From assembly GCF_026810365.1 (NCBI RefSeq), contig NZ_CP113948.1, forward strand, positions 324,001-388,000: a stretch of 64,000 nt of DNA, read 5' to 3'. The notes below the pieces were generated by a model. It was given only the letters and a program-made list of their open reading frames with translations, had not been told where the DNA came from and searched no databases. Source of the stretch: Flavobacterium praedii. Its GTDB lineage: Bacteria > Bacteroidota > Bacteroidia > Flavobacteriales > Flavobacteriaceae. This document shows, one piece after another, positions 1 through 64,000 of the stretch. Each line of letters begins with the position of its first letter. Positions within the stretch are counted from its first letter, which is position 1. Position numbers and translations under genes: made by a program.

Positions 1-2
1 AT

Positions 3-509
3 TTTTTACTTTTCAAAGTGATTAAATTTAATAAAATTTCGAAACATTTTGTATTGGGATTGGAGACAATCACATTTGTTTTAACTGTTTTGGGTTTTAC
101 ATATTTATTGAAAGATGTTCAAAATGCTTTAGGATTCAACGAGTTTGTTGTAGAGAACTTACAAGGAATTAGTTGGTTGAATAGTGCTACTTTGCCTTTT
201 ATCGTTTTTGCTTTAGTAGCATGGATTTGTTGGGCAACTGGTTCAAACTGGGGGATCTATGCTATTTTGGTTCCTACAACTGCATTGTTGTCTCATACGT
301 TGGGAGCCAATTTTTGGTTGGTTCAAGGAGCATTAGCTTCAGGTACCGTTTGGGGAGCAGCTGCCTGTTTCTTTTCAGATAATAGGGTACTAACGGCTCA
401 ATCTTGTAAAGTGAATATGATGCAACATGGAATTTCACAATTTCCGTATCAATTGGTAATATTTGCTGTTTCTTCAATTTTGTATTTGTTAGCAGGTTTT
501 GTTTTGTAA
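3..509 (+). CDS. C-terminal part of an NhaC-like Na+/H+ antiporter (partial)
   Basis: The reading frame is open to the left edge of the window, so this is the 3' end of a longer gene; the GTG at 18 is probably an internal valine codon. The roughly 168 visible residues are strongly hydrophobic, with about four membrane segments. The pieces ATGSNWG and GTVWGAAACFFSDN resemble the Gly/Ser-Trp-Gly and Ser-Gly-x-x-x-Gly-Asp stretches of NhaC-type antiporters, which exchange sodium for protons at the inner membrane. The gene ends 11 bp before the first acetyltransferase, so it is probably co-transcribed with the amine catabolism genes and might move an amine or amino acid rather than sodium alone. 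The family call rests on motif recall from a fragment; another ion-coupled transporter is possible. Confidence 0.55.
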   Translation, partial: FLLFKVIKFNKISKHFVLGLETITFVLTVLGFTYLLKDVQNALGFNEFVVENLQGISWLNSATLPFIVFALVAWICWATGSNWGIYAILVPTTALLSHTLGANFWLVQGALASGTVWGAAACFFSDNRVLTAQSCKVNMMQHGISQFPYQLVIFAVSSILYLLAGFVL

Positions 510-520
510 ATAAATGGCTT

Positions 521-1174
521 ATGATTCCAAAGGATGTTTTATTTAATGAATTTGTGATTCGAAATGCAACTCCAGAAGATGCAGTTCAGATGGAATATGT
601 TCAAAAGCAATGTTATCCTTCTTTGGATCCGACAGAGTTGTTAAATAGGAATCATTTTATCAATCATATCAAAGTATTTCCTGAAGGTCAAATTGTATTG
701 GAAAGAGATGGCGTAATTGTAGGTTCGGCGAGTACATTTCGATCTCATTTTCCAACACACGAAGCTACTTTTTTAGAGTCTTCGGATAATTTATGGATTA
801 CCAATGCCCATATTCCAGATGGAGAATGGATGTACGGAATAGATATGGGGATTTTACCTGAATATCGCGGCTTGGGACTTTCGACAGAAATGTATTTGGT
901 TCGACAAGAAATATGTAAAAAACTTGGGTTGATAGGACAACTTATTGCAGGAATGACTATAGGTTACGGAAAAGTAAAACATAAAATGACAATTGAAGAG
1001 TATTGTTACGCATTAGAAATTAAAAAATTTACGGATCCTACAGTAACTCCACAAAAAAAAGCAGGTTTTCGATGGATAAAACCATTATACAATCATATCA
1101 ATGATCCCGAAGCTGGTTTTGCTTGTATTTTAATGTATTATCCAGTAGATGAGAATTTTAAATTAAAAGTATAA
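521..1174 (+). CDS. GNAT family N-acetyltransferase (paralogue 1)
   Basis: This 217-residue protein has the GNAT fold signature. A beta strand, MYGIDMGILPEY, runs into the acetyl-CoA pyrophosphate loop RGLGLS near residues 113-121. The loop follows R-x-x-G-x-G/A except that the last small residue is Ser. The C-terminal part (DPTVTPQKKAGF, then NDPEAGFACILMYYP) resembles the GNAT domains that in some bacteria are fused to carbon-nitrogen hydrolases. It is closely similar to the next gene and to the gene at 8423, so the three are paralogues. The substrate is unknown. The setting among polyamine/GABA genes suggests acetylation of an amine or amino acid in the cytoplasm, but that is inference. 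Confidence 0.85.
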   Translation: MIPKDVLFNEFVIRNATPEDAVQMEYVQKQCYPSLDPTELLNRNHFINHIKVFPEGQIVLERDGVIVGSASTFRSHFPTHEATFLESSDNLWITNAHIPDGEWMYGIDMGILPEYRGLGLSTEMYLVRQEICKKLGLIGQLIAGMTIGYGKVKHKMTIEEYCYALEIKKFTDPTVTPQKKAGFRWIKPLYNHINDPEAGFACILMYYPVDENFKLKV

Positions 1175-1176
1175 TA

Positions 1177-1274
1177 GATTCTAAGTCACTAAGTGGCTAA
1201 GATTTATAGAAACAATTTAAAAGAGAAATTTTTTTTAAAAACTCAGAGTCTTAGATGCTTAGAATCTTAGTCTC
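1177..1274. repeat. Imperfect inverted repeat built of CTTAG words
   Basis: The arms at 1177-1203 and 1248-1274 are reverse complements at the three CTAAG/CTTAG words, spaced about 8 bp apart, with mismatches between the words. The repeat fills the 116-bp gap between the two tandem acetyltransferase genes. It could fold in RNA. It belongs to a class of short-word inverted repeats seen several times in this window. Confidence 0.6.
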
Positions 1275-1290
1275 TTAATAAAATCAAAAT

Positions 1291-1938
1291 ATGATTGCTA
1301 AAAAGATTTTGAATGATGCATTTATAATTAGAATCGCAAAAGAAGAAGATGCCGTTCAGATGGAATATGTACAATCAAGATGTTATCCAACATTGCACGT
1401 GTCTGAAATATTAGATAGGAATCATTTTGCAAATCATGTAAAAGTTTTTCCAGAAGGTCAAATTGTAGTTGAAAAGGATGGAACTATTGTAGCTTCGGCA
1501 AGTTCTTTTAGGTGTGATTTTCCAGAACATGATAGTACTTTTTTGGAAGAGACTGATAATTTATGGATTACTAATGTACAAATTCCAAATGGCGATTGGA
1601 TGTACGGAATAGATATGGGGGTTTTACCAGAATACAGAGGATTGGGACTCTCAAAAGAGATGTACAAAGCCCGTAATGAAGTCTGTGAAGAATTAGGATT
1701 GAAAGGACAAATAATTGCAGGAATGACAATTGGTTATGGAAAAGTGAAAGACCAAATGACAATCGAAGAATATTGCAAAAGGGTGATGAATAACGAAATA
1801 ATAGATCCTACAATTACGCCACAACGCAGTGCAGGTTTTCGATGGATTCGGCCTTTATACAATTACATAAATGATCCTGAATCGGGATTTGGCAGTATAT
1901 TAATGTATAAACCAGTTGACGAAAATTATTATTTATAG
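1291..1938 (+). CDS. GNAT family N-acetyltransferase (paralogue 2)
   Basis: This 215-residue protein is a close tandem paralogue of the gene at 521. It shares the ends of the fold (EDAVQMEYVQ near the start, SGFGSILMYKPVDENY at the end) and the acetyl-CoA loop YRGLGLS with the same Ser in the last loop position. The conserved segment MTIGYGKVKDQMTIEEYC is nearly identical in all three paralogues and is probably part of the acceptor-binding region. It lies 44 bp upstream of the aminotransferase, with which it is probably co-transcribed. Retention of two near-copies side by side suggests either different amine substrates or a recent duplication. No substrate can be read from the sequence. Confidence 0.85.
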   Translation: MIAKKILNDAFIIRIAKEEDAVQMEYVQSRCYPTLHVSEILDRNHFANHVKVFPEGQIVVEKDGTIVASASSFRCDFPEHDSTFLEETDNLWITNVQIPNGDWMYGIDMGVLPEYRGLGLSKEMYKARNEVCEELGLKGQIIAGMTIGYGKVKDQMTIEEYCKRVMNNEIIDPTITPQRSAGFRWIRPLYNYINDPESGFGSILMYKPVDENYYL

Positions 1939-1982
1939 TAATTAAAAGAATAAAGAGTAAAAAGCAAAAAAAAAAAAATAAA

Positions 1983-3329
1983 ATGGGAACTCAAATTAAA
2001 AAAGTATCAGAAATTCCTGGTCCAAAAAGTAAAGTAATATTAGCAAGAAGAGCTGCAGCATTACCAGCAGGTCTAGGTAAATCTACCGAAGTGGTGGTTG
2101 AAAAGGCTGAAGGTGCCTTAGTATGGGATGTAGATGGAAATCAATTGATTGATTTTGCAGGTGGAATCGGAATGGTAAATTTAGGTCATAGACCACAAGT
2201 GGTGATTGATGCTGTAAAAGATCAGCTGGACAAATACATTCATCCAGGTGCTCTTGTTACAACATTTGAACCTTATTTGGAATTTGCAGAATTGCTAAAC
2301 GAAATTACGCCAGGTGATTTTCCAAAAAAGACTTTGTTGGCAAACTCTGGTTCTGAAGCTGTAGAAAATGCAGTAGCGATTGCAAGATATTATACAAAAA
2401 GACCGGCCGTTATTTGTTTTGAAGGCGCCTATCACGGTCGTACCATGCTTACCTTAAGTTTGACTAGTAAATATGGTTTATTCAAAAAAGGTTTTGGAAG
2501 CTACGCTCAAGATATTTATCGTTTTCACTCTCCAAATGTGTATAGAAGACCAAATTCTATGACAGAAGAAGAATATATTGATTTTTGTATCGAACGTTTT
2601 GATCAAAATTTGATTTCTCACGTTGATCCATCTGCAGTTGCGGCAATTATCATTGAGCCTGTTCAAGGTGAAGGTGGTTTTATTCCGGTACCAAAACGTT
2701 TCTTAGAAAAAATCAGAAAAGTATGTGATGAGCACGGAATCGTATTTATTGCCGATGAGGTTCAAGCAGGAGCGGGTAGAACAGGAAAATTCCTTTCTAT
2801 CGAGCATTCTGGAGTGATTCCAGATATTGTTACCATGGCAAAATCAATTGGGTCTGGACTGCCAATATCTGCCATTACTGGAAAAGCAGAAATCATGGAT
2901 GCACCGCATTTGGGTGGAATTGGAGGAACATACAGTGGAAGTCCAATTGCAGTTGTTGGAGCTTTGGCAACGGTAAAAGAAATTATCAAGCCAGAATTTT
3001 TGGATCGTGCAACGCATGTTGGTAAAATAATTACAGACAGAATCAATGCCATGAAAGAGAAATTCTCGATAATTGGTGAAGTTCGTGGACTTGGAGCTAT
3101 GCTTGTGGTAGAGTTTGTAAAAGACCGAACAACCAAAGAACCCGATATGGATTTTGCAATGGCTGTAATCAAGAAGTCGGTTGCTAATGGTTTGATTTTA
3201 ATTAGAGCCGGATTGTATACCAACTGTATTCGTTTCTTGCCTCCAATAGTAATTACAGATGAACAATTGAATGAAGGTCTTGATGTAATTGAAGCCGCTA
3301 TTCAAGACGTATTGAACGAGAGAGGATAA
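1983..3329 (+). CDS. gabT: Class III aminotransferase, probable 4-aminobutyrate aminotransferase
   Basis: The 448-residue protein is the usual length for PLP-dependent class III aminotransferases. It shows the cofactor phosphate site NSGSEAVENA (121-130), the ring-stacking YHGRT (150-154), the acidic IIEPVQGEGG (224-232), the PLP-nitrogen Asp258 in FIADEVQAGAGRTG, and the Schiff-base lysine K287 in TMAKSIGSGLP. These features match GABA aminotransferases, which convert GABA and 2-oxoglutarate to succinate semialdehyde and glutamate. A second class III enzyme lies at 5563. One probably acts on GABA and the other on a diamine, beta-alanine or a related omega-amino acid; which does which cannot be decided here. 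Other omega-amino acid transaminases remain possible. Confidence 0.8.
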   Translation: MGTQIKKVSEIPGPKSKVILARRAAALPAGLGKSTEVVVEKAEGALVWDVDGNQLIDFAGGIGMVNLGHRPQVVIDAVKDQLDKYIHPGALVTTFEPYLEFAELLNEITPGDFPKKTLLANSGSEAVENAVAIARYYTKRPAVICFEGAYHGRTMLTLSLTSKYGLFKKGFGSYAQDIYRFHSPNVYRRPNSMTEEEYIDFCIERFDQNLISHVDPSAVAAIIIEPVQGEGGFIPVPKRFLEKIRKVCDEHGIVFIADEVQAGAGRTGKFLSIEHSGVIPDIVTMAKSIGSGLPISAITGKAEIMDAPHLGGIGGTYSGSPIAVVGALATVKEIIKPEFLDRATHVGKIITDRINAMKEKFSIIGEVRGLGAMLVVEFVKDRTTKEPDMDFAMAVIKKSVANGLILIRAGLYTNCIRFLPPIVITDEQLNEGLDVIEAAIQDVLNERG

Positions 3330-3408
3330 TATATTTTAGAATGTGTTTCCAAACCAGTTTCTAAAACGGGTTAGTAACTTGAAAATCTATAATTAAATAA
3401 AAAAAAGA

Positions 3409-4986
3409 GTGCTACTAATTTTAATACATAATGCCACAATTATTACTATGGATGAGGCTTTCGCCATTGCTGATTCCATAGTAATTAATGATTTGGGAAA
3501 AATTGAAGCCATTGGTACAGCAACCGAACTTCGAAATCAATTTGGTTCTTTTGAGAAAGAAATTAATTTTCAAGGGAAAACTATAGTTCCAGGACTCAAC
3601 GACGCGCATATTCATGTTTGGAAAATTGGACATCTTCGCACCTATATGCTGGATGTTCGAGGCGTAAAATCGATAGTCGAATTCAAACAAAAGCTAAAAG
3701 ATTTCGCTACCAAAAATCCAAACTCGGAGTGGATTATGGCTCGCGGAATCAATGAAATGGTACTCGAAGAAAAGCGTTTACCTACCAAAGAAGATTTGGA
3801 TGAAATCATTTTAGACCGACCTGTTTTTGTCATAAGAACTTGTGCCCATATTGGTATTGCCAATTCCAAAGCGATTGAGATTTCGGGAGTGAGTGAAGCT
3901 ACCGAAGTGCCTTTTGGAGGTGAAATTCGCAAAAATCAAGACGGCAGTTTACAAGGTATTTTTACAGAGAGAGCTTTGGGGTTAATAATGAATAATATTC
4001 CGCCTTTTACTTTCGAGGAGTATAAAAATATGATTCTGGAAGCGCATGATTATCTGTTAAGTCTCGGAATCACGAGTGCTACAGATCCTGCGGCCAACGA
4101 AGAATTGCTTGCGGCCTATATTCAATTGGATCAAGAAGGCTTGCTAAAAGTGAGAATGAATGTTTTTCCGCTTCGAATTCCAGACGGAAGCGATGAAATT
4201 CAGGTTTTGCCGGAACAATATGAATCGGAGTTTTTACAGATAAAAACGGTGAAGTTCTTTTCGGATGGCGGTTTGAGTTCGGCTACTGCTGCCTTGAATG
4301 TTCCTTATAAAAACACCGATGGTTACAAGGGAGTTTTGCGATTGGATTATGATAAATTTTATACCACCGCCAAAGAAGCGGTTGACAAAGGTTTCTCTGT
4401 AGCAACGCATGCCATTGGTCATCAAGCAGTCGATTTGACTTTGAAAGTGTACAGTGATTTGTTCAAAATCGATCCTACTTTAAGACACAGAATCGAACAT
4501 GTTGGGTTTTTATCCCAAGAAAATATAAATGATTTCAAACGAATGAATATGACTGCTGCCATGCAACCCATATTTATTTATGAATTGGCTAATAATTTCA
4601 AAAGCACATTGACTGATGCATTATTAGATGTGGTTTATCCCTGCAAAACGGTTTTGGATAACGGAATCAATTTGGCTTTATCAACAGATGGACCGGTGGT
4701 AAAAGAGATTAATCCTTGGGTTAATATCGAAACTGCCGTAACCCGAAAAGCTGCCGATGGTTTTATTATTGGCGAAAGCCAAAAAATAACACTGCAACAA
4801 GCGTTGTACGCATACACGCAAGGAAGTGCTTTTGCCGATAATTTGGAAAACGTAAAAGGAAGCTTATCTATAGGTAAATATGCCGATTTTATAGTTTTAG
4901 ATAAAAATCCTTTTGAGTTAAAAGATGTTTCTAATGTTGAATCACTCGAAACGTGGGTTGCTGGAGAATTAAAATACAAAAAATAA
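3409..4986 (+). CDS. Metal-dependent amidohydrolase, YtcJ/NfdA-like
   Basis: This 525-residue enzyme of the amidohydrolase_3 group starts with GTG; the first in-frame ATG is 13 codons later and would remove the first beta strand. It carries the HxH metal site in DAHIHVWK (about residue 67), later histidines in ATHAIGHQAVD and RIEHVGF, and the terminal aspartate in LSTDGPVV. Known relatives hydrolyse N-substituted formamides, imides and similar C-N bonds, but most are uncharacterised. There is no signal peptide, so it is cytoplasmic. Its position between the two aminotransferases suggests it opens an N-acyl amine or lactam in the same pathway, perhaps the reverse of the acetyltransferase step. 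That link is inference. Confidence 0.8.
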   Translation: MLLILIHNATIITMDEAFAIADSIVINDLGKIEAIGTATELRNQFGSFEKEINFQGKTIVPGLNDAHIHVWKIGHLRTYMLDVRGVKSIVEFKQKLKDFATKNPNSEWIMARGINEMVLEEKRLPTKEDLDEIILDRPVFVIRTCAHIGIANSKAIEISGVSEATEVPFGGEIRKNQDGSLQGIFTERALGLIMNNIPPFTFEEYKNMILEAHDYLLSLGITSATDPAANEELLAAYIQLDQEGLLKVRMNVFPLRIPDGSDEIQVLPEQYESEFLQIKTVKFFSDGGLSSATAALNVPYKNTDGYKGVLRLDYDKFYTTAKEAVDKGFSVATHAIGHQAVDLTLKVYSDLFKIDPTLRHRIEHVGFLSQENINDFKRMNMTAAMQPIFIYELANNFKSTLTDALLDVVYPCKTVLDNGINLALSTDGPVVKEINPWVNIETAVTRKAADGFIIGESQKITLQQALYAYTQGSAFADNLENVKGSLSIGKYADFIVLDKNPFELKDVSNVESLETWVAGELKYKK

Positions 4987-5041
4987 GTTTGTTTTTTAAA
5001 AATAAAACCAAAAAATTGTATTTTATTGTAAATAAATTAAT

Positions 5042-5049
5042 TACTTTTG
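5042..5049 (+). promoter_or_regulatory. Candidate -7 box upstream of the Lrp-type regulator
   Basis: TACTTTTG matches the Bacteroidetes -7 consensus TAnnTTTG and lies 35 bp before the start codon at 5085. TTG triplets at 5016 and 5026 are 23 and 13 bp upstream, neither ideal for the -33 element. It would make the regulator and the overlapping aminotransferase a separately transcribed unit. Confidence 0.35.
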
Positions 5050-5084
5050 ATTTGTTATTAAAATTTTACAAAAATTAGCTAAAG

Positions 5085-5570
5085 ATGAGTGTATTAGATG
5101 ATGAATTGGATTTCCAAATATTGACATTATTGCAAAAAGATGGTAGAATGTCTTTTACCGAAATTTCAAAGGAAATTAATGTTGCAGTAAGTACCATACG
5201 ACACCGTTATATCAATTTGGTTGAAGATGGAACGTTAAAAATTATAGGTAGAATTGATCCTAACAAAATTGGATTCAATGCTTATGCCAGTATTTTAATT
5301 TCGGTCAAGCCAAAAACGTTCATGAGCTCTATTTTTGAAGAATTGTCAAGATTACCAGAAGTTAGTTTTTTGGCATCCGTTTCGGGGGATTTTGATATTG
5401 AAGCAAATGTTATGTGCCGAGATATGGAGCATTTAAATGAATTAATTGGTGACAAAATTCATCTTTTGGAAGGGGTTTTTGATACCAAAACCAATATGTA
5501 TATGAAGATTTATAAAATAGCACAACCCGATTTGGAGTTGGCAAAATTATCAAGCAAACAAAATGAGTAA
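5085..5570 (+). CDS. Lrp/AsnC family transcriptional regulator
   Basis: The 161-residue protein has the standard two-domain Lrp layout. An N-terminal winged helix-turn-helix spans residues 5-60 (DGRMSFTEISKEINVAVSTI as the DNA-binding helix pair), and a C-terminal alpha/beta effector-binding domain spans about 70-150 (FMSSIFEELSRLPEVSFLAS and FDIEANVMC). Such proteins bind amino acids and often control the adjacent catabolic genes. It overlaps the next aminotransferase gene by 8 bp, so the two are translationally coupled. The most likely role is sensing an amino acid such as GABA, beta-alanine or a polyamine product to control this island. The effector and operators are not visible. Confidence 0.9.
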   Translation: MSVLDDELDFQILTLLQKDGRMSFTEISKEINVAVSTIRHRYINLVEDGTLKIIGRIDPNKIGFNAYASILISVKPKTFMSSIFEELSRLPEVSFLASVSGDFDIEANVMCRDMEHLNELIGDKIHLLEGVFDTKTNMYMKIYKIAQPDLELAKLSSKQNE

Positions 5571-6864
5571 TACAGATAAATTATACGAAAGAAGAAAAAA
5601 AAGTGTTCCAAACGCTTTGGGAATTTTCAATCCATCAAGTATTCAATCGGCCAAAGGCGCTATAATTATTGATGCTGATGGCAGAGAATTGATTGATTTT
5701 GCAGGTGGAATTGGAGTAAATAATGTAGGACATGGCGTTCCTGAAATTATTGAAGCCATTCAAAAACAAGCCGAAAAATTCATTCATGCTTCCTTTAATG
5801 TTTCGGTTTACGAACAATATATGGATTTGACTGAGAAATTATGTGAAATACTACCTCACGGAGAATCTACAAAAGCAATGCTAACATTATCTGGTGCTGA
5901 ATCGGTAGAGAATGCTATCAAAATTGCTCGTGCGGTTACAGGAAAATCGGGAGTTATCTGTTACGATGGGTCTTTTCATGGTCGTACCATGATGGCGATG
6001 ACTTTGACATCTAATGTGAAATACAAAGAAGGAGCAGGACCTTACGCACCCGAGGTATATCGATTGGAATATCCTTACTACAAGCCGAGCATGAAAAATA
6101 GAATGACTCATGATGAGTTTGATGATTTGATGATTATGAAGTTGCATAAAACTTTTTCGTCAACTGTTTCTATCAGTCAAACGGCTGCGATTATTCTTGA
6201 ATTAGTTCAAGGTGAAGGCGGTTTTACAGTAGCTTCCAAAAAATACGTTCAATATTTACGCAAGTTTTGTACCGAAAATAATATCTGTCTGATTTTTGAT
6301 GAGGTGCAATCCGGTTTTGGGCGTACTGGAAAATGGGCAGCTTATGAACATTATGATGTAACACCGGATTTGTCTACTTGGGCAAAATCCATGGGTGGTG
6401 GAATGCCGATTGGTGCTGTAATTGGTAAACAAGAAATTATGGATGCCATAAAACCAGGACTTATTGGAGGAACTTATTTAGGAGGTCCTTTGAGTTGTGT
6501 GGCTTCTTTGGCAAGTATCAATTACATGGAAAAGAATGACATCAATGCTGCCGGTAAAAAAGTCGGTAAAATTGTTCATGATAAATTCAAACACATACAA
6601 TCTTTATATCCGGAAACCATTACTGATGTTCGCGGATTGGGAGCAATGTTGGCTATAGAATTTACCAATCCCAAAACAGGAATTCCAGATGGTGTGGCCA
6701 CAAAAGCAATTGTTGATAAATGTTTGGCCAATGGATTGATTGTGATTACTTCAGGAACGTACGGAAATTGTATTAGAATTTTAAGCCCGTTGTTTATCGA
6801 AGACGAAGTGTTGCACAGAGGTTTAATGATTTTGGAAGAAGCGATAGAAGAGGTTTTGAAGTAA
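5563..6864 (+). CDS. Second class III aminotransferase
   Basis: This 433-residue PLP enzyme is related to but clearly different from the one at 1983. It has the cofactor site LSGAESVENA (109-118), FHGRT (138-142), Asp246 in FDEVQSGFGRTG and the Schiff-base lysine K275 in STWAKSMGGGMP. The usual EPVQGEGG reads ELVQGEGG, a Pro-to-Leu change next to the active site that may alter substrate choice. The start overlaps the Lrp-type regulator by 8 bp, so regulator and enzyme are made together. Candidate substrates are putrescine, beta-alanine, GABA or another omega-amino compound. It precedes an aldehyde dehydrogenase (54 bp gap), the usual partner that oxidises the aldehyde a transaminase makes. 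Confidence 0.8.
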   Translation: MSNTDKLYERRKKSVPNALGIFNPSSIQSAKGAIIIDADGRELIDFAGGIGVNNVGHGVPEIIEAIQKQAEKFIHASFNVSVYEQYMDLTEKLCEILPHGESTKAMLTLSGAESVENAIKIARAVTGKSGVICYDGSFHGRTMMAMTLTSNVKYKEGAGPYAPEVYRLEYPYYKPSMKNRMTHDEFDDLMIMKLHKTFSSTVSISQTAAIILELVQGEGGFTVASKKYVQYLRKFCTENNICLIFDEVQSGFGRTGKWAAYEHYDVTPDLSTWAKSMGGGMPIGAVIGKQEIMDAIKPGLIGGTYLGGPLSCVASLASINYMEKNDINAAGKKVGKIVHDKFKHIQSLYPETITDVRGLGAMLAIEFTNPKTGIPDGVATKAIVDKCLANGLIVITSGTYGNCIRILSPLFIEDEVLHRGLMILEEAIEEVLK

Positions 6865-6869
6865 AATAA

Positions 6870-6900
6870 TCTTTGTCAAAGTTCAAAACTTTGACAAAGA
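6870..6900. repeat. Perfect hairpin repeat with CTTTGTCAAAG arms (copy 1)
   Basis: Fourteen-bp perfect arms (6870-6883 and 6887-6900) flank a CAA loop, in the gap between the aminotransferase and the aldehyde dehydrogenase. The core is the same as the longer hairpin at 41618, so this is a dispersed repeat and not a gene-specific site. No T-tract follows, so it is not an obvious terminator; it could stabilise or process the mRNA. Confidence 0.8.
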
Positions 6901-6918
6901 TATCTTAAAAGAAAAAAA

Positions 6919-8337
6919 ATGAGAAAGCAATATATAAATGGAGAATGGTGCGACGCAATAGATGGCGCAAAATGGGATTTGCAAAGTCCATCGACGGAAG
7001 AAATAGTGGATAAAGTTCCTTTCGGTAATGCTGCCGATTGTAGTTTGGCCATTGATGCTGCCGATGCCGCTTTCAAAGGATGGAAAAATACAACACCTTA
7101 TTATAGAGCAGAGTTTCTAAAAAAAGCGGCCAACTATATGAGGGAAAATGCGGAGGCTTTCGCCAAAGAAACCGCTTTAGAAACTGGGAAACCAATGCTG
7201 GAAGCAAGGGGAGAATGGCAAGTTTCTGCCAACCTTTTTGAATGGTATGCCGAAGAAGGAAAACGCAGTTACGGAAGGGTTATTCCTTCGAGTAGAATTG
7301 ACAAACGTTCGATGGTCATTTATCAGCCATTGGGTGTTGTTGGTGTAATTACGGCATGGAATTTCCCAGCTTATAATCCAGCAAGAGCTGTAGCTGCTGC
7401 ATTGGCGGCGGGTTGTACGGTTGTGATGCGCGGTTCCGAATTTACTCCATTGTCGAGTTTTAATATGGCAAAAGCCTTGCACGAAGCGGGAATCCCAAAA
7501 GGAGTTTTTAATTTAATCAATACTGAACCTGTTTCGACAGGAACGGAAATGATTGAAAACCCTTTGTTGAAAAAAATAAGCTTTACAGGAAGTACCCGTG
7601 TTGGAAAAATATTAATGGATGGTGCTTCAAAAACATCAACCAAATTGTCATTGGAATTGGGTGGAAACGCTCCTGTTATAATTGATAAAGATGTTGATGT
7701 AGAATCGATTGCACATCAAGCTTTGGTTGCCAAATTAAGAAATTGTGGACAAGTTTGTGTTTCGCCACAGCGTTTTTATGTGCATTCCAGTATTTTCAAT
7801 CAGTTTGTTGCTGTTGTAAAAGAGGATATTTCGAAACTAAAAACAGGAATCAATGGTGGAGATATTGATTTTGTGGGACCACTGATTAATAAAACACAGC
7901 AAAACCATTCTTTGACTATGCTCGAAAAAGCAAAAAGTGAAGGAGCAATTGTTCATATTGGTGGTGAAAAATCAGAGAAAGGATTTTTTGTGCATCCAGC
8001 TTTAATTGAAGCAAGACAAACACAAGCATTTATCAAAACGGAAGTATTTGGACCATTGATGATTGTAATTCCTTTTGATACCCAAGAAGAAGTGATTGAA
8101 TGGGCAAATGATACGGAATATGGTTTGGCTTCATACGTTTTTACCAATCACATTAAAAACGCAAATGTGTATGCCGAAAACCTTGAATTCGGGATGGTAG
8201 GTATCAACGAATGGGCGGCACACGGAACCGAATTGCCTTTTGTTGGAATAAAAAGCAGTGGAATTGGTCATGAATCAGGATCCGAAGGATTGAAAGAATA
8301 TTTGGAAATGAAATTGATTAGTTACGGTAATATGTAG
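6919..8337 (+). CDS. NAD(P)-dependent aldehyde dehydrogenase
   Basis: This 472-residue enzyme of the ALDH superfamily has the cofactor region ITAWNFPAYNP (144-154), SFTGSTRVGK (221-230), the catalytic glutamate E246 in LELGGN and the nucleophilic C280 in RNCGQVC. Overall it resembles succinate-semialdehyde/GabD-type enzymes, but its substrate cannot be fixed. It follows the second aminotransferase by 54 bp and probably oxidises the semialdehyde that enzyme produces, for example malonate or succinate semialdehyde or an aminoaldehyde. The stop codon lies inside the left arm of a 26-bp inverted repeat. Confidence 0.85.
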   Translation: MRKQYINGEWCDAIDGAKWDLQSPSTEEIVDKVPFGNAADCSLAIDAADAAFKGWKNTTPYYRAEFLKKAANYMRENAEAFAKETALETGKPMLEARGEWQVSANLFEWYAEEGKRSYGRVIPSSRIDKRSMVIYQPLGVVGVITAWNFPAYNPARAVAAALAAGCTVVMRGSEFTPLSSFNMAKALHEAGIPKGVFNLINTEPVSTGTEMIENPLLKKISFTGSTRVGKILMDGASKTSTKLSLELGGNAPVIIDKDVDVESIAHQALVAKLRNCGQVCVSPQRFYVHSSIFNQFVAVVKEDISKLKTGINGGDIDFVGPLINKTQQNHSLTMLEKAKSEGAIVHIGGEKSEKGFFVHPALIEARQTQAFIKTEVFGPLMIVIPFDTQEEVIEWANDTEYGLASYVFTNHIKNANVYAENLEFGMVGINEWAAHGTELPFVGIKSSGIGHESGSEGLKEYLEMKLISYGNM

Positions 8338-8423
8338 CCCCCTAGCCCCCGAAGGGGGAAGGAAAGGACTATAAAAAATAATTATTATTAATCTAAATTC
8401 CCCCTTTGGGGGCTAGGGGGCTA
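8335..8423. repeat. 26-bp inverted repeat overlapping a stop and a start codon
   Basis: The left arm 8335-8360 and right arm 8398-8423 are reverse complements with one mismatch. They are rich in CCCCC/GGGGG blocks separated by TAG/CTA, far more G+C rich than the surroundings. The left arm contains the TAG stop of the aldehyde dehydrogenase. The right arm ends on the A of the ATG of the third acetyltransferase. The stem would hide that start site in RNA. Confidence 0.85.
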
Positions 8424-9073
8424 TGAAAAAAGAAATTTTAGGCAAATACATTTTACAGACTGCTACACCAGAATACGCAAAACAAGAAGCAGAACTTCAA
8501 AAAATTGTTTTTCCAACTTTATCAGCTGAAGAATTGATGACAGAAGAGCAGTATTTGAGACACATGGAAATTTTTCCTGAAGGTCAAATGATTGTTTTAG
8601 ATGGAGATAGAGTAATTGCTGCTACTACAACTTTACAGCAAAACTATCACAAAGGACACCATACTTTTCTTGAAATATCGGATAATTTATGGTTGGGAAC
8701 ACATGATCCAAAAGCGGAATGGCTATATGGACTTGACGTTTCGGTGCATCCTGATTATCAAGGAAAAGGAATTGGAAGACAAATTTATAATGCGCGTCAA
8801 GATGTAGCAAAAGAATTGGGTTGTTTGGGACAAATGACCGCTGGAATGCCAATTGGTTTTGACAAAGTAAAAGACCAAATGACCATTGCAGAATATTGCG
8901 ACAAACTGATAAAAGGAGAAATAGTAGATCCAACCGTTACGGCTCAAACCAAATGCGGATTCATTCTAGTTGAGCCTTTATTTGATTATTTAGACGATCC
9001 AAGGAGCGGGAATTGTTCGGTTTTGATGTATTGGCCTATTGATCCAGCTACTAAATTAAGCGAACACCATTAA
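8423..9073 (+). CDS. GNAT family N-acetyltransferase (paralogue 3)
   Basis: This 216-residue protein is homologous along its whole length to the genes at 521 and 1291 but more diverged. Unlike them it keeps the canonical acetyl-CoA loop Q-x-x-G-x-G (YQGKGIGRQIY). It shares AGMPIGFDKVKDQMTIAEYC and the C-terminal DPRSGNCSVLMYWPID. Its ATG abuts a strong 26-bp inverted repeat, which could limit translation. It sits just upstream of the polyamine transporter genes, so a polyamine or aminoaldehyde/GABA acceptor is plausible but unproven. Confidence 0.85.
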   Translation: MKKEILGKYILQTATPEYAKQEAELQKIVFPTLSAEELMTEEQYLRHMEIFPEGQMIVLDGDRVIAATTTLQQNYHKGHHTFLEISDNLWLGTHDPKAEWLYGLDVSVHPDYQGKGIGRQIYNARQDVAKELGCLGQMTAGMPIGFDKVKDQMTIAEYCDKLIKGEIVDPTVTAQTKCGFILVEPLFDYLDDPRSGNCSVLMYWPIDPATKLSEHH

Positions 9074-9127
9074 GAAGAAAGTGTTCAATTTTTAGTGTTC
9101 ATTTATAAACATAAAGAAAAATTTTCA

Positions 9128-9189
9128 CCATTAAGAAATTAAGAAAAATTAAGTTTTCTGGGACTTAATGTACCTTAATTTCTTAATGG
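9128..9189. repeat. Perfect 16-bp inverted repeat (CCATTAAGAAATTAAG)
   Basis: The arms at 9128-9143 and 9174-9189 are perfect reverse complements around a 30-bp loop that itself contains more AATTAAG/CTTAAT words. It lies in the 281-bp gap before potD. Apart from this repeat I see only A/T-rich sequence there, with no clear promoter box. Confidence 0.7.
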
Positions 9190-9354
9190 TTCAAAGAAAA
9201 TTAAATTTTTAATTTTTTAAATTCACTTAATTGAGTTTAGAATGTTCTTTATTTATTATTGGTATGATAAAATGAACTCTTAATGAGTATAGAAATTTCT
9301 GACTAGATTTCTAAAATTATATAATTTTTTACTATTTAACTAAAACCAAACCAA

Positions 9355-10452
9355 ATGAAAAAAATCGCATTATCATTACTAGTAATTATGGGCTTATTCT
9401 CAAGCTGTGGCAAAAAAGCTGAAGAAGCTAAGACGGGAACAGTTGATTTAGAAGCATTAAAAGGTTCTACTTTAAATATCCTAGCTTGGGAAGGATATGC
9501 AGACGCCTCTTTTACCAAAGAGTTTGAAGATAAATATGGAGTGACTGTAAAAGGAACTTATTTTGGATCTTCCGATGAGTTGGTTTCAAAATTACAAAGT
9601 GGCGGTGGCGCTAGTTATGATGTAATCACTCCTTCATCCGATGTGGCGGGTTATATCGTTTCTTCAGATTTGGCAGAGCCTTTAGATTTAGAACAATTAA
9701 CGGCTTGGAAATCACTTTCGCCAGTTTTATCTGGAATGAAAGACGTTCAAAAAGACGGAAAAACATACGGTATGCCATTTACTTGGGGACCGGATTATTT
9801 AGTTTATAATGCCGATATTATCAAAGAAACTCCAACTTCATGGAACCTTTTCTTTGATCCAAAATACAAAGGAAAAATCGCAATGTATGATGATATTTCT
9901 TCTATTTATTTGGCAGCTCAATTGTTAGGATATGACAAAAAAGATCAGTCGGTTTTGTATAATTTAACCGAAGAGCAATTGCTTGCTTGCAAAGCAAAAT
10001 TGGTAGAATTGAAACCTCAAGTTCGTAAAAATTGGGCTTCCGCAGGGGAATTGGATAATTTATTCAAAAATAAAGAAGTCGTTGCTGCTGTGGGATGGCC
10101 ATTGACCCCAGCTAATTTGAACAAGCAAGGAATGAACATTAAAGCTGTTATTCCTACTGAAGGCGCAACAGGTTGGATTGACCGTTTGATGATTGTAAAA
10201 GGAGCCAAAAATAAACAATTGGCACAACTTTGGTTGGAGTACGTTTCTCAACCAAAAGTGATGGCTCAAGTTGCTGAATTCACACAATATTATGTGTCAA
10301 ATCCAGAAGCAAATGCATTATTATCTCCTGAAACTCAAAAATTAATGGATGTGGCAAGCATGGACCAAATGTTTAAAACCTTGAATTTTTGGCAACCTGT
10401 AAAAAACAGAAAAAGATACAACGAAATCTGGAGTGAAGTGAAAAACCAATAA
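9355..10452 (+). CDS. potD: Polyamine ABC transporter substrate-binding lipoprotein
   Basis: This 365-residue periplasmic binding protein of the spermidine/putrescine class has a lipoprotein signal ending in the lipobox LFSSC (Cys19 or so). The mature start NILAWEGYADASFTKEFEDKYG is the usual PotD/PotF opening, and the middle has SYDVITPSSD and TWGPDYLVYN. It would be anchored in the periplasm to capture polyamines and hand them to the PotBC permease. It is the first gene of potD-CoA-transferase-potB-potC-potA, with gaps of only 2-25 bp, so one operon. The precise ligand (putrescine, spermidine or a related amine) cannot be determined by eye. Confidence 0.88.
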   Translation: MKKIALSLLVIMGLFSSCGKKAEEAKTGTVDLEALKGSTLNILAWEGYADASFTKEFEDKYGVTVKGTYFGSSDELVSKLQSGGGASYDVITPSSDVAGYIVSSDLAEPLDLEQLTAWKSLSPVLSGMKDVQKDGKTYGMPFTWGPDYLVYNADIIKETPTSWNLFFDPKYKGKIAMYDDISSIYLAAQLLGYDKKDQSVLYNLTEEQLLACKAKLVELKPQVRKNWASAGELDNLFKNKEVVAAVGWPLTPANLNKQGMNIKAVIPTEGATGWIDRLMIVKGAKNKQLAQLWLEYVSQPKVMAQVAEFTQYYVSNPEANALLSPETQKLMDVASMDQMFKTLNFWQPVKNRKRYNEIWSEVKNQ

Positions 10453-10477
10453 TTCCTTCTTCAAAAATATTTTAGGA

Positions 10478-11554
10478 ATGAAAAAACAAGAACTATTTGC
10501 AGGATTAAAAATCGTCGAATTAGCGGGGGTTTTGGCCGGTCCTGCAGTAGGAATGTTTTTTGCCGAATTGGGTGCGACTGTTATAAAAGTCGAAAATCCT
10601 TCCAACAATGGAGATGTAACTAGAAGTTGGCTTTTAGAATCAGAATCCAAAGAAAATCAATCAGGGTATTACAGTTCAGTGAACTATAATAAAAGAGTTT
10701 TGTGGGCAGATTTAACTGTTGAAAAAGATCTTGAATTAGTCTTGGATGAGATTGCAGATGCGGATATTGTTATAGCCAATTTTAAACCTACCTCTTCAAA
10801 AAAATTAGGACTGGATTCGAAAACTTTAAGAAGTAAATTTCCTAGACTCATTTATGCACAAATAAGTGGTTATGGAGCCAAAGATGAAACTCCCGCTTTT
10901 GATGTTGTATTGCAAGCAGAAGCTGGATTTATGTACATAAATGGCGAAAAAGAAGGTACAGCTGTCAAAATACCAATCGCCATTATTGATATTCTCGCCG
11001 CTCACCAACTTAAAGAAGCCATACTGATCGCATTGCTGAAAAGAAGTATTTCAAATCAAGGGGCTACTGTTCATGTATCATTATATAATGCCGCTTTAGC
11101 TACATTGGCCAATCAGGCAACAAATTATTTAATGGGTGGAATTGTTCCAGAAAGAATGGGGAGTTTACATCCAAATATTGCTCCTTATGGTGAAACGTTT
11201 TACACAAAAGATCATAAAGCAATTGTTCTTGCGGTTGGAAATGACAAACAGTTTGCATCGCTTTGTTCGTGTTTGAATATAAATGATTTACTGTCGGATG
11301 TTCGTTTTAGTTCAAATAGTTTGAGAGTCAAAAACAGAGCGATTTTAAGTCTTTTTTTGTCTAAAGCATTTTGTGAATTTCAAGGTACGTTTTTACTCAA
11401 AGAATTAAAAAACAACAATGTTCCCTGTGGTGAAATTAGAAATATGGATGAAGTGCTAAATTGTGAAAGTGCTCAAAAATTAATTTTAAAAGAAGAACTT
11501 CCTAACGGGCAAATCACAAAAAGAATGGCAACAGCTATTTTTGATATGGATTAA
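10478..11554 (+). CDS. Family III (CaiB/BaiF/Frc) CoA-transferase
   Basis: The 358-residue protein has the family III CoA-transferase layout: an N-terminal half with GLKIVELAGVLAGPAVGMFFAELGA-type opening, the ADIVIANFKP strand, and the catalytic aspartate D171 in PIAIID followed by the conserved helix. Such enzymes move CoA between carboxylic acids. It is somewhat short for the family (often about 380-440 residues). The odd feature is location: it is inserted between potD and potB, 25 bp after one and 19 bp before the other, so it is made with the importer. No family III CoA-transferase is part of the standard polyamine route. It may activate a carboxylate product of the imported compound. 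The substrate is unknown. Confidence 0.85.
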   Translation: MKKQELFAGLKIVELAGVLAGPAVGMFFAELGATVIKVENPSNNGDVTRSWLLESESKENQSGYYSSVNYNKRVLWADLTVEKDLELVLDEIADADIVIANFKPTSSKKLGLDSKTLRSKFPRLIYAQISGYGAKDETPAFDVVLQAEAGFMYINGEKEGTAVKIPIAIIDILAAHQLKEAILIALLKRSISNQGATVHVSLYNAALATLANQATNYLMGGIVPERMGSLHPNIAPYGETFYTKDHKAIVLAVGNDKQFASLCSCLNINDLLSDVRFSSNSLRVKNRAILSLFLSKAFCEFQGTFLLKELKNNNVPCGEIRNMDEVLNCESAQKLILKEELPNGQITKRMATAIFDMD

Positions 11555-11573
11555 AAAAGTATAATTTTTTACA

Positions 11574-12419
11574 ATGAAGAACTACAATAAATATGTATTA
11601 ATTTTTCCACTCTTGCTGTGGTTATTCCTGTTTCTGGTAATGCCGTATTTGTTCATTTTAACACAAAGTGTATTGGCAACAGATGATTTTGGAAAAGTGG
11701 TATATGATCTCAATTTTGATTCCTATATCAAGATTTTCACCAATCCATTGTATTACGAAACCTTGATTCGAACTTTTATTTATGCGATAATTGTTGCTTT
11801 GGCTTGTATCGTATTGAGTTTACCGTTGGCCTATTTTATTGCTTTTAAAGTAACCAAAAACAAATCGTTCTATTATACTTTAATCGTTCTGCCTTTTTGG
11901 ATGTCCTACATTGTTCGGGCTTATGCATGGAAAGTAATTCTTGGAGAAAACGGAATTTTTAATTCGTCGTTAATCAATATGGGCATTATAGACAAACCAT
12001 TGCGTTTTGTGTTGTATTCTGATTTCTCGGTAATTCTCTGTTTGATTTACATCTTTTTGCCTTTTGTTTGTATACCAATTTATACTTCGTTCGAACAAAT
12101 TTCAAAATCTTTGGTGGAAGCCAGTAAAGATTTAGGAGCCAATTCTTGGGTGACTTTTAGAAAAGTAATTTTTCCATTGATTCTGCCTGGAGTGATTTCT
12201 GGAGGTACTTTAGCCTTAGTGTTGACTCTTGGAGATTTCTTGGCGGCCTCGCTTTTGGGCGGTCCCAATACATTGTTTATATCCAGCATCGTTCAAAATT
12301 TATTTGGAACATCCAATGACAAACCTCTTGGATCGGCAGTTGGAGTAGTTTTACTCATTTTGGTTTTTATATTACTGGAACTTTCCTCTCGATACGAGAA
12401 AAAACACGAAACACAATAA
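11574..12419 (+). CDS. potB: Polyamine ABC transporter permease (PotB type)
   Basis: This 281-residue inner-membrane protein has about six membrane segments and a binding-protein-dependent permease fold. The EAA loop that contacts the ATPase reads EASKDLGANSWVTFRKVIFPLILPG. The N-terminal segment YVLIFPLLLWLFLFLVMPYL and the periplasmic YDLNFDSY are typical of PotB. It ends 2 bp before potC, so the two permease subunits are translated together to form the channel heterodimer. Confidence 0.9.
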   Translation: MKNYNKYVLIFPLLLWLFLFLVMPYLFILTQSVLATDDFGKVVYDLNFDSYIKIFTNPLYYETLIRTFIYAIIVALACIVLSLPLAYFIAFKVTKNKSFYYTLIVLPFWMSYIVRAYAWKVILGENGIFNSSLINMGIIDKPLRFVLYSDFSVILCLIYIFLPFVCIPIYTSFEQISKSLVEASKDLGANSWVTFRKVIFPLILPGVISGGTLALVLTLGDFLAASLLGGPNTLFISSIVQNLFGTSNDKPLGSAVGVVLLILVFILLELSSRYEKKHETQ

Positions 12420-12421
12420 TC

Positions 12422-13195
12422 ATGAAAAAAATAAGAGCATTTATAATTTCCTTTTCAGCCTTTTCGGTGCTGTGGTTTTTGTATTTCCCGATATTCATCA
12501 TTATTTGGTTTTCCTTTAATAAAGAATCGGTAAGTTCATTTCCAATTGAACATTATTCGTTGGATTGGTACGTAAAATTATTTCACAATCAATCAATGAT
12601 TAATGCTGTCGAAGTCAGTTTTATAATAGCAATATCAAGTACGCTTGCTGCTTTAATAATTGGAATACCGTCTGCTTATGCGCTGCACAAATACAATTAT
12701 TTTGGTAAAAACTTTTTGCTAAAATTAATTTTACTTCCCATTACGCTTCCAGGAATTGTGACGGGAGTTGCCATGTTGAGTCTTTTTCCTTTAATGGGAA
12801 TTCCATTGTCATTAAAAGCCGTTTTTATTGGTCATACCACTTTTTTAATTGCCATTATGATTACACAGATTTTGGCTCGATTCAAAAAAATGGATCCCTA
12901 TTTGGAAATGGCCGCTTTTGATTTGGGAGCCAGTCCATTGCAAGCTTTTTTTAAAGTGATTTTGCCCAATATAAAAACAGCCATTATTGGTGCCGTTTTA
13001 TTATCACTAGTATTATCAATGGATGAGATTCCTGTTACTTTTTTCTTGATTTCAAGAGAAAACACCTTACCAATAGAAATTTATGGAATGATGAGAAGAG
13101 GGATTACACCCGAAGTAAATGCTGTGGCAACTTTGGTATTTTTAATATCGTCAGCAGCCATTTTTATTTCGTTAAAATTTAATAAAGAGAATTAA
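12422..13195 (+). CDS. potC: Polyamine ABC transporter permease (PotC type)
   Basis: The second permease subunit has 257 residues, about six membrane helices and an EAA loop ([22 protein letters not shown]). The segment [26 protein letters not shown] matches PotC/PotI proteins, and the C-terminal [22 protein letters not shown] is also diagnostic. It follows potB by 2 bp and precedes potA by 2 bp. With PotB it forms the transmembrane path for polyamine import. Confidence 0.9.
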
Positions 13196-13197
13196 GC

Positions 13198-14232
13198 ATG
13201 AGTAAATTAGAATTAAAAGGAATCAGCAAATCATACGGAAGTTCGCTTATTGTAAACAATTTGGATTTAGAAATCCAAGATGGAGAATTTTTGACCATTT
13301 TGGGACCAAGCGGTTGTGGAAAAACAACAACGTTGCGCATGATTGCAGGTTTTGAAACTCCGGACAATGGGCAAGTTTTACTCAATAAACAAGACATTTC
13401 GCAATTGCCTCCATATAAAAGAAACGTAAATACGGTTTTTCAAAATTATGCTTTGTTTCCGCATCTTAATGTGGCCGAGAATATTGCTTTTGGTTTGCAC
13501 CAAAAAAAATTAAGCAAAACTGAAACCAATAAACGAGTAGATGAAATGCTTGAATTGGTTCAAATGACAGCTTTCAAAAGCAGAAAACCTTTTGAAATGT
13601 CAGGTGGACAGCAACAACGAGTTGCCATTGCCAGAGCGATTGCACCCGATCCTGAAATTTTATTATTGGATGAACCTCTTGGTGCATTGGATTTAAAATT
13701 AAGGAAACAAATGCAGTTCGAATTGAAACAGTTGCACAAAGATTTGAATAAAACTTTTGTGTATGTAACACACGATCAGGAAGAAGCCTTGACCATGTCG
13801 GATCGAATTGCAGTAATGAATCACGGAGTTATAGAGCAGTTGTCGGACAGTCAAACTTTATACAATCATCCAAAAACCAAATTTGTAGCTGGATTTATTG
13901 GGGAGGCCAATTTGATTCCGGTGAACATTGCCAATAAACAAACATTTTCATTAGAGGATAAAACCTTTAATTTCAATCATGAAATAAGTGATAATAAAGG
14001 AATATTATTCATCAGACCAGAGAATGTTTCTTTTGATATCGTGCATGATATTTCGCTTCAGGTTACTATCGAAGATGTCATTTTTGTAGGGAATCACAGA
14101 AAGTACAAATTGGTAACCGCATCAGGTAAAAAAATCATTAAAACCGAAGATTCGTCAGTGGCGTTGACAAAAATTATAGGACAATCGGTTACTATTTATT
14201 TAGCGCCGAGTTTAATTCAAATTTATAATTAA
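13198..14232 (+). CDS. potA: Polyamine ABC transporter ATP-binding protein
   Basis: This 344-residue ABC ATPase has Walker [10 protein letters not shown] (36-44), Q-loop FQNYALFPH (81-89), signature [14 protein letters not shown] (134-147), Walker B LLLDEP (155-160) and switch histidine in YVTHDQEEA. The C-terminal 100 residues form a TOBE-like regulatory domain ([11 protein letters not shown]), as in PotA. It energises PotBC from the cytoplasmic side and is the last gene of the importer operon. Confidence 0.92.
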
Positions 14233-14247
14233 GATAAAAGTTTGGTT

Positions 14248-14287
14248 GAAGTTTAAAACTTCTAACCTCTAACTTCTAACTTCTAAC
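14248..14287. repeat. Short palindrome followed by four 7-bp tandem repeats
   Basis: GAAGTT and AACTTC arms (14248-14262) run into four tandem copies of TTCTAAC (second copy CTCTAAC) at 14260-14287, just before the aldehyde dehydrogenase start. The block fills most of the 65-bp gap after potA. It is a simple microsatellite-like repeat that could vary in copy number; no function is shown. Confidence 0.6.
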
Positions 14288-14297
14288 TTTAAAAATT

Positions 14298-15743
14298 ATG
14301 TATAAAATGTATATCAACGGTGCTTTTGTGGATGCTGCATCAGGCAAAACAAGAGCGATACTGAATCCTGCGACCAAGGCCGTAATTGCTACAGTTCCAG
14401 AAGCACAAATTGAAGATGTAAATGCCGCTGTCGATGCTGCAAGAGCTGCTTTTGATGGCGAGGAATGGAAAAGTAAAACGGCACAAGACCGTCAAAAAAT
14501 ATTGTTTGCAATTGCGGGAAAAATTAGAGACAATTTTGATTCTTTTGTAAAATTGGAAGTAGAAAATAATGGTAAACCCATTCGTGAAGCCGAATTTGAT
14601 ATTGATGATGCAGCTTCTTGTTTTGAGTTTTATGCAGGATTAGCCACCAAGATTCATGGAGAAACCATGAGTGTTCCTGGGAATTCATTTAGTTATGTAA
14701 CTCGTGAGGCCATTGGGGTTTGCGCTCAAATTATACCTTGGAATTTTCCGTTCCTGATGTGCGCCTGGAAACTAGGACCTGCCATTGCAGCAGGAAATAC
14801 AGTTGTTTTAAAACCATCCGAAGTGACACCGTTGACGGCTTTGTTTTTGGCACAATTAATAGCCGAATTGGATATTCCAAAAGGAGTAATCAATATTGTA
14901 ACAGGAGATGGACCCATTGCTGGAAACGCACTAATAAGCAATACCAAAATTGATAAAATTGCTTTTACAGGAGGAACTTCAACAGGAAAATACATTGGCA
15001 AAATCGCTGCCGAAAATCTCAAAAAAGTTACTTTAGAATTGGGCGGAAAAAATCCAGTAGTCATTTTTGACGATTGCAAAATGGACTTGGCTATTGATTG
15101 GGGATTGTTTGCGGCTTTCGCCAATAGCGGACAGGTTTGTACAGCAGGTTCTCGAATTTTGATTCAAGATACCATTTACGATGAATTTGTAAAACAGTTT
15201 GTGGCTAGAGCCAAAAATATAAAAGTGGGTGATGGAAGTGTTGCCGAAAATACGATGGGACCAATCGTATCTCAAGCTCATTTTGACAAAATTAAAGCCT
15301 ATATCGAAGTGGGGAAAAGCGAAGCTAATCTAGCTTTTGGAGGCAATACAGATGACAGTAAAGGATTTTTTATTGAGCCAACCATTTTTACAGATGTTAC
15401 TCCAAATATGCGAATTGCCAGAGAAGAAATTTTTGGGCCTGTAGTAGCATTATTGAAATTCTCCACCGAAGAAGAAGCAATTGCAATGGCCAATGATACC
15501 GAATATGGTTTGGGTTATGGGTTGTTCACGCAAGATGTAACGCGTGTACATCGGGTAATGCCAAAGATACGAGCAGGAATTGGATGGGTCAATTTTTATC
15601 ATCCTACCTTTAATGAAATGCCTTGGGGTGGTTATAAACAATCGGGAACAGGCAGAGAATTGGGATTGTACGGTATAGAAAATTACCTCGAAGTAAAACA
15701 AGTCAACATCAATCTGGATACAGATCCAGTGGGATGGTATTAA
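14298..15743 (+). CDS. Aldehyde dehydrogenase, probable aminobutyraldehyde dehydrogenase type
   Basis: This 481-residue ALDH has IIPWNFPFLMCAWKLGPAIA (145-164), FTGGTSTGK (223-231), the catalytic glutamate E247 in LELGGKNP and nucleophile C281 in NSGQVCTAGSR. The sequence is of the betaine-aldehyde/aminoaldehyde/retinal dehydrogenase type, ending with the GYKQSGTGRELG signature. It follows the pot operon by 65 bp and precedes the next dehydrogenase. Oxidation of 4-aminobutanal (from putrescine) to GABA, or of 3-aminopropanal to beta-alanine, is the likely role. Substrate assignment within this subfamily is uncertain. Confidence 0.8.
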   Translation: MYKMYINGAFVDAASGKTRAILNPATKAVIATVPEAQIEDVNAAVDAARAAFDGEEWKSKTAQDRQKILFAIAGKIRDNFDSFVKLEVENNGKPIREAEFDIDDAASCFEFYAGLATKIHGETMSVPGNSFSYVTREAIGVCAQIIPWNFPFLMCAWKLGPAIAAGNTVVLKPSEVTPLTALFLAQLIAELDIPKGVINIVTGDGPIAGNALISNTKIDKIAFTGGTSTGKYIGKIAAENLKKVTLELGGKNPVVIFDDCKMDLAIDWGLFAAFANSGQVCTAGSRILIQDTIYDEFVKQFVARAKNIKVGDGSVAENTMGPIVSQAHFDKIKAYIEVGKSEANLAFGGNTDDSKGFFIEPTIFTDVTPNMRIAREEIFGPVVALLKFSTEEEAIAMANDTEYGLGYGLFTQDVTRVHRVMPKIRAGIGWVNFYHPTFNEMPWGGYKQSGTGRELGLYGIENYLEVKQVNINLDTDPVGWY

Positions 15744-15753
15744 TAATTTAATG

Positions 15754-15817
15754 ATTGAAAGATTTAATAATTTAAAAATTCGGAATAACAGAATTTAAAA
15801 TCTTTCTATCTTTCAAT
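15754..15817. repeat. Imperfect inverted repeat of ATTGAAAGAT / ATCTTTCAAT words
   Basis: The arms 15754-15781 and 15791-15817 match as reverse complements with a few mismatches and one gap. They fill the 102-bp space between the two dehydrogenase genes. The outer ATTGAAAGAT and the inner TTTAAA.ATTC blocks are exact. It belongs to the same short-word class as the repeats at 1177 and 17205. Confidence 0.55.
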
Positions 15818-15845
15818 TTTTCAATCTTTTAAATTTTTTATTACA

Positions 15846-17198
15846 ATGATATTCAAATCTATAAATCCGTTTACACAAGCAGTTATTGCGGAGCATGAAG
15901 TATTAACCAATGCGCAATTGACTCAAAAACTGCAATTATCGGAATCGGCTTTCAAACAATGGCGTACTACCACTTTTCAAGAAAGAGCCGATAAAATGAA
16001 AAAACTGGCCGATATATTAAGAGCCAATAAAGACGAATTGGGATTGCTGATTACCAATGAAATGGGTAAAACATTGTCAGAAGGTATTGCCGAAGTCGAT
16101 AAATCAGCAGGGAATTGTGATTTCTACGCGGAGAATGCTGAAAGAATGCTGAAAGATGAGCAATATGACACGCCTTTCAAGAGCATGTCGGTTTATGATC
16201 CATCGGGTGCTGTTTTTGCGATTATGCCTTGGAATTATCCTTTTTGGCAAGTGTTGCGTTATGCTGCACCGGCAATTATGGGCGGAAATGTGACACTTTT
16301 GAAGCACGCGCCAAATGTTATTGGTTGTGCCAAAGCCATAGAAAATGCTTTCTTGGAAGCTGGTTTTCCAGAAGGTGTTTTTCAGCAAATAAACATTGAT
16401 ATTCCACAAGTTGAAAGTGTTATTGCTTCGGATATTGTGTCTGGAATTACCTTGACAGGCAGTGAAATGGCAGGTTCTTCTGTGGCGGCATTAGCTGGAA
16501 AGCATATCAAAAAATCGGTATTGGAGTTGGGGGGATCGGATGCATTTATTGTTTTGAATGATGCAGATGTAGAAAAAGCCGCAACGGTAGCCACTCAATC
16601 TAGAATGTTAAACGCGGGTCAGGCTTGCATTTGTGCCAAACGTTTTATTGTTACCGAAAAAGTAGCGGATGAATTTGCTGCATTGTTTGCTCAAAAAGTA
16701 AGTGCGCTACAACAAGGAAATCCTTTGCAAAGCGGAATCAATATGGGGCCTTTGGCAAGAATTGATTTGGCCGAAAAATTAAGTTACCAATTGGAACATT
16801 CTCTAAAACAAGGAGCGAAAATTTTGGTTGGAGGAGAGCGGGAGCATTGCAACTTTCAACCCACATTAATTGATTTTGTAGATGCCAATAATATTGCTTT
16901 TCAAGAAGAAACTTTTGGGCCTTTAGCAACAATTATTAGAGCTAAAGATGAAAATGATGCGATTGCGATTGCCAATAATCATCGATATGGTTTGGCATCT
17001 GCAATTTGGACAGAAGACAGGGAGAATGCTTATAAATTGGCCAGAAAAATTGAAGCAGGTAATGTTTTTGTCAATTCATTAGTACGTTCTGATTCTAGAA
17101 TCCCTTTTGGAGGCATCAAAAAATCAGGCTACGGAAGAGAATTGTCCGAAATTGGAATCAAAGAATTTATGAATATGAAATCAGTGATTATAGAATAG
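15846..17198 (+). CDS. Succinate-semialdehyde dehydrogenase, Sad/YneI-like
   Basis: This 450-residue ALDH is shorter than the other two, as is usual for the Sad/YneI group. It opens directly with FKSINPFT. It has [23 protein letters not shown] (126-148), LTGSEMAG (203-210), the catalytic glutamate E227 in LELGGSDAF and nucleophile C261 in [13 protein letters not shown]. Enzymes of this group oxidise succinate semialdehyde to succinate with NAD(P), the last step of GABA breakdown into the TCA cycle. It would pair with a GABA aminotransferase encoded upstream. Confidence 0.82.
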
Positions 17199-17204
17199 TT
17201 GTTT

Positions 17205-17326
17205 CGCAAAGATTCGCTAAGAAGACGCTAAGAAGGATGAAATTCAATTACTTTGATTGTATAAAAAGAGTATTGAATAAAAATAAACCTTTGTTTATCT
17301 CTGTGTTTACTTCGCGAATCTTTGTG
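17205..17326. repeat. Inverted repeat with CGCAAAGATTCGCTAAG arms
   Basis: The arms at 17205-17221 and 17310-17326 are reverse complements with two mismatches. Left of the loop, the word GCTAAGAAGAC repeats. It sits in the 157-bp gap before the amine oxidase gene. The same word style (CGCAAAGAC) recurs at 41922. Confidence 0.65.
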
Positions 17327-17355
17327 GATAAAATGCTAACCAAACCAAATAACCA

Positions 17356-19038
17356 ATGAGAAATCCAAAATCAACCGTACTTAAGAATATTCTTTTGAAT
17401 TTGAAACTTGCCCAATTTTCAAATGAAAATCCAGAAATTGAAGTCGACACAATTATTGCTTTCAAAAATAGTGATGCCGTTAGTAGAAGAAAGTTTGTGA
17501 CCGATGTGGCAAAGTTTAGTTTACTCACAGGAATTATCGGAACTTCAATCGTAAGTTGTAAAAAAGAAGATGAAAAAGCAAGGAACCCAATATCTGATGA
17601 AGGTGAAGGTTTTGGTTCTTCAAATGATAAAAAAGTAGTGATAGTTGGTGCTGGAATGGCTGGTTTGAATGCGGCTTATCAATTAAGAAAAGCAGGAATT
17701 AGATCGACAATTTACGAAGGTAGTTTTAGATTAGGGGGAAGGATTTTGACACATTATGGTGATGCGTTGCAAATGGGTATTCATCCCGAATTTGGAGGTG
17801 ATTTTATAGATTCTACGCATGAAGATATGCTTTCTTTGGCCAAAGAATTTGATTTGGATTTAATCGATATGTACGCCGAATCCAAAGCTGCGAATTTGAT
17901 ACATGAAACCTTCTTTTTTGATGGAAGGCATATTTCGGAAGAGGAAATTATCAAAGAGTTCAAGAAAATTGCACCATCAATTCAAAAAGATGCAGCTAGT
18001 TTAGGAGAAGATTATGATACCCCTGCCGCTTTAGTTTTTGACAAAATGACTTTGAAGGATTATATAAAGTCTTTGAAATGCAGTCAATGGTTGAAAGATA
18101 TTTTTACTGCAGCTTATTTGGCAGAATTTGGATTGGATACTTCGGAACAGTCCGCAATCAATCTCTTGGATATGGTTGATACCAATACTTCTGAAGGATT
18201 TAAAATTTTTGGAGATAGCGACGAAAAATACAGAATAAGAGAAGGAAATTCGAAATTAATAGAACATTTATCCGGAAAAGTGGCAGATTCAATTGTGATG
18301 AAATCCATATTGACAGCCATTTCAAACAAAGACGGGAAATATACATTGTCATTTAAGGATAAAGAAGATGTTCAGGCCGATTATGTAATTATTGCTATTC
18401 CGTTTACCATGTTGCGCGACGTAAAAATGGACTTAAGCGACATGACTCCTGAGAAGAGAAATTCAATTCAGGAATTGGGTTATGGACAAAATAACAAATT
18501 GTTTTTAGGATACGAAGGCAGACCTTGGCGCGAAGGGAAAAACAATTTTTACGGCTATTTATTTCACAAAGATATTCATGACGGTTGGGATTCTAGCAGT
18601 ATAAAAAGCGTAGCCAGTAACAAAGGGGTGTATTGTTGTTTCTTTGGAGGAGATGAATCTATAGCCTTGTCAAAAGTGGCTGTACAAAATCCGCACGCGC
18701 CCGCAACACATATCTGGAAAACAGATTTGCCTCAAAAAGAAATCGATAAATACATTGGACAAATGGAAGAAGTTTTCCCAGGGTCTAAAAAAGGATATGT
18801 AAACAAACATGTTTTTGCCTGTTGGTCTTCCTATCCATTTGTAAAAGCCAGCTATACCTGTCCAAAACCCGGACAATGGAATACGGCCATGTTATATACC
18901 GCAGAGCCAATTGGAGATGTTTATTTTGCAGGAGAACATTGCAGTGTCGATTATCAAGGATTCATGAATGGCGCCGCAGAAACTGGACGGTTGGCCGCAG
19001 AACAAATTACAGCAAAAATCAAAAAAGCACATATTTAA
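17356..19038 (+). CDS. Exported flavin-dependent amine oxidase (Tat lipoprotein)
   Basis: This 560-residue FAD enzyme of the amine oxidase family has the dinucleotide-binding site VVIVGAGMAGLNAAYQL (94-110), the GGRI flavin contact (127-130) and the C-terminal FAD motif YFAGEHCSVDYQGFMNGA. Family members oxidise polyamines, monoamines or L-amino acids to aldehydes or keto acids plus hydrogen peroxide and ammonia. The N-terminus holds a twin-arginine motif SRRKFV (43-48), then a hydrophobic stretch and a lipobox-like SIVSC ending at Cys68, preceded by an unusually long n-region. It is therefore probably folded in the cytoplasm, Tat-exported and lipidated. With PotABCD upstream, a periplasmic putrescine or spermidine oxidase is the best guess; an L-amino acid oxidase is an alternative. 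Confidence 0.82.
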   Translation: MRNPKSTVLKNILLNLKLAQFSNENPEIEVDTIIAFKNSDAVSRRKFVTDVAKFSLLTGIIGTSIVSCKKEDEKARNPISDEGEGFGSSNDKKVVIVGAGMAGLNAAYQLRKAGIRSTIYEGSFRLGGRILTHYGDALQMGIHPEFGGDFIDSTHEDMLSLAKEFDLDLIDMYAESKAANLIHETFFFDGRHISEEEIIKEFKKIAPSIQKDAASLGEDYDTPAALVFDKMTLKDYIKSLKCSQWLKDIFTAAYLAEFGLDTSEQSAINLLDMVDTNTSEGFKIFGDSDEKYRIREGNSKLIEHLSGKVADSIVMKSILTAISNKDGKYTLSFKDKEDVQADYVIIAIPFTMLRDVKMDLSDMTPEKRNSIQELGYGQNNKLFLGYEGRPWREGKNNFYGYLFHKDIHDGWDSSSIKSVASNKGVYCCFFGGDESIALSKVAVQNPHAPATHIWKTDLPQKEIDKYIGQMEEVFPGSKKGYVNKHVFACWSSYPFVKASYTCPKPGQWNTAMLYTAEPIGDVYFAGEHCSVDYQGFMNGAAETGRLAAEQITAKIKKAHI

Positions 19039-19076
19039 AATTAATAACCAAAACCTAACCAAAAACCAAAACCAAA

Positions 19077-19931
19077 ATGAAAAAAGTAGTAGTAGTTTTA
19101 GCTTTAATGCTAACGAGTAGTTTCGCATTTGCACAAGATGCGCCAGCAGCAGCCCAAGATGCTCCAGAATCAAAATTTACTGCAGCAGTAGATGTCGTAG
19201 CTCCTTATATGTGGAGAGGGGTAAAATTGTATTCGAATAATATAGCTTTTCAGCCTTATGCATCGTATGCAGCAACCGAAAAATTAACAGTAGGATTCTG
19301 GATGACAACCAATTTGTCTTCTGCAGCAGATGCCTATAATGAGTATGATTGGTATGTATCTTACCAAGTTACTCCAATTTTAAAAGTTATGCTAAGTGAT
19401 TATTATGCACCTGCCACTAAGAAAAATGTGGAAACGTATGGTTTTTCTAGAGCCAATTATTTTGATTATGGATTTGGATCTGCTCAAGTTATGGATCTAT
19501 CAATACTTCTTGATTTCTCAGACAAAGGTGTACCTATTGATTTTCAATGGAATACTTTAGTTAATGGAAATGATTACAAAGATGTTGAGTATGATAGTAA
19601 TGGAGAAGTGTTGAATAAAAACAGAGCTTTTTCTTCTTATTCAGAAATAGGGTATACACATTCAATTGAATCTATTGGTGTAAACTTAAGAGGTTTTGTA
19701 GGTGCTGCTGTGATCAATAATAATGCGTATTATGGTTTGCATCAAGACGGAACAGCTGGATTTGCTTTTACGAATGTAGGATTGAATGTAGCTAAAGAGA
19801 TTAAATTTTCGGAAAAATTCAGCCTTCCTGTTTTCTTGAGATATACTTATAATGAAGATGGAAGAAAAAGTCTTGATGGAGAAAAACAAGTAAATATTAT
19901 ATCAGGAGGTTTGACTTTAACAATCAAATAA
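19077..19931 (+). CDS. Outer-membrane beta-barrel protein, TIGR02001 (Gcw_chp)-like
   Basis: This 284-residue protein has a signal peptide ending at AFAQ (about residue 20) followed by an Ala-rich linker. The mature part alternates polar and aromatic residues as in beta barrels (VVAPYMWRGVKLY, LTVGFWMTTNLS, YDWYVSYQVTP), and the last residues LTLTIK fit a final strand. The opening strand with MWRG recalls the TIGR02001 family of putative outer-membrane proteins (Y.FRG). It starts 38 bp after the amine oxidase and is followed by a strong terminator, so it closes that transcription unit. It may let substrates reach the periplasm; the function is not established. Confidence 0.65.
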   Translation: MKKVVVVLALMLTSSFAFAQDAPAAAQDAPESKFTAAVDVVAPYMWRGVKLYSNNIAFQPYASYAATEKLTVGFWMTTNLSSAADAYNEYDWYVSYQVTPILKVMLSDYYAPATKKNVETYGFSRANYFDYGFGSAQVMDLSILLDFSDKGVPIDFQWNTLVNGNDYKDVEYDSNGEVLNKNRAFSSYSEIGYTHSIESIGVNLRGFVGAAVINNNAYYGLHQDGTAGFAFTNVGLNVAKEIKFSEKFSLPVFLRYTYNEDGRKSLDGEKQVNIISGGLTLTIK

Positions 19932-19967
19932 TAAAACTAAAAAGGATTTTTTTTAAATTTTAGTTCT

Positions 19968-20020
19968 AAAACCTTAAACTCACAACTAGCATTTTGTTAG
20001 TGAGTTTAAGGTTTTTTTTT
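19968..20020 (+). terminator. Strong rho-independent terminator
   Basis: Sixteen-bp perfect arms (19968-19983 and 20000-20015) carrying CCTTAAACTCAC/GTGAGTTTAAGG run into a run of nine T. It closes the amine oxidase/outer-membrane protein transcription unit. Confidence 0.9.
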
Positions 20021-20096
20021 ATGGAATATATTTTGATAGGTATTTTTGGATTTAAAAAAAAGTCTGGTTATGGGTATTTGTTTTATTTGTATTACG

Positions 20097-20117
20097 ACCC
20101 CTGTTTTTTATAGGGGT
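20097..20117. promoter_or_regulatory. ACCCCT...AGGGGT hairpin or operator in the gap before the porin gene
   Basis: Six-bp perfect arms ACCCCT (20097-20102) and AGGGGT (20112-20117) around a T-rich spacer form an inverted repeat whose G+C content stands out in an A/T-rich 491-bp gap. T8 follows after 4 bp, so a weak terminator is possible, but a dimeric regulator site is equally plausible. It is about 305 bp upstream of the porin-like gene. Between it and the gene I see only a degenerate TAATTTCG box near 20338. Confidence 0.4.
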
Positions 20118-20422
20118 ATGATTTTTTTTGTATATTATTTTGGTTTAAAATTGAATTTTTTGTGTGTATAAAATTTATTAATGGTGAAAAATTATGGGTT
20201 TTGGTTAAAAATTTGATTATTGAATTTTTAAAAATTTAGGTTTAAAATAGGAATTGCTCATTATTTTTCGATGAATTTTGGATATCAATAATTCTTTTCG
20301 GAAAGTTTTAAAAAAGTTTTTCTGTTAACTAAAAGTTAATAATTTCGCCCCAATAAAAAAGAAGAATAACCAAATTCAATTCAATTATCAAGATTGAATA
20401 ATTAACCAAAAACCGATTAAAT

Positions 20423-21514
20423 ATGAAAAAAGTAATTACTATTTTTGCCTTAGTCTTGACTACAAGTTTAGCATTTGCACAAGATGGAGAAACAGCTGTG
20501 TCTCCATCAACAACTTTTGCAGGTTCTGCAGATGCGTATTACAAATATGCTTTTTCTGGAATTTCAAGTGGATATACCAGCTTTACGAATTCTAATAATT
20601 CATTTGAATTAGGTATGGCATCTATTGAAGCCTCTCACAAATGGAAAAAAGTATCTGTATTTGTAGATTTAGGTTTTGGAGGCAGAGCTAAGGAGTTTAC
20701 CTATAATGACAATGCTTACACATTTATGATTAAACAATTGACATTCACTTATGATGTGTCAGATAGTTTTAAAATTGTTGCAGGAACTTTTGGAACTCAC
20801 ATCGGGTATGAGTTGCTTGATGCTGTAGACAATAAAAACTACAGTATGTCGTATGCCTTTACTTATGGGCCTTTTTATAACACAGGGGTAAAAGCACAAT
20901 ATACATCTGGTAAATTTAGTTTTATGGCTGGTGTTACTAATCCAACCGATTTTAAATCAGCTATTGAAACACAAACAAATTCAAAAACATATATAGGACA
21001 AGTTGCATATGTAGGAGAAACTGGAAGTGCTTATTTAAATATATCTTCGGGACTTGAAAATGGAAGTCCATTGAGAGACAGTTTTGGAAAAATTATTGCT
21101 TCTTCAGATGAAAATAGAACTCAATTTGATTTTGTGGGTACTAAAAAATTTGGTGATAAATTTGCTGTTGGATTCAATGCAACTTATGCGGATACCAATA
21201 ATAATATAGATAGTAGTTTAGATGGAAAATGGTACTCTTTAGTTCTTTATCCAAGTTATACAATTAGTTCAAGTGTATTATTAGCATATCGTTTGGAGTA
21301 TATGGATTCAAAAGATGCTACTGCTTCTTTAGGAACAATTGCTGGTTCTTCAATAATTGGTAATACATTATCATTAAACTATAAAGTGGGTAATATGACA
21401 ATTATTCCTGAAATCAGAATTGATTCTGCTTCAAATGATATTTTTGTTACTAATGATGATAGTTTCAAAGGAGTTAATACGTATGCTTTGGTAGCTGCGA
21501 CTTATACTTTCTAA
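20423..21514 (+). CDS. Porin-like outer-membrane protein (BBP2/OmpL-like)
   Basis: This 363-residue protein has a clear signal peptide (MKKVITIFALVLTTSLAFAQ). The mature part is a series of amphipathic strands typical of a 16-strand-like porin barrel: AGSADAYYKYAFSG, NSFELGMASIEASHKW, VSVFVDLGFGGRA, FKIVAGTFGTHIGYELLD, and a terminal aromatic ATYTF that fits the barrel-assembly signal. The pattern recalls the putative beta-barrel porin-2 (OmpL-like) family common in Bacteroidetes. It has its own upstream region and terminator, so it is separately regulated from the amine genes. Its position suggests an outer-membrane channel for the island's substrate, which is inference. Confidence 0.7.
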   Translation: MKKVITIFALVLTTSLAFAQDGETAVSPSTTFAGSADAYYKYAFSGISSGYTSFTNSNNSFELGMASIEASHKWKKVSVFVDLGFGGRAKEFTYNDNAYTFMIKQLTFTYDVSDSFKIVAGTFGTHIGYELLDAVDNKNYSMSYAFTYGPFYNTGVKAQYTSGKFSFMAGVTNPTDFKSAIETQTNSKTYIGQVAYVGETGSAYLNISSGLENGSPLRDSFGKIIASSDENRTQFDFVGTKKFGDKFAVGFNATYADTNNNIDSSLDGKWYSLVLYPSYTISSSVLLAYRLEYMDSKDATASLGTIAGSSIIGNTLSLNYKVGNMTIIPEIRIDSASNDIFVTNDDSFKGVNTYALVAATYTF

Positions 21515-21534
21515 TTAAAAATATTTTTTTTTTT

Positions 21535-21575
21535 GCTGTCAAGATCCTATTATTGGGTTTTGGCAGCTTTTTTTT
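21535..21575 (+). terminator. Rho-independent terminator after the porin-like gene
   Basis: GCTGTCAA (21535-21542) pairs with TTGGCAGC (21560-21567), allowing one G-U pair, followed by T8. It terminates the porin-like gene on the + strand. Confidence 0.85.
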
Positions 21576-21654
21576 GTATTAATGCATTTGTTTTTGAAAT
21601 AGGTTTATTTGTTTAATTTTCATTTACTTTGTAACTTATTTTAAATGATCGCAA

Positions 21655-22395
21655 TTGTTTTTCTTCAACAAAAATAGGGCTGTTTTAAAGGATTTAATTC
21701 CAGATAACCATATTGATATTCATTCGCATTTGCTACCGGGAATTGATGATGGTTCTAAAAGTTTTGAGCATACTTTAGGTTTGGTTCAAGCACTTCAAGG
21801 TATTGGTGTGTCTCAGTTTGTAACCACGCCTCATATTATGCAGGATGTTTGGAACAATACCAATGAAGGAATACTTTCTCTAGAAAAGCAGACCGTAGTT
21901 GAGCTAAAAAATAATGGTATTGATATTCCTTTTCGTGCCGCTTCAGAGTATATGATGGATGAGTATTTTGTGCAACTTTTTCAAACTGGCGAGTTATTGA
22001 CTTTGAAAGACAATTATGTATTGGTTGAAATGTCTTATATCAATGCACCTATACAATTGTACACGATACTTTTTGATTTGCAAGTGGCAGGTTATATTCC
22101 TATTTTGGCACACCCGGAGCGTTATATTTTTTACCACAATAATTTTGAAGAATATGTAAAACTAAAACGTGTTGGTTGCCTTTTTCAGTTGAATTTATTG
22201 GCAGTAGTGGGGTATTATGGGGAATCGATTGCTAATGCTGCAAAAGAATTATTGCAAAAAGGAATGTACGATTTTGTGGGTTCTGATGTACATCACAGTA
22301 AGCATATTGCTGCTTTTGGAGATAAAGTAAAATGGAAAGACTTAAGTCCATTGAAAGAAGTGATAAAGAATAATCAATTTTTTAGTATACAGTAG
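21655..22395 (+). CDS. CpsB/YwqE-type tyrosine-protein phosphatase
   Basis: This 246-residue PHP-fold, metal-dependent phosphatase has HIDIHSHLLPGIDDG (19-33) with the first metal-binding HxH, an internal TTPHIM, LAHPERY and the terminal SDVHHS metal motif. Such enzymes dephosphorylate the tyrosine-rich tail of Wzc/CpsD kinases and so control polysaccharide assembly. The only in-frame start that keeps the first strand is TTG at 21655; an in-frame TGA lies 9 bp upstream of it. It faces the polysaccharide operon tail to tail, with its presumed substrate kinase as the last gene of that operon on the other strand. Confidence 0.88.
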   Translation: MFFFNKNRAVLKDLIPDNHIDIHSHLLPGIDDGSKSFEHTLGLVQALQGIGVSQFVTTPHIMQDVWNNTNEGILSLEKQTVVELKNNGIDIPFRAASEYMMDEYFVQLFQTGELLTLKDNYVLVEMSYINAPIQLYTILFDLQVAGYIPILAHPERYIFYHNNFEEYVKLKRVGCLFQLNLLAVVGYYGESIANAAKELLQKGMYDFVGSDVHHSKHIAAFGDKVKWKDLSPLKEVIKNNQFFSIQ

Positions 22396-22452
22396 GATTT
22401 TTTTTAATATAAATGAATTTCGTTAGCACTAAATATCTTGTTTAACGAGGAT

Positions 22453-22567
22453 GCATGAGGGATAGGAATAAGCTACCGAAGTAGCATGGAGAGCCCGACA
22501 GCAATAAAAAAAAGAGGCAACTAGCACGGTGGTGAGTTGGCCTCTTTTTTTTATTGGTGCCATGCCC
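22453..22567 (+). ncRNA. Structured intergenic element, copy 1 (Flavo-1-like)
   Basis: The ends GCATG/CATGC close the element. Inside are the conserved GAGGGATAGGA, a small hairpin GCTAC-CGAA-GTAGC, the conserved AGCCCGAC and a long hairpin whose arms CAATA(A)GAGGC/GCCTCT(T)ATTG flank a 22-nt loop. The same architecture, with compensatory changes in the small stem and a different long stem, occurs at 59321. It lies between convergent genes, and the T-rich arm could also terminate transcripts. From memory this resembles the flavobacterial Flavo-1 RNA motif; the name needs an Rfam check. Strand follows the read orientation and is not proven. Confidence 0.65.
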
Positions 22568-22584
22568 AAAATATTTTTATTGAT

Positions 22585-24954
22585 TTATTTGCGTCCTATT
22601 TTTTTATACCATGGTTTTTTTCTGGATTTTATTCCATAGCCGTAACCATAGCCGTAACCTTTTGTGGAATCGGTGTCGTTGAGGAGCAGGCACATATTGG
22701 GGAGTTTTTTCTCTAGGTATAAGTCGTTGGCAATGTGTAGCATTCTTTTTTCAAGATAGTTGGCCCGAATTACAAACAAGAAGCAATCGGCATATTTGGC
22801 GATTAACAAGGTGTCTGTCACGAGACTTACAGGAGCAGTGTCAACAATAATATAATCATATTGCGCTTTGACAGTTTTGAAAAGTTCTTCAACTTTTTTA
22901 CTCAGGAGTAATTCGGCTGGATTGGGTGGAATAATTCCTGCCGGTAGGATATGAAAATTTTCATAGCCCTTTTGCTTGATGATTAAATTTTCTAAAGTGG
23001 CGTCATTATGGGACAAATAATTGGTAAGTCCTTGATCGGGCAGGGTAACATAATCATCAAGTTTTGGGTTTCGAATGTCCATTCCTATGAGTAATACTTT
23101 TTTGCCAGAAAGGGCAAAGGTTGCTGCAAGGTTTATGGAAACAAAGGTTTTGCCTTCTTTAGAAAATGTCGAAGTTAGGAAAAGCGTTTTGGCTTGTTTT
23201 TCAGGAACTTTGCTGAGCATGAATTCCAGATTTGTTCGTATAATTCTTAGCGCTTCGGCAGAGCTGGTTCTGCTTTCGGATTTGATAATTTGTGTGTTTG
23301 CAGCAGATGTTGGAATATCACCAAGATAAGGTATGTTGGTTTTTCCTTCGAGATCCAAACGGCTTTTAATTTTGGTATCCAATAAATCAATGAGATAAAT
23401 GATTCCAAACGGAATTAGAATTCCGATTAGCAATGCTACCAAAAAGACAATTTTTTTCTTGGGGGCAACTGGAATATGTGCAGCTTTGGCAGCATCAATC
23501 ACTCTAGCATTTGGTTCTGTTGCGGATAATGATATGGCTGTTTCTTCTCTTTTTTGAAGCAAATACAAATAGAGTTCTTCTTTTATTTTTTGTTGTCTTG
23601 CTATGATTTTGAATTGGCGTTCTTGTACTGGGATTTTTCCAATTTTGGTATCCATAATTCCTTTTTGACTGCCTATATTTCTTTTTTGAATGAGTAAAGT
23701 TGATTTTAATTGATCTAGACTTGAATATAAACTTTGTTTTAAAGATGCAATTTGTTGATCCATTTTTAAAACTGTAGGATTGGCTACTGTTGCCGATTTT
23801 AAGATTCTATTGCGATCCAGAACTAATTCATTATACATATTTATAATACCAGATGCATCTTCCTGACCAACAATTAAGTTAGTAGGGAGTAAGTCTGTAG
23901 CACTACTTTTTTTGATGTAATCAAGCATCGAATTGACAACATTGAGTTGGATTTCGGTATCTACTGCTTTCTTGTCATAGGAATTGGATCCTTCTATAAA
24001 AAGCTTGGCTTCCGAATCGATATCGGTTAAGTTGTTGGTTTTTTTAAAACTTTCGACATCTTGTTCGACTCCATCCAATTCTCTGGTGATTAAGGACAAT
24101 CGTTCTGCAATGAATTTTGAGGTGTTTTCTGAAATTTGGTTTTTATCTGTAATGGCATCTTGGTTATAAATTTGGATTAAATTATCCAAGAATATTTCGG
24201 CTTTTTCATAGACGGGATCGATCAAAGATAATTCAACTACACTACTGGTTTTACTCAGTGGATTTACATTAAGACGACTTCTAAAACTATCTACCACATC
24301 ATCTATAGCATTTACCTGTATTGTAATTTCGCGATTGTTTACTTTGAATAATTTACTTGCGTTTTTGGTTATAATAAGGTTCCAATTTTGGGTCGAAATA
24401 AGTTCGCCATATTGAAAATCATTTTTATTTAAAAAATTATTTTTTGAAGTTTCGTTTTGAAGTTTATTCTCTAATTGAAATGAAGTATCTGAAATTTCTA
24501 AGAACTGCAACGTAATATTGGAATCGGAAAATTGAGGAGATTTTGGAATGAATTGGATCTCGATAGGGGTTTTGTCAAACATTTCGGTATAAATGATATT
24601 GCCTTTGATAAACATTGAGATATTCAGATGAAGTTTTTTTACGATATTTTCTATTAAAGTTCTGGATTTTAAAATTTCAATCTCATTGTCTACATTGTTT
24701 TTTAAACCACTTTCAATTCCCATATCCGCAAATGCAGAAAGCTCGGATAGCATGCCTCCTTTTTTTTCATCCTTTACTAAAATTGTTGCTGTAGCCTTAA
24801 ATTGAGGTGTGGTGTAACGCAAGTATATATAAGCAATTGTAAGACTTATAAAGATGCCAATTACAAACCATTTCCAATGAACTAGATAGTGATCTATGAA
24901 GTTTCGTAATTGAAATTCTCGATTATGATTTTCATTTGAAGGATTTTTTTCCAT
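22585..24954 (-). CDS. wzc: Wzc-type polysaccharide co-polymerase and tyrosine autokinase
   Basis: The 789-residue protein has an N-terminal Wzz domain between two membrane helices (about 30-50 and 510-530), a long periplasmic coiled-coil part, and a C-terminal cytoplasmic BY-kinase. The kinase has Walker A in STFSKEGKTFVSINLA, Walker A' in LLIGMDIRNPKL and Walker B in YIIVDTAPV. The C-terminal tail has alternating Gly-Tyr (GYGYGYGYG) then basic residues: the autophosphorylated tyrosine cluster. It controls chain length and export together with the Wza protein encoded 7 bp upstream. It is the last gene of the operon and the likely target of the phosphatase at 21655. Confidence 0.93.
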   Translation of the reverse strand: MEKNPSNENHNREFQLRNFIDHYLVHWKWFVIGIFISLTIAYIYLRYTTPQFKATATILVKDEKKGGMLSELSAFADMGIESGLKNNVDNEIEILKSRTLIENIVKKLHLNISMFIKGNIIYTEMFDKTPIEIQFIPKSPQFSDSNITLQFLEISDTSFQLENKLQNETSKNNFLNKNDFQYGELISTQNWNLIITKNASKLFKVNNREITIQVNAIDDVVDSFRSRLNVNPLSKTSSVVELSLIDPVYEKAEIFLDNLIQIYNQDAITDKNQISENTSKFIAERLSLITRELDGVEQDVESFKKTNNLTDIDSEAKLFIEGSNSYDKKAVDTEIQLNVVNSMLDYIKKSSATDLLPTNLIVGQEDASGIINMYNELVLDRNRILKSATVANPTVLKMDQQIASLKQSLYSSLDQLKSTLLIQKRNIGSQKGIMDTKIGKIPVQERQFKIIARQQKIKEELYLYLLQKREETAISLSATEPNARVIDAAKAAHIPVAPKKKIVFLVALLIGILIPFGIIYLIDLLDTKIKSRLDLEGKTNIPYLGDIPTSAANTQIIKSESRTSSAEALRIIRTNLEFMLSKVPEKQAKTLFLTSTFSKEGKTFVSINLAATFALSGKKVLLIGMDIRNPKLDDYVTLPDQGLTNYLSHNDATLENLIIKQKGYENFHILPAGIIPPNPAELLLSKKVEELFKTVKAQYDYIIVDTAPVSLVTDTLLIAKYADCFLFVIRANYLEKRMLHIANDLYLEKKLPNMCLLLNDTDSTKGYGYGYGYGIKSRKKPWYKKIGRK

Positions 24955-24961
24955 AGAAGAC

Positions 24962-25753
24962 TTAATTTGAGGTAGTTACAATCAATGTAATTAGCGTTAT
25001 CAATAAGGAAGTAATGGAAATAATTACGCCCGTATTTGGACCCACGGCCGATCCGTTGACTTTGTTTTTGTTTGGTTCTACATATACCACATCGTTTTGT
25101 GCCAAATAGTAAAAAGGGGAATTTATAAAATCGGATTTGGTAATATCGACTCTATTGTATGTTTTAACACCATCAATTTCTCTTATAATTAATAGGTTAT
25201 TGCGTTTGCCATAAATGGTTAAATCCTTTGCCATTGCTAAAGCTTCAATAAGCGTTATTCTTTCAGATGCTATTGTATAGGTTCCTGGAACTGTGACTTC
25301 GCCTTGCACAGAAACTTTAAAATTCATTATGCGCATGTTAATAATGGGATTCTTTATATAAGCTGAAATTTTATCTTGAAAAAGTTGCACAAGTTGGGAT
25401 CTTGCCATTCCACTTACTTTTAAACGTCCTAATATTGGGAAATCTATAAAACCATTGGCATCGACCAAATAAAGTTGCGTAGCTTGCGAACTAGCCACAT
25501 CTTGTTTGCCTGGGTTTACAGAGGTGTAACTTTTTAAATTGAAAGGAGCTGCAATTTCGGGGTCCTCGGCAGAAACGATGATCATTAGTAGGTCATCAGG
25601 TTGGATTTTTATTTCATATGAATTTTCTTTTTCTTTAAATGCTATTCCATCAATATCTTGATAATAGATTATATCTTTTCGGGAAGCACATGAAAAAAAG
25701 CATAGTATCAAAACAAATACCATTAGTTTTTTTAATAAAAAAATAGAATTCAT
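24962..25753 (-). CDS. wza: Wza-type polysaccharide export lipoprotein
   Basis: This 263-residue outer-membrane lipoprotein has a signal peptide with lipobox FFSCAS, a Poly_export domain (YEIKIQPDDLLMIIVSAEDPEI, then VDANGFIDFPILGRLKVSG) and a SLBB domain (KVSVQGEVTVPGTYTIASERITLIEALAMA). A final hydrophobic segment near 237-258 probably spans the outer membrane, as in Wza. It is shorter than enterobacterial Wza (about 380 residues), as is common in Bacteroidetes. It lies directly upstream of the Wzc gene and would form the export channel with it. Confidence 0.9.
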   Translation of the reverse strand: MNSIFLLKKLMVFVLILCFFSCASRKDIIYYQDIDGIAFKEKENSYEIKIQPDDLLMIIVSAEDPEIAAPFNLKSYTSVNPGKQDVASSQATQLYLVDANGFIDFPILGRLKVSGMARSQLVQLFQDKISAYIKNPIINMRIMNFKVSVQGEVTVPGTYTIASERITLIEALAMAKDLTIYGKRNNLLIIREIDGVKTYNRVDITKSDFINSPFYYLAQNDVVYVEPNKNKVNGSAVGPNTGVIISITSLLITLITLIVTTSN

Positions 25754-25795
25754 ATGTTAGTTTTTTAAAGTGTTTTATTGATGTTTTATAGCTAT

Positions 25796-26938
25796 TTAGC
25801 TCAATAATTTTAATAAAACCATTCGTATTCGATCTCTATCCGAATGGGTTAAATTGGATCCTGAAGGCAAACTCAGTCCGTTGTCAAATAGCGTTTCGGC
25901 AACTTTATTTCCGTAAAAAGGGTAATTTTTAAACAAGGGTTGCAAGTGCATGGGTTTCCATAGAGGTCTACTTTCAATATTGTATTCCAATAATTTTAAA
26001 CGGATGGTTTCTCGGTCTATTCCGTTTTTAGTTTCAGTAGGATTTACTTGTATCGATGTCAACCAATAATTGGCAAAGTAATCTGGATTTGTTGTCTTAA
26101 AAACAGTAATACCCGGTATATTCTCAAAAAGGCTTAGATAGAAACCATGCATAGCTCTTCTTAATTTGATGTGTTCGTCAAGTACTTCCATTTGGCCTCG
26201 ACCAATTCCAGCACATATATTACTGATTTGATAATTATAACCTATTTCACTATGTTGATAATGAGGTGCTTCGTCTTTGGATTGCGATGCTAGAAATTGT
26301 GCTTTCTTCTTCAACTGGTGGTTTGAAGTTACAATGGCGCCACCTCCAGAAGTGGTAATAATTTTGTTTCCGTTAAACGAAAAAACACCAATATCACCAA
26401 AAGTTCCGCATTTTTGTCCTTTGAAACTGCTGCCCAATGCTTCAGCACTGTCTTCTAGAATTGGAATATTGTATTTGTTGGCTATGGCTCGAATTTCCTC
26501 TATTTTATAAGGGACGCCATACAAATGTACCGTGATTATGGCTTTTGGGATTTGCCCTTTGTAAATACAATCTGCAATGGCGGCTTCCAGAGCAATAGGG
26601 CAAAGATTCCAGGTTTCGAGTTCGCTATCAATAAAAACAGGAGTAGCACCTTGATATAAAATAGGATTGGCTGATGCCGAAAAAGTTAAGGATTGACAAA
26701 TAACAAGATCACCGGCTTTAACATCCAAAAGGATTAACCCCAAATGAATGGCCGCTGTTGCTGAGTTTAGAGCAGTAACAAAAACACCTTGGGATAAATA
26801 TTTTTCTAAATCATGTTCAAATTCGGTAATATTTGCCCCCAGTGGAGCGATCCAATTAGAATTAAAGGCTTCGTGTATGTAGTTGAGCTCAGTGCCTCCC
26901 ATATGCGGGGACGAAAGCCATATTTTGGGGTTGTTCAT
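25796..26938 (-). CDS. DegT/DnrJ/EryC1-family sugar aminotransferase
   Basis: This 380-residue PLP enzyme has the fold opening KIWLSSPHMGGTELNYI, cofactor site NSATAAIHL (58-66), DSAEALGS (163-170) and the Schiff-base lysine K192 in FSFNGNKIITTSGGG. Enzymes with this LSSPHMGG start typically aminate the 4-keto group of nucleotide sugars such as UDP-4-keto-6-deoxy-GlcNAc (PglE-like). Here it probably makes an amino sugar for the repeat unit. The corresponding 4,6-dehydratase is not in the window and must be elsewhere. It is separated by 143 bp from the ATP-grasp gene. Confidence 0.88.
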   Translation of the reverse strand: MNNPKIWLSSPHMGGTELNYIHEAFNSNWIAPLGANITEFEHDLEKYLSQGVFVTALNSATAAIHLGLILLDVKAGDLVICQSLTFSASANPILYQGATPVFIDSELETWNLCPIALEAAIADCIYKGQIPKAIITVHLYGVPYKIEEIRAIANKYNIPILEDSAEALGSSFKGQKCGTFGDIGVFSFNGNKIITTSGGGAIVTSNHQLKKKAQFLASQSKDEAPHYQHSEIGYNYQISNICAGIGRGQMEVLDEHIKLRRAMHGFYLSLFENIPGITVFKTTNPDYFANYWLTSIQVNPTETKNGIDRETIRLKLLEYNIESRPLWKPMHLQPLFKNYPFYGNKVAETLFDNGLSLPSGSNLTHSDRDRIRMVLLKLLS

Positions 26939-27081
26939 TCTTGTAATAATTATAGGAATTTGCTTTTGTATAGAATTTACGCTACTTTGAAATGGTAAAA
27001 ATAAATTACAATTTGCTATATAAAAGTTATTTAGACACCAAGTTTATAAAAAAATCTCTTTCTTGTGATTCTAATCTACTA

Positions 27082-28083
27082 TTAATGATCATAATTAATA
27101 GATTTGTTCATTTTTTCTACATAATTATGAATCAAAATTTCATCATCATAGCGCAACATCATTAGGTTTTCTTCCCAATTAGCACAAAAAGGAATTTCTG
27201 TTTCGTTTGTTAAATATTCTTGAATTATCCATTTTGGAAAATTGGCTCCTGCCAAATAACTCAACGGAAACCCGCCACTAAATCTCGGGTTGATTTCTAT
27301 ACCATAAATAGCCTCTGTCTTAGTATTGACAAATAATTGGATCGAAATACAACCTCTTAATCCTTCGATATTTTTAAACTTAGGAGCAATTTGTTCTATG
27401 AACCAAGCTTTTTTGGTAACGGCTTTGTTGACTTCTCCAGCCCTAACTTCTAGTCTTTCTCTGGGAATGAAACATTTTAGATCATTGTTTTTGTCAAAAT
27501 ACATATCAATAGTATATTCTGTGAAATTGTCATGGTCCAAATATTCAAAAAACAATAATTTATCATTATCGAAATGGTAAGCTGTTAACTCTGATTTTTT
27601 TTTTACAATATAATTATCAATGCTTCTGCTGCCATCAATAGGTTTTATATAAAGTGGTAAAGTATAATTATTTTTATCATATTCTTGAGCATACTTAATA
27701 TTTAATTTTTCGAAAAAGCAATTGGTAAGCCTTTTGTTTATAAAAGTTTTAATGTTTTTATAATCCGAAACTACAATATCAATTTGGTGTTTTTTGAAGA
27801 GGTCAATGTTTTGTGATACGGTAATTAATTCCGTATCAATTGTTGGTATAATAAGTTTGATTTTATTGTCAAGGGCAATTTGAAGTAGTTTTTCAATATA
27901 ATTACTTTCTGTTGCTTTTGGTAACTTAAAATAGCCATCAGAAACACGACAAGCTGCCGATTTTTCAGGTATACAATCTGAAGTAAAAACTTTTGAATCC
28001 GAAAAAAGCAGCTTTAATTCTGTTTTAAAAGAGCGAATTAAGGACACTCTTTTTCCAGCACAAGTGATTAAGATGTTACTCAT
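27082..28083 (-). CDS. ATP-grasp ligase of a polysaccharide locus
   Basis: This 333-residue protein has an N-terminal Rossmann-like part (NILITCAGKRVSLI), a central ATP-grasp region with the lysine strand PLYIKPIDGSRSI and acidic YLDHDNFTEYTIDMYFD, and the metal-binding GIEINPRFSGGFPL. This is the CarB/PylC-like ATP-grasp type. ATP-grasp enzymes make carboxylate-amine bonds through acyl phosphates. Next to a sugar transferase and DegT aminotransferase it may attach an amino acid or other acid to an amino sugar. Its substrate is unknown. It ends the stretch of tightly packed glycosyltransferase genes. Confidence 0.8.
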   Translation of the reverse strand: MSNILITCAGKRVSLIRSFKTELKLLFSDSKVFTSDCIPEKSAACRVSDGYFKLPKATESNYIEKLLQIALDNKIKLIIPTIDTELITVSQNIDLFKKHQIDIVVSDYKNIKTFINKRLTNCFFEKLNIKYAQEYDKNNYTLPLYIKPIDGSRSIDNYIVKKKSELTAYHFDNDKLLFFEYLDHDNFTEYTIDMYFDKNNDLKCFIPRERLEVRAGEVNKAVTKKAWFIEQIAPKFKNIEGLRGCISIQLFVNTKTEAIYGIEINPRFSGGFPLSYLAGANFPKWIIQEYLTNETEIPFCANWEENLMMLRYDDEILIHNYVEKMNKSINYDH

Positions 28084-28085
28084 AG

Positions 28086-28682
28086 TTAATTTTTACCGTT
28101 AAACGATTCTGAAGTTGAGTTGTTGTTTTTCAAAGGAATAAGGACCTTTTTAAGAGTTAAAAATACAATTTTTAAATCCAATAATATATTTTTATTTTCA
28201 ATATACCATAAATCATATTCAAATTTTTTCCCCCAAGAATTAATGTTTTCTTTGTTGACTTGGGCCCATCCCGTTATGCCAGGTTTGACTTCATGACGTC
28301 TTTTTTGGGTTTCATTATACAATGGTAAATATTCAGGTAATAAAGGTCTTGGTCCTACAATACTCATGTCACCGCGAATTACATTTAAAAGTTGTGGAAT
28401 TTCATCCAATGATATTCTTCGGGCAAAACAACCCCATTTTGTCAATCTTTTGATATCGGGAAGTAAGTTTCCATTAGTGTCTTTTTGATTGGTCATTGTT
28501 TTGAACTTAATAATGTGAAAAATTTTGCCGTTTTTTCCAGGTCGTTTTTGAATAAAAAAAGGTTCTCCATTATTTGCAACAAAAAGAACTATTGTAATAA
28601 TTACAAATAGTGGAGCCAATACTACTAGGTTTATAGTCGCAATTATAAGATCTAAAATTCTTTTTAAGGAACTAGGATACAT
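28086..28682 (-). CDS. Initiating sugar phosphate transferase (PglC-like)
   Basis: This 198-residue protein is the small monotopic type of undecaprenyl-phosphate sugar-1-phosphate transferase. It has one N-terminal membrane-inserting hydrophobic segment (about 8-35), FFIQKRPGKNGKIFHIIKFKTM, DEIPQLLNVIRGDMSIVGPRPLLPEY and a terminal KPGITGWAQVN. It starts the repeat unit on the lipid carrier in the inner membrane. It overlaps the upstream glycosyltransferase by 11 bp. The small size fits PglC rather than the polytopic WbaP type. Confidence 0.92.
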   Translation of the reverse strand: MYPSSLKRILDLIIATINLVVLAPLFVIITIVLFVANNGEPFFIQKRPGKNGKIFHIIKFKTMTNQKDTNGNLLPDIKRLTKWGCFARRISLDEIPQLLNVIRGDMSIVGPRPLLPEYLPLYNETQKRRHEVKPGITGWAQVNKENINSWGKKFEYDLWYIENKNILLDLKIVFLTLKKVLIPLKNNNSTSESFNGKN

Positions 28683-29829
28683 GGCTTTCTAAATTTTTAT
28701 ATTCGGCTAAAAGTGCTTCCCAAACAACAATTTGTTCAAAACGGGAAAGGATCATTGGTCTTGCATTATGTTTTAAATGAGATCGAAAAGATGGGTCAAG
28801 TATTACTTTTTTCATTGCAGTAAATAGAGCCTCTGTATCTTTTGGTGGAATTAGAATTCCGTTTTTTTGGTCTTCAATTATCTCGTTGCAACCATTTATA
28901 TCGCTAGCAATTGTTGGTAATCCCATGGCTCCAGCTTCCAAAATTGCATTAGGGAAACCTTCGCGATAACTAGGGAAAACAAGAACATCAGAAATCGCAT
29001 AATAGGGGCGAACATCATTTTGGAAAGGCACATGAATTACTTGAGCATTGTTTTTTATTTCGGATAGTGTATCTTTTTGGAGTGGGTCTAAATTTGTTTC
29101 GAAAAAACCAACTAGTAACAATTTTGTATTTTTAAACTCCATAGCAATTTTTTGAAAAACCAGTAATAATTCATTGATTCCTTTATCGCCTGTTAATCGG
29201 CCAACGTATATAAAAACAAAATCAGTAGGAGCTATGCCTAATTTTTTTTTTAAATGTAGTTGATCTTCATTAGAAACTATTTCGGGATTGAAAATTTGAG
29301 TGTTTATTCCGTTGGAGCTTCCATTTGCAATAATTTTTATTTTTTCGGGTTTGCAAAAACCTTCTTGGGTAATTATGTTTTTTAATCCATTGGAATTTGG
29401 ATATATTTTGGATGCGCAGGCGTATGTTGTTTTTTCAACAAGATTCAAAAGTTTTCGTTTATTTCCTTTCGTTTCTAATAAAGGCAAACCGGCAACGGTG
29501 TGCAATCGATGCGGAACTCCTGCCAATTTTGAGGCGATCATCCCTATGGTTCCTGCTTTTGGAGTATGGGTATGCACGATCAAGGGTTGTTCTTTTCTAA
29601 AATAGCGATACAGTTTCCATAACGCTTTTAAGTCTTGCCAAGGGGTGATTTTCCGAGTCATTTCAACTGGGTAAACAGATACCTCTTGTAATTTTCCAAC
29701 TCGTTCCAAGTTTTCTTTATCCGATGAAATAGCTTTCACATCATAATAATCCTTCATGAAAAATAACTGATTTTCTAGTAGTTTTTCAATGGAAATAGGA
29801 ATAGTAGTAATGCGGATGAGTTTTTCCAT
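28672..29829 (-). CDS. GT4-type glycosyltransferase
   Basis: This 385-residue glycosyltransferase has a GT-B fold. The N-terminal half has VHTHTPKAGTIGMIASKLAGVP, typical of WecA-lineage and PglA-like family 4 enzymes. The donor-binding half has FIYVGRLTGDKGINELL and the E-x7-E motif in PSYREGFPNAILEAGAMG. It adds a sugar to the lipid-linked oligosaccharide on the cytoplasmic side. The start codon overlaps the stop of the upstream glycosyltransferase by one base, so the genes are coupled. Confidence 0.88.
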   Translation of the reverse strand: MEKLIRITTIPISIEKLLENQLFFMKDYYDVKAISSDKENLERVGKLQEVSVYPVEMTRKITPWQDLKALWKLYRYFRKEQPLIVHTHTPKAGTIGMIASKLAGVPHRLHTVAGLPLLETKGNKRKLLNLVEKTTYACASKIYPNSNGLKNIITQEGFCKPEKIKIIANGSSNGINTQIFNPEIVSNEDQLHLKKKLGIAPTDFVFIYVGRLTGDKGINELLLVFQKIAMEFKNTKLLLVGFFETNLDPLQKDTLSEIKNNAQVIHVPFQNDVRPYYAISDVLVFPSYREGFPNAILEAGAMGLPTIASDINGCNEIIEDQKNGILIPPKDTEALFTAMKKVILDPSFRSHLKHNARPMILSRFEQIVVWEALLAEYKNLESHVS

Positions 29830-30899
29830 TATTGAAGTTCTTTTTCAATAGAAGCAATAAAATTGTCTATGGATTTTTCGTCTAGAAAAGATTTAAAAAG
29901 AATATTATTTTTTGAATGATCTTCTTTCAAAGATTTTAGGATCGTATTGCTCAAACTTTTTGAATCTTCGGTATTAGCAATTTCTATCCCTGGAATGGTT
30001 TCAATTTCAGCAGTACATTTTGTTGAAACTACACAATTGTTTTGTGACATCATTTGTAATAATACGTTTGGAAATCCTTCAATTCGGGATGAAACTACGC
30101 ACACTTTTGCTATTTTAAAATAGGCATACACATTTGAAACTTGTCCTTTTAAAATGACCTTTTTTTCTAAATCCAGTTCTTTTATTAGACGTTCTAAATT
30201 TTGTTTTTCTTTGCCTTCACCTAAAATAATCAATTGGTATGTAGGATGGATTTTTAGTATTTCTTTAAACGCTTCAATCAAAATGTCAAATCCTTTTTCG
30301 GGTATTAATCTTCCAGCACCAACGATGAATGGAAAATCGGCAACAACATCTTCAGTTGATTTTGTTAAATTTAAATTTATTGGATTCGCTATTACTTTTA
30401 TATTGATTTGCTTATCGATCCAAGGTAAATTTGCAATCAAATTTTGCTTCATTTCTTGAGTTTGGCAAATTAATAGATCAAGATTTGGATAACCCAATTG
30501 GTACATTTTTTTATATAAAAACAATTTAAATCCTTTAAATCTTTCAAATATTCGAGTAGATTCTCTTCCTATAAAATGATTTTTTTGAAGGAATCCCAAA
30601 CGAATAAAAACCCCAACCAAACCTGTAACAAAGACGTGAGAAGTAAATATTAAATCATATTTTTTTTTTGGTTTTAGCAAAAGGTCCCATGCATAATATA
30701 TAGCTCCCAAATACTCAGAATTTGTTTTTTGGTATTTTAATTTAATTGATCGGTTATCTGTTTTCCATTCTTCATTTGATTTTTTTTTCAAAAATTGTAC
30801 TTCTACAAGTGATTCTGTATAATGATTCGCTATCATTTTTAAGATTTGCTCTGCACCTCCTAATGTATCATTGGGAATAACGAGAAGTATTTTTTCCAT
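29829..30899 (-). CDS. GT4-type glycosyltransferase
   Basis: This 356-residue GT-B enzyme has the N-terminal VIPNDTLGGAEQILKMIA acceptor-domain start and the donor-binding FIVGAGRLIPEKGFDILIEAF, LIILGEGKEKQNLERLI and SSRIEGFPNVLLQMMSQN (E-x7-E region reading E...Q, so the second acidic residue is replaced by Gln). That replacement is worth noting, because the second Glu normally contacts the donor sugar. The gene abuts its neighbours on both sides and is part of the polysaccharide operon. Confidence 0.85.
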   Translation of the reverse strand: MEKILLVIPNDTLGGAEQILKMIANHYTESLVEVQFLKKKSNEEWKTDNRSIKLKYQKTNSEYLGAIYYAWDLLLKPKKKYDLIFTSHVFVTGLVGVFIRLGFLQKNHFIGRESTRIFERFKGFKLFLYKKMYQLGYPNLDLLICQTQEMKQNLIANLPWIDKQINIKVIANPINLNLTKSTEDVVADFPFIVGAGRLIPEKGFDILIEAFKEILKIHPTYQLIILGEGKEKQNLERLIKELDLEKKVILKGQVSNVYAYFKIAKVCVVSSRIEGFPNVLLQMMSQNNCVVSTKCTAEIETIPGIEIANTEDSKSLSNTILKSLKEDHSKNNILFKSFLDEKSIDNFIASIEKELQ

Positions 30900-31790
30900 T
30901 TATAGGGAAATGATTTTACTTGTTTTTAATCTAATATAACCATTCAATACAAGTCCAAATGGAAATGCCAATGCAATTAAAAAAGCACTGTTTGTTTGTT
31001 TCAAAAAGTGAATATCTTTAGCGAAAAGCGAACAAGAAATCAGATGAACCATATTCTTAAATCGTTCGGTGCTATTTTTACTTAATTGTATTTTAAGTAC
31101 ACGGTGTATGGCAAACCCTCTTGGATTATTACGATAGAGCCAAAACAAATTTTTTGTAAAACCATCTTTTTGATAGTTTACAATAACGAATGTTTCATTG
31201 ACGGGTTTAAGGACATAATCTTTATCAATTAGTCGGTACAAATATCCTGGAGGTATGAATTTTTCTCCTTCAAGAATAGGGTAGGGCGCATATTTATTTA
31301 TGATTTCGGTACGATATACTATTTTTTTATCTCCTTTTACATGATGTTTATGATAGAGGTCAGAAAGTGTGCTTTGTGTAATGGTGTCTGGAAATTGGGA
31401 ACCTATCAAATTTCCTTTGGTATAGCGATCCAATCCCACTATTCCAGCAAATTTGGAGTCTAAATTTTGAATGTTTTTAATAATTAACTCAACCGCATCA
31501 TCGGGCATATAATCATCAGAATCGATGCTGACATTCCAAGGCGTTTTTATGTTGGCATAAGCGGTATTGTGAGCGCTATTCATCCCTTGATTTTCTTGAT
31601 ATAAATATTGAATTTCTATTTTGTTTTCTTTTATCCATTCTTGAATTAGAGGTGCCGTATCATCGGTAGATCCATCATCAATAATCATCCAAATGAAACT
31701 AGAATTGGTTTGTCTGACCAAACTTTCATATACCTGATTTAAACAATACCCTCTGTTGTATGTTGCTGTAAAAACGGTCAGTAATTTCAT
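30900..31790 (-). CDS. GT2-type glycosyltransferase
   Basis: This 296-residue GT-A enzyme opens with LLTVFTATYNRGYCLNQVYESL, the nucleotide-binding strand of family 2. It has MIIDDGSTDDTAPLI and the metal-binding D-x-D in NVSIDSDDYMPDDA. The C-terminal part carries a short hydrophobic segment. It overlaps the upstream GT4 gene by 4 bp. It transfers one sugar to the repeat unit; donor and linkage are unknown. Confidence 0.88.
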   Translation of the reverse strand: MKLLTVFTATYNRGYCLNQVYESLVRQTNSSFIWMIIDDGSTDDTAPLIQEWIKENKIEIQYLYQENQGMNSAHNTAYANIKTPWNVSIDSDDYMPDDAVELIIKNIQNLDSKFAGIVGLDRYTKGNLIGSQFPDTITQSTLSDLYHKHHVKGDKKIVYRTEIINKYAPYPILEGEKFIPPGYLYRLIDKDYVLKPVNETFVIVNYQKDGFTKNLFWLYRNNPRGFAIHRVLKIQLSKNSTERFKNMVHLISCSLFAKDIHFLKQTNSAFLIALAFPFGLVLNGYIRLKTSKIISL

Positions 31791-32863
31791 TTTGATACAG
31801 ATAGGAATAAATCTTCATATTGCCTTAAAATCTTTTTTTTGTCAAATTTTGTAGCAACGCTGCTTAGCACATCTTCTGTTTTTATATTTTGGATAAGATC
31901 TAAATTATTTAAAAGTGAAAGTAGTTCTTCTTCATTTTTTACCATAAAACCATTGATTCCATTTTGAATGATTTCTTTGGTTCCACCTGCTACTTCAAAT
32001 GTTATAACTGGAGTGCCAACAGAACAACTTTCCAGTAAAGCATTTGGAAAACCTTCAACATACGATCCTTGCAAAAAGAAATCGTGTTGCTGTAGTTCGC
32101 TTAAAACGTTTTGTGTAAAAGGTATTAACCGAACCTTTTTGCTTAAATTTAATCGGTTGATTTCGTCTTCAACAATCAGGCATTCTTTTGCTAACCCAGA
32201 TCCTATAATGGTATAAAGAAAATCATATTGCAGTTGTGACAACACTTTTAAAAGCCTTAAATGCCCTTTTATCCAACTCATCCTTCCTACGGTTATAAAC
32301 TTTATTTTGTCTGATTCTGTTTTGGGCCTTCTGGTTTTGATCTCATTAATAATTGGGTTGTTGATCACCGTAATTTTAGATGAATTTATGTTTAACTTTT
32401 GAATTAAATCGGTCTTCATATCGGTACTTTGGCAAATAATGGCATCCAAAAAAGGGTACGATTGTTTCATTAGAAAAAATAAAAAACGATTCTTTTCTTG
32501 AGGAAAATCATTTACTGTTGAAACGATGTTGGTTTCTCGGACTATGAATTTTATATTAGAAAATAATAGGCTAAAAATCCCCAAAGTGCTATTAATATGC
32601 CCAGAAGAACCAAAAACAATATTCGGTTTTTCGCTTTTAATCATTTGTAACAACAAAGGAATGGCTTTGAAATACCTGGATTTGTTTAAAAAAGAAATAT
32701 CTATATTTTGTATATCATAAACGACATCTTTTTTAAAACCAACTACAATAAGTTTTGCTTCAAATAGTTTTGGATTTAGATTCTCTGTCAAAAAAGCAGT
32801 GATTCGTTCTGCTCCACCTGCTTTTAAACTGGGTACAATAAATAGTATTTTTTTTCTATCCAT
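31787..32863 (-). CDS. GT4-type glycosyltransferase
   Basis: This 358-residue GT-B enzyme begins MDRKKILFIVPSLKAGGAERI. An alternative upstream ATG at 32914 would add 17 residues lying wholly inside the asnB-like gene and not matching the family, so I use 32863, which gives an 8-bp overlap with that gene. Donor-domain motifs are FITVGRMSWIKGHLRLL and GSYVEGFPNALLESCSVGTP (E-x7-E complete). Translational coupling with the upstream amidotransferase and downstream GT2 is likely. Confidence 0.87.
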   Translation of the reverse strand: MDRKKILFIVPSLKAGGAERITAFLTENLNPKLFEAKLIVVGFKKDVVYDIQNIDISFLNKSRYFKAIPLLLQMIKSEKPNIVFGSSGHINSTLGIFSLLFSNIKFIVRETNIVSTVNDFPQEKNRFLFFLMKQSYPFLDAIICQSTDMKTDLIQKLNINSSKITVINNPIINEIKTRRPKTESDKIKFITVGRMSWIKGHLRLLKVLSQLQYDFLYTIIGSGLAKECLIVEDEINRLNLSKKVRLIPFTQNVLSELQQHDFFLQGSYVEGFPNALLESCSVGTPVITFEVAGGTKEIIQNGINGFMVKNEEELLSLLNNLDLIQNIKTEDVLSSVATKFDKKKILRQYEDLFLSVSK

Positions 32864-34673
32864 TATTTTTAAAATAACCAAATTCCTGATACCATTTGGA
32901 TAATACATAAACACGCCAGATGTAGGAGGAATAATCCTGTTTTCCCGCTAAATGACTTTTGAACATTTTTTTGAATTTTAAAACATTCAAATTGGGAACT
33001 TGATTCAGAAAAGAATCCGATAAATTTTGAGTAAACTCTTCTTTTAATTCATTGCGAATCCACGAATCCATTGGAACTGAGAAACCTTTTTTGGGCTGAT
33101 TGAAGACAGCCTCTGGAATGTACTCTTTCAAGATGTCCCTCAAAATTCTTTTTTTCCTTCCTTTTTCGTAACGAAACGATACAGGCAATGTTCTGGCAAA
33201 TTCCACAATTCTATAATCCAAAAAGGGACTCCGTATTTCTACCGAATAGGCCATACTGGCTCGATCTACTTTTACATTACTGTCATTTTCCAACCACAAT
33301 TTGATATTTAAGTCGGCCGTGGCTTGATGCAAATCTTCGCTACCTCTTTTAAAACCATCATAATGAGACAACCAATTTAAATTGCGATTTAGTAAAAGCG
33401 AATTATAACCCACAAATATCCCAGCAATAAAATCATACTTGGATTTTGTTTTTAAAATTCTTTTTAAAGGTTCCGTTCTTTTGCCTAAACTATTAAAAAA
33501 CAATAGTTGGCTTATAAAAAAGCGAATATTATATGGAATTTTTAAAAGTATTTTAAATTTAGAAACCCAATCAAAATGATTGTATCCCAAAAAGCTTTCA
33601 TCACCTCCATCACCAGACAAAGCCATTGTTACATGTTGTTTTGCCGTTTTATTCAATAACAAGGATGGCAAAGCAGAACTGTCTCCAAAAGGCTCGTCAT
33701 AGACATAAACCAGCTTACGGATTAGTTTTATAATATCTTCTGGCTTACAAATGGTTTCAATATGTTTGGATTGAATTATTGATGCAAACTGTTTGGCAAT
33801 TTTACTTTCGTCGTATTTTGGGTTTTCAAAACCAATTGTAAAGGTATGAATAGGTTCATAGGATATTTTTGAAGCAATACTCGAAACGAGAGCCGAATCG
33901 ATTCCACCAGAAAGGAAAGTGCCAAAAGGGACATCGGCTTGCAATCTTATTTTTATGGCATCTTGCAAAAGTGTATGCAGTTTTTCTTTGGCTTCATCAT
34001 ACCTTAATTTCGAAATTTTGACAGGCTCCAGATCCCAATATTTTGAAATTGTATAACTTTTTGTATTTAAATCAACTTCCAGATTATTTCCAGGAAGGAG
34101 TTTGTGTACGTCTTTAAAAATAGTAAACGGACTTGGAATATAAGTACAATCCAGATACATAGAAATGGCAGTTTCATTCAGTTTTTTGTTTTGACAAATG
34201 GGGCGTAACTGACTGCATATTTCAAATTCTCCGTTATTCCAAGAATAATAAAAAGGTTTTACACCCAGTCGATCTCGAGAACAAAAAAGTTTGTTTGTTG
34301 TAGCATTGTAAATTGCAAAAGCAAACATTCCGTTCAATTTTGGGACAATTTTTTCACCCCATTGTTTGTATCCTTTTAATAAGACTTCAGTATCTCCAGT
34401 GGTTTGAAACGAGTGCCCTAAAGCAATTAATTCTGCTTTTATTGCTTTATAATTGTATATTTCGCCATTATAAACAATGGTTAATTCTTCAAAACACATC
34501 GGTTGATTCGAACGTACATCAAGATCTACAATTGCCAAACGCAAATGGCCAAAAATCAAATCTCTAGTTTTTTTTATCCCAGTAGAATCAGGCCCTCTAA
34601 ACTGAATGGTTTCTATTTTTGTTTGAACTTCTTCTATTGAAAAAGGGATGTTTGTGATGTAAATTCCGCACAT
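32856..34673 (-). CDS. asnB: AsnB-like glutamine-dependent amidotransferase
   Basis: This 605-residue protein has Cys2 (MCGIYI) as the class II glutaminase nucleophile, RGPDSTG and the N-terminal glutaminase domain (1-200). A C-terminal asparagine-synthetase domain has the pyrophosphate loop SGGIDSALVSSIAS, SGDGGDESFLGY and DRASMAYSVEIRSPFLD. AsnB makes asparagine in the cytoplasm, but copies inside polysaccharide loci are often amidotransferases that amidate sugar carboxyls. Its place amid glycosyltransferases favours the second role, which is inference; a duplicate asparagine synthetase remains possible. Confidence 0.85.
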   Translation of the reverse strand: MCGIYITNIPFSIEEVQTKIETIQFRGPDSTGIKKTRDLIFGHLRLAIVDLDVRSNQPMCFEELTIVYNGEIYNYKAIKAELIALGHSFQTTGDTEVLLKGYKQWGEKIVPKLNGMFAFAIYNATTNKLFCSRDRLGVKPFYYSWNNGEFEICSQLRPICQNKKLNETAISMYLDCTYIPSPFTIFKDVHKLLPGNNLEVDLNTKSYTISKYWDLEPVKISKLRYDEAKEKLHTLLQDAIKIRLQADVPFGTFLSGGIDSALVSSIASKISYEPIHTFTIGFENPKYDESKIAKQFASIIQSKHIETICKPEDIIKLIRKLVYVYDEPFGDSSALPSLLLNKTAKQHVTMALSGDGGDESFLGYNHFDWVSKFKILLKIPYNIRFFISQLLFFNSLGKRTEPLKRILKTKSKYDFIAGIFVGYNSLLLNRNLNWLSHYDGFKRGSEDLHQATADLNIKLWLENDSNVKVDRASMAYSVEIRSPFLDYRIVEFARTLPVSFRYEKGRKKRILRDILKEYIPEAVFNQPKKGFSVPMDSWIRNELKEEFTQNLSDSFLNQVPNLNVLKFKKMFKSHLAGKQDYSSYIWRVYVLSKWYQEFGYFKNNG

Positions 34674-34687
34674 ATTATATTTTGTTT

Positions 34688-35812
34688 TTAATATGTTACG
34701 GATTCAAGAGCTCTAAATTCTTCACTTTTTTTCATTTGGATTTGTTGATACAACCAAATTGAAATCGTTAATAAAATATAATTGTTAAAAAAATTATGAG
34801 TGGTGAGCATATAAATAAATAAAGAAAAGGAAACCAACAAAAGCGTATGGTCTTCTTTAAAATAATGTATCCCACTAACTACAAAACCACCGTAAATCCA
34901 TAAAAAATATAAAAAAACAAAGATTCCAGATTCGCCAATTATTAAAAGCGGTGTATTATGAACGCCTTCTATTCCATAGGCTTTGTCATCTTCACCATAC
35001 GTTTTTCCGCTAAAACTCAAATATCCATTTCCAAAAAAAGGATTATTAATTATTCGATCATAGTATTTGGCCCAAGTTTCTGTTCTCGAATTTTCGGCTA
35101 GGTCTTGACTTATTTTTCCATCGAGTATGGTAGCAAATGCCTCAAGACGTTTTGTATTAAAATCAAATTTATTTCCAAAAGAAACAAATAGACTAATTAA
35201 AAGAAGACCTAAAATTATTTTATAAGAGTTCTTGTAGCTTATGGATAATGAAAGGATGTTTACTAGCACCCAAAGCAATAAAAAGGTTCTTGAAAATGTT
35301 ACAAATCCAGCAAAGGAGAACAAAATTTGGCCTATTATTCTACTTTTTTTATTGGAAATAGAAAAACTAAAACAATATCCTAGGATGCAGATACAGCCTG
35401 CAAAATTAGGATTCAGGTACAAACCACTATATCGACCTCCAATGTCAATCACAAAAATGGATTCGTATATAATGCTTAATGCTCCCAAAAATAAAAAGTA
35501 AAATATTTCATTTTTGGTGACGTCTTTAATTGCACTTGCACCCATTATTACAAATATTAAATATTTTATAAAAGTGGTTATGAATCCCTCCGAATTTTGA
35601 GAATCAACTACAATCGAAATTAAAAAATATAATAGCCCTAAGGTCACTAAAGGAACTATTGGCGTTTCTTTTTTATTAAAAAAATAGATAATTAGCAGCA
35701 AAAATAGACCGTAACTTAAAACAGCTCCTGTTGTTGCATCTACATGTACTAATGAAAAACTGGGTAAATTGCCAAAGAGCAATGCTAGAATAATTATTTT
35801 TAGATACTTCAT
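34688..35812 (-). CDS. O-antigen/polysaccharide polymerase (Wzy-type) or ligase
   Basis: This 374-residue integral membrane protein has about 10 hydrophobic segments with a large periplasmic loop in the second half (about residues 220-290), the layout of Wzy/WaaL proteins. The loop begins near NTKRLEAFATILDGKISQDLAENSRTETWAKYYDRI, and the small motif NPFFGNGYLSF resembles the conserved segment of O-antigen polymerases. It overlaps the flippase by 4 bp. In a Wzx/Wzy-type pathway it would polymerise repeat units in the periplasm. A ligase cannot be excluded by sequence. Confidence 0.8.
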   Translation of the reverse strand: MKYLKIIILALLFGNLPSFSLVHVDATTGAVLSYGLFLLLIIYFFNKKETPIVPLVTLGLLYFLISIVVDSQNSEGFITTFIKYLIFVIMGASAIKDVTKNEIFYFLFLGALSIIYESIFVIDIGGRYSGLYLNPNFAGCICILGYCFSFSISNKKSRIIGQILFSFAGFVTFSRTFLLLWVLVNILSLSISYKNSYKIILGLLLISLFVSFGNKFDFNTKRLEAFATILDGKISQDLAENSRTETWAKYYDRIINNPFFGNGYLSFSGKTYGEDDKAYGIEGVHNTPLLIIGESGIFVFLYFLWIYGGFVVSGIHYFKEDHTLLLVSFSLFIYMLTTHNFFNNYILLTISIWLYQQIQMKKSEEFRALESVTY

Positions 35813-37152
35813 TGTACAGACTCTTTTTTGTGTTGATGTCTAACACACAAAAACAATACGATAAAATTAATACTATAGACAAGCGTTGTGGCAATTGCCA
35901 AACCGTAAATGGCAAACTTTTTTGCCAAAAAATAATTAAGAGTTACACTCAAAATGAAATTAATTACGGAAGCATAAAACATATAGCTGTTTTTATTAAT
36001 GCTAGTAAGGAATTTAATAATGATAATCGAAGCTATGTAAAACGGGATATAAATTAAAACTATTTTCTGAATATGAGAAACCACCAAAGTGTTTTGAGCG
36101 GTAAAGTTTCCTCTTTCGAATAGAAATGAAATAATTGCATCTGAACATAAAAATAAAATTCCAGCAATAAATAAGGAAACAACAAATGTAATAGCCAAGG
36201 TTTGATACAAAACCCTGTAAGCTTTAGCTCTATTTTCTTGAACCAGGGTTGAAAAATAGGGTAAAACAACATTTCCTATGGAAAGCACTAGTATTGTAGC
36301 GAGAAAAGCTGGAATCTTCATCCCGTAATTAAAGGAGGCAATAGAACCAATCGCTAATTGAGCTGCAAAAAATTGATTGACAAAACCTGTTGATCCTGTC
36401 AAAAAACCAGAACCTATTTTTGACGGCAGTTGTTTGTATACCATTTGAATGTTAAAGGATTTGAAATTTGGTTTTGCAATTTGCACTGTTTTTTTATAAA
36501 ATGAAACCAGTAAAATATAAATCAATTCTATAATGCTACCCACTAATGTTCCAATAGCCAAAAGGGAGTAACTCATTTGGTTTTTTAAAAAAAACAAGCA
36601 AACCAAAATGACAATTGAAGTGAATACAGCAGAAATAGCCGAATAGCCAAAGAATCCTTTTGTTTCTAAGATGCCACTAAATAAAGATGAAAATGACCAA
36701 AAAATAACGCAGGGCAAAATGATATAAAACTGTGATCGAATGAGTTGGTAATACTGTAAATTATGATTTTTAAAAACGGATTCGAGAAATATATCCGTAC
36801 AAAAGTAGGATATAAGCATAAGTAGTATTCCCAGCCCAAAAGTAATAATAATACAAGCACTTAAGAATGATGCTATTGTTGTTGTAGTTCTGGTTTCTGC
36901 AATATAATTTGGAATAAACACGTTTTGAAAAGAGCTCATAAAAACAGTGTTAATAAATCCTGGTATTAATAGTGCAATCAAAAAAGTGTCCACTATTTCT
37001 GAAAGACCAAAATGGCTTCCAATTTCCATTTCTTTATAAAATCCAATACCCTTTACTAAAATAGTTACAAATCCAATAGTGATGATATTTATCAAAATTG
37101 GGTTTTTAAGAAAGTATAATAGAGATCTCTTTTTCAAAATAATACCATTCAT
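35809..37152 (-). CDS. Lipid-linked oligosaccharide flippase (MATE/MVF superfamily, Wzx or MurJ-like)
   Basis: This 447-residue polytopic protein has about 12-14 membrane segments. It begins near VTILVKGIGFYKEMEIGSHFGLS and contains GSGFLTGSTGFVNQFFAAQLAIG, the type of helix-pair sequence seen in MurJ-like MVF proteins. Such proteins flip lipid-linked saccharides across the inner membrane. Its position next to the polymerase makes it the flippase for the repeat units. The MurJ resemblance rather than a classical PST fold is notable but common in Bacteroidetes loci. Confidence 0.82.
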   Translation of the reverse strand: MNGIILKKRSLLYFLKNPILINIITIGFVTILVKGIGFYKEMEIGSHFGLSEIVDTFLIALLIPGFINTVFMSSFQNVFIPNYIAETRTTTTIASFLSACIIITFGLGILLMLISYFCTDIFLESVFKNHNLQYYQLIRSQFYIILPCVIFWSFSSLFSGILETKGFFGYSAISAVFTSIVILVCLFFLKNQMSYSLLAIGTLVGSIIELIYILLVSFYKKTVQIAKPNFKSFNIQMVYKQLPSKIGSGFLTGSTGFVNQFFAAQLAIGSIASFNYGMKIPAFLATILVLSIGNVVLPYFSTLVQENRAKAYRVLYQTLAITFVVSLFIAGILFLCSDAIISFLFERGNFTAQNTLVVSHIQKIVLIYIPFYIASIIIIKFLTSINKNSYMFYASVINFILSVTLNYFLAKKFAIYGLAIATTLVYSINFIVLFLCVRHQHKKESVQ

Positions 37153-37171
37153 CTAAAATGTATTATGTAGA

Positions 37172-38266
37172 CTATACCATTATTGATTCCCATTTTTTAT
37201 AGATCTCATCTGAGTTGTATTTTAGCGTTGATTGAATTGCATTTTGGCTAAATTTCAAACGTAACACTTCATTTTCCATTAATTCCATCATTTGTTTCTC
37301 CAATTGTTTCTGATTGTTAACTTCAAACAAAAAACCATTTTCGTTGTGTTTAATTATTTCAGAGGGGCCCGAATTACAATCTGAAGCTATACAAGGAATA
37401 CCGAATGACATTGCTTCCAATAAAACATTAGGAAAACCTTCGGATTCAGAGGTAAATACAAATAATTTAGCATTGTTGTAATATTTCTCTATATTGGGTA
37501 CTGTTTCAATAAAATTGACCTTATTTGCTATGCCTAAATTTTTAGCTAATATTTGACATTCTATTTTTAAATCACCTTCACCTACAAATATTAGTTTCCA
37601 ATTTTTTGTATTCAAATTAGCAAAAGCTTCCAAAAGGAGTTTCTGATTTTTATTGGCATCTAATCGGCCAACATTCAAAATTACATTCTCTCTTTTTCCA
37701 TATTCTTCACGTCTTGAAATTAAATTTTTATCAAGTGGATTCGGAATTACCTGAATTTTATGAGCTTTTAATATATGTTGAAAGTGGTTTTTTGAATAAG
37801 AAGTTTGAACAATAAGTGTTTTAGTAAAAGGATAAAGGATTCGGATGCAAATTTTTCTTAAATAGGAAAGTTGATATATCTCGGGATTGTTTCTTTCGCT
37901 GATATAGGAATTTGATTTATGAAAAAAACTACTTAAAATTGCTAGAATATTTCCAGTTGTTGTAAATCCAATAAGTATATCAATATGATTTTGTTTTACA
38001 GTTTTAATTATTTTTTTTAAATAAATAAAATTACTTTTTAGTGCAATTAACCAATTCTTACTTGGAATATATGTTTCTTTTAAAAATTGAATTTGAATAC
38101 GAGAATCAATGGTAAATGTTATTTTTGTTTTATTCAAAACAAATAAAAATACTTCATTTTCATGTACAAATTTATGGGCAAGTGTGACAGCAACTCGCTC
38201 GGCACCTCCTGCTTCTAAACAAGGAATTACGAAAGCTATTTTTTTCTTTTTTACCATGAAAAGCAA
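37172..38266 (-). CDS. GT4-type glycosyltransferase, first gene of the polysaccharide operon
   Basis: This 364-residue GT-B enzyme opens KKIAFVIPCLEAGGAERVAVTLA. Its donor domain has ILNVGRLDANKNQKLLLEAF, KLIFVGEGDLKIECQIL and FTSESEGFPNVLLEAMSFGIPCIA with the complete E-x7-E motif. It lies 20 bp from the flippase. The 430 bp upstream on the - strand hold an AT-rich region with no clear promoter box, so this is probably the first gene of the operon that runs down to the Wzc gene. Confidence 0.86.
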   Translation of the reverse strand: MLFMVKKKKIAFVIPCLEAGGAERVAVTLAHKFVHENEVFLFVLNKTKITFTIDSRIQIQFLKETYIPSKNWLIALKSNFIYLKKIIKTVKQNHIDILIGFTTTGNILAILSSFFHKSNSYISERNNPEIYQLSYLRKICIRILYPFTKTLIVQTSYSKNHFQHILKAHKIQVIPNPLDKNLISRREEYGKRENVILNVGRLDANKNQKLLLEAFANLNTKNWKLIFVGEGDLKIECQILAKNLGIANKVNFIETVPNIEKYYNNAKLFVFTSESEGFPNVLLEAMSFGIPCIASDCNSGPSEIIKHNENGFLFEVNNQKQLEKQMMELMENEVLRLKFSQNAIQSTLKYNSDEIYKKWESIMV

Positions 38267-38461
38267 TTTATTAAAAGGAAAATAGTTAAATCTCTAGTTT
38301 AACTAATCTTGAGAATCTACAAGTCACATCTCACAGCTTCGCATTTCCAACTCCCATTTTTAGATTAAAATTGAGAAGCTTGAAAAGTCAAAATTTAGGC
38401 TAAATATCTGATAATGATTGATTAAAAGTATAAAAAAAACTTCAAAGTTGGTTTGAAAACA

Positions 38462-38495
38462 TAAAAAAACGCCTTTTGAATCGTTCAAAAGACGC
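38462..38495 (-). terminator. Rho-independent terminator
   Basis: On the - strand the sequence GCGTCTTTTGAA pairs with TTCAAAAGGCGT (two G-U pairs, 3-nt loop) and is followed by T7. It lies about 200 bp past the amidase stop and ends that transcript before the polysaccharide operon. The rest of the 430-bp gap from 38267 to 38695 shows nothing else I can name. Confidence 0.75.
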
Positions 38496-38695
38496 ATTTT
38501 ATAGATTAATGGAAATGTAATTGTTTAGTGTTTGAGGAATATAATTTAGTAACCAGCTCTTGTACTCTTTTTTAGCTTTTAAGAATTCTTGAACTATATA
38601 AAATAGTAAAATTTAGAAAGGCATTATATTTCTCAATATAAAAGGTAATAGAATAAAATAATCACTTTTTATTAGTATTAATTTATTCAATTTTT

Positions 38696-39601
38696 TTATT
38701 TCTTGTAAATCGAGTAAATGGTACTAATTGTTTTCTCGTCAAGTAGATCATTCACTTCTGTTTGTATATAATGCAATTTGAAAGCAGAAATAGCAGCCGA
38801 AAGATTTTTGGTATTATAGCCAATTATTTGCAAACCTTGTTCGGCATTAAAATCGCTAGGAGGGCAAGGTAAAATGTCGTCTGGCCAAAGTCCAAATCCA
38901 TTCAAGGCCAAAAGTTTCCAAGGAAAAAACTTAGATGGGTCAACTTTTCTAGTTGGCGCAATATCAGAATGCCCAAGGATATTTTGTGTCGGAATGTTAT
39001 AATCTTTTTTTAATTTGGTCAATAAAGCCAATAAAGTATTGATTTGATTATCCGAAAAAGGTTCGTTACCATTATTATCTAATTCAATTCCAATTGAACT
39101 CGAATTGATATCGGTATCTTTTCCCCATGAACTATTTCCTGCATGCCAAGCTCTTAGGTAATCATTTAGCATATGAATCACTTTGCCATCTCTTGCAATC
39201 ACATAATGGGCGCTAACATTAGTCTTTTTTAAAGTAAAAGTTTTTAAAGTTTGTTGTATCGAATCTTGTGCAGTATGATGTATGATTATAAAATTTGGCT
39301 TTCTTAAATTGAAATTTACAGTGCCTACCCATTCAGACACTATTCCGTTATTTAATATATTTGAATCTGTTTTAGAAATGGTGTCTTTAAAATTTAACAA
39401 TTGGCTTTTATACCTATAGGCAACACTGTCAATTACTACAAAAGCTTCGTTTTTTAAAGCAATTGGTTCTTTTGCAGAAATGGTTTCTTTCAAATTGTTA
39501 ATCTGTGCATTGTATTCTTTTTCTGTAGCTTTATGTGGGTTTTTTGTAGCACACGAAGCAACAATGAGTAATAGAATGAAGTAATAAAAGTAATTTTTCA
39601 T
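38696..39601 (-). CDS. N-acetylmuramoyl-L-alanine amidase lipoprotein (Amidase_2)
   Basis: This 301-residue lipoprotein has a signal peptide with lipobox LIVASCATK. A C-terminal Amidase_2 domain (about 110-270) has the zinc-binding FIIIHHTAQDS, VSAHYVIARDGKVIHMLND, SIGIELDNNG and GHSDIAPTRKVDPS (third ligand region with the catalytic Lys). It cleaves the lactoyl-peptide amide bond of peptidoglycan in the periplasm. It stands alone on the - strand, followed by the 38462 terminator. Confidence 0.9.
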   Translation of the reverse strand: MKNYFYYFILLLIVASCATKNPHKATEKEYNAQINNLKETISAKEPIALKNEAFVVIDSVAYRYKSQLLNFKDTISKTDSNILNNGIVSEWVGTVNFNLRKPNFIIIHHTAQDSIQQTLKTFTLKKTNVSAHYVIARDGKVIHMLNDYLRAWHAGNSSWGKDTDINSSSIGIELDNNGNEPFSDNQINTLLALLTKLKKDYNIPTQNILGHSDIAPTRKVDPSKFFPWKLLALNGFGLWPDDILPCPPSDFNAEQGLQIIGYNTKNLSAAISAFKLHYIQTEVNDLLDEKTISTIYSIYKK

Positions 39602-39636
39602 GGTTGAAATTTCAATATGATTTTATGACTAATTCG

Positions 39637-40101
39637 TTAATGTTTTTGTGCCTCTATTTTACTTTTTCTTTCTTCACTTAAGATTTGAAATTTTTCTTTT
39701 TGTTCTTTATTCAAAATTTGCTTTACTTCCAATTCAGTCATTTCAGCTAAAACTTTAAACTCATTTGCTTTATCCTCATCACTGTTTTCTTTTTTTAGTA
39801 AAGCATCTTGCTTTTTCAATGATTTGGTATAAACATTAGTAATGACAACTTCTTGAAGAGCATCTAAATTAAGTTCTTTTTTATAAAATGCTACAATTTT
39901 GGCAGCTGTTACTTCTGCAGGAATTGGTTTTGGAGCACTCTGTTGTTGACTGCTTTGTCCCATTTGACTCATTTGGTTGGATCTCCCATAACCGTTATTG
40001 CCGTATCCGTTACCCCCATATCCATTACCATATTGAGCCGAAACCCTATTTGCAGATAAAAGTAAAAATCCTATAAAAAGCACTGTTTTAAATGTGTTCA
40101 T
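39637..40101 (-). CDS. Small secreted Gly/Tyr/Asn-rich protein of unknown function
   Basis: This 154-residue protein has a signal peptide ending near SAQ. A repetitive GYGNGYGGNGYGNNGYG segment follows (about 24-40), then a Gln/Ser-rich linker, then a charged helical C-terminal domain (KIVAFYKKELNLDALQEVVITNVYTKSLKKQDALLKKENSD, LNKEQKEKFQILSEERKSKI). The last part is reminiscent of Spy/CpxP-like periplasmic helical proteins, but I cannot assign it. It lies between rimO (41 bp) and the amidase (35 bp) on the same strand, so it may be co-transcribed with rimO. Confidence 0.65.
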   Translation of the reverse strand: MNTFKTVLFIGFLLLSANRVSAQYGNGYGGNGYGNNGYGRSNQMSQMGQSSQQQSAPKPIPAEVTAAKIVAFYKKELNLDALQEVVITNVYTKSLKKQDALLKKENSDEDKANEFKVLAEMTELEVKQILNKEQKEKFQILSEERKSKIEAQKH

Positions 40102-40142
40102 AAAAGTAATTTTTGAAAAATTAAAAATCTAATTTCTAACCT

Positions 40143-41456
40143 CTAAACCGGTTCTCCGTATAAGTCAAATTCTGTTGCTTCAGTAATTTTGATCATCGCA
40201 AATTCACCCGTTTTTACATAGTGTTTTGTAGCATCAATCAATACTTCGTTGTCTACATCTGGACTGTCAAATTCAGTTCTGCCCACAAAATGGCCTCCTT
40301 CTTTTCTGTCAATAATACATTTAAAAGTTTTGCCTACTTTCTCTTGGTTCAAATCCCATGAAATTTGAGATTGTAATTCCATAATTTCGTTGGCACGTTC
40401 TTGTTTTACTGCATCTGGAACATCATCATCCAGTAAATAAGCATGCGTATTTTCTTCATGAGAATAGGCAAAACAACCCATTCGGTCAAATTTCATTTCT
40501 TGAACAAATTCTTTCAAAATATTGAAATCTTCCTGAGTTTCTCCAGGATAACCCACAATCAAAGTCGTACGAATAGCCATTCCTGGAACCGCTGCTCTAA
40601 AGTCTTTTAATAATTGAGTGGTTTTTTCTTGAGTAGTTCCACGACGCATTGATTTTAAAATAGAATCCGAGATGTGTTGCAACGGAATATCAATATAATT
40701 ACAAATCTTAGGTTCACGTTTCATGATCTCAAGCACATCCATCGGGAAACCAGTAGGGAAGGCGTAGTGCAAACGAATCCACTCAATTCCTTCTACTTTT
40801 ACCAAGGCTTCCAACAATTCGCCCAGAGCTCTTTTTTTATACAAATCAAGACCATAATACGTCAAATCTTGCGCAATCAAGATCAATTCTTTTACACCAT
40901 TTTTGGCCAATCCTTCTGATTCTTTCACCAGTTTTTCAATGGTTTGCGAAACATTTTTTCCTCGCATTAACGGAATGGCACAAAAACTACAAGGTCTATC
41001 ACAACCCTCAGAAATTTTTAAGTAAGCATAGTTTTTTGGAGTCGTAGTCAATCGTTCTCCCAATAATTCGTGCTTGTAATCGGCACCCAAAGCTTTCAAT
41101 AAAGCAGGCAATTCGGTAGTTCCAAAATACTGATCCACATTTGGAATCTCTTTTTCCAAATCCGGGCGGTATCTTTCAGACAAGCAACCCGTAACAAAAA
41201 CTTTATCAACAAGACCTCTCTCTTTTTTGTCAGCATATTCCAAAATCATATTTACCGATTCTGCTTTGGCATTATCAATAAATCCACAGGTATTAATCAC
41301 AATAATATTTCCTTCATCTTCGGCTTTGGCTTCGTGAGTCACATCTTTTCCGCTCGCTCGGAGCTGACCCATTAACACTTCACTGTCATATACATTCTTG
41401 GAACACCCAAGAGTGATCACATTTATTTTGTTCTTTTTTAAAGACTTCGTTCTCAT
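40143..41456 (-). CDS. rimO: Ribosomal protein S12 methylthiotransferase RimO
   Basis: This 437-residue radical SAM enzyme has an N-terminal UPF0004 domain with cysteines C18, C57 and C91 for one iron-sulfur cluster, then the radical SAM motif C-x3-C-x2-C (C152, C156, C159 in SEGCDRPCSFCA), and a C-terminal TRAM domain (FKCIIDRKEGGHFVGRTEFDSPDVD). It methylthiolates the conserved aspartate of ribosomal protein S12. A longer frame starting at 41636 would add 60 residues with no family match that run through a repeat hairpin. The ATG at 41456 gives the family start (MRTKSLKKNKINVITLG), and a -7 box (CAAAATTA on the + strand, 41489-41496) lies just upstream of it. Confidence 0.93.
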   Translation of the reverse strand: MRTKSLKKNKINVITLGCSKNVYDSEVLMGQLRASGKDVTHEAKAEDEGNIIVINTCGFIDNAKAESVNMILEYADKKERGLVDKVFVTGCLSERYRPDLEKEIPNVDQYFGTTELPALLKALGADYKHELLGERLTTTPKNYAYLKISEGCDRPCSFCAIPLMRGKNVSQTIEKLVKESEGLAKNGVKELILIAQDLTYYGLDLYKKRALGELLEALVKVEGIEWIRLHYAFPTGFPMDVLEIMKREPKICNYIDIPLQHISDSILKSMRRGTTQEKTTQLLKDFRAAVPGMAIRTTLIVGYPGETQEDFNILKEFVQEMKFDRMGCFAYSHEENTHAYLLDDDVPDAVKQERANEIMELQSQISWDLNQEKVGKTFKCIIDRKEGGHFVGRTEFDSPDVDNEVLIDATKHYVKTGEFAMIKITEATEFDLYGEPV

Positions 41457-41488
41457 AGTATTACATTCCCGATAATTTAGGAATTTTG

Positions 41489-41496
41489 CAAAATTA
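41489..41496 (-). promoter_or_regulatory. Candidate -7 box for rimO
   Basis: On the - strand this reads TAATTTTG, a match to TAnnTTTG, about 33 bp before the ATG at 41456. No TTG triplet lies at ideal -33 spacing. It supports the short rimO start. Confidence 0.4.
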
Positions 41497-41617
41497 CAAT
41501 TTTTTACCCAAACCCTATCTGTTTCCTTTTCAAAAAGCCTCGTTTTGTTTGCATAAAAGTGATTTGGAGCACAACATTTGATGTATCCAAGACCATTGGT
41601 CCCGCTGTCCTTCCAAT

Positions 41618-41666
41618 CTTTTGTAAACTTTGTCAAAGTTCAAAACTTTGACAAAGTTTACAAAAG
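41618..41666. repeat. Perfect 23-bp hairpin repeat with CTTTGTCAAAG core (copy 2)
   Basis: The arms 41618-41640 and 41644-41666 are perfect reverse complements around a CAA loop. The inner 13 bp of each arm are identical to the hairpin at 6870, extended outward by 10 bp. The repeat lies upstream of rimO in a repeat-rich non-coding stretch. Confidence 0.85.
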
Positions 41667-41874
41667 GATTTTCCCTCCCATCGGGGCTAGGCGAGATGTT
41701 TAGTTTTTTTAAGCAAATAAGCAAAGTAATAAAAGGGTTGACATTTTTGAAAAATATTTCAACTAATGCTTTTTTTGCCAGTAAATTTCTAATGCAGATA
41801 CTGGGTTTAAGAAACCAAAAGCTGTGGATTTGCAATCAATGTCTTGTATAGCGCATGAGGGATGGGAGCCAATG

Positions 41875-42005
41875 TCATTAAGTTAAGGGTTTCTCACTAC
41901 GCTTTTTCAAAATATAACTCTCGCAAAGACGCGAAGACGTCAAGAAATTGGCTCTTAACTTTGCGCCTTTGCGTCTTGGCGAGAAAAAAAAGCCAAACTT
42001 AATGA
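41875..42005. repeat. Nested inverted repeat inserted in the decayed element
   Basis: The outer arms are TCATTAAGTT (41875-41884) and AACTTAATGA (41996-42005). Inner arms of CGCAAAGAC/GCGTCTTGGCGAG-type words lie near 41924-41950 and 41958-41983. It has the look of a small non-autonomous repeat unit. It interrupts the GCATGAGGGAT element, so it arrived after it. Confidence 0.6.
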
Positions 42006-42110
42006 TATTAAGATGGAAACTAGTTACCGAAGTAATACCATTACTGTTTATAAAATAGTCTAAAGATTCGATTTTATTTTTTTTCAAGTCAACGAAAAAA
42101 ATCATTGCAT

Positions 42111-42128
42111 TCCCGATAGCTATCGGGA
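42111..42128. repeat. 18-bp perfect palindrome TCCCGATAGCTATCGGGA
   Basis: The palindrome is perfect around its centre. It lies in the repeat-rich gap between rimO and the FadL-like gene, inside the decayed element. Palindromes of this kind are common intergenic repeats in flavobacteria; no regulatory role can be shown. Confidence 0.7.
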
Positions 42129-42231
42129 TTACTCTGGAATTATTTTTTTGAGAAAGTATTGGAGAATAAGCAGTTTGAAAAATTGGCCACTTTTACAAAT
42201 GGGGTCTTGCCTAAATCATTTTTAGAATAAC

Positions 42232-42267
42232 AAAAACCACTTCCGAAAGATTTCAAAAGTGGTTTTT
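42232..42267 (-). terminator. Terminator of the FadL-like gene
   Basis: AAAAACCACTT (42232-42242) pairs perfectly with AAGTGGTTTTT (42257-42267). On the - strand the hairpin is followed by a T-run, directly downstream of the stop at 42293. Confidence 0.85.
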
Positions 42268-42292
42268 ATAATATATTAGGAGTACCTAGTTT

Positions 42293-43882
42293 TTACATTT
42301 CAAATGATACGGTCATATTGAAATTGTTTTTATTGCTGTTAATTCTAGCTTTTTCTGTAAATCCTTGAGAGAAAAATTGCTCTTGTCCTGTATTATGTAT
42401 GTTGACGTATGAAAAGTCAAGCTTAATAGCACCAAAACTATATCCTAAACCTCCCGAAAAACTATTTAAATCTCCTATTGTTGTTGCATTTTTGTAAGGG
42501 CTTCCCTCAAAACGATATCCGCCTCTTAATCTAAAATTTTCTATTTTATATTCCGCACCAATTCTTACTTCGCTTGAAGAGCCTAATTCATTTTGGATGA
42601 TTCTATTTTGTAATCTGAAAAAAGGATCGTTTTGTGGGCTGTATTGAGTGTAGCTGTAATCTTTATACTTATAATCAATACTAATCAGTCCTGTTTTACC
42701 AAAAACATATGCAAAGCTTCCAGTCAAACTTCCTGGAGTACGCAAATCATAAGGAGCGTAAACATTGATTACATTTGGATCCACAATATTTGAAAGACTC
42801 ACATTAGTTGAGTTAGTTCTTACTGAGGATAATCTTTGTGAAAATTCATCTTGTAAATTATACCAAGTTGGTGACTCGTAAGCAAATCCTAATCGTATGG
42901 TTTCAGTAGCTTTAATTATTGTTCCAAATTGAAATGAAAATCCCGAACCATACGTATGAAGATTATTGGTAAAGTTTAAACTTTTTACCCTGTAATTGAT
43001 GTCTTCTGTATTGTTGTTAGATTCAAAGAAGTTCGTAGTTTGTACATAATCAGTAAAATGAGAGTTTAAGTTAAGTCCGAAAAAGACTTTGTCCTTATAT
43101 TGTAATGCGGAGTTGAATACTAGTTTTCCATTGTAACCACTCGAGACAACAGTGTTTTCTTGATAATAGTATCCTCCCGAGCGAACGTTTGAAATGTACT
43201 TACTATTTGGGTTGTTTAAATCTTCGGCATCTATAATAAATCCCTGATCGTAATAGCCTATCATAGCTTGTTGTGCATCAAATCCAGATAAGTTTTGGTA
43301 TTGTTTGTTCGGAAGTTCGGTTCCTAAAAAATAATATAAATCATTTATGGATTCTCCAACTTGTCGGGTTACAAATTCTAGTGGTACAGGAGTCCCATTA
43401 TTCCCAGTATTAGCATAACTTAAAAAATAATTACCTACAGAATGTATAGGACTCGTTCCTGCAGAAAATAAGGAGTTATCATAATTGTTGGTGTTTTCAT
43501 AGTTTATGGATAAACTAAATTTCCTCCAATCATCATTTGGGTTTCTGTTTTTAAACACAAAAACACCTCCAGCTTGATTGAGATCAAATGAATTATCACT
43601 TGTTGAAGTCGAAGATCCAAAATAAGTGGATTTATTTTTGGTATTATGATTTCCTAATGTGGCGGCAAATTGATTGTTATTGAAAATAGCAGATCCAGCT
43701 GGATTCACTTTGATTGCTGATAAATCACCTCCAAGTGCTCCAAAAGCACCACTCATAGCGGTAAAACGAGCCGTACCTTGCAATTCACTTTGGGAATAAC
43801 GCATTGCGTCTTTGATTTCCTGTGCATGTGAAGTTGCAAATAGTAGCCCAACTACTAATTGTAATAATAGGTTTTTTTTCAT
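42293..43882 (-). CDS. OmpP1/FadL-family outer-membrane transport protein
   Basis: This 529-residue protein has a signal peptide (MKKNLLLQLVVGLLFATSHA) and a FadL-type N-terminal hatch (DAMRYSQSELQGTARFTAMSGAFGALGGDLSAIKVNPAGSAIF). The long alternating strands of a 14-stranded barrel follow, ending in a terminal strand NMTVSFEM. Members import hydrophobic compounds such as long-chain fatty acids or aromatics across the outer membrane. It stands 40 bp from the next upstream gene on the same strand, so the two may share a transcript. Confidence 0.88.
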   Translation of the reverse strand: MKKNLLLQLVVGLLFATSHAQEIKDAMRYSQSELQGTARFTAMSGAFGALGGDLSAIKVNPAGSAIFNNNQFAATLGNHNTKNKSTYFGSSTSTSDNSFDLNQAGGVFVFKNRNPNDDWRKFSLSINYENTNNYDNSLFSAGTSPIHSVGNYFLSYANTGNNGTPVPLEFVTRQVGESINDLYYFLGTELPNKQYQNLSGFDAQQAMIGYYDQGFIIDAEDLNNPNSKYISNVRSGGYYYQENTVVSSGYNGKLVFNSALQYKDKVFFGLNLNSHFTDYVQTTNFFESNNNTEDINYRVKSLNFTNNLHTYGSGFSFQFGTIIKATETIRLGFAYESPTWYNLQDEFSQRLSSVRTNSTNVSLSNIVDPNVINVYAPYDLRTPGSLTGSFAYVFGKTGLISIDYKYKDYSYTQYSPQNDPFFRLQNRIIQNELGSSSEVRIGAEYKIENFRLRGGYRFEGSPYKNATTIGDLNSFSGGLGYSFGAIKLDFSYVNIHNTGQEQFFSQGFTEKARINSNKNNFNMTVSFEM

Positions 43883-43922
43883 TGGTTTAAGCTTAGGGTT
43901 AGTTGTTTATAGTTGAGCTTTT

Positions 43923-44879
43923 TTATCGTCTACCTCCAGATGACCTTCCACTGCCACCACCACTAGACATTCTACTGCTGCTACCTGATGACATACTGCT
44001 ACCGCTACTTCTATAGGTAGTATTACTCGGGCTGTAATTAGAATTAGAACGTTGGTAGTTTTGCCCCGAAGAGTTGGATCTATTTTGATTATAAGTACTT
44101 CTAGATTCGTTGGTATTGTAATTCCTAGTTGAAGTCGCGTTATTACGGTTTGTAAATGTAGGAGACGTTCTATTTAAGGTAGTACTGTTGTAGTTTCTTG
44201 TGTAGGAATTGTTTCTGGTATAAGAACTGTTTCTATTAGTACTTCCATTTCTAGTGTAGGATCCATTTCTGGTGTAAGACCTGTTTCTAGAATAGTTATT
44301 GTTCATGGAGTTACTGTAAATTCCACCATAAGAGGAACCTCTTCTGCTGTAATTATAGGAATAAGAAGCTCCGTAACCATAACTTGGATAACCCCAACCG
44401 TAACCTGGATAACCCCAGCCATAAACGGGATAACCCCAACCATAACCATAATAAGGATTTCCAAATCCAAAACCGTAATACGGATTGTTCCAACCAAACC
44501 CTACGGACCAGTAGTTATTTGGGTAAACCGTTACTGTAGTTTCTTGAGGAGAACTTCCCCATGATGCATATCCAGTAGAGGGTGCTTGTATAGAATCGTT
44601 CTCGATATCATAATTACTTCCATAGCTGTTTACATCAGTAAATATTTCTCCTGACGTATCAGTACTTTGTAATGAATTAAAATATTCTTTATATTGTACT
44701 GATGCTGCATTGGGTTGGTTTTCTTTTATAACAATTTGCTCTCCATTTGTACCATAAATACCATCATTATCATAATAAGAGCTGTTTTGGTAAGAACCAC
44801 AAGAAGTTACAAGTGCGCTCAATAGTCCTATTAGGAAATAAAGGGGTACTTTCCGTGTAATTAATGCATTTGTTTTCAT
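43923..44879 (-). CDS. Repeat-rich Tyr/Gly/Trp and Arg/Ser/Asn lipoprotein
   Basis: This 318-residue lipoprotein has the lipobox ALVTSCGS. After a short N-terminal region, residues about 130-175 are a tandem aromatic block of YGWGYP-like units. Residues about 195-245 repeat RNGSYTRNxS. The C-terminal 70 residues are Ser/Gly/Arg-rich low-complexity sequence. I do not recognise a catalytic domain. The composition suggests a surface or extracellular, possibly assembly-prone or adhesive, protein. DNA tandem repeats near 44200-44460 underlie it, so copy number may vary between strains. It is divergent from proS. Confidence 0.75.
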   Translation of the reverse strand: MKTNALITRKVPLYFLIGLLSALVTSCGSYQNSSYYDNDGIYGTNGEQIVIKENQPNAASVQYKEYFNSLQSTDTSGEIFTDVNSYGSNYDIENDSIQAPSTGYASWGSSPQETTVTVYPNNYWSVGFGWNNPYYGFGFGNPYYGYGWGYPVYGWGYPGYGWGYPSYGYGASYSYNYSRRGSSYGGIYSNSMNNNYSRNRSYTRNGSYTRNGSTNRNSSYTRNNSYTRNYNSTTLNRTSPTFTNRNNATSTRNYNTNESRSTYNQNRSNSSGQNYQRSNSNYSPSNTTYRSSGSSMSSGSSSRMSSGGGSGRSSGGRR

Positions 44880-44902
44880 AATCAGTAGTTTGTTTTATTG
44901 TT

Positions 44903-44928
44903 GGTTAATGCAAATTTAGTTAGTTTTG
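44903..44928 (+). promoter_or_regulatory. Candidate proS promoter (overlapping a divergent -7 box)
   Basis: TTG at 44901-44903 and TAGTTTTG at 44921-44928 (a TAnnTTTG match) are 17 bp apart, the usual Bacteroidetes spacing. The start codon is at 44983. On the other strand CAAATTTA (44911-44918) reads TAAATTTG, a -7 box for the lipoprotein gene that overlaps the proS promoter. Confidence 0.5.
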
Positions 44929-44982
44929 CGAAATTATTTAGTTAAATTATTTATAAACAAAAATTATGCCAAATTATTCAAT

Positions 44983-46461
44983 ATGAGCAAGAACCTTACA
45001 ACAAGAGCAGAAGATTATTCAAAATGGTACAATGAGTTGGTTGTTAAGGCCGATTTAGCTGAAAATTCAGGGGTTCGGGGCTGTATGGTAATTAAGCCTT
45101 ATGGCTATGCTATATGGGAAAAAATGCAAGCAGAACTCGATAGGATGTTTAAAGAAACAGGGCATGAAAATGCTTATTTCCCATTGTTTGTTCCTAAAAG
45201 TATGTTTGAAGCAGAGGAGAAAAATGCAGAAGGATTTGCAAAAGAATGTGCTATTGTAACGCATTATAGATTGAAAAATGATCCTGACAAACCAGGTAAA
45301 TTAATGGTTGATCCCAATGCAAAATTGGAAGAAGAATTAATTGTTCGTCCAACCAGTGAAGCAATTATTTGGTCTACTTATAAAGGTTGGGTGCAATCCT
45401 ACAGAGATTTACCCTTATTAATTAATCAATGGGCTAATGTAGTGCGTTGGGAAATGAGAACTCGTTTGTTCTTGAGAACCGCTGAGTTTTTATGGCAAGA
45501 AGGGCATACGGCTCATGCTACCAAAGCTGAAGCAGTAGAAGAATCAGAGAAAATGATGCACGTCTATGCTGATTTTGCTGAGAATTTTATGGCGATACCC
45601 GTTATAAAAGGTTTAAAAACAGAAACGGAGCGTTTTGCAGGAGCTGAAGAAACATATTGTATAGAGGCTTTGATGCAAGATGGTAAAGCTTTACAAGCAG
45701 GAACCTCCCATTTTTTAGGTCAAAACTTTGCCAAAGCTTTTGATGTGAAATTTGCCAATGCCGAGGGTAAACAAGAACATGTATGGGGAACTTCTTGGGG
45801 AGTTTCAACACGATTAATGGGAGCATTAGTCATGACACACTCAGATGATCAAGGATTGGTATTGCCACCAAATTTAGCTCCGATTCAAGTGGTGATTGTT
45901 CCTATTTATAAAAGCGATGAACAATTGGATGCAATTTCGACTGAAGTGGATGTTTTGGTAAAAGCTTTCAAGAAATTAAACATATCAGTTAAATTCGACA
46001 ATAGAACCACTCAAAAGCCAGGATTCAAATTTGCCGAATGGGAGTTGAAAGGGGTGCCTGTTCGAATTGCAGTAGGTCCAAAAGATTTAGAAAATGGAAC
46101 TTTTGAAGTGGCAAGAAGAGATACTTTGTCGAAAGAAGTGGTTTTAAAAGAGGGAATTGTGACTTATATCAGCGATTTATTGGAGCAAATTCAAAAAGAT
46201 TTGTTTGAAAAAGCATTAAACTATAGAAATACCCACATTACCGAGGTAAATAATTTTGATGAGTTTAAAGCTGTTTTGGATGGTGAAGGTGGCTTTGTTT
46301 CAGCACATTGGGATGGTACTGCGGCGACTGAAGAGAAGATAAAAGAATTGACCAAAGCAACGATAAGATGCATTCCTTTAGACAGGGTTGAACAAGCGGG
46401 AAGCTGTGTGTTTACTGGGAATTCTTCAGTTGGAAGGGTGTTGTTTGCTAAGGCGTATTAA
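44983..46461 (+). CDS. proS: Prolyl-tRNA synthetase, archaeal/eukaryote-type
   Basis: This 492-residue class II synthetase has [27 protein letters not shown] (motif 1 region), [36 protein letters not shown] (motif 2) and [24 protein letters not shown] (motif 3), with a C-terminal anticodon-binding and zinc-like domain. It lacks the bacterial-type INS editing insertion and fits the shorter archaeal-type ProRS found in Bacteroidetes. The ATG at 44983 is preferred over an in-frame ATG at 44926, because the promoter box and leader lie upstream and family members begin [17 protein letters not shown]. It charges tRNA-Pro. Confidence 0.93.
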
Positions 46462-46489
46462 AAAAAAAATATTTTTTTTGCCTCTACTA

Positions 46490-46519
46490 TTGTACTTCTC
46501 AAAAATAGTTGTATTTTTG
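46490..46519 (+). promoter_or_regulatory. Promoter of the tRNA-Glu/rpsT unit
   Basis: TTG at 46490-46492 and TATTTTTG at 46512-46519 match the Bacteroidetes -33 and -7 consensus with a 19-bp spacer. The first tRNA starts about 21 bp downstream. Confidence 0.7.
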
Positions 46520-46539
46520 CATCCGCATTAGAGAAGTAT

Positions 46540-46611
46540 GGCCCGTTCGTCTATCGGTTAGGACGCATGGTTTTCATCCATGTAAGAGCGGTTCGATTCC
46601 GCTACGGGCTA
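46540..46611 (+). tRNA. tRNA-Glu (TTC), copy 1
   Basis: A 72-nt cloverleaf has acceptor GGCCCGT pairing with ACGGGCT (a G-U at the first pair), a D-arm with TCGGTTAGGAC, anticodon stem CATGG/CCATG around a loop with TTC, and a T-arm with GGTTCGATTCC. CCA is not encoded. Confidence 0.93.
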
Positions 46612-46657
46612 CTAATTTTTTATGCTGTTGAAGTTATCCTGAACTTAGAGGGAAAAT

Positions 46658-46729
46658 GGCCCGTTCGTCTATCGGTTAGGACGCATGGTTTTCATCCATG
46701 TAAGAGCGGTTCGATTCCGCTACGGGCTA
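46658..46729 (+). tRNA. tRNA-Glu (TTC), copy 2
   Basis: The sequence is identical to copy 1 over all 72 nt, 46 bp downstream of it. Confidence 0.93.
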
Positions 46730-46771
46730 CATATTCGATTTTTAATAGATTGAAAAAACTTAGGGGATACT

Positions 46772-46843
46772 GGTCCGTTCGTCTAGGGGTTAGGACGCCA
46801 AGATTTCGTCTTGGTAACAGGGGTTCGATTCCCTTACGGACTA
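46772..46843 (+). tRNA. tRNA-Glu (TTC), divergent third copy
   Basis: A 72-nt cloverleaf has acceptor GGTCCGT/ACGGACT, anticodon stem CCAAG/CTTGG around loop ATTTCGT (TTC at 34-36), and T-arm GGGTTCGATTCCC. It differs from copies 1 and 2 in the acceptor, anticodon and variable regions but decodes the same codons. It lies 34 bp before rpsT. Confidence 0.88.
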
Positions 46844-46877
46844 CAAAAAGAAATAGTAAAGATAAAAATATAATAAA

Positions 46878-47129
46878 ATGGCAAATCATAAGTCAGCTCT
46901 AAAAAGAATTAGAAGTAACGAAAAGAGAAGAGTATTAAACAGATACCAACACAAAACGACTCGTAATGCTATTAAAGCATTAAGAATTGCAACTGATAAA
47001 ACTGATGCGACTTCTAAATTGTCAAGTGTAATTTCTATGATAGATAAGTTAGCTAAGAAAAACATCATTCATGATAACAAAGCTTCAAACTTGAAGTCTA
47101 AGTTAACTAAGCATGTTGCTAAATTGTAA
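46878..47129 (+). CDS. rpsT: 30S ribosomal protein S20
   Basis: This 83-residue basic helical protein begins MANHKSALKRIRSNEKRRVLNRYQHKTTRNAIK, matching the S20 signature, and ends KASNLKSKLTKHVAKL. S20 binds 16S rRNA early in 30S assembly. It shares a promoter with the three tRNA-Glu genes, and the terminator at 47152 closes the unit. Confidence 0.95.
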   Translation: MANHKSALKRIRSNEKRRVLNRYQHKTTRNAIKALRIATDKTDATSKLSSVISMIDKLAKKNIIHDNKASNLKSKLTKHVAKL

Positions 47130-47151
47130 TATTGTAATATTTATATAAAAA

Positions 47152-47178
47152 GCTCCTTTTGATAAGGGGCTTTTTTTA
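47152..47178 (+). terminator. Terminator of rpsT
   Basis: GCTCCTT (47152-47158) pairs with AAGGGGC (47164-47170), including one G-U pair, followed by T7. Confidence 0.88.
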
Positions 47179-47230
47179 TGAATTAATTTTGGGATTATTC
47201 CCTGAATAAGAAGAAATTCATAATTCTTTT

Positions 47231-47632
47231 TTAGGATGGATTCTCTATTTTATATTTTAAAAAGTTTAATTTTTCAACAGTGATAGGTTTAGATAAAAAA
47301 TCGATAACATTTGGATATGTTTTTGATTTTTTAATGTCTTTTGGATCTATAGTTGAAGATAGAATAATGACTTTAGTGTAGTTTAAATTAAAGTAGTCCG
47401 AATCGTTAAACAAGTCTAGAAATTCCCAACCGCCCATTATTGGCATGTTTAAATCTAGAAAGATCAACTGAGGTTTAGTTTGTTGTTTAGACAAATCAAG
47501 GATTAAATTGATAGCTTCTTCGCCATTTGTTGCGTATATTATTTCTTTTGCAAAAACTGCTTTTTGGACCACTTTTTTGAATAGCATTATAGTTATTGGG
47601 TCGTCTTCAATACACATTATTAGTTCTAGCAT
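47231..47632 (-). CDS. Single-domain response regulator
   Basis: This 133-residue CheY-like receiver domain has acidic D10/D11, the phosphoacceptor D60 in FLDLNMP, S92 in ILSS and K115 in FLSKPI. It has no output domain. It is encoded 4 bp after the sensor kinase on the same strand and is almost certainly its phosphorylation target, acting by protein-protein contact or as a phosphorelay intermediate. Confidence 0.9.
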   Translation of the reverse strand: MLELIMCIEDDPITIMLFKKVVQKAVFAKEIIYATNGEEAINLILDLSKQQTKPQLIFLDLNMPIMGGWEFLDLFNDSDYFNLNYTKVIILSSTIDPKDIKKSKTYPNVIDFLSKPITVEKLNFLKYKIENPS

Positions 47633-47636
47633 TTTT

Positions 47637-49346
47637 TTAGGTTTTAAATGTTAGTTTGTATTCAGTTCCTTTTTCTACCTCGCTTTTGATGCTTATTGAT
47701 CCTCCTAAAGTTTCTATTTGTGATTTCACAAGAAAAAGTCCCAGGCCTTTGCTGTCAGGGTAATTATGAAATCTTTGGTATAGCCCGAATACTTTATCTT
47801 TATGTCTTTCTAAATCAATGCCTATGCCATTGTCTTTAAAATAAATGACGATTGTATTGTTTTCGTTACTTATTCTAATATCGATTATTAAGTCTCTTTC
47901 TTTTGATCTGTATTTGAATGAATTGGTTAGTAAATTGATGAATATGCTTTCGAAATAGGACTTATTTGTGTGTATTTTTTCAGCATTTCCATATTTAATA
48001 TTCAATTGAGGCTTGATATTTTCAATTTGTATATGAAGTTGGGAGAGGGTGTTTTTGAATAATTCTTTTATTTGTAGTTCCTCGTGTTGAAGTGTTGTGC
48101 TGTCTTTTATTGTGATTACTTTGGCGAGGTCATTAATGGTTTCGTTAAGTAGATTAGTGGATAATTTGAAGCCTTCTAATATTTCATTTAAATTTTCATC
48201 TTTTATAGTGTAGTCTTCAATTAAGTTTAATAAGCCTGTCAAATTTGATAAAGGAGCTCTTAAATTATGTGACGTTATGTATGAAAACTGTTTTAAATCT
48301 TTGTTGTTTTGAGTTAGTTCTCGTATAAGTATTTCTTTTTCTTTTTCTAATTTTCTTTCTTCGGTAATGTCTCTTTGTATGGATATCCAATGAGAAAGTT
48401 CATATTCAAGGTCATAAACAGGAATGAAAGATAGTCTAACCCAATATTCAGATTGATCTTTTTTGTATAAATTGATTTCAAGAAAGCATTCTTGTTGGTT
48501 TTTTATACAATTTGTTAGTTTTTCAATTTCTCGTAAATCTGAATTTTTGCCCATAAAGAAATCAAGTGGTTTTCCTATGATTTCGGAATGTTCGTATCCT
48601 GACATTTTAGCGAAAGCTGGGTTGGCAAAAACGATATCAGGTGTTTGGTTGTCTAGTGATTCAGCTTGAGTAATTATTATAGAATCTTTGGCTTCGGTAA
48701 AAACAGTTTCGAGTAGTTTTAATCGATTTTCTTCTTCTTTTTGTTTCGTGATATCTTGAATTGCGCCAATCATTCGGATCGCTTTTCCATTGTCGTCTTT
48801 TAAAATAAAACCTCTATCCAATACATGTTTGTATGTGTTGTCTGCGCATTTAAAACGATATTGATCTTGCCATTTTTCGGTTTTTTGTTCAAGAAAAGAA
48901 TAGAGTTTAATAGACATTTTGATGCTGTCTTCTGGATGAATGTTGTCGAACCACCATTTTGAAGTGTTTCCCACTTGGTCAATGTTATAGCCAAAAATAC
49001 CTTTTATGCCTTTGTTCCATGTTATATGGTCTTCTGGGATTTTCCAGTCCCAAATGGTGTCACTAGTGGCTTTTGCGACAATATCATATTTTTCGTTAGA
49101 TTCTTTTAATTTGTCGTTTGTGCTTTTTAAATGATTATAGATTTCAGCATTTCTTTTGCTGTTTTTGATCAGGATATATCTGAAAAGCAGGCCTGTAATG
49201 ATTATGAAGAGAATGTCTTTTGCGAAACTAAAAGTGTAACTATCAATAAGCGTGTCGTATCTTTTTGCTAATTTACAGCTAATAATAGCGATAAATAAGG
49301 CTGATAAAGTATAAGTTAATGTTATTTGATTGGCTTTGTTTTTCAT
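47637..49346 (-). CDS. PAS-domain sensor histidine kinase
   Basis: This 569-residue sensor has two hydrophobic N-terminal segments (about 9-24 and 42-60). Two PAS/PAC modules follow (88-200 with DTIWDWKIPEDHITWNKGI; 215-330 with IVFANPAFAKMSGYEHSEIIGKPLDFF). Then come a HisKA domain with phosphoacceptor H360 in YITSHNLRAPLSNL and a HATPase domain (NSFKYRS, DNGIGIDLERH, KGLGLFLVKSQIETLGGSISI). The second PAS lacks the cysteine of a LOV photosensor. It probably senses an internal or membrane-associated cue. The stop precedes the response regulator gene by 4 bp. Confidence 0.9.
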   Translation of the reverse strand: MKNKANQITLTYTLSALFIAIISCKLAKRYDTLIDSYTFSFAKDILFIIITGLLFRYILIKNSKRNAEIYNHLKSTNDKLKESNEKYDIVAKATSDTIWDWKIPEDHITWNKGIKGIFGYNIDQVGNTSKWWFDNIHPEDSIKMSIKLYSFLEQKTEKWQDQYRFKCADNTYKHVLDRGFILKDDNGKAIRMIGAIQDITKQKEEENRLKLLETVFTEAKDSIIITQAESLDNQTPDIVFANPAFAKMSGYEHSEIIGKPLDFFMGKNSDLREIEKLTNCIKNQQECFLEINLYKKDQSEYWVRLSFIPVYDLEYELSHWISIQRDITEERKLEKEKEILIRELTQNNKDLKQFSYITSHNLRAPLSNLTGLLNLIEDYTIKDENLNEILEGFKLSTNLLNETINDLAKVITIKDSTTLQHEELQIKELFKNTLSQLHIQIENIKPQLNIKYGNAEKIHTNKSYFESIFINLLTNSFKYRSKERDLIIDIRISNENNTIVIYFKDNGIGIDLERHKDKVFGLYQRFHNYPDSKGLGLFLVKSQIETLGGSISIKSEVEKGTEYKLTFKT

Positions 49347-49492
49347 TAATCAAATATAAAAAATTAAAGTTAAAATTTAAAATATCGGTAAGAAAAATAT
49401 TTAATTATTTAATGTGTGGTTTTATTTAAGTGCTTAAACGTTAACAAAATGGCAAACTATTGTATAAAGGTTTTTTATATGAAAATAAAGTG

Positions 49493-49500
49493 TACCTTTG
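49493..49500 (+). promoter_or_regulatory. Candidate -7 box of typA
   Basis: TACCTTTG (49493-49500) matches TAnnTTTG and lies 19 bp before the ATG at 49520. No TTG at clear -33 spacing was found. Confidence 0.35.
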
Positions 49501-49519
49501 CACCCATTAAAAATCACAG

Positions 49520-51316
49520 ATGGAAGCTATTAGAAACATTGCAATTATTGCCCACGTCGATCACGGTAAAACAACTTTGGTTGATAAAATTATGTATCAC
49601 TGTCAGTTATTTCGTGACAACGAGAACACAGGTGACCTAATCCTTGATAACAACGACTTAGAGCGTGAAAGAGGTATTACAATTACTTCAAAGAATGTTT
49701 CTGTAGTATACAAAGGAACAAAAATCAATATTATTGATACTCCTGGTCACGCCGATTTTGGTGGAGAGGTAGAGCGTGTATTGAATATGGCTGATGGAGT
49801 TTGTCTTTTAGTAGATGCTTTTGAAGGGCCTATGCCACAAACTCGTTTTGTATTGCAAAAAGCAATTGACTTAGGTCTTAAACCTTGTGTTGTAATCAAT
49901 AAAGTTGATAAAGAAAACTGTACTCCTGAAGAAGTTCACGAAAAAGTTTTTGACTTAATGTTTGAATTAGGTGCTCAAGAATGGCAGTTGGATTTTCCAA
50001 CCGTTTATGGGTCAGCTAAAAATAACTGGATGTCTGATCATTGGGAAAACGTAACAGATAATGTTGAAGCATTGTTGGATATGGTTATTGAAAATGTACC
50101 AGCTCCTAAAGTTTCTGAAGGAACTCCACAAATGTTGATTACATCTTTAGATTTCTCTGCATTTACAGGTCGTATCGCTATCGGTCGTCTTGAAAGAGGT
50201 GTTTTGAATGAAGGGATGCCAATCTCATTAGTAAAAAGAGACGGTACAATCACTAAATCACGTATTAAAGAATTACATACTTTTGAAGGTCTTGGTCGTA
50301 AAAAAGTGCAACAAGTAATTGCTGGAGATATTTGTGCCATTATTGGTGTTGAAGGATTTGAAATTGGTGATACTATTGCTGATTTTGAAAACCCAGAAGC
50401 TTTAAAAACTATTGATATTGACGAACCTACAATGAGTATGTTGTTTACAATTAATGACTCTCCTTTCTTTGGGAAAGAGGGTAAATTTGTAACTTCTCGT
50501 CATATTAGAGAGCGTTTGACAAAAGAATTAGAGAAAAACTTAGCAATGAAGTTAGGTGAAACTGATTCTGCTGATAAGTTTATGGTTTTTGGTCGTGGTG
50601 TACTACACTTGTCTGTTCTTATTGAAACAATGAGAAGAGAAGGTTACGAACTGCAAATTGGTCAACCACAGGTTATTATCAAAGAAATTGATGGTAAAAA
50701 ATGTGAGCCTATTGAGGAATTGACAATTGATTTACCAGAAAGTCTTTCAGGTAGAGCGGTTGAGTTTGTTACGATGCGTAAAGGTGAAATGTTGAGTATG
50801 GAAACCAAAGGGGAGCGTATGATTGTAAAATTTAATATTCCATCACGTGGAATTATTGGATTGCGTAATCAATTGCTTACTGCTACTGCTGGTGAGGCTA
50901 TTATGGCGCACCGTTTTATAGGATACGAACCTTACAAAGGAGAAATTGCTGGACGTAACAAAGGTTCATTGATTTCTATGGAAAAAGGGAAAGCTATTCC
51001 TTATTCTATCGATAAATTGCAAGATCGTGGTAAGTTTTTTGTTGAACCAAATGCCGAAATTTACGAAGGTCAGGTAATTGGAGAAAACTCTCGTGGTGAT
51101 GATATGTGTGTAAACGTAACTAAAGAGAAAAAACAGTCTAACGTTCGTTCTTCTGGAAATGATGAAAAAGCGAGAATTATTCCTCCGATCATTTTCTCTC
51201 TTGAAGAAGCTTTAGAATACATTCAAAAAGATGAGTATGTTGAGGTAACTCCAAAATCGATTCGTTTGAGAAAAATCTTTTTGACAGAAACAGATAGAAA
51301 AAGATTTAAAATCTAA
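49520..51316 (+). CDS. typA: Ribosome-associated GTPase BipA/TypA
   Basis: This 598-residue translational GTPase has G1 AHVDHGKTT (11-19), G2 RGITIT, G3 [16 protein letters not shown], and G4 NKVD. The EF-G-like beta-barrel domains and the BipA C-terminal domain ([23 protein letters not shown]) follow. It acts on 70S ribosomes under stress and in ribosome assembly. It is monocistronic here, with a terminator at 51338. Length and motif content match BipA. Confidence 0.95.
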
Positions 51317-51337
51317 AAGATTTAAATTTCAATATTT

Positions 51338-51377
51338 AAAAATCCCAAATTCCTAAGTGCTGGAATTTGGGATTTTT
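51338..51377 (+). terminator. Terminator of typA
   Basis: The 16-bp perfect arms AAAAATCCCAAATTCC and GGAATTTGGGATTTTT flank an 8-nt loop, giving a symmetrical hairpin that also ends transcripts from the opposite strand (the GH92 gene ends 54 bp later). Confidence 0.88.
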
Positions 51378-51431
51378 GTTTTAACCCGTTCTTAATTGGC
51401 ATTTAAAAGCGACTACTTTTTCTTTAAATTT

Positions 51432-53567
51432 TTACTCAAATTTCAGCGCACCACCCTGCATAATTTGTTTGTAATTGATTTCTACACCTTCGATTTTCTT
51501 TCCGTTAAGGATGATTTTTTTATAAGAGTCCCCATTGCAAATAATTGTCAAAGTTTTATTTTCTGAGAGATGGATGGTCACTTTTTTGACCTGTGGCATT
51601 CCAAAAACAAATGCACCTGTAGCTGGATTAACAGGATAAAAACCTAATGTTGTCAAAATATACCAAGCACTCATTTGACCACAATCGTCATTTCCAGTGA
51701 TTCCGTTTGGTGTGTTATTGTAGAATTGATTATAGATTTGAGTAATTAATTTTTTGCCTTTTTCAGGTTCGTTTGAGAACGCATACAAATAAGATATATG
51801 ATGGCTGGGTTCATTTCCATGGGCATATTGACCAATCATTCCTTCTTGACCAAGATGTCTGTTGTCTTTTTCTCCATTTAGTGTAAAAAAAGTATTCAGC
51901 TGTTTGGTGAACTGTTCTTTTCCCCCTAATAAGTTTGTAACTCCCAGAATATCGTGTTGAGTAGAAGCCCAGGAATATTGCCATGCGTTGGCTTCGGTAT
52001 AATCTCCAGGATTGTTCATAGGAGAGGTTGGTTTTAAAGGATCGAATGGAGTTCTCCAATGGCCTTGCGTATCTTTCCCTCTCATTAATCCCGTTTCTTT
52101 ATCAAAAATATTTTTGTAGTAAGAAGCTCTTTTATAATAAGCCTTGGCAATTATTTTATTGCCTAACTTTTCGGCTAATAATGCTACACAGTAGTCGTCA
52201 TAACTGCTTTCTAGCGTTCTGGAAACGGCTTCATTATCAATCTTATCGAATGGATAATACCCATATTTATTGTATAAATCCCAGTCGTTATTGGGATGGC
52301 TTTTAGTAGTTGTTTCAATCATTGCTTGCAAAGCTTCATTGGCATCAAAACCTCTGAACCCTTTGTTGTAAGCATCGGTTATAATCGGAATGGCATGATT
52401 GCCAATCATACAATTATTTTCCTGTCCCCAAACCGTCCAAATTGGCAAATAACCAGCCGCTTTGTGATGGAGTAACATGGTATTTATAAACCCATTAACC
52501 CGTTCTGGGACAAGTATGGTATACAACGGATTTGCAGCTCTATAGGTATCCCAAAGCGAAAGGGTGGAATAATATTCTCCGTTTGGTGCTGTAGCAATTT
52601 TGTCATCTGCCCCTCGGTATTTTCCGTCTACATCGGCAATATTACTGGGTTGAGTAAACAAATGATACATTGAAGTATAAAATATTTGCTTTTGTTTTAA
52701 AGAAGCCTCTATTTCAATTTTAGATAAATATTCATTCCATTTGGCTTTGGCATTGGCTGTTGTTTGTGCAAAATCCCAAAGGGGTAATTCCGTTTTTAAA
52801 TTGTTTTTGGCTCCTTCGATACTTACAGTAGAAAAAGCAATTTTGGCTTGTAGCGTTTTGTTTTTTAACTCAAAATCAAGAATATATCTAGGTGCTTTTT
52901 CTTTTGGTTTTTTGGGCAATTCTATTGCATTTGAAAATGGAGTATCAAAAGTGAGTGTGAAAAAGTATTTTCGCTCGACCCAGTTTTTGTTATGGCAATA
53001 ACCTGAAATGGTTGTTTTGTTTTCAGTGCTAACTTTACTGTCGAGGACCAATGAGTCTGTTAAAAAACGCAATCCGTGTTGAATGTCAACCAATAGTTTC
53101 GCTTTGTTTGTAGGGTAAATAAATTGATTGAAAGCGACTCTCTCAGTTGCTGTTAGCTTCACTTTTATACTATCGTTTAATATAACCGAATACAAACCAG
53201 GACTGGCTTTTTCAGTTTTTTTATTATAACTCGTTTTGAAATTTTCGGTTTTGTTTTCTACAAAAGGAAGTAACAGCACATCCCCTAAATCATTAATTCC
53301 CGTTCCGCTCAAATGGGTTTGCGAAAATCCAAGGATTTCAGGATTCTTATATTGATAGCCTGAGGTGTAATCCCAACCTATATCAACATTGTCTGGACTG
53401 GGCTGTACCATTCCAAAGGGTAAACAAGCACCAGGAAAAGTATGGCCTGTTCCATCAGTCCCTATAAAAGGATTGACAAATTGGGTAAAGTCTTTGACTT
53501 CTTCTTTGTTAGAGCAACTCTCCAAGGAAAATAATAGTAGGAATAGAAAGAGTCCTAGTTTTTTCAT
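51432..53567 (-). CDS. GH92-family alpha-mannosidase lipoprotein
   Basis: This 711-residue protein has a lipoprotein signal (FSLESCSNKE). The GH92 signature follows: FVNPFIGTDGTGHTFPGACLPFGMVQPSPDN near the start, SGTGIND, the catalytic-domain piece WDTYRAANPLY, and the C-terminal GNDDCGQMSAWYILTTLGFYPVNPATGAFVFG. Members hydrolyse alpha-mannosidic bonds with calcium. It is encoded 3 bp from the esterase on the same strand, as part of a glycan-degrading set (esterase, GH13, GH127). Confidence 0.9.
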   Translation of the reverse strand: MKKLGLFLFLLLFSLESCSNKEEVKDFTQFVNPFIGTDGTGHTFPGACLPFGMVQPSPDNVDIGWDYTSGYQYKNPEILGFSQTHLSGTGINDLGDVLLLPFVENKTENFKTSYNKKTEKASPGLYSVILNDSIKVKLTATERVAFNQFIYPTNKAKLLVDIQHGLRFLTDSLVLDSKVSTENKTTISGYCHNKNWVERKYFFTLTFDTPFSNAIELPKKPKEKAPRYILDFELKNKTLQAKIAFSTVSIEGAKNNLKTELPLWDFAQTTANAKAKWNEYLSKIEIEASLKQKQIFYTSMYHLFTQPSNIADVDGKYRGADDKIATAPNGEYYSTLSLWDTYRAANPLYTILVPERVNGFINTMLLHHKAAGYLPIWTVWGQENNCMIGNHAIPIITDAYNKGFRGFDANEALQAMIETTTKSHPNNDWDLYNKYGYYPFDKIDNEAVSRTLESSYDDYCVALLAEKLGNKIIAKAYYKRASYYKNIFDKETGLMRGKDTQGHWRTPFDPLKPTSPMNNPGDYTEANAWQYSWASTQHDILGVTNLLGGKEQFTKQLNTFFTLNGEKDNRHLGQEGMIGQYAHGNEPSHHISYLYAFSNEPEKGKKLITQIYNQFYNNTPNGITGNDDCGQMSAWYILTTLGFYPVNPATGAFVFGMPQVKKVTIHLSENKTLTIICNGDSYKKIILNGKKIEGVEINYKQIMQGGALKFE

Positions 53568-53570
53568 CTT

Positions 53571-54491
53571 TTACTTTTTTAATAAAAATAACAATGGAAT
53601 ATCCAATCGTTTTGCCCAAGCTACTTCCGAATGGTTTTCTCCAGGGAAGAATTTGGTCTGCCAGTTTTTATTGGTAAAACCTTTCGCTTTCATTACAATA
53701 TCTACTTTTTCTTGTAAAGGTTTATACATCGCATCAAGGGTTTGATCTCCGTAATCAAAATATATTTTATGGTCTTTTGGATTGGGAAGATTTGCATTTA
53801 GATAATTCACAAAAGCATCTGGAATAGGATTGTTCGCAACAGTAAAAGTTCCAGGCCAGTGCGTTGATAAACAAGCAGTACCGCCAAAGACTTTTGGATA
53901 TTCACAAATGGCGTACATCGAAATTAGTCCACCCATACTGGAACCCGCTATAAATGTGTTCTTTTGATCAGGCTTAGTTGAGAAATTTTTATCAATAAAA
54001 GGTTTTAATTCGGTTACTAGAAATTTCAAATACAAATCGGAATAGGGTTGGAACGTTTCTTTGGTTCTACCTGCTTTTTGTAATTGAGCCGTGACCGTAT
54101 CTTTTTGAATTTGGGTCAAACTTTCAAAAGGTTTTTGTGGAAAATATTCTGGATGGCGTTTTGGTCCGTTATTCCAAATTCCAACAACTATGAATTTTTG
54201 AGTTTTGCCTTCAGCGATTAATTTCCCTGCGATTTCATCAACTTCCCAAGCTTGTTTGTTCCAAGTGCTTTCGGCATCATACAATGCTTGACCGTCATTC
54301 ATGTATAAAACGGCATATTTTTCTTTGTTGGAATATCCGTCAGGTAACCAAATATCGATGTTACGGGCATCAACCAGTTTGGATTGAAAATTTGCAAAGC
54401 GTTGTACTTTTCCAGAAGTGACTTTTACTTCTTGTGCGTTGGATAAAAAAGTAAACATAATTGAAAAGAATAGGAATAGGTTTTTGTTCAT
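53571..54491 (-). CDS. Secreted alpha/beta-hydrolase, esterase D/Fes-like
   Basis: This 306-residue enzyme has a signal peptide (FLFFSIMFTFLSNA). It has the nucleophile elbow GSSMGG, an oxyanion/strand region AVLYMNDGQALYDAEST, and a C-terminal SEVAWAKRL histidine region (GENHSEVAW). It is of the enterochelin-esterase/feruloyl-esterase type, probably a carbohydrate ester hydrolase in the periplasm. It is encoded between the GH92 and GH13 genes, 11 bp from the latter. Confidence 0.8.
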   Translation of the reverse strand: MNKNLFLFFSIMFTFLSNAQEVKVTSGKVQRFANFQSKLVDARNIDIWLPDGYSNKEKYAVLYMNDGQALYDAESTWNKQAWEVDEIAGKLIAEGKTQKFIVVGIWNNGPKRHPEYFPQKPFESLTQIQKDTVTAQLQKAGRTKETFQPYSDLYLKFLVTELKPFIDKNFSTKPDQKNTFIAGSSMGGLISMYAICEYPKVFGGTACLSTHWPGTFTVANNPIPDAFVNYLNANLPNPKDHKIYFDYGDQTLDAMYKPLQEKVDIVMKAKGFTNKNWQTKFFPGENHSEVAWAKRLDIPLLFLLKK

Positions 54492-54502
54492 TTTGATAAT
54501 TT

Positions 54503-56338
54503 TTATTTTATTTCAAGAATTAAAGCCGCTTTTGGAGCTATTTCTAAAGAGTTGTTGACTGCTATTTCTGTATTGGTAATGATTTCTTTGGCTTTGAACA
54601 TATTAGGAATCATTTGTTGGTATTTATTCATATCAAGAGTAACTTTGTCTTTGTTTTTATTCAAGATCACCATCACTTTTTCTTTGTCATTGTATCTAAA
54701 ATAAACGTAAACATCATTCTTTTCTGGAGCATAATGTGTAAATTTTCCGTTATGAATGACAGTTGCATTTTTTCTCCAATTCAGTAAATTGCTCAAGTAT
54801 TTTTGAGCTTCTAGTTCTTTGGGTTCCATTCCTTTTCCTGTAACGGCATTCTTAGTATCTCCTGCCCAGCCTCCATAAAAATCAGCTCTTCTTTGACCAT
54901 CGTTGCCTGATTTTTCATTGGTAAATAATAATTCGGTTCCATAATAAAATTCTGGAATTCCTCTCATTGTGGTGTATAGTGCCATGGCGATTTTCCAGTT
55001 ATCAAGGTCTTTATTCAACCTAGAATAAATACGATCCATATCGTGATTGTCTGGGAAAATCAATAAATTATTTGGATTTGGATATAGATAATCTTGCCCC
55101 ATTCCTTTATAGGATTCTTTCCAAGTAGATTCCCAATCATTTTTTGTGGTGAGTGCTTTTACTAAGTTTTCTGTTAAAGCAAAATCCATTAAAGAAGGCA
55201 AATAGCATTTATAGCCATCTACATTCACTTTGTCTTTTTGCCAATAGGCCGAAAGCTCGGTTACTGTGGTCATTTCTTCTCCTACTATATTAAAATTAGG
55301 ATATTCGTCCAAAACAGCTTTGGTCCATTTGCCTAAGAAATCTTTATCAGCATAAGAGAAAGTATCTTCTCTAAAACCAGATAGTCCCGCATATTCTATC
55401 CACCAAATAGTGTTTTGAATCAGGAAACTCGCCATAAAAGGATTTCTCTGGTTGAGATCTGGCATGTGTAGGTCAAACCAACCATCTGTATAACCAATTT
55501 TATCTTGTTCGGTTGCGTAAGGGTCTAACAAAGTCGATTTGATATGATTGGTACTTGTTTTGGTTTCCTGAAAATTAAGCCAGTCTTTCATCGGTAAGTC
55601 TTTGACAAAATAATATTCGGAACCACAATGATTGAGTACTACATCCCAAATTACACCAATGTTTCTTTTTTTTGCTTCAGTCACCAGTCTTTTGAAATCT
55701 TCATTAGTACCATATCGGCTGTCAATTTTGTAAAAATCAGTTGCGGCATACCCGTGATAGGAATATTTTGGCATATTGTTTTCTGCAAGCGGTGTGTTCC
55801 AAATTTGAGTGTAGCCTAAGCTTTTTATATAATCTAAATTGTTGATGATTCCTTGAATATCACCTCCGTGTCTGCCGCTTTCATCCGAGCGATTGGCTTT
55901 TTCTAAGCTTTCGGGAGTATTGTCATTTTTGGGATCTCCATTGGCAAAACGGTCGGGCATGATTAAGAGTATGGCATCTTTTGGAGAGAAACTAGCTCGA
56001 TTTGCACTATTGTTTTCTCTCGCCAATAATGGAAAATCTTTAGTAATTATAGTTTTGCCCTTTTTCTGGAATTCGATTTTAGCCGTTCCTGCTTTGGTTT
56101 GAGGACTTATATCGATAGTGACAAACAAATAATTAGGATTTTCTACCTTTTCGGTTTTTATAATCTTTACTCCTGAATATTTTATTTGAGGTTCTAAATT
56201 TTGAATGTCGGTTCCATAAACCAAAAGAGTTATTTGATTGAGTTTCATTCCAACCCACCAATTTCCAGGTTCAATACGTTTGATTTGTGCGTTTAGACTA
56301 TTGGCTATAATTAAAAATAGGATTGCAAATTTTTTCAT
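54503..56338 (-). CDS. GH13-family alpha-amylase/neopullulanase-like enzyme
   Basis: This 611-residue protein has a signal peptide, an N-terminal beta-sandwich (IKRIEPGNWWVGMKLNQITLLVYG) and a TIM-barrel domain. Catalytic motifs are VIWDVVLNHCG, GLSGFREDTF (nucleophile Asp, with Glu before it where Leu or Val is usual), NIVGEEM (acid/base) and FPDNHD (third carboxylate). The N-terminal form matches cyclomaltodextrinase/neopullulanase (SusA-type) enzymes, which cleave starch or maltooligosaccharides. It forms a unit with the esterase and GH92 genes. Confidence 0.88.
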   Translation of the reverse strand: MKKFAILFLIIANSLNAQIKRIEPGNWWVGMKLNQITLLVYGTDIQNLEPQIKYSGVKIIKTEKVENPNYLFVTIDISPQTKAGTAKIEFQKKGKTIITKDFPLLARENNSANRASFSPKDAILLIMPDRFANGDPKNDNTPESLEKANRSDESGRHGGDIQGIINNLDYIKSLGYTQIWNTPLAENNMPKYSYHGYAATDFYKIDSRYGTNEDFKRLVTEAKKRNIGVIWDVVLNHCGSEYYFVKDLPMKDWLNFQETKTSTNHIKSTLLDPYATEQDKIGYTDGWFDLHMPDLNQRNPFMASFLIQNTIWWIEYAGLSGFREDTFSYADKDFLGKWTKAVLDEYPNFNIVGEEMTTVTELSAYWQKDKVNVDGYKCYLPSLMDFALTENLVKALTTKNDWESTWKESYKGMGQDYLYPNPNNLLIFPDNHDMDRIYSRLNKDLDNWKIAMALYTTMRGIPEFYYGTELLFTNEKSGNDGQRRADFYGGWAGDTKNAVTGKGMEPKELEAQKYLSNLLNWRKNATVIHNGKFTHYAPEKNDVYVYFRYNDKEKVMVILNKNKDKVTLDMNKYQQMIPNMFKAKEIITNTEIAVNNSLEIAPKAALILEIK

Positions 56339-56416
56339 TTATTTTGAATTTGTTCGTTGATAATTTGATCTGCTTTATTTTTTTAAATTGTAAATGTTGA
56401 TTTAAAATATTAGCGA

Positions 56417-58324
56417 TTAGAAAGAAGCCTGTCTTAATACCGTTTGTCCAAAAGGAACTAAAACAACATTTTCTAATTTGTTGGTAGTGGTATTTTTTAA
56501 GGTTACGTTGATTTTATCATTCTCAAATTTTGCATTGTTAGCTTCAATGAATTGATATTTGGTATTTTCTATCGGACTATAAGTTACATCATAAAAATCT
56601 CCTTTGTATATTTTGCCCTTAAGTTCGTTTGCTTTAATTGGTTTAGCAAAAACTTGTGCGCCATAAGTGAAATATTTTTCTTTATTAGCATCTTCTTTCA
56701 TTATAATTGAAGCCTTAAACTCAATTTGTACTTGATCTTCTTTGTTGAATTTTCTGTCTAGAACAATAAATCCGTTTTCTAGTGTGAAGTCTTCTTTGGT
56801 TTCAACTAATGTTGCCCAATTGGGTTTTCTAATTTTCAGCTTAAAGTTACCGTTTTTTGGATTGTAAATTTTAAATGTAAACTTATTTTTAAAAGGATAT
56901 TCAGTGATTTCTTCAATTCGAATAGGATTGTTGTCGATTGTTGTTTCAACTTTGTTTGGAGAAAGTAGTGTAGCAACCAATGTATTATTTCCTTCTTTCA
57001 TCCATGATTTTTCTAAAAAATACGGTGTAATTCTTCCTGCATTTGGATTGCAACAAACGGCTACGTCTTGATGTGCGGGTGAATATTTATAGCGGGTTTG
57101 TTTGCGGTCGGGTTCTATTTCACCATTTTTGGTACCCAACATTTCATACGAATTATCGGTTTTGAGATACGCAATACAAGAATGTTTCGGATCACGACTG
57201 CCTTGAGCGGCATTGTAGAAAATGGTCTCAATTTCATCTGCGGTTTTTGGTTGACCTTCTTTTTGCATTAATACCGTATAACTATCCAGTAATTCGTGCA
57301 AAGAGCAATATTCGTAACCAGTATGTGTTGCATTTGCATTTCTTTCTGCAATCCATTCATCACCAATTGCTCCACCAGTTTGGGTTGTTGCATTTTCAAT
57401 TCTTTGTATATAAATTGCTAAGGCTTTTTTCAATTCAGGATTATCAGTTGCATAAGTGGCCACAATCAACGGACGTATATGTTCGAAAGTATGAACACCA
57501 TGAGATTGTAACTTGTAATTTGGATTAAAAATATTGGCTAATTGAACATCTTTTTCGGATTGATACGTTTTGGAGAAATCTAAATACAGAAACAAAGCAT
57601 AATCCACGTATTTTTTGTCTCCAGTAATTTGATACATTTTGTCTAACACATCTGTAAATGTTAGTCCGTGCGATACACCACCGTTGAATTTTTCACCCGA
57701 TGAAAAAGGACAAGATGCATTTATAGGATAATTTTGCATCACATTGTTGACTGCTTTGACCAATGCATTCCAAACTTTTTGGTCCTTAGAATATTCATAA
57801 TAGGCAAGTAGCCCTCTGTACAATGTAGCTTTGGACCAAAGCTCTCCATTTTCGGAATTGAATTTATAACGCAATTCAGGATCGTAAATGCCTAAATAGC
57901 CATCAGGATCTTGTGTAGCCAAAATACTGTAAACGTATTTTTTTGCTTTTTCTATTCCCGCTTTATCATCAAGCAGTATAGCATTACGAAGATACCCATC
58001 CCACCAATTGGATTGCGTTTCGCTGTTCCACCACATATACTGTTCGCTTCCTTCGGCATCACCTTCTTTTAGATTTCCTAAGTCTTTGTTTTTAGAATGT
58101 TTTTGAAGCCTGCCTGTACCATATATTGGATCATTAATTAAATCGGGTACTAGTTGATCCAAATTGCCCACAAATCCATTAAGATCTTTTTGCATTTGTA
58201 CTTTAATCCAACCATTTGGTTTTATGCTACCAAAAGGTAATATTTGATATTTTTCGGATACTTTTTCTTGAGCATTCATAAAACTAAAGGTAAGTAAGTT
58301 GATTATAATTACTAAGTGTTTCAT
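56417..58324 (-). CDS. GH127-family beta-L-arabinofuranosidase-like enzyme
   Basis: This 635-residue protein has a signal peptide ending near NA. The family's alpha/alpha-barrel is recognisable in LGIYDPELRYKFNSENGELW and GDEWIAERNANATHTGYEYCSLHEL. Two adjacent cysteines, VAVCCNPNAGR, with the Glu and Cys in EYCSLHE, form the zinc/nucleophile site known in GH127 enzymes. It acts on arabinofuranosides or related glycans. It is transcribed away from the AraC regulator, whose start is 124 bp upstream on the other strand. Confidence 0.85.
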   Translation of the reverse strand: MKHLVIIINLLTFSFMNAQEKVSEKYQILPFGSIKPNGWIKVQMQKDLNGFVGNLDQLVPDLINDPIYGTGRLQKHSKNKDLGNLKEGDAEGSEQYMWWNSETQSNWWDGYLRNAILLDDKAGIEKAKKYVYSILATQDPDGYLGIYDPELRYKFNSENGELWSKATLYRGLLAYYEYSKDQKVWNALVKAVNNVMQNYPINASCPFSSGEKFNGGVSHGLTFTDVLDKMYQITGDKKYVDYALFLYLDFSKTYQSEKDVQLANIFNPNYKLQSHGVHTFEHIRPLIVATYATDNPELKKALAIYIQRIENATTQTGGAIGDEWIAERNANATHTGYEYCSLHELLDSYTVLMQKEGQPKTADEIETIFYNAAQGSRDPKHSCIAYLKTDNSYEMLGTKNGEIEPDRKQTRYKYSPAHQDVAVCCNPNAGRITPYFLEKSWMKEGNNTLVATLLSPNKVETTIDNNPIRIEEITEYPFKNKFTFKIYNPKNGNFKLKIRKPNWATLVETKEDFTLENGFIVLDRKFNKEDQVQIEFKASIIMKEDANKEKYFTYGAQVFAKPIKANELKGKIYKGDFYDVTYSPIENTKYQFIEANNAKFENDKINVTLKNTTTNKLENVVLVPFGQTVLRQASF

Positions 58325-58395
58325 TTTTAAGTTCTTTTATTCAAAATTATTTCATTTTTGTTGGATTTTATAATTCGGAATTATTAATTTATGAT

Positions 58396-58445
58396 ACTAT
58401 ACTCAATTAATTTAATTATTTTTATCAGTAAATTGAAAGTATAGT
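58396..58445. promoter_or_regulatory. Inverted repeat ACTATACTCAATT/AATTGA(AA)GTATAGT between GH127 and araC
   Basis: The left arm ACTATACTCAATT (58396-58408) and right arm AATTGAAAGTATAGT (58431-58445) are reverse complements except for a 2-nt insertion. The right arm ends 2 bp before the araC start codon. Its place in the 123-bp divergent gap makes it a candidate autoregulatory operator, or a leader hairpin of the regulator mRNA. Confidence 0.5.
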
Positions 58446-58447
58446 GT

Positions 58448-59293
58448 ATGAAACCCATTTTTGAAGATATAAATTCACATCAAGGCAGTGCTAGTTTTTA
58501 TGCGTATCGATTTCAAATTCCATTTTTTGAATTTAAATGGCATTATCATCCTGAATATGAATTAACCTATATTATAAAAGGGAATGGATATCGATTGATT
58601 GGGAACAGTCATGAGTCTTTTGGAGACGGTGATTTGGTTTTGTCAGGGTCTTATTTACCACATACTTGGGTTGGAAAATCAAATGATTTTGAAGATTTTG
58701 AGGCTGTTGTGATACAATTTTCACCTGCTTTTATTGATTCATTTTTAGGATTTGAAGAGAGTATTGCATTAAAGTTGTTATTAGAAAAATCTAAAAAAGG
58801 GTTGTTTTTTCCAGCTAAAAATTTGGAATTAAAAGCTGATTTGGTACAATTGGTAGATTCTAATGGTTTTAATCGGATTATTGATTTGATTAAAATTTTG
58901 AATCAGTTGACAGTAAGTGAACAAAAAGTATTGTGCTCGAATCCATTTCAAACAGTGAATTCTGCCGAAAGCGAAAATAGAATTAACGTAGTCTGTAATT
59001 TTTTGGAAAATCATTTTGCCGAATCGATTACTTTGAAACAAGTTGCAGATTTGATTCCATTGACAGAAAATAATTTTTGTAATTTTTTTAAAAAAGCTAC
59101 TGGAAAAACCTTTTCAGATTATTTGAATGCTATTCGGATAAACAGGAGCTGTCAATTGCTGTTGCAAACAGATAAGCTTATAAATAGTATTGCTTTTGAA
59201 TGTGGATTTGAAAATTTAAGTTATTTTAATCGTATTTTTTTGAAGAAAAAAGGGATGACACCAAAGGCATTTAGGAAAATGATATTTGAATAA
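58448..59293 (+). CDS. AraC-family transcriptional regulator
   Basis: This 281-residue regulator has an N-terminal cupin sensing domain (HYHPEYELTYIIKGNGYRLIGN, GDLVLSGSYLPHTWVG) and a C-terminal double helix-turn-helix (about 180-281) with NFCNFFKKATGKTFSDYLNAIRINRSC and IAFECGFENLSYFNRIFLKKKGMTP. This is the sugar-responsive layout. It is divergent from the GH127/GH13/esterase/GH92 series and probably activates it in response to a released sugar. It ends before the Flavo-1-like element copy 2. Confidence 0.9.
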   Translation: MKPIFEDINSHQGSASFYAYRFQIPFFEFKWHYHPEYELTYIIKGNGYRLIGNSHESFGDGDLVLSGSYLPHTWVGKSNDFEDFEAVVIQFSPAFIDSFLGFEESIALKLLLEKSKKGLFFPAKNLELKADLVQLVDSNGFNRIIDLIKILNQLTVSEQKVLCSNPFQTVNSAESENRINVVCNFLENHFAESITLKQVADLIPLTENNFCNFFKKATGKTFSDYLNAIRINRSCQLLLQTDKLINSIAFECGFENLSYFNRIFLKKKGMTPKAFRKMIFE

Positions 59294-59320
59294 AACTATT
59301 TTGTTGGTTCAGCGGATATT

Positions 59321-59435
59321 GCATGAGGGATAGGAGTAAGTTACCGAAGTAACACGGATAGCCCGACCGCGTTGCGTAAAGTGGCTGTATAAGCGGCATC
59401 CATATTTAGCCACTTTGCGCAATGGGGTCATGCCC
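59321..59435 (+). ncRNA. Structured intergenic element, copy 2 (Flavo-1-like)
   Basis: GCATGA (59321-59326) pairs with TCATGC near 59428-59433. It carries GAGGGATAGGA, the small hairpin GTTAC-CGAA-GTAAC, AGCCCGAC and a long hairpin (TTGCGTAAAGTGGCT/AGCCACTTTGCGCAA, one G-U pair) with AGCGGCATCC in the loop. Compared with copy 1, the small stem has C-G changed to T-A with pairing kept, and the long stem is entirely different yet still paired, which argues for selection on structure. It lies between convergent genes. Confidence 0.7.
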
Positions 59436-59445
59436 AACTATTATT

Positions 59446-62400
59446 TTACCTTTTTAATGAAAAATGCCCTTTGGCTTCGCGACCATCTTCCAGTTTTATG
59501 GTGTACCAATAATCATCTGCAGGCATAGGATTGCCGATGAAAGTTCCATCCCAGCCGTCGCTTGAGGCAAGAACTTGTTTTATCAGTTTTCCATAGCGAT
59601 CATAAATAATTATTTGTGCTTTCGTGTTTAATGTTTCATTGGCTCCTTTGATGTTCCAATAATCATTGTGACCATCATTGTTTGGAGTGAAAAATTTTGG
59701 AATTCCAAGTACTGCTATAGTTTTCTTTACTGTCCCGCATCCATTTTTGTCATGGATATAAAGATCGTGGATTCCAGGCGAAACGTTATCGAAGTAATTG
59801 GATTCTTGAAATGGTCCAATGGGCAAATCAATGCTGTATTCATAATTTCCTTGACCAGAAACATTAGCAGTTACGGTGTTGGACTCCGATAAATCTGAAA
59901 TGGAAACGGCGTCAAGACGTGCAATATCTGAAGCGGTTACGGTTATGGTTCGGGTTCTGTCACAGCCTTTTGGAGTAGAAACAATTACGGTGTATGTTCC
60001 TTCTTCGTTGACATCTAAGGTTTCTTTTGTTTCTCCAGGAATGATACTGACGTCTTTTGACCAAACATAGGTGTAATTACTTGCTGGAATATTGCCTAAA
60101 AGTCCTGCGTCAAGTGTGACAAAAAAGCTTGGCAAATTGGAGCAAACCAATTTATCATCATTTTTACTGTCATTAATGTCAATATTAGGTTTTGGATTTA
60201 CTTGAAGCTTTATGTAAGCTCCGAGTCCAAAGCAGGCATTGTCAAAATTACTCTCGACTCTTACCCAAATATATTGTTGGTTGGGAGTAGTATTTCTATA
60301 ACTGGCAGGGTTTGGAATTGCATTGGTTTCTGCCAAAGCATCGGCTTCGTTGGCATAGTATTTTATAATGTAATTTGTTGTAGGAGCTGGGAGTAAAGCT
60401 TGGATATCAGTAGTGACACTGCTAAAATCGAAAGTAGCAATACCGTCTTTATCATCATTAATAGTGTCAATATAATCATCGCAAATTTCAAAATTTCTTT
60501 TGAACGTTGGATTGATTTGAGTGGTGGAAACAATTAGGTTCAATTGAGCTACACTAAAGCATCCGTTTGCATTTTCTACTCTAGACCAAATAGTGGTATT
60601 GCCAGTTGTAAAAGTAATAGGATTTGAAATAAGTGTTGCAGTATTTTTACTATTTGCTCCCGCCAAAGTGGTATAGTAAGTAAACTTCTCGTTAGCTGAA
60701 TTTGCCGAAATAAAACTATTTTTCTCGGTTACATTAAAGTTTGAGATCCCATCAGTGTTGTCATCACATTGCACAATGGTTATTGGGGAAGATAAAATGG
60801 GTAATGCTAATATTGTTAGAGTCGCTGGTGTGGTTATTAATCCGCAAGCATTGTTTGCTTTACTCAAAAGGGCACGATATTGATAACCGTTCATTGAAGC
60901 AGTTGTATTAATGAGTAATGTTGTGGTTGTGGTGCCTGAATAACTTGTATTGTTTGGTAAAGTATTCCAATTGATGCCTCCATCTGTTGATAATTGCCAT
61001 TTAATGCCATCTGCATTGGATTCTATGCTGAAATTAGCTTTTTGTAATTCGCACGTAGAAAGATTTTCGGGTTGTTTGGTGATTAATATTGGATTGAAAA
61101 TTATGTAGTTGCCGTTTGGAGTAGTGTAACCGTCAGTTTTTGAGGTAACAAGCCCGTTTGCATTAACAACGACTGGATTGATTCCCAGTTGACCATCAAA
61201 ATTGGGGTCTGTAAATCCAGCTTCAATAACATCATTACAGGCATCATTGTCGCTGTCTAATTCGGTGTGGTTTTTCATACCATCGCTATCTGTATCTGCA
61301 ACGGTATATTTTAAAATTCCGCTCTCGGGAGTTGTTTCTAATGCATCTGCTAATCCGTTGTACCCAAAGATTGTTGTGTCTAAAACTCCGTTTTTATTAG
61401 CGTCTAAGGCATTACTTCCAGATTCTACTAGATCGTAAATACCATCATTGTCACTATCGAGATCGAGATAATCGGGTACACCATCCAAATCCGAATCAAT
61501 TGGGTTTGTTATGGGTTCAAAAATGGTATCGAGTCCGTCAAGATTGGTATCGGTATTGGATAATACTTTGGGATTTTTTTGACTTTCTATGGCATCAGGA
61601 ATTCCATCATTGTCACTATCTAAATCCAATTGATCCGGGATAGTATCTCCATCTGTATCTTTTGGGAGGCAAGTAGCAATAAGTTTGAAAGTTGCTTTAT
61701 TTCCTGCTGTGTCCAAGAGGTTTTTGTGGGTAATTTTGAATGATTTAGTTTGAAAAGATTGAAATTTGAATGTGCCAGTTCCTGCTGCTAAGGGAGTATT
61801 TCCATTTAGACGAAATCGAATTTCGAATGAAGAAAATTGAGTAACACCACTTTCGTAAATGCCATCATAGTTGGTGTCAATCAACAGTTGATTGTTTGGA
61901 TTCAAAACCGTTACCGTTTTGTCAATATCTGAGTTGATGATGTATTCAGAATCAGTATTTAATAAATCAGTAGTGTTTGCTGTTGAGACATATTCTAAAC
62001 TTAGATTTATAGGTTTGGCAAAATTCAAATTATACGTTACAGAAAAACCTTTTCCTGCTAAAACTTCTGTAACAAAACTTCCGTCAGTATTTCCTGTAAA
62101 AGGGATAGCTGCTGCAGGTGTTGTATTGGTAATTGAACCCAAAAAAGAATTTGAATAGGTTCCTGTTGCCACCACTCCCGAATTTGGATTGGCACTATTT
62201 ATGTTTTGACTACCATAGGATTCTGTACAATTTAAAATACCGTCATTATCGTAATCGATATCAATATTGTCATTGGCTAAATCATTATCATAGTTAGAAG
62301 GACATTCACTCACTGGAATTTTATCGGAGAAAACATCACTTACACAACCCGATATACTTCCTTTAACTTGATAAAAACCAGATTGGCTTGGAGTATAAGA

Positions 62401-63933
62401 GTTCGTTGTTGCAAAGGGAACTATTAAGTCATCTTTGTACCATTGGAAAGTATCGTAAGAAGATAATGTATTTATTTTTAGTACCACATTTGGAATACAA
62501 GAGGAATTACCAACAGCAATTTTATCCGAAACAATTTCCGGTTTCAAATCAAAACCAGAATAATAGCCTCCATAAGTCGCAGCGCCATTAGTTCCAAAAT
62601 AGGAAACATAAACTTGTTTGGTTGATTTTACGGCAATATTTCCAGATAAATCACTTACCGTATAACGAACAAAAGCAGGGTTTCCTGTAATGGATGTAGG
62701 AGATGAAGTAATTGGATTGTTATTTAGTAATACTGTGGCTCCTACTTCTGTAACGATGTTTAAAATTCCATTAAAGGTATTAAAACCAATAGATTCTATT
62801 AATGGAATATTGTCAACCGTATTGGGAGTTGAGCAATTGATAGGTGGTACAAAAAACATATTTTGATTGGCTGGAGAATCGGAACCTGCTATGCATTGAT
62901 AGGCAAATATTTTCTCGCTTGACGTCACGTATAAATTTCCATTACTGAATTGGCTCCCGTCTAAAGCTACATATTCGCCTTGGTTAAGGGTTTTAAATGG
63001 AGTTGAAGTACCATTAAGGAAAATTTGAGTATTATTGGAATGAGCAACCAAAATAACTCTTTCTAAATCATCAGTTCCAATTCCTTTTACAAAAACATAT
63101 TCTTTTCCGGTTTTTTCTAGAGCAACAATTTGATCAAAACCGACATCTCTACCTAGGGGACTCATACCACCACCATTAGGGTTAACCCCCATCTCTGTAC
63201 TGTTGCTGCCTCCAAACGAACCCGAATTGACAACAACAGGTCTGTCTGAGGTTACAAGGGCTCCAATTATTTTGGAACTATTGGAAACTGAACTTCCATC
63301 ATAACTGTTTTGCAAAGCGAGTACATAGCTTTCGTTTTTATTCAGTGTTACGGTTATTGGTCCTGAAATTGTAGTGCCGTTCAAAAGTTTAGTGCCATTT
63401 TGTAAGTTTGAAAGGGTAATCTTTGTTCCGTTTTCAGTAGCTAGAATAGTAGCAAAATTCAATAATGTTGTGTCAAAAAGCGGATTCAACATTGCACCTA
63501 ACCTAAACGTTGTTCCCAATGCACTGTTTCCTTTGGAAACCAATCCCCCAGCATGATTGAAACCTCCATTATTATTGATTCCAGCATTTACCCTAGCACT
63601 TACATAAATTAAATCTTCCGCTTCTATAATGTATCCTTTGTTAGCAATAATTCCCGTGTTGGTTATTGGGGTGAATAATTGGGTGTCGTCTCCGGAACCA
63701 ATGCTATAACGATACGGATTGTTACGATTCACTGTACCATTAATAACCCCTCCACCATTTGCAATGATTTTGAAGTTTACATTTACTAAACTTGGTGTTG
63801 AGATGTACAAATATTGATCTGCAACCAATCCTTGAGCCGAAATCAAAGGTGGAATATAATGGGTTTTACTAAATTGAGCAAAACCGTTTATGGTAAAAAG
63901 TATAATAAATAGGAAGCGTAAAGATCTTTTCAT
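59446..63933 (-). CDS. Large T9SS type-B secreted adhesin with IgGFc-binding and thrombospondin-type-3 repeats
   Basis: This 1495-residue protein has a signal peptide (FLFIILFTINGFAQ). The N-terminal third resembles an IgGFc-binding domain (SDRPVVVNSGSFGG, GRDVGFDQIVALEKTGKEYVFVKG, FAYQCIAGS). The middle holds Ig-like regions and calcium-binding acidic repeats of the thrombospondin type 3 kind (DTDGDTIPDQLDLDSDNDG, DSDLDGVPDYLDLDSDNDG, LDSDNDACND). The C-terminal 80 residues (FFTPNNDGHNDYWNIKG to EAKGHFSLKR) are the gliding-motility-associated type B C-terminal signal for type IX secretion. It is likely displayed on the cell surface for adhesion. Confidence 0.88.
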   Translation of the reverse strand: MKRSLRFLFIILFTINGFAQFSKTHYIPPLISAQGLVADQYLYISTPSLVNVNFKIIANGGGVINGTVNRNNPYRYSIGSGDDTQLFTPITNTGIIANKGYIIEAEDLIYVSARVNAGINNNGGFNHAGGLVSKGNSALGTTFRLGAMLNPLFDTTLLNFATILATENGTKITLSNLQNGTKLLNGTTISGPITVTLNKNESYVLALQNSYDGSSVSNSSKIIGALVTSDRPVVVNSGSFGGSNSTEMGVNPNGGGMSPLGRDVGFDQIVALEKTGKEYVFVKGIGTDDLERVILVAHSNNTQIFLNGTSTPFKTLNQGEYVALDGSQFSNGNLYVTSSEKIFAYQCIAGSDSPANQNMFFVPPINCSTPNTVDNIPLIESIGFNTFNGILNIVTEVGATVLLNNNPITSSPTSITGNPAFVRYTVSDLSGNIAVKSTKQVYVSYFGTNGAATYGGYYSGFDLKPEIVSDKIAVGNSSCIPNVVLKINTLSSYDTFQWYKDDLIVPFATTNSYTPSQSGFYQVKGSISGCVSDVFSDKIPVSECPSNYDNDLANDNIDIDYDNDGILNCTESYGSQNINSANPNSGVVATGTYSNSFLGSITNTTPAAAIPFTGNTDGSFVTEVLAGKGFSVTYNLNFAKPINLSLEYVSTANTTDLLNTDSEYIINSDIDKTVTVLNPNNQLLIDTNYDGIYESGVTQFSSFEIRFRLNGNTPLAAGTGTFKFQSFQTKSFKITHKNLLDTAGNKATFKLIATCLPKDTDGDTIPDQLDLDSDNDGIPDAIESQKNPKVLSNTDTNLDGLDTIFEPITNPIDSDLDGVPDYLDLDSDNDGIYDLVESGSNALDANKNGVLDTTIFGYNGLADALETTPESGILKYTVADTDSDGMKNHTELDSDNDACNDVIEAGFTDPNFDGQLGINPVVVNANGLVTSKTDGYTTPNGNYIIFNPILITKQPENLSTCELQKANFSIESNADGIKWQLSTDGGINWNTLPNNTSYSGTTTTTLLINTTASMNGYQYRALLSKANNACGLITTPATLTILALPILSSPITIVQCDDNTDGISNFNVTEKNSFISANSANEKFTYYTTLAGANSKNTATLISNPITFTTGNTTIWSRVENANGCFSVAQLNLIVSTTQINPTFKRNFEICDDYIDTINDDKDGIATFDFSSVTTDIQALLPAPTTNYIIKYYANEADALAETNAIPNPASYRNTTPNQQYIWVRVESNFDNACFGLGAYIKLQVNPKPNIDINDSKNDDKLVCSNLPSFFVTLDAGLLGNIPASNYTYVWSKDVSIIPGETKETLDVNEEGTYTVIVSTPKGCDRTRTITVTASDIARLDAVSISDLSESNTVTANVSGQGNYEYSIDLPIGPFQESNYFDNVSPGIHDLYIHDKNGCGTVKKTIAVLGIPKFFTPNNDGHNDYWNIKGANETLNTKAQIIIYDRYGKLIKQVLASSDGWDGTFIGNPMPADDYWYTIKLEDGREAKGHFSLKR

Positions 63934-64000
63934 AGGTTTGGTTAATAGCTATATTAAGAATTAGATAGCCAATTCAAAAATAAGTTTAATTTAACAATTC

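What the first reader, a model, noticed from the sequence alone, without database searches (positions are those of the whole stretch)
521..21514. Polyamine/amine catabolic island with more enzymes than the textbook route needs
Two class III aminotransferases, three aldehyde dehydrogenases (one Sad-like), a PotABCD importer, a flavin amine oxidase, an Lrp-type regulator and two outer-membrane proteins sit together on one strand. Known chemistry (putrescine to aminobutyraldehyde to GABA to succinate semialdehyde to succinate) uses only part of the set. The extra enzymes suggest several amines (putrescine, spermidine, diaminopropane/beta-alanine) or an undescribed branch. Confidence in the individual families is good; confidence in the joint pathway is moderate.
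Basis: partly seen in the sequence, partly recalled or inferred. Interest (0 to 1): 0.8.

Follow-up and report, generated by a model that had tools for sequence, protein, structure and literature searches.

The report
Conserved amine-degradation gene island, Flavobacterium
A long run of neighbouring genes probably lets certain Flavobacterium species import and burn polyamines, and part of it recurs in distant relatives together with two enzymes, an acetyltransferase-like protein and an amide-cutting enzyme, that the usual polyamine routes do not explain.

Summary
In detail: every family named is there, on one strand. Gene order is kept in F. taihuense and F. restrictum, yet potD is in only 4 of 150 genus genomes: a patchy island. 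A core (NhaC, GNAT, AT1, ALDH1; often AT2, AMH, exported amine oxidase) lies around stand-alone GNATs in 6 of 7 other genera, in places with SusD-type or agmatine-to-putrescine-type genes. AMH orthologues occur unlinked in 5 of 6 core genomes whose GNAT stretch lacks AMH. The genome holds no obvious PuuA. Best reading: a polyamine/omega-amine utilisation operon running to succinate through GABA, with a beta-alanine arm; GNAT and AMH may form an acylation/deacylation detour. The detour is unproven: the GNAT fold is closest to GNAT-like decarboxylases, whose catalytic dyad it seems not to keep. New variant of a known kind.

The parts
1..509 (+). 3' part of NhaC-type permease gene (starts left of the window at L005 16983)
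   Evidence: PF03553 on the window part; whole frame; NhaC-type neighbour of GNAT in 11 of 13 core-search loci
521..1174 (+). GNAT1
   Evidence: PF00583; 68% identical to GNAT2
1291..1938 (+). GNAT2, tandem copy of GNAT1
   Evidence: PF00583
1983..3329 (+). AT1, GABA-transaminase-type aminotransferase
   Evidence: passes TIGR00700 (510.8 against 506.65 bits); nearest solved structures are GABA transaminases
3409..4986 (+). AMH, Amidohydro_3 family hydrolase
   Evidence: PF07969; four metal-ligand-type motifs present (their role is recalled); model pLDDT 92.8
5085..5570 (+). Lrp/AsnC-type regulator
   Evidence: PF01037, PF13404; AMH-Lrp pair also in L089-L091
5563..6864 (+). AT2, second GABA-transaminase-like aminotransferase
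   Evidence: 477.3 bits, below the TIGR00700 cut-off 506.65; separate clade from AT1
6919..8337 (+). ALDH1, succinate-semialdehyde-dehydrogenase-like
   Evidence: best NCBIfam match TIGR01780, 461.8 against 646.35 bits; nearest solved structures are SSADHs
8423..9073 (+). GNAT3
   Evidence: PF00583; model pLDDT 96.7
9355..10452 (+). PotD-type polyamine-binding protein
   Evidence: best NCBIfam matches YdcS, PotF, PotD, all below cut-off; PDB matches include PotF and PotD
10478..11554 (+). family-III (CaiB/BaiF-type) CoA-transferase
   Evidence: PF02515; succinate-glutarate CoA-transferase model 251.3 against 750 bits
11574..12419 (+). PotB-type permease
12422..13195 (+). PotC-type permease
13198..14232 (+). 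PotA-type ATPase
   Evidence: passes TIGR01187 potA (357.3 against 355.6 bits)
14298..15743 (+). ALDH2, betaine-/aminobutyraldehyde-dehydrogenase-like
   Evidence: 571.3 of 668.6 and 507.1 of 615 bits
15846..17198 (+). ALDH3, Sad-like succinate-semialdehyde dehydrogenase
   Evidence: 489 of 730 and 451.8 of 855 bits
17356..19038 (+). flavin amine oxidase with twin-arginine N-terminus and lipobox-like Cys
   Evidence: PF01593; N-termini listed
19077..19931 (+). TorF-type putative porin
   Evidence: TIGR02001 27.1 bits, below cut-off 47.15; Gcw_chp 22.2 of 24
19968..20015 (+). predicted terminator stem-loop followed by T-run
   Evidence: sequence, fold
20423..21514 (+). BBP2-type porin, probably a separate unit
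   Evidence: PF07642; behind the stem-loop

Best explanation
A polyamine/omega-amine utilisation operon. Amines cross the outer membrane through the porin(s); an exported flavin amine oxidase can act on them outside the cytoplasm; PotABCD and the NhaC-type permease bring amines or products in. Inside, AT1 transaminates GABA and ALDH1 or ALDH3 oxidises the semialdehyde to succinate; ALDH2 would take free aminoaldehydes; the divergent uAT3/uALDH4 pair would take beta-alanine through malonate semialdehyde to acetyl-CoA; the Lrp-type protein regulates. GNAT and AMH, conserved with AT1, AT2 and ALDH1, are best read as an acylation/deacylation detour with the logic of the Puu route: GNAT caps one amine, AT2 and ALDH1 oxidise the other end, AMH removes the cap to give GABA. 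Shown: gene content, conserved order, co-occurrence, folds. Inferred from families: each reaction. Not shown: substrates, direction of transport, and the acyl step (my probability for the detour alone is about 0.35).
For: Order kept in relatives. Of 13 loci with stand-alone GNATs outside Flavobacterium, AT1 is in the stretch in 11, NhaC in 11, ALDH1 in 11, AT2 in 8, AMH in 6, amine oxidase in 6; of 11 chosen GNAT-nitrilase-fusion loci, none has any of these six. AMH orthologues (42-43%, E < 1e-129) unlinked in G607, G589, G694, G1037, G1052, in the f33 genomes beside an Lrp 50% identical to the island's. AguA-/AguB-like genes diverge from the core in L056 (same-length frames in L057 and L059), and AguA/AguB-like genes lie 4 kb from AMH in L093. 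SusD-type proteins directly before the amine oxidase in L064-L067 and before ALDH3 in L058. Twin-arginine N-terminus in 12 of 12 amine oxidases listed, 11 distinct. Polyamine-type binding protein. AT1 passes the GABA-transaminase cut-off, uALDH4 the MMSDH cut-off. AT1 and AT2 are two clades kept in parallel. Only two glutamine-synthetase-type genes, frames of 739 and 360 residues, in the genome, so no obvious PuuA.
Against: No substrate was tested. For the detour: the GNAT3 fold is closest to GNAT-like decarboxylases, not to polyamine acetyltransferases, and the residue where the canonical Tyr acid would be expected is an invariant Gln (position estimated). ALDH1 and AT2 are closest to enzymes for free succinate semialdehyde and GABA. 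AMH is closest to uncharacterised hydrolases. The f33 stretches hold only one aminotransferase and one ALDH and no amine oxidase or ALDH3 (not sought elsewhere in those genomes). G1042 has core genes but no AMH at E <= 1e-30; L054 has a GNAT with none of the core. AguA/AguB-like genes score below cut-offs. Most NCBIfam assignments are below cut-off.
Confidence: 0.65

Rival explanations
1. Ordinary, non-capped polyamine catabolism for several amines: amine oxidase or AT2 gives free aminoaldehydes, ALDH2 makes GABA and its homologues, AT1 and ALDH3 finish. GNATs buffer or detoxify excess amine, and AMH does something else, for example opening a lactam such as 2-pyrrolidone.
For: Pot genes followed by an ALDH2 of the betaine/aminobutyraldehyde type resemble E. 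coli ydcSTUV-ydcW (that gene order is recalled); PotD's best NCBIfam match is YdcS. ALDH1 and AT2 look like SSADH and GABA transaminase. Among AMH's structural neighbours are ring-opening imidazolonepropionases.
Against: ALDH2 and the pot genes are absent from the core in the other genera, apart from a partial ALDH2 in L068, whereas GNAT with AT1, ALDH1 and NhaC is kept; AMH follows GNAT-bearing genomes even when unlinked.
Confidence: 0.3
2. A C5 branch: the island also degrades cadaverine or 5-aminovalerate through glutarate, and the CoA-transferase makes glutaryl-CoA, oxidised by a glutaryl-CoA dehydrogenase elsewhere.
For: The CoA-transferase's best NCBIfam match is succinate-glutarate CoA-transferase (251.3 of 750 bits), and SUGCT (succinate-hydroxymethylglutarate CoA-transferase) is among its PDB matches. 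A genome-encoded acyl-CoA dehydrogenase (L085) matches a glutaryl-CoA dehydrogenase model at 269.8 of 470 bits and resembles that enzyme from recall. Pseudomonas uses GabT/DavT-type enzymes for both C4 and C5 amines (PMC10606097, passages).
Against: Two other acyl-CoA dehydrogenases of the genome score higher on the same model (279.6 and 303.9); acryloyl-CoA reductase is as good a match for L085. The CoA-transferase is below every NCBIfam cut-off and was seen with the core only in Flavobacterium.
Confidence: 0.2
3. The GNATs are GNAT-like acyl-CoA decarboxylases (malonyl-CoA or similar) serving the beta-alanine arm, with the CoA-transferase making the CoA ester.
Against: CurA's catalytic His389 (PMC3701320, passages) falls by range offset near residue 170-175, where Q175 is invariant in 64 of 64 sequences; the Thr355 position (about T139) is Ile in 8 of 64 and in GNAT1 and GNAT2. 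The mapping is an estimate, not a superposition. Of the 13 core-search loci only L068 carries the uAT3/uALDH4 pair in the stretch and none the CoA-transferase.
Confidence: 0.1
4. The genes are not one pathway: an amine operon next to unrelated amino-acid genes.
For: The Flavobacterium island looks composite: the pot genes and CoA-transferase were not found with the core elsewhere.
Against: Conserved order in two further species over the whole island, recurrence of the core in other genera, one predicted terminator after 18 co-directional genes.
Confidence: 0.05

Closest known systems
E. coli Puu (gamma-glutamylputrescine) pathway
   Same: Logic: import, capping of one amine, oxidation of the other end, uncapping to GABA, GABA transaminase, Sad-type dehydrogenase (pathway from PMC10606097 passages, and recall)
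   Different: No PuuA-like synthetase was recognised in the genome and no PuuD-type hydrolase in the island; a GNAT and an amidohydrolase-superfamily enzyme would take their places
E. coli YdcSTUV-YdcW / PotFGHI-type polyamine import with aminobutyraldehyde dehydrogenase
   Same: Binding protein, two permeases and ATPase followed by an aminobutyraldehyde-dehydrogenase-like ALDH2 (the E. coli arrangement is recalled)
   Different: A family-III CoA-transferase sits between binding protein and permease genes; all but PotA are below NCBIfam cut-offs
Bacterial polyamine acetylation pathway (SpeG, PaiA type)
   Same: A GNAT-fold protein in an amine context
   Different: No PDB sequence match for GNAT3, no NCBIfam match for GNAT1 or GNAT3; PaiA and SpeG are far below the decarboxylase group in Foldseek (ranks 20 and 42)
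GNAT-like decarboxylases (CurA, GphF) and malonyl-CoA decarboxylase
   Same: Whole-length fold of GNAT3
   Different: His of the decarboxylase dyad apparently replaced by an invariant Gln (estimated position); amine-catabolic context
Polysaccharide utilisation loci of Bacteroidota
   Same: In L058 and L064-L067 a SusD-type protein, with a TonB-receptor-type partner confirmed in L066, heads the gene run
   Different: Enzymes are amine oxidase, aminotransferases and dehydrogenases, not glycan-degrading enzymes; the Flavobacterium island has porin-type proteins instead

Membership tests
Puu gamma-glutamylation pathway | gamma-glutamylputrescine synthetase (PuuA, glutamine-synthetase type) | tested here: not met
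   Only two PF00120 matches in the whole genome, frames of 739 and 360 residues; neither has PuuA's length of about 470 (recalled). Neither was examined further
Puu gamma-glutamylation pathway | gamma-glutamyl-GABA hydrolase (PuuD) in the cluster | tested here: not met
   No such family among the Pfam matches of the island genes scanned; not sought elsewhere in the genome
PotABCD-type polyamine ABC importer | binding protein, two permeases, ATPase, adjacent | tested here: met
   CoA-transferase gene inserted after potD
PotABCD-type polyamine ABC importer | polyamine transport | not testable with these tools
   sequence kinship to PotF/PotD only
GABA transaminase (TIGR00700) | score over the curated cut-off | tested here: met
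   AT1 510.8 against 506.65; AT2 477.3, not met
CoA-acylating (methyl)malonate-semialdehyde dehydrogenase (TIGR01722) | score over the curated cut-off | tested here: met
   uALDH4 493.7 against 448.5
Succinate-semialdehyde dehydrogenase (TIGR01780; NF006915; NF010575) | score over the curated cut-off | tested here: not met
   ALDH1 461.8 of 646.35; ALDH3 489 of 730 and 451.8 of 855; they may still work that way
GNAT-like decarboxylase (CurA/MCD group) | whole-domain fold | tested here: met
GNAT-like decarboxylase (CurA/MCD group) | His-Ser/Thr dyad | tested here: inconclusive
   positions estimated from alignment ranges: His position appears to be invariant Gln, Thr position Thr in 55 of 64
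Polyamine N-acetyltransferase | acetyl-CoA:polyamine acetyl transfer | not testable with these tools
   CoA-binding-type motif [QR]xxGx[GAS] printed for window GNAT1-3 and 25 of 27 further stand-alone rows, some of them duplicates
Polyamine N-acetyltransferase | sequence or fold kinship to SpeG or PaiA above other GNATs | tested here: inconclusive
Amidohydro_3 hydrolases | family profile and metal-ligand-type motifs | tested here: met
   PF07969; motifs in 11 of 12 rows listed
Succinate-glutarate CoA-transferase (NF052585) | score over the curated cut-off | tested here: not met
   251.3 of 750

The most novel reading that the evidence does not exclude
Bacteroidota own a complete, undescribed acyl-capped polyamine route: a GNAT-like-decarboxylase-fold acyltransferase caps putrescine, AT2 and ALDH1 oxidise it, an amidohydrolase-superfamily enzyme uncaps it to GABA, AT1 and a Sad-type dehydrogenase finish. 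It is packaged as an amine-utilisation locus with its own outer-membrane system (SusC/SusD-type or porin) and an exported amine oxidase, much as polysaccharide utilisation loci are.
Probability: 0.3. Interest if true: 0.72.

Novelty: new variant of a known kind. Interest (0 to 1): 0.5.

Why it matters
A 2022 review (PMC9397018, passages) lists five polyamine utilisation pathways, characterised in E. coli, P. aeruginosa, B. subtilis and S. coelicolor; [quoted passage not shown] coli is not yet known. This gene set is a concrete, testable candidate for how some Bacteroidota use polyamines. It offers a function for a stand-alone GNAT group and an Amidohydro_3 group, and in some genera it ties SusD-type outer-membrane proteins to amines rather than glycans.

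Tried and rejected
Gamma-glutamyl (Puu) route: unlikely, no PuuA-like synthetase recognised. Chance cluster: rejected. CoA-transferase contexts as a guide to its function: led nowhere; in the 33 other loci (41-55% identity) my frame comparison gave only weak hits to island genes (PotA-, ALDH2- or AT1-like at 40% or less), and the neighbours I read in 9 of them were mixed. GNAT-nitrilase fusions as part of the pathway: no AT1, AT2, ALDH1, NhaC, AMH or amine oxidase in 11 stretches, chosen from the far larger number of fusion-length hits; one has an AguB-like and one a PotA-like frame. Active-site reading of AT2 against solved GABA transaminases: the regions compared are kept, so it does not separate GABA from diamine donors. 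Rfam scan of 1-24000: no match. Sigma-70-type promoter scan: 84 found against a mean of 69.2 (sd 8.9) in shuffles, not used. A recalled Bacteroidetes-type promoter pattern gave one match, inside the second porin gene. Agmatine genes in the own genome: best AguB match 328.7 of 410.25 bits, far from the island.

Limits: the 13 core-search loci come from 7 genera, so they are not 13 independent events; one genus (G747, L054) has none of the core. L059, L065 and L066 end near the core at contig ends and L055 ends about 680 bases beyond its amine oxidase gene, so absences there are weak. A 209-residue frame in G320 (37% identity) may be a further stand-alone GNAT and was not followed up. The AMH controls are 10 Flavobacterium genomes without a stand-alone GNAT (8 with only 27-31% relatives, 2 with none), not island-free members of the families that hold the core. 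Lateral transfer is suggested by patchiness and the AT1 tree but was not tested against vertically inherited genes. GNAT2 was not scanned against NCBIfam. uGNAT4 is named by eye; it had no NCBIfam match. Lists of structures show the best 50 rows only. Ten literature searches (open-licence PMC papers only; one search was on GNAT decarboxylases) showed me no description of this gene set; where lists were long I saw titles and abstract starts only.


Full report
Place. The window is positions 324001-388000 of a one-contig genome of 4,168,457 bases. Two genomes that the tool calls same genus have contigs of the same lengths as F. taihuense and F. soyangense contigs, so the genus is Flavobacterium. 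F. taihuense (L014) is the closest named island carrier: island proteins 94-100% identical except the two porins, 72 and 42%.

Content. Added here: GNAT1, GNAT2, GNAT3, an Amidohydro_3 enzyme (AMH), a family-III CoA-transferase between potD and potB, an NhaC-type permease across the left edge, and left of it on the other strand uALDH4, uGNAT4 and uAT3 (L005). From the permease to the first porin 18 genes run in one direction; the largest gap is 281 bases, before potD, and only 38-112 bases in four relatives. A predicted stem-loop at about 19968-20015 with a T-run follows the first porin, so the second porin is probably a separate unit.

Conservation in Flavobacterium. The one genome-contig scan, with the CoA-transferase, gave 40 loci. 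Seven (L014-L020; 71-96% identity) hold the island or part of it in the same order; F. soyangense (L019) lacks the amine oxidase, and L018 (a MAG) has broken frames. The other 33 (41-55%) do not show the island. PotD has an orthologue in 4 of 150 genus genomes, own included, at E <= 1e-40; the CoA-transferase has one match above 40% identity, besides the own one, in 149 family genomes (G022, 46%), without pot genes beyond a weak PotA hit in its 6.7-kb contig.

The core elsewhere. GNAT3 searched in 395 genomes over the phylum gave 10 with a match at E <= 1e-32: own, 6 stand-alone, 3 fusion-length. A GNAT from L055 in 201 genomes of family f17 gave 8, of which 7 new. I fetched all 13 stand-alone loci (L054-L059, L064-L070; 7 genera) and compared reading frames of 110 or more residues with the island proteins. 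In the stretch: AT1 in 11 of 13, NhaC-type in 11, ALDH1 in 11, AT2 in 8, AMH in 6, amine oxidase in 6. L054 has none; L069 has only GNAT, AT1 and AMH. The 3 fusions and 8 chosen fusions (L071-L081) served as controls: none of the six genes in 11 stretches. In a tree the stand-alone GNATs used and 7 fusion halves part with 100/100 support.

Variants. L068 carries the divergent uAT3/uALDH4 pair (83 and 73%), an Lrp (53%) and a partial ALDH2 (73%); its AT1 is 87% identical to the window's and groups with it (95/86) inside the Flavobacterium AT1s. L070 has an 86% identical AT2, an amino-acid permease between amine oxidase and AT1, and a TorF-type porin. In L064-L067 a SusD-type protein lies directly before the amine oxidase, and in L058 before ALDH3; the SusD part was confirmed by Pfam in all five, the TonB-receptor partner in L066 only, where scanned. 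In L056 AguA-like and AguB-like genes (192.8 of 381.8 and 311.4 of 410.25 bits) diverge from the core; frames of similar length stand in the same place in L057 and L059.

AMH. In 18 chosen genomes orthologues with E < 1e-129 are in G607, G589, G694, G1037, G1052 and G981; G1042 has none; G747 and 8 of 10 Flavobacterium genomes without a stand-alone GNAT have only 27-31% relatives, the other 2 none. In the three f33 genomes the unlinked AMH is followed by an Lrp 50% identical to the island's, the same pair as window 3409-5570. In L093 AguA/AguB-like genes lie about 4 kb from AMH.

Roles. AT1 passes the GABA-transaminase cut-off, AT2 does not; both are closest to solved GABA transaminases and form two clades (98/100 and 97/98). 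ALDH1 is closest to SSADHs, ALDH3 to Sad-type and ALDH2 to betaine/aminobutyraldehyde dehydrogenase models, all below cut-off. uALDH4 passes the MMSDH cut-off and uAT3 is closest to a taurine:2-oxoglutarate aminotransferase, which fits beta-alanine to acetyl-CoA. The amine oxidase has a twin-arginine N-terminus in 12 of 12 rows listed (11 distinct) and a lipobox-like Cys in 8 of the 12, so it is probably exported.

Reading. With no PuuA-like synthetase recognised, gamma-glutamyl capping is unlikely. GNAT, AT2, ALDH1, AMH, AT1 and ALDH3 match the steps of a capped route one to one, which is why I prefer it (about 0.35 for the detour, 0.65 for the island as an amine-utilisation operon). Against it stand the fold of the GNAT, the f33 stretches with a single aminotransferase, and G1042 without AMH. 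The CoA-transferase, found with the pot genes in Flavobacterium only, could serve a C5 branch through glutarate; the evidence is thin.

Noticed in passing
window 6869-6901: A near-perfect palindromic hairpin between AT2 and ALDH1, also in F. taihuense with small changes, not in L015, L020, L068 or L070.
   Followed up: partly
window 46540-46844: Three tRNA-Glu (ttc) genes in tandem.
   Followed up: no
window 21655-28083: CpsB/CapC-type gene, then on the other strand frames that look by eye like an exopolysaccharide export and assembly set.
   Followed up: no
L074, genome about 3,150,800: A GNAT-nitrilase fusion of about 510 residues, widespread in the order, function unknown to me; its GNAT half is a relative of the island GNATs.
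   Followed up: partly
L005 1-10986: Frames upstream that look by eye like a glycan-utilisation set with SusC/SusD and glycoside hydrolases.
   Followed up: no
L020: Contig filed under a Lentimicrobium MAG carries island genes 71-96% identical to the window; perhaps a mis-binned Flavobacterium contig.
   Followed up: no
L018: AT1, AMH, POTC, ALDH2 and ALDH3 are split over several frames in this MAG, perhaps assembly errors.
   Followed up: no
L068 16436-19405: A 989-residue protein with a class-III aminotransferase part beside the core; the window's genome has a 967-residue frame with such a part at 1,584,043.
   Followed up: no
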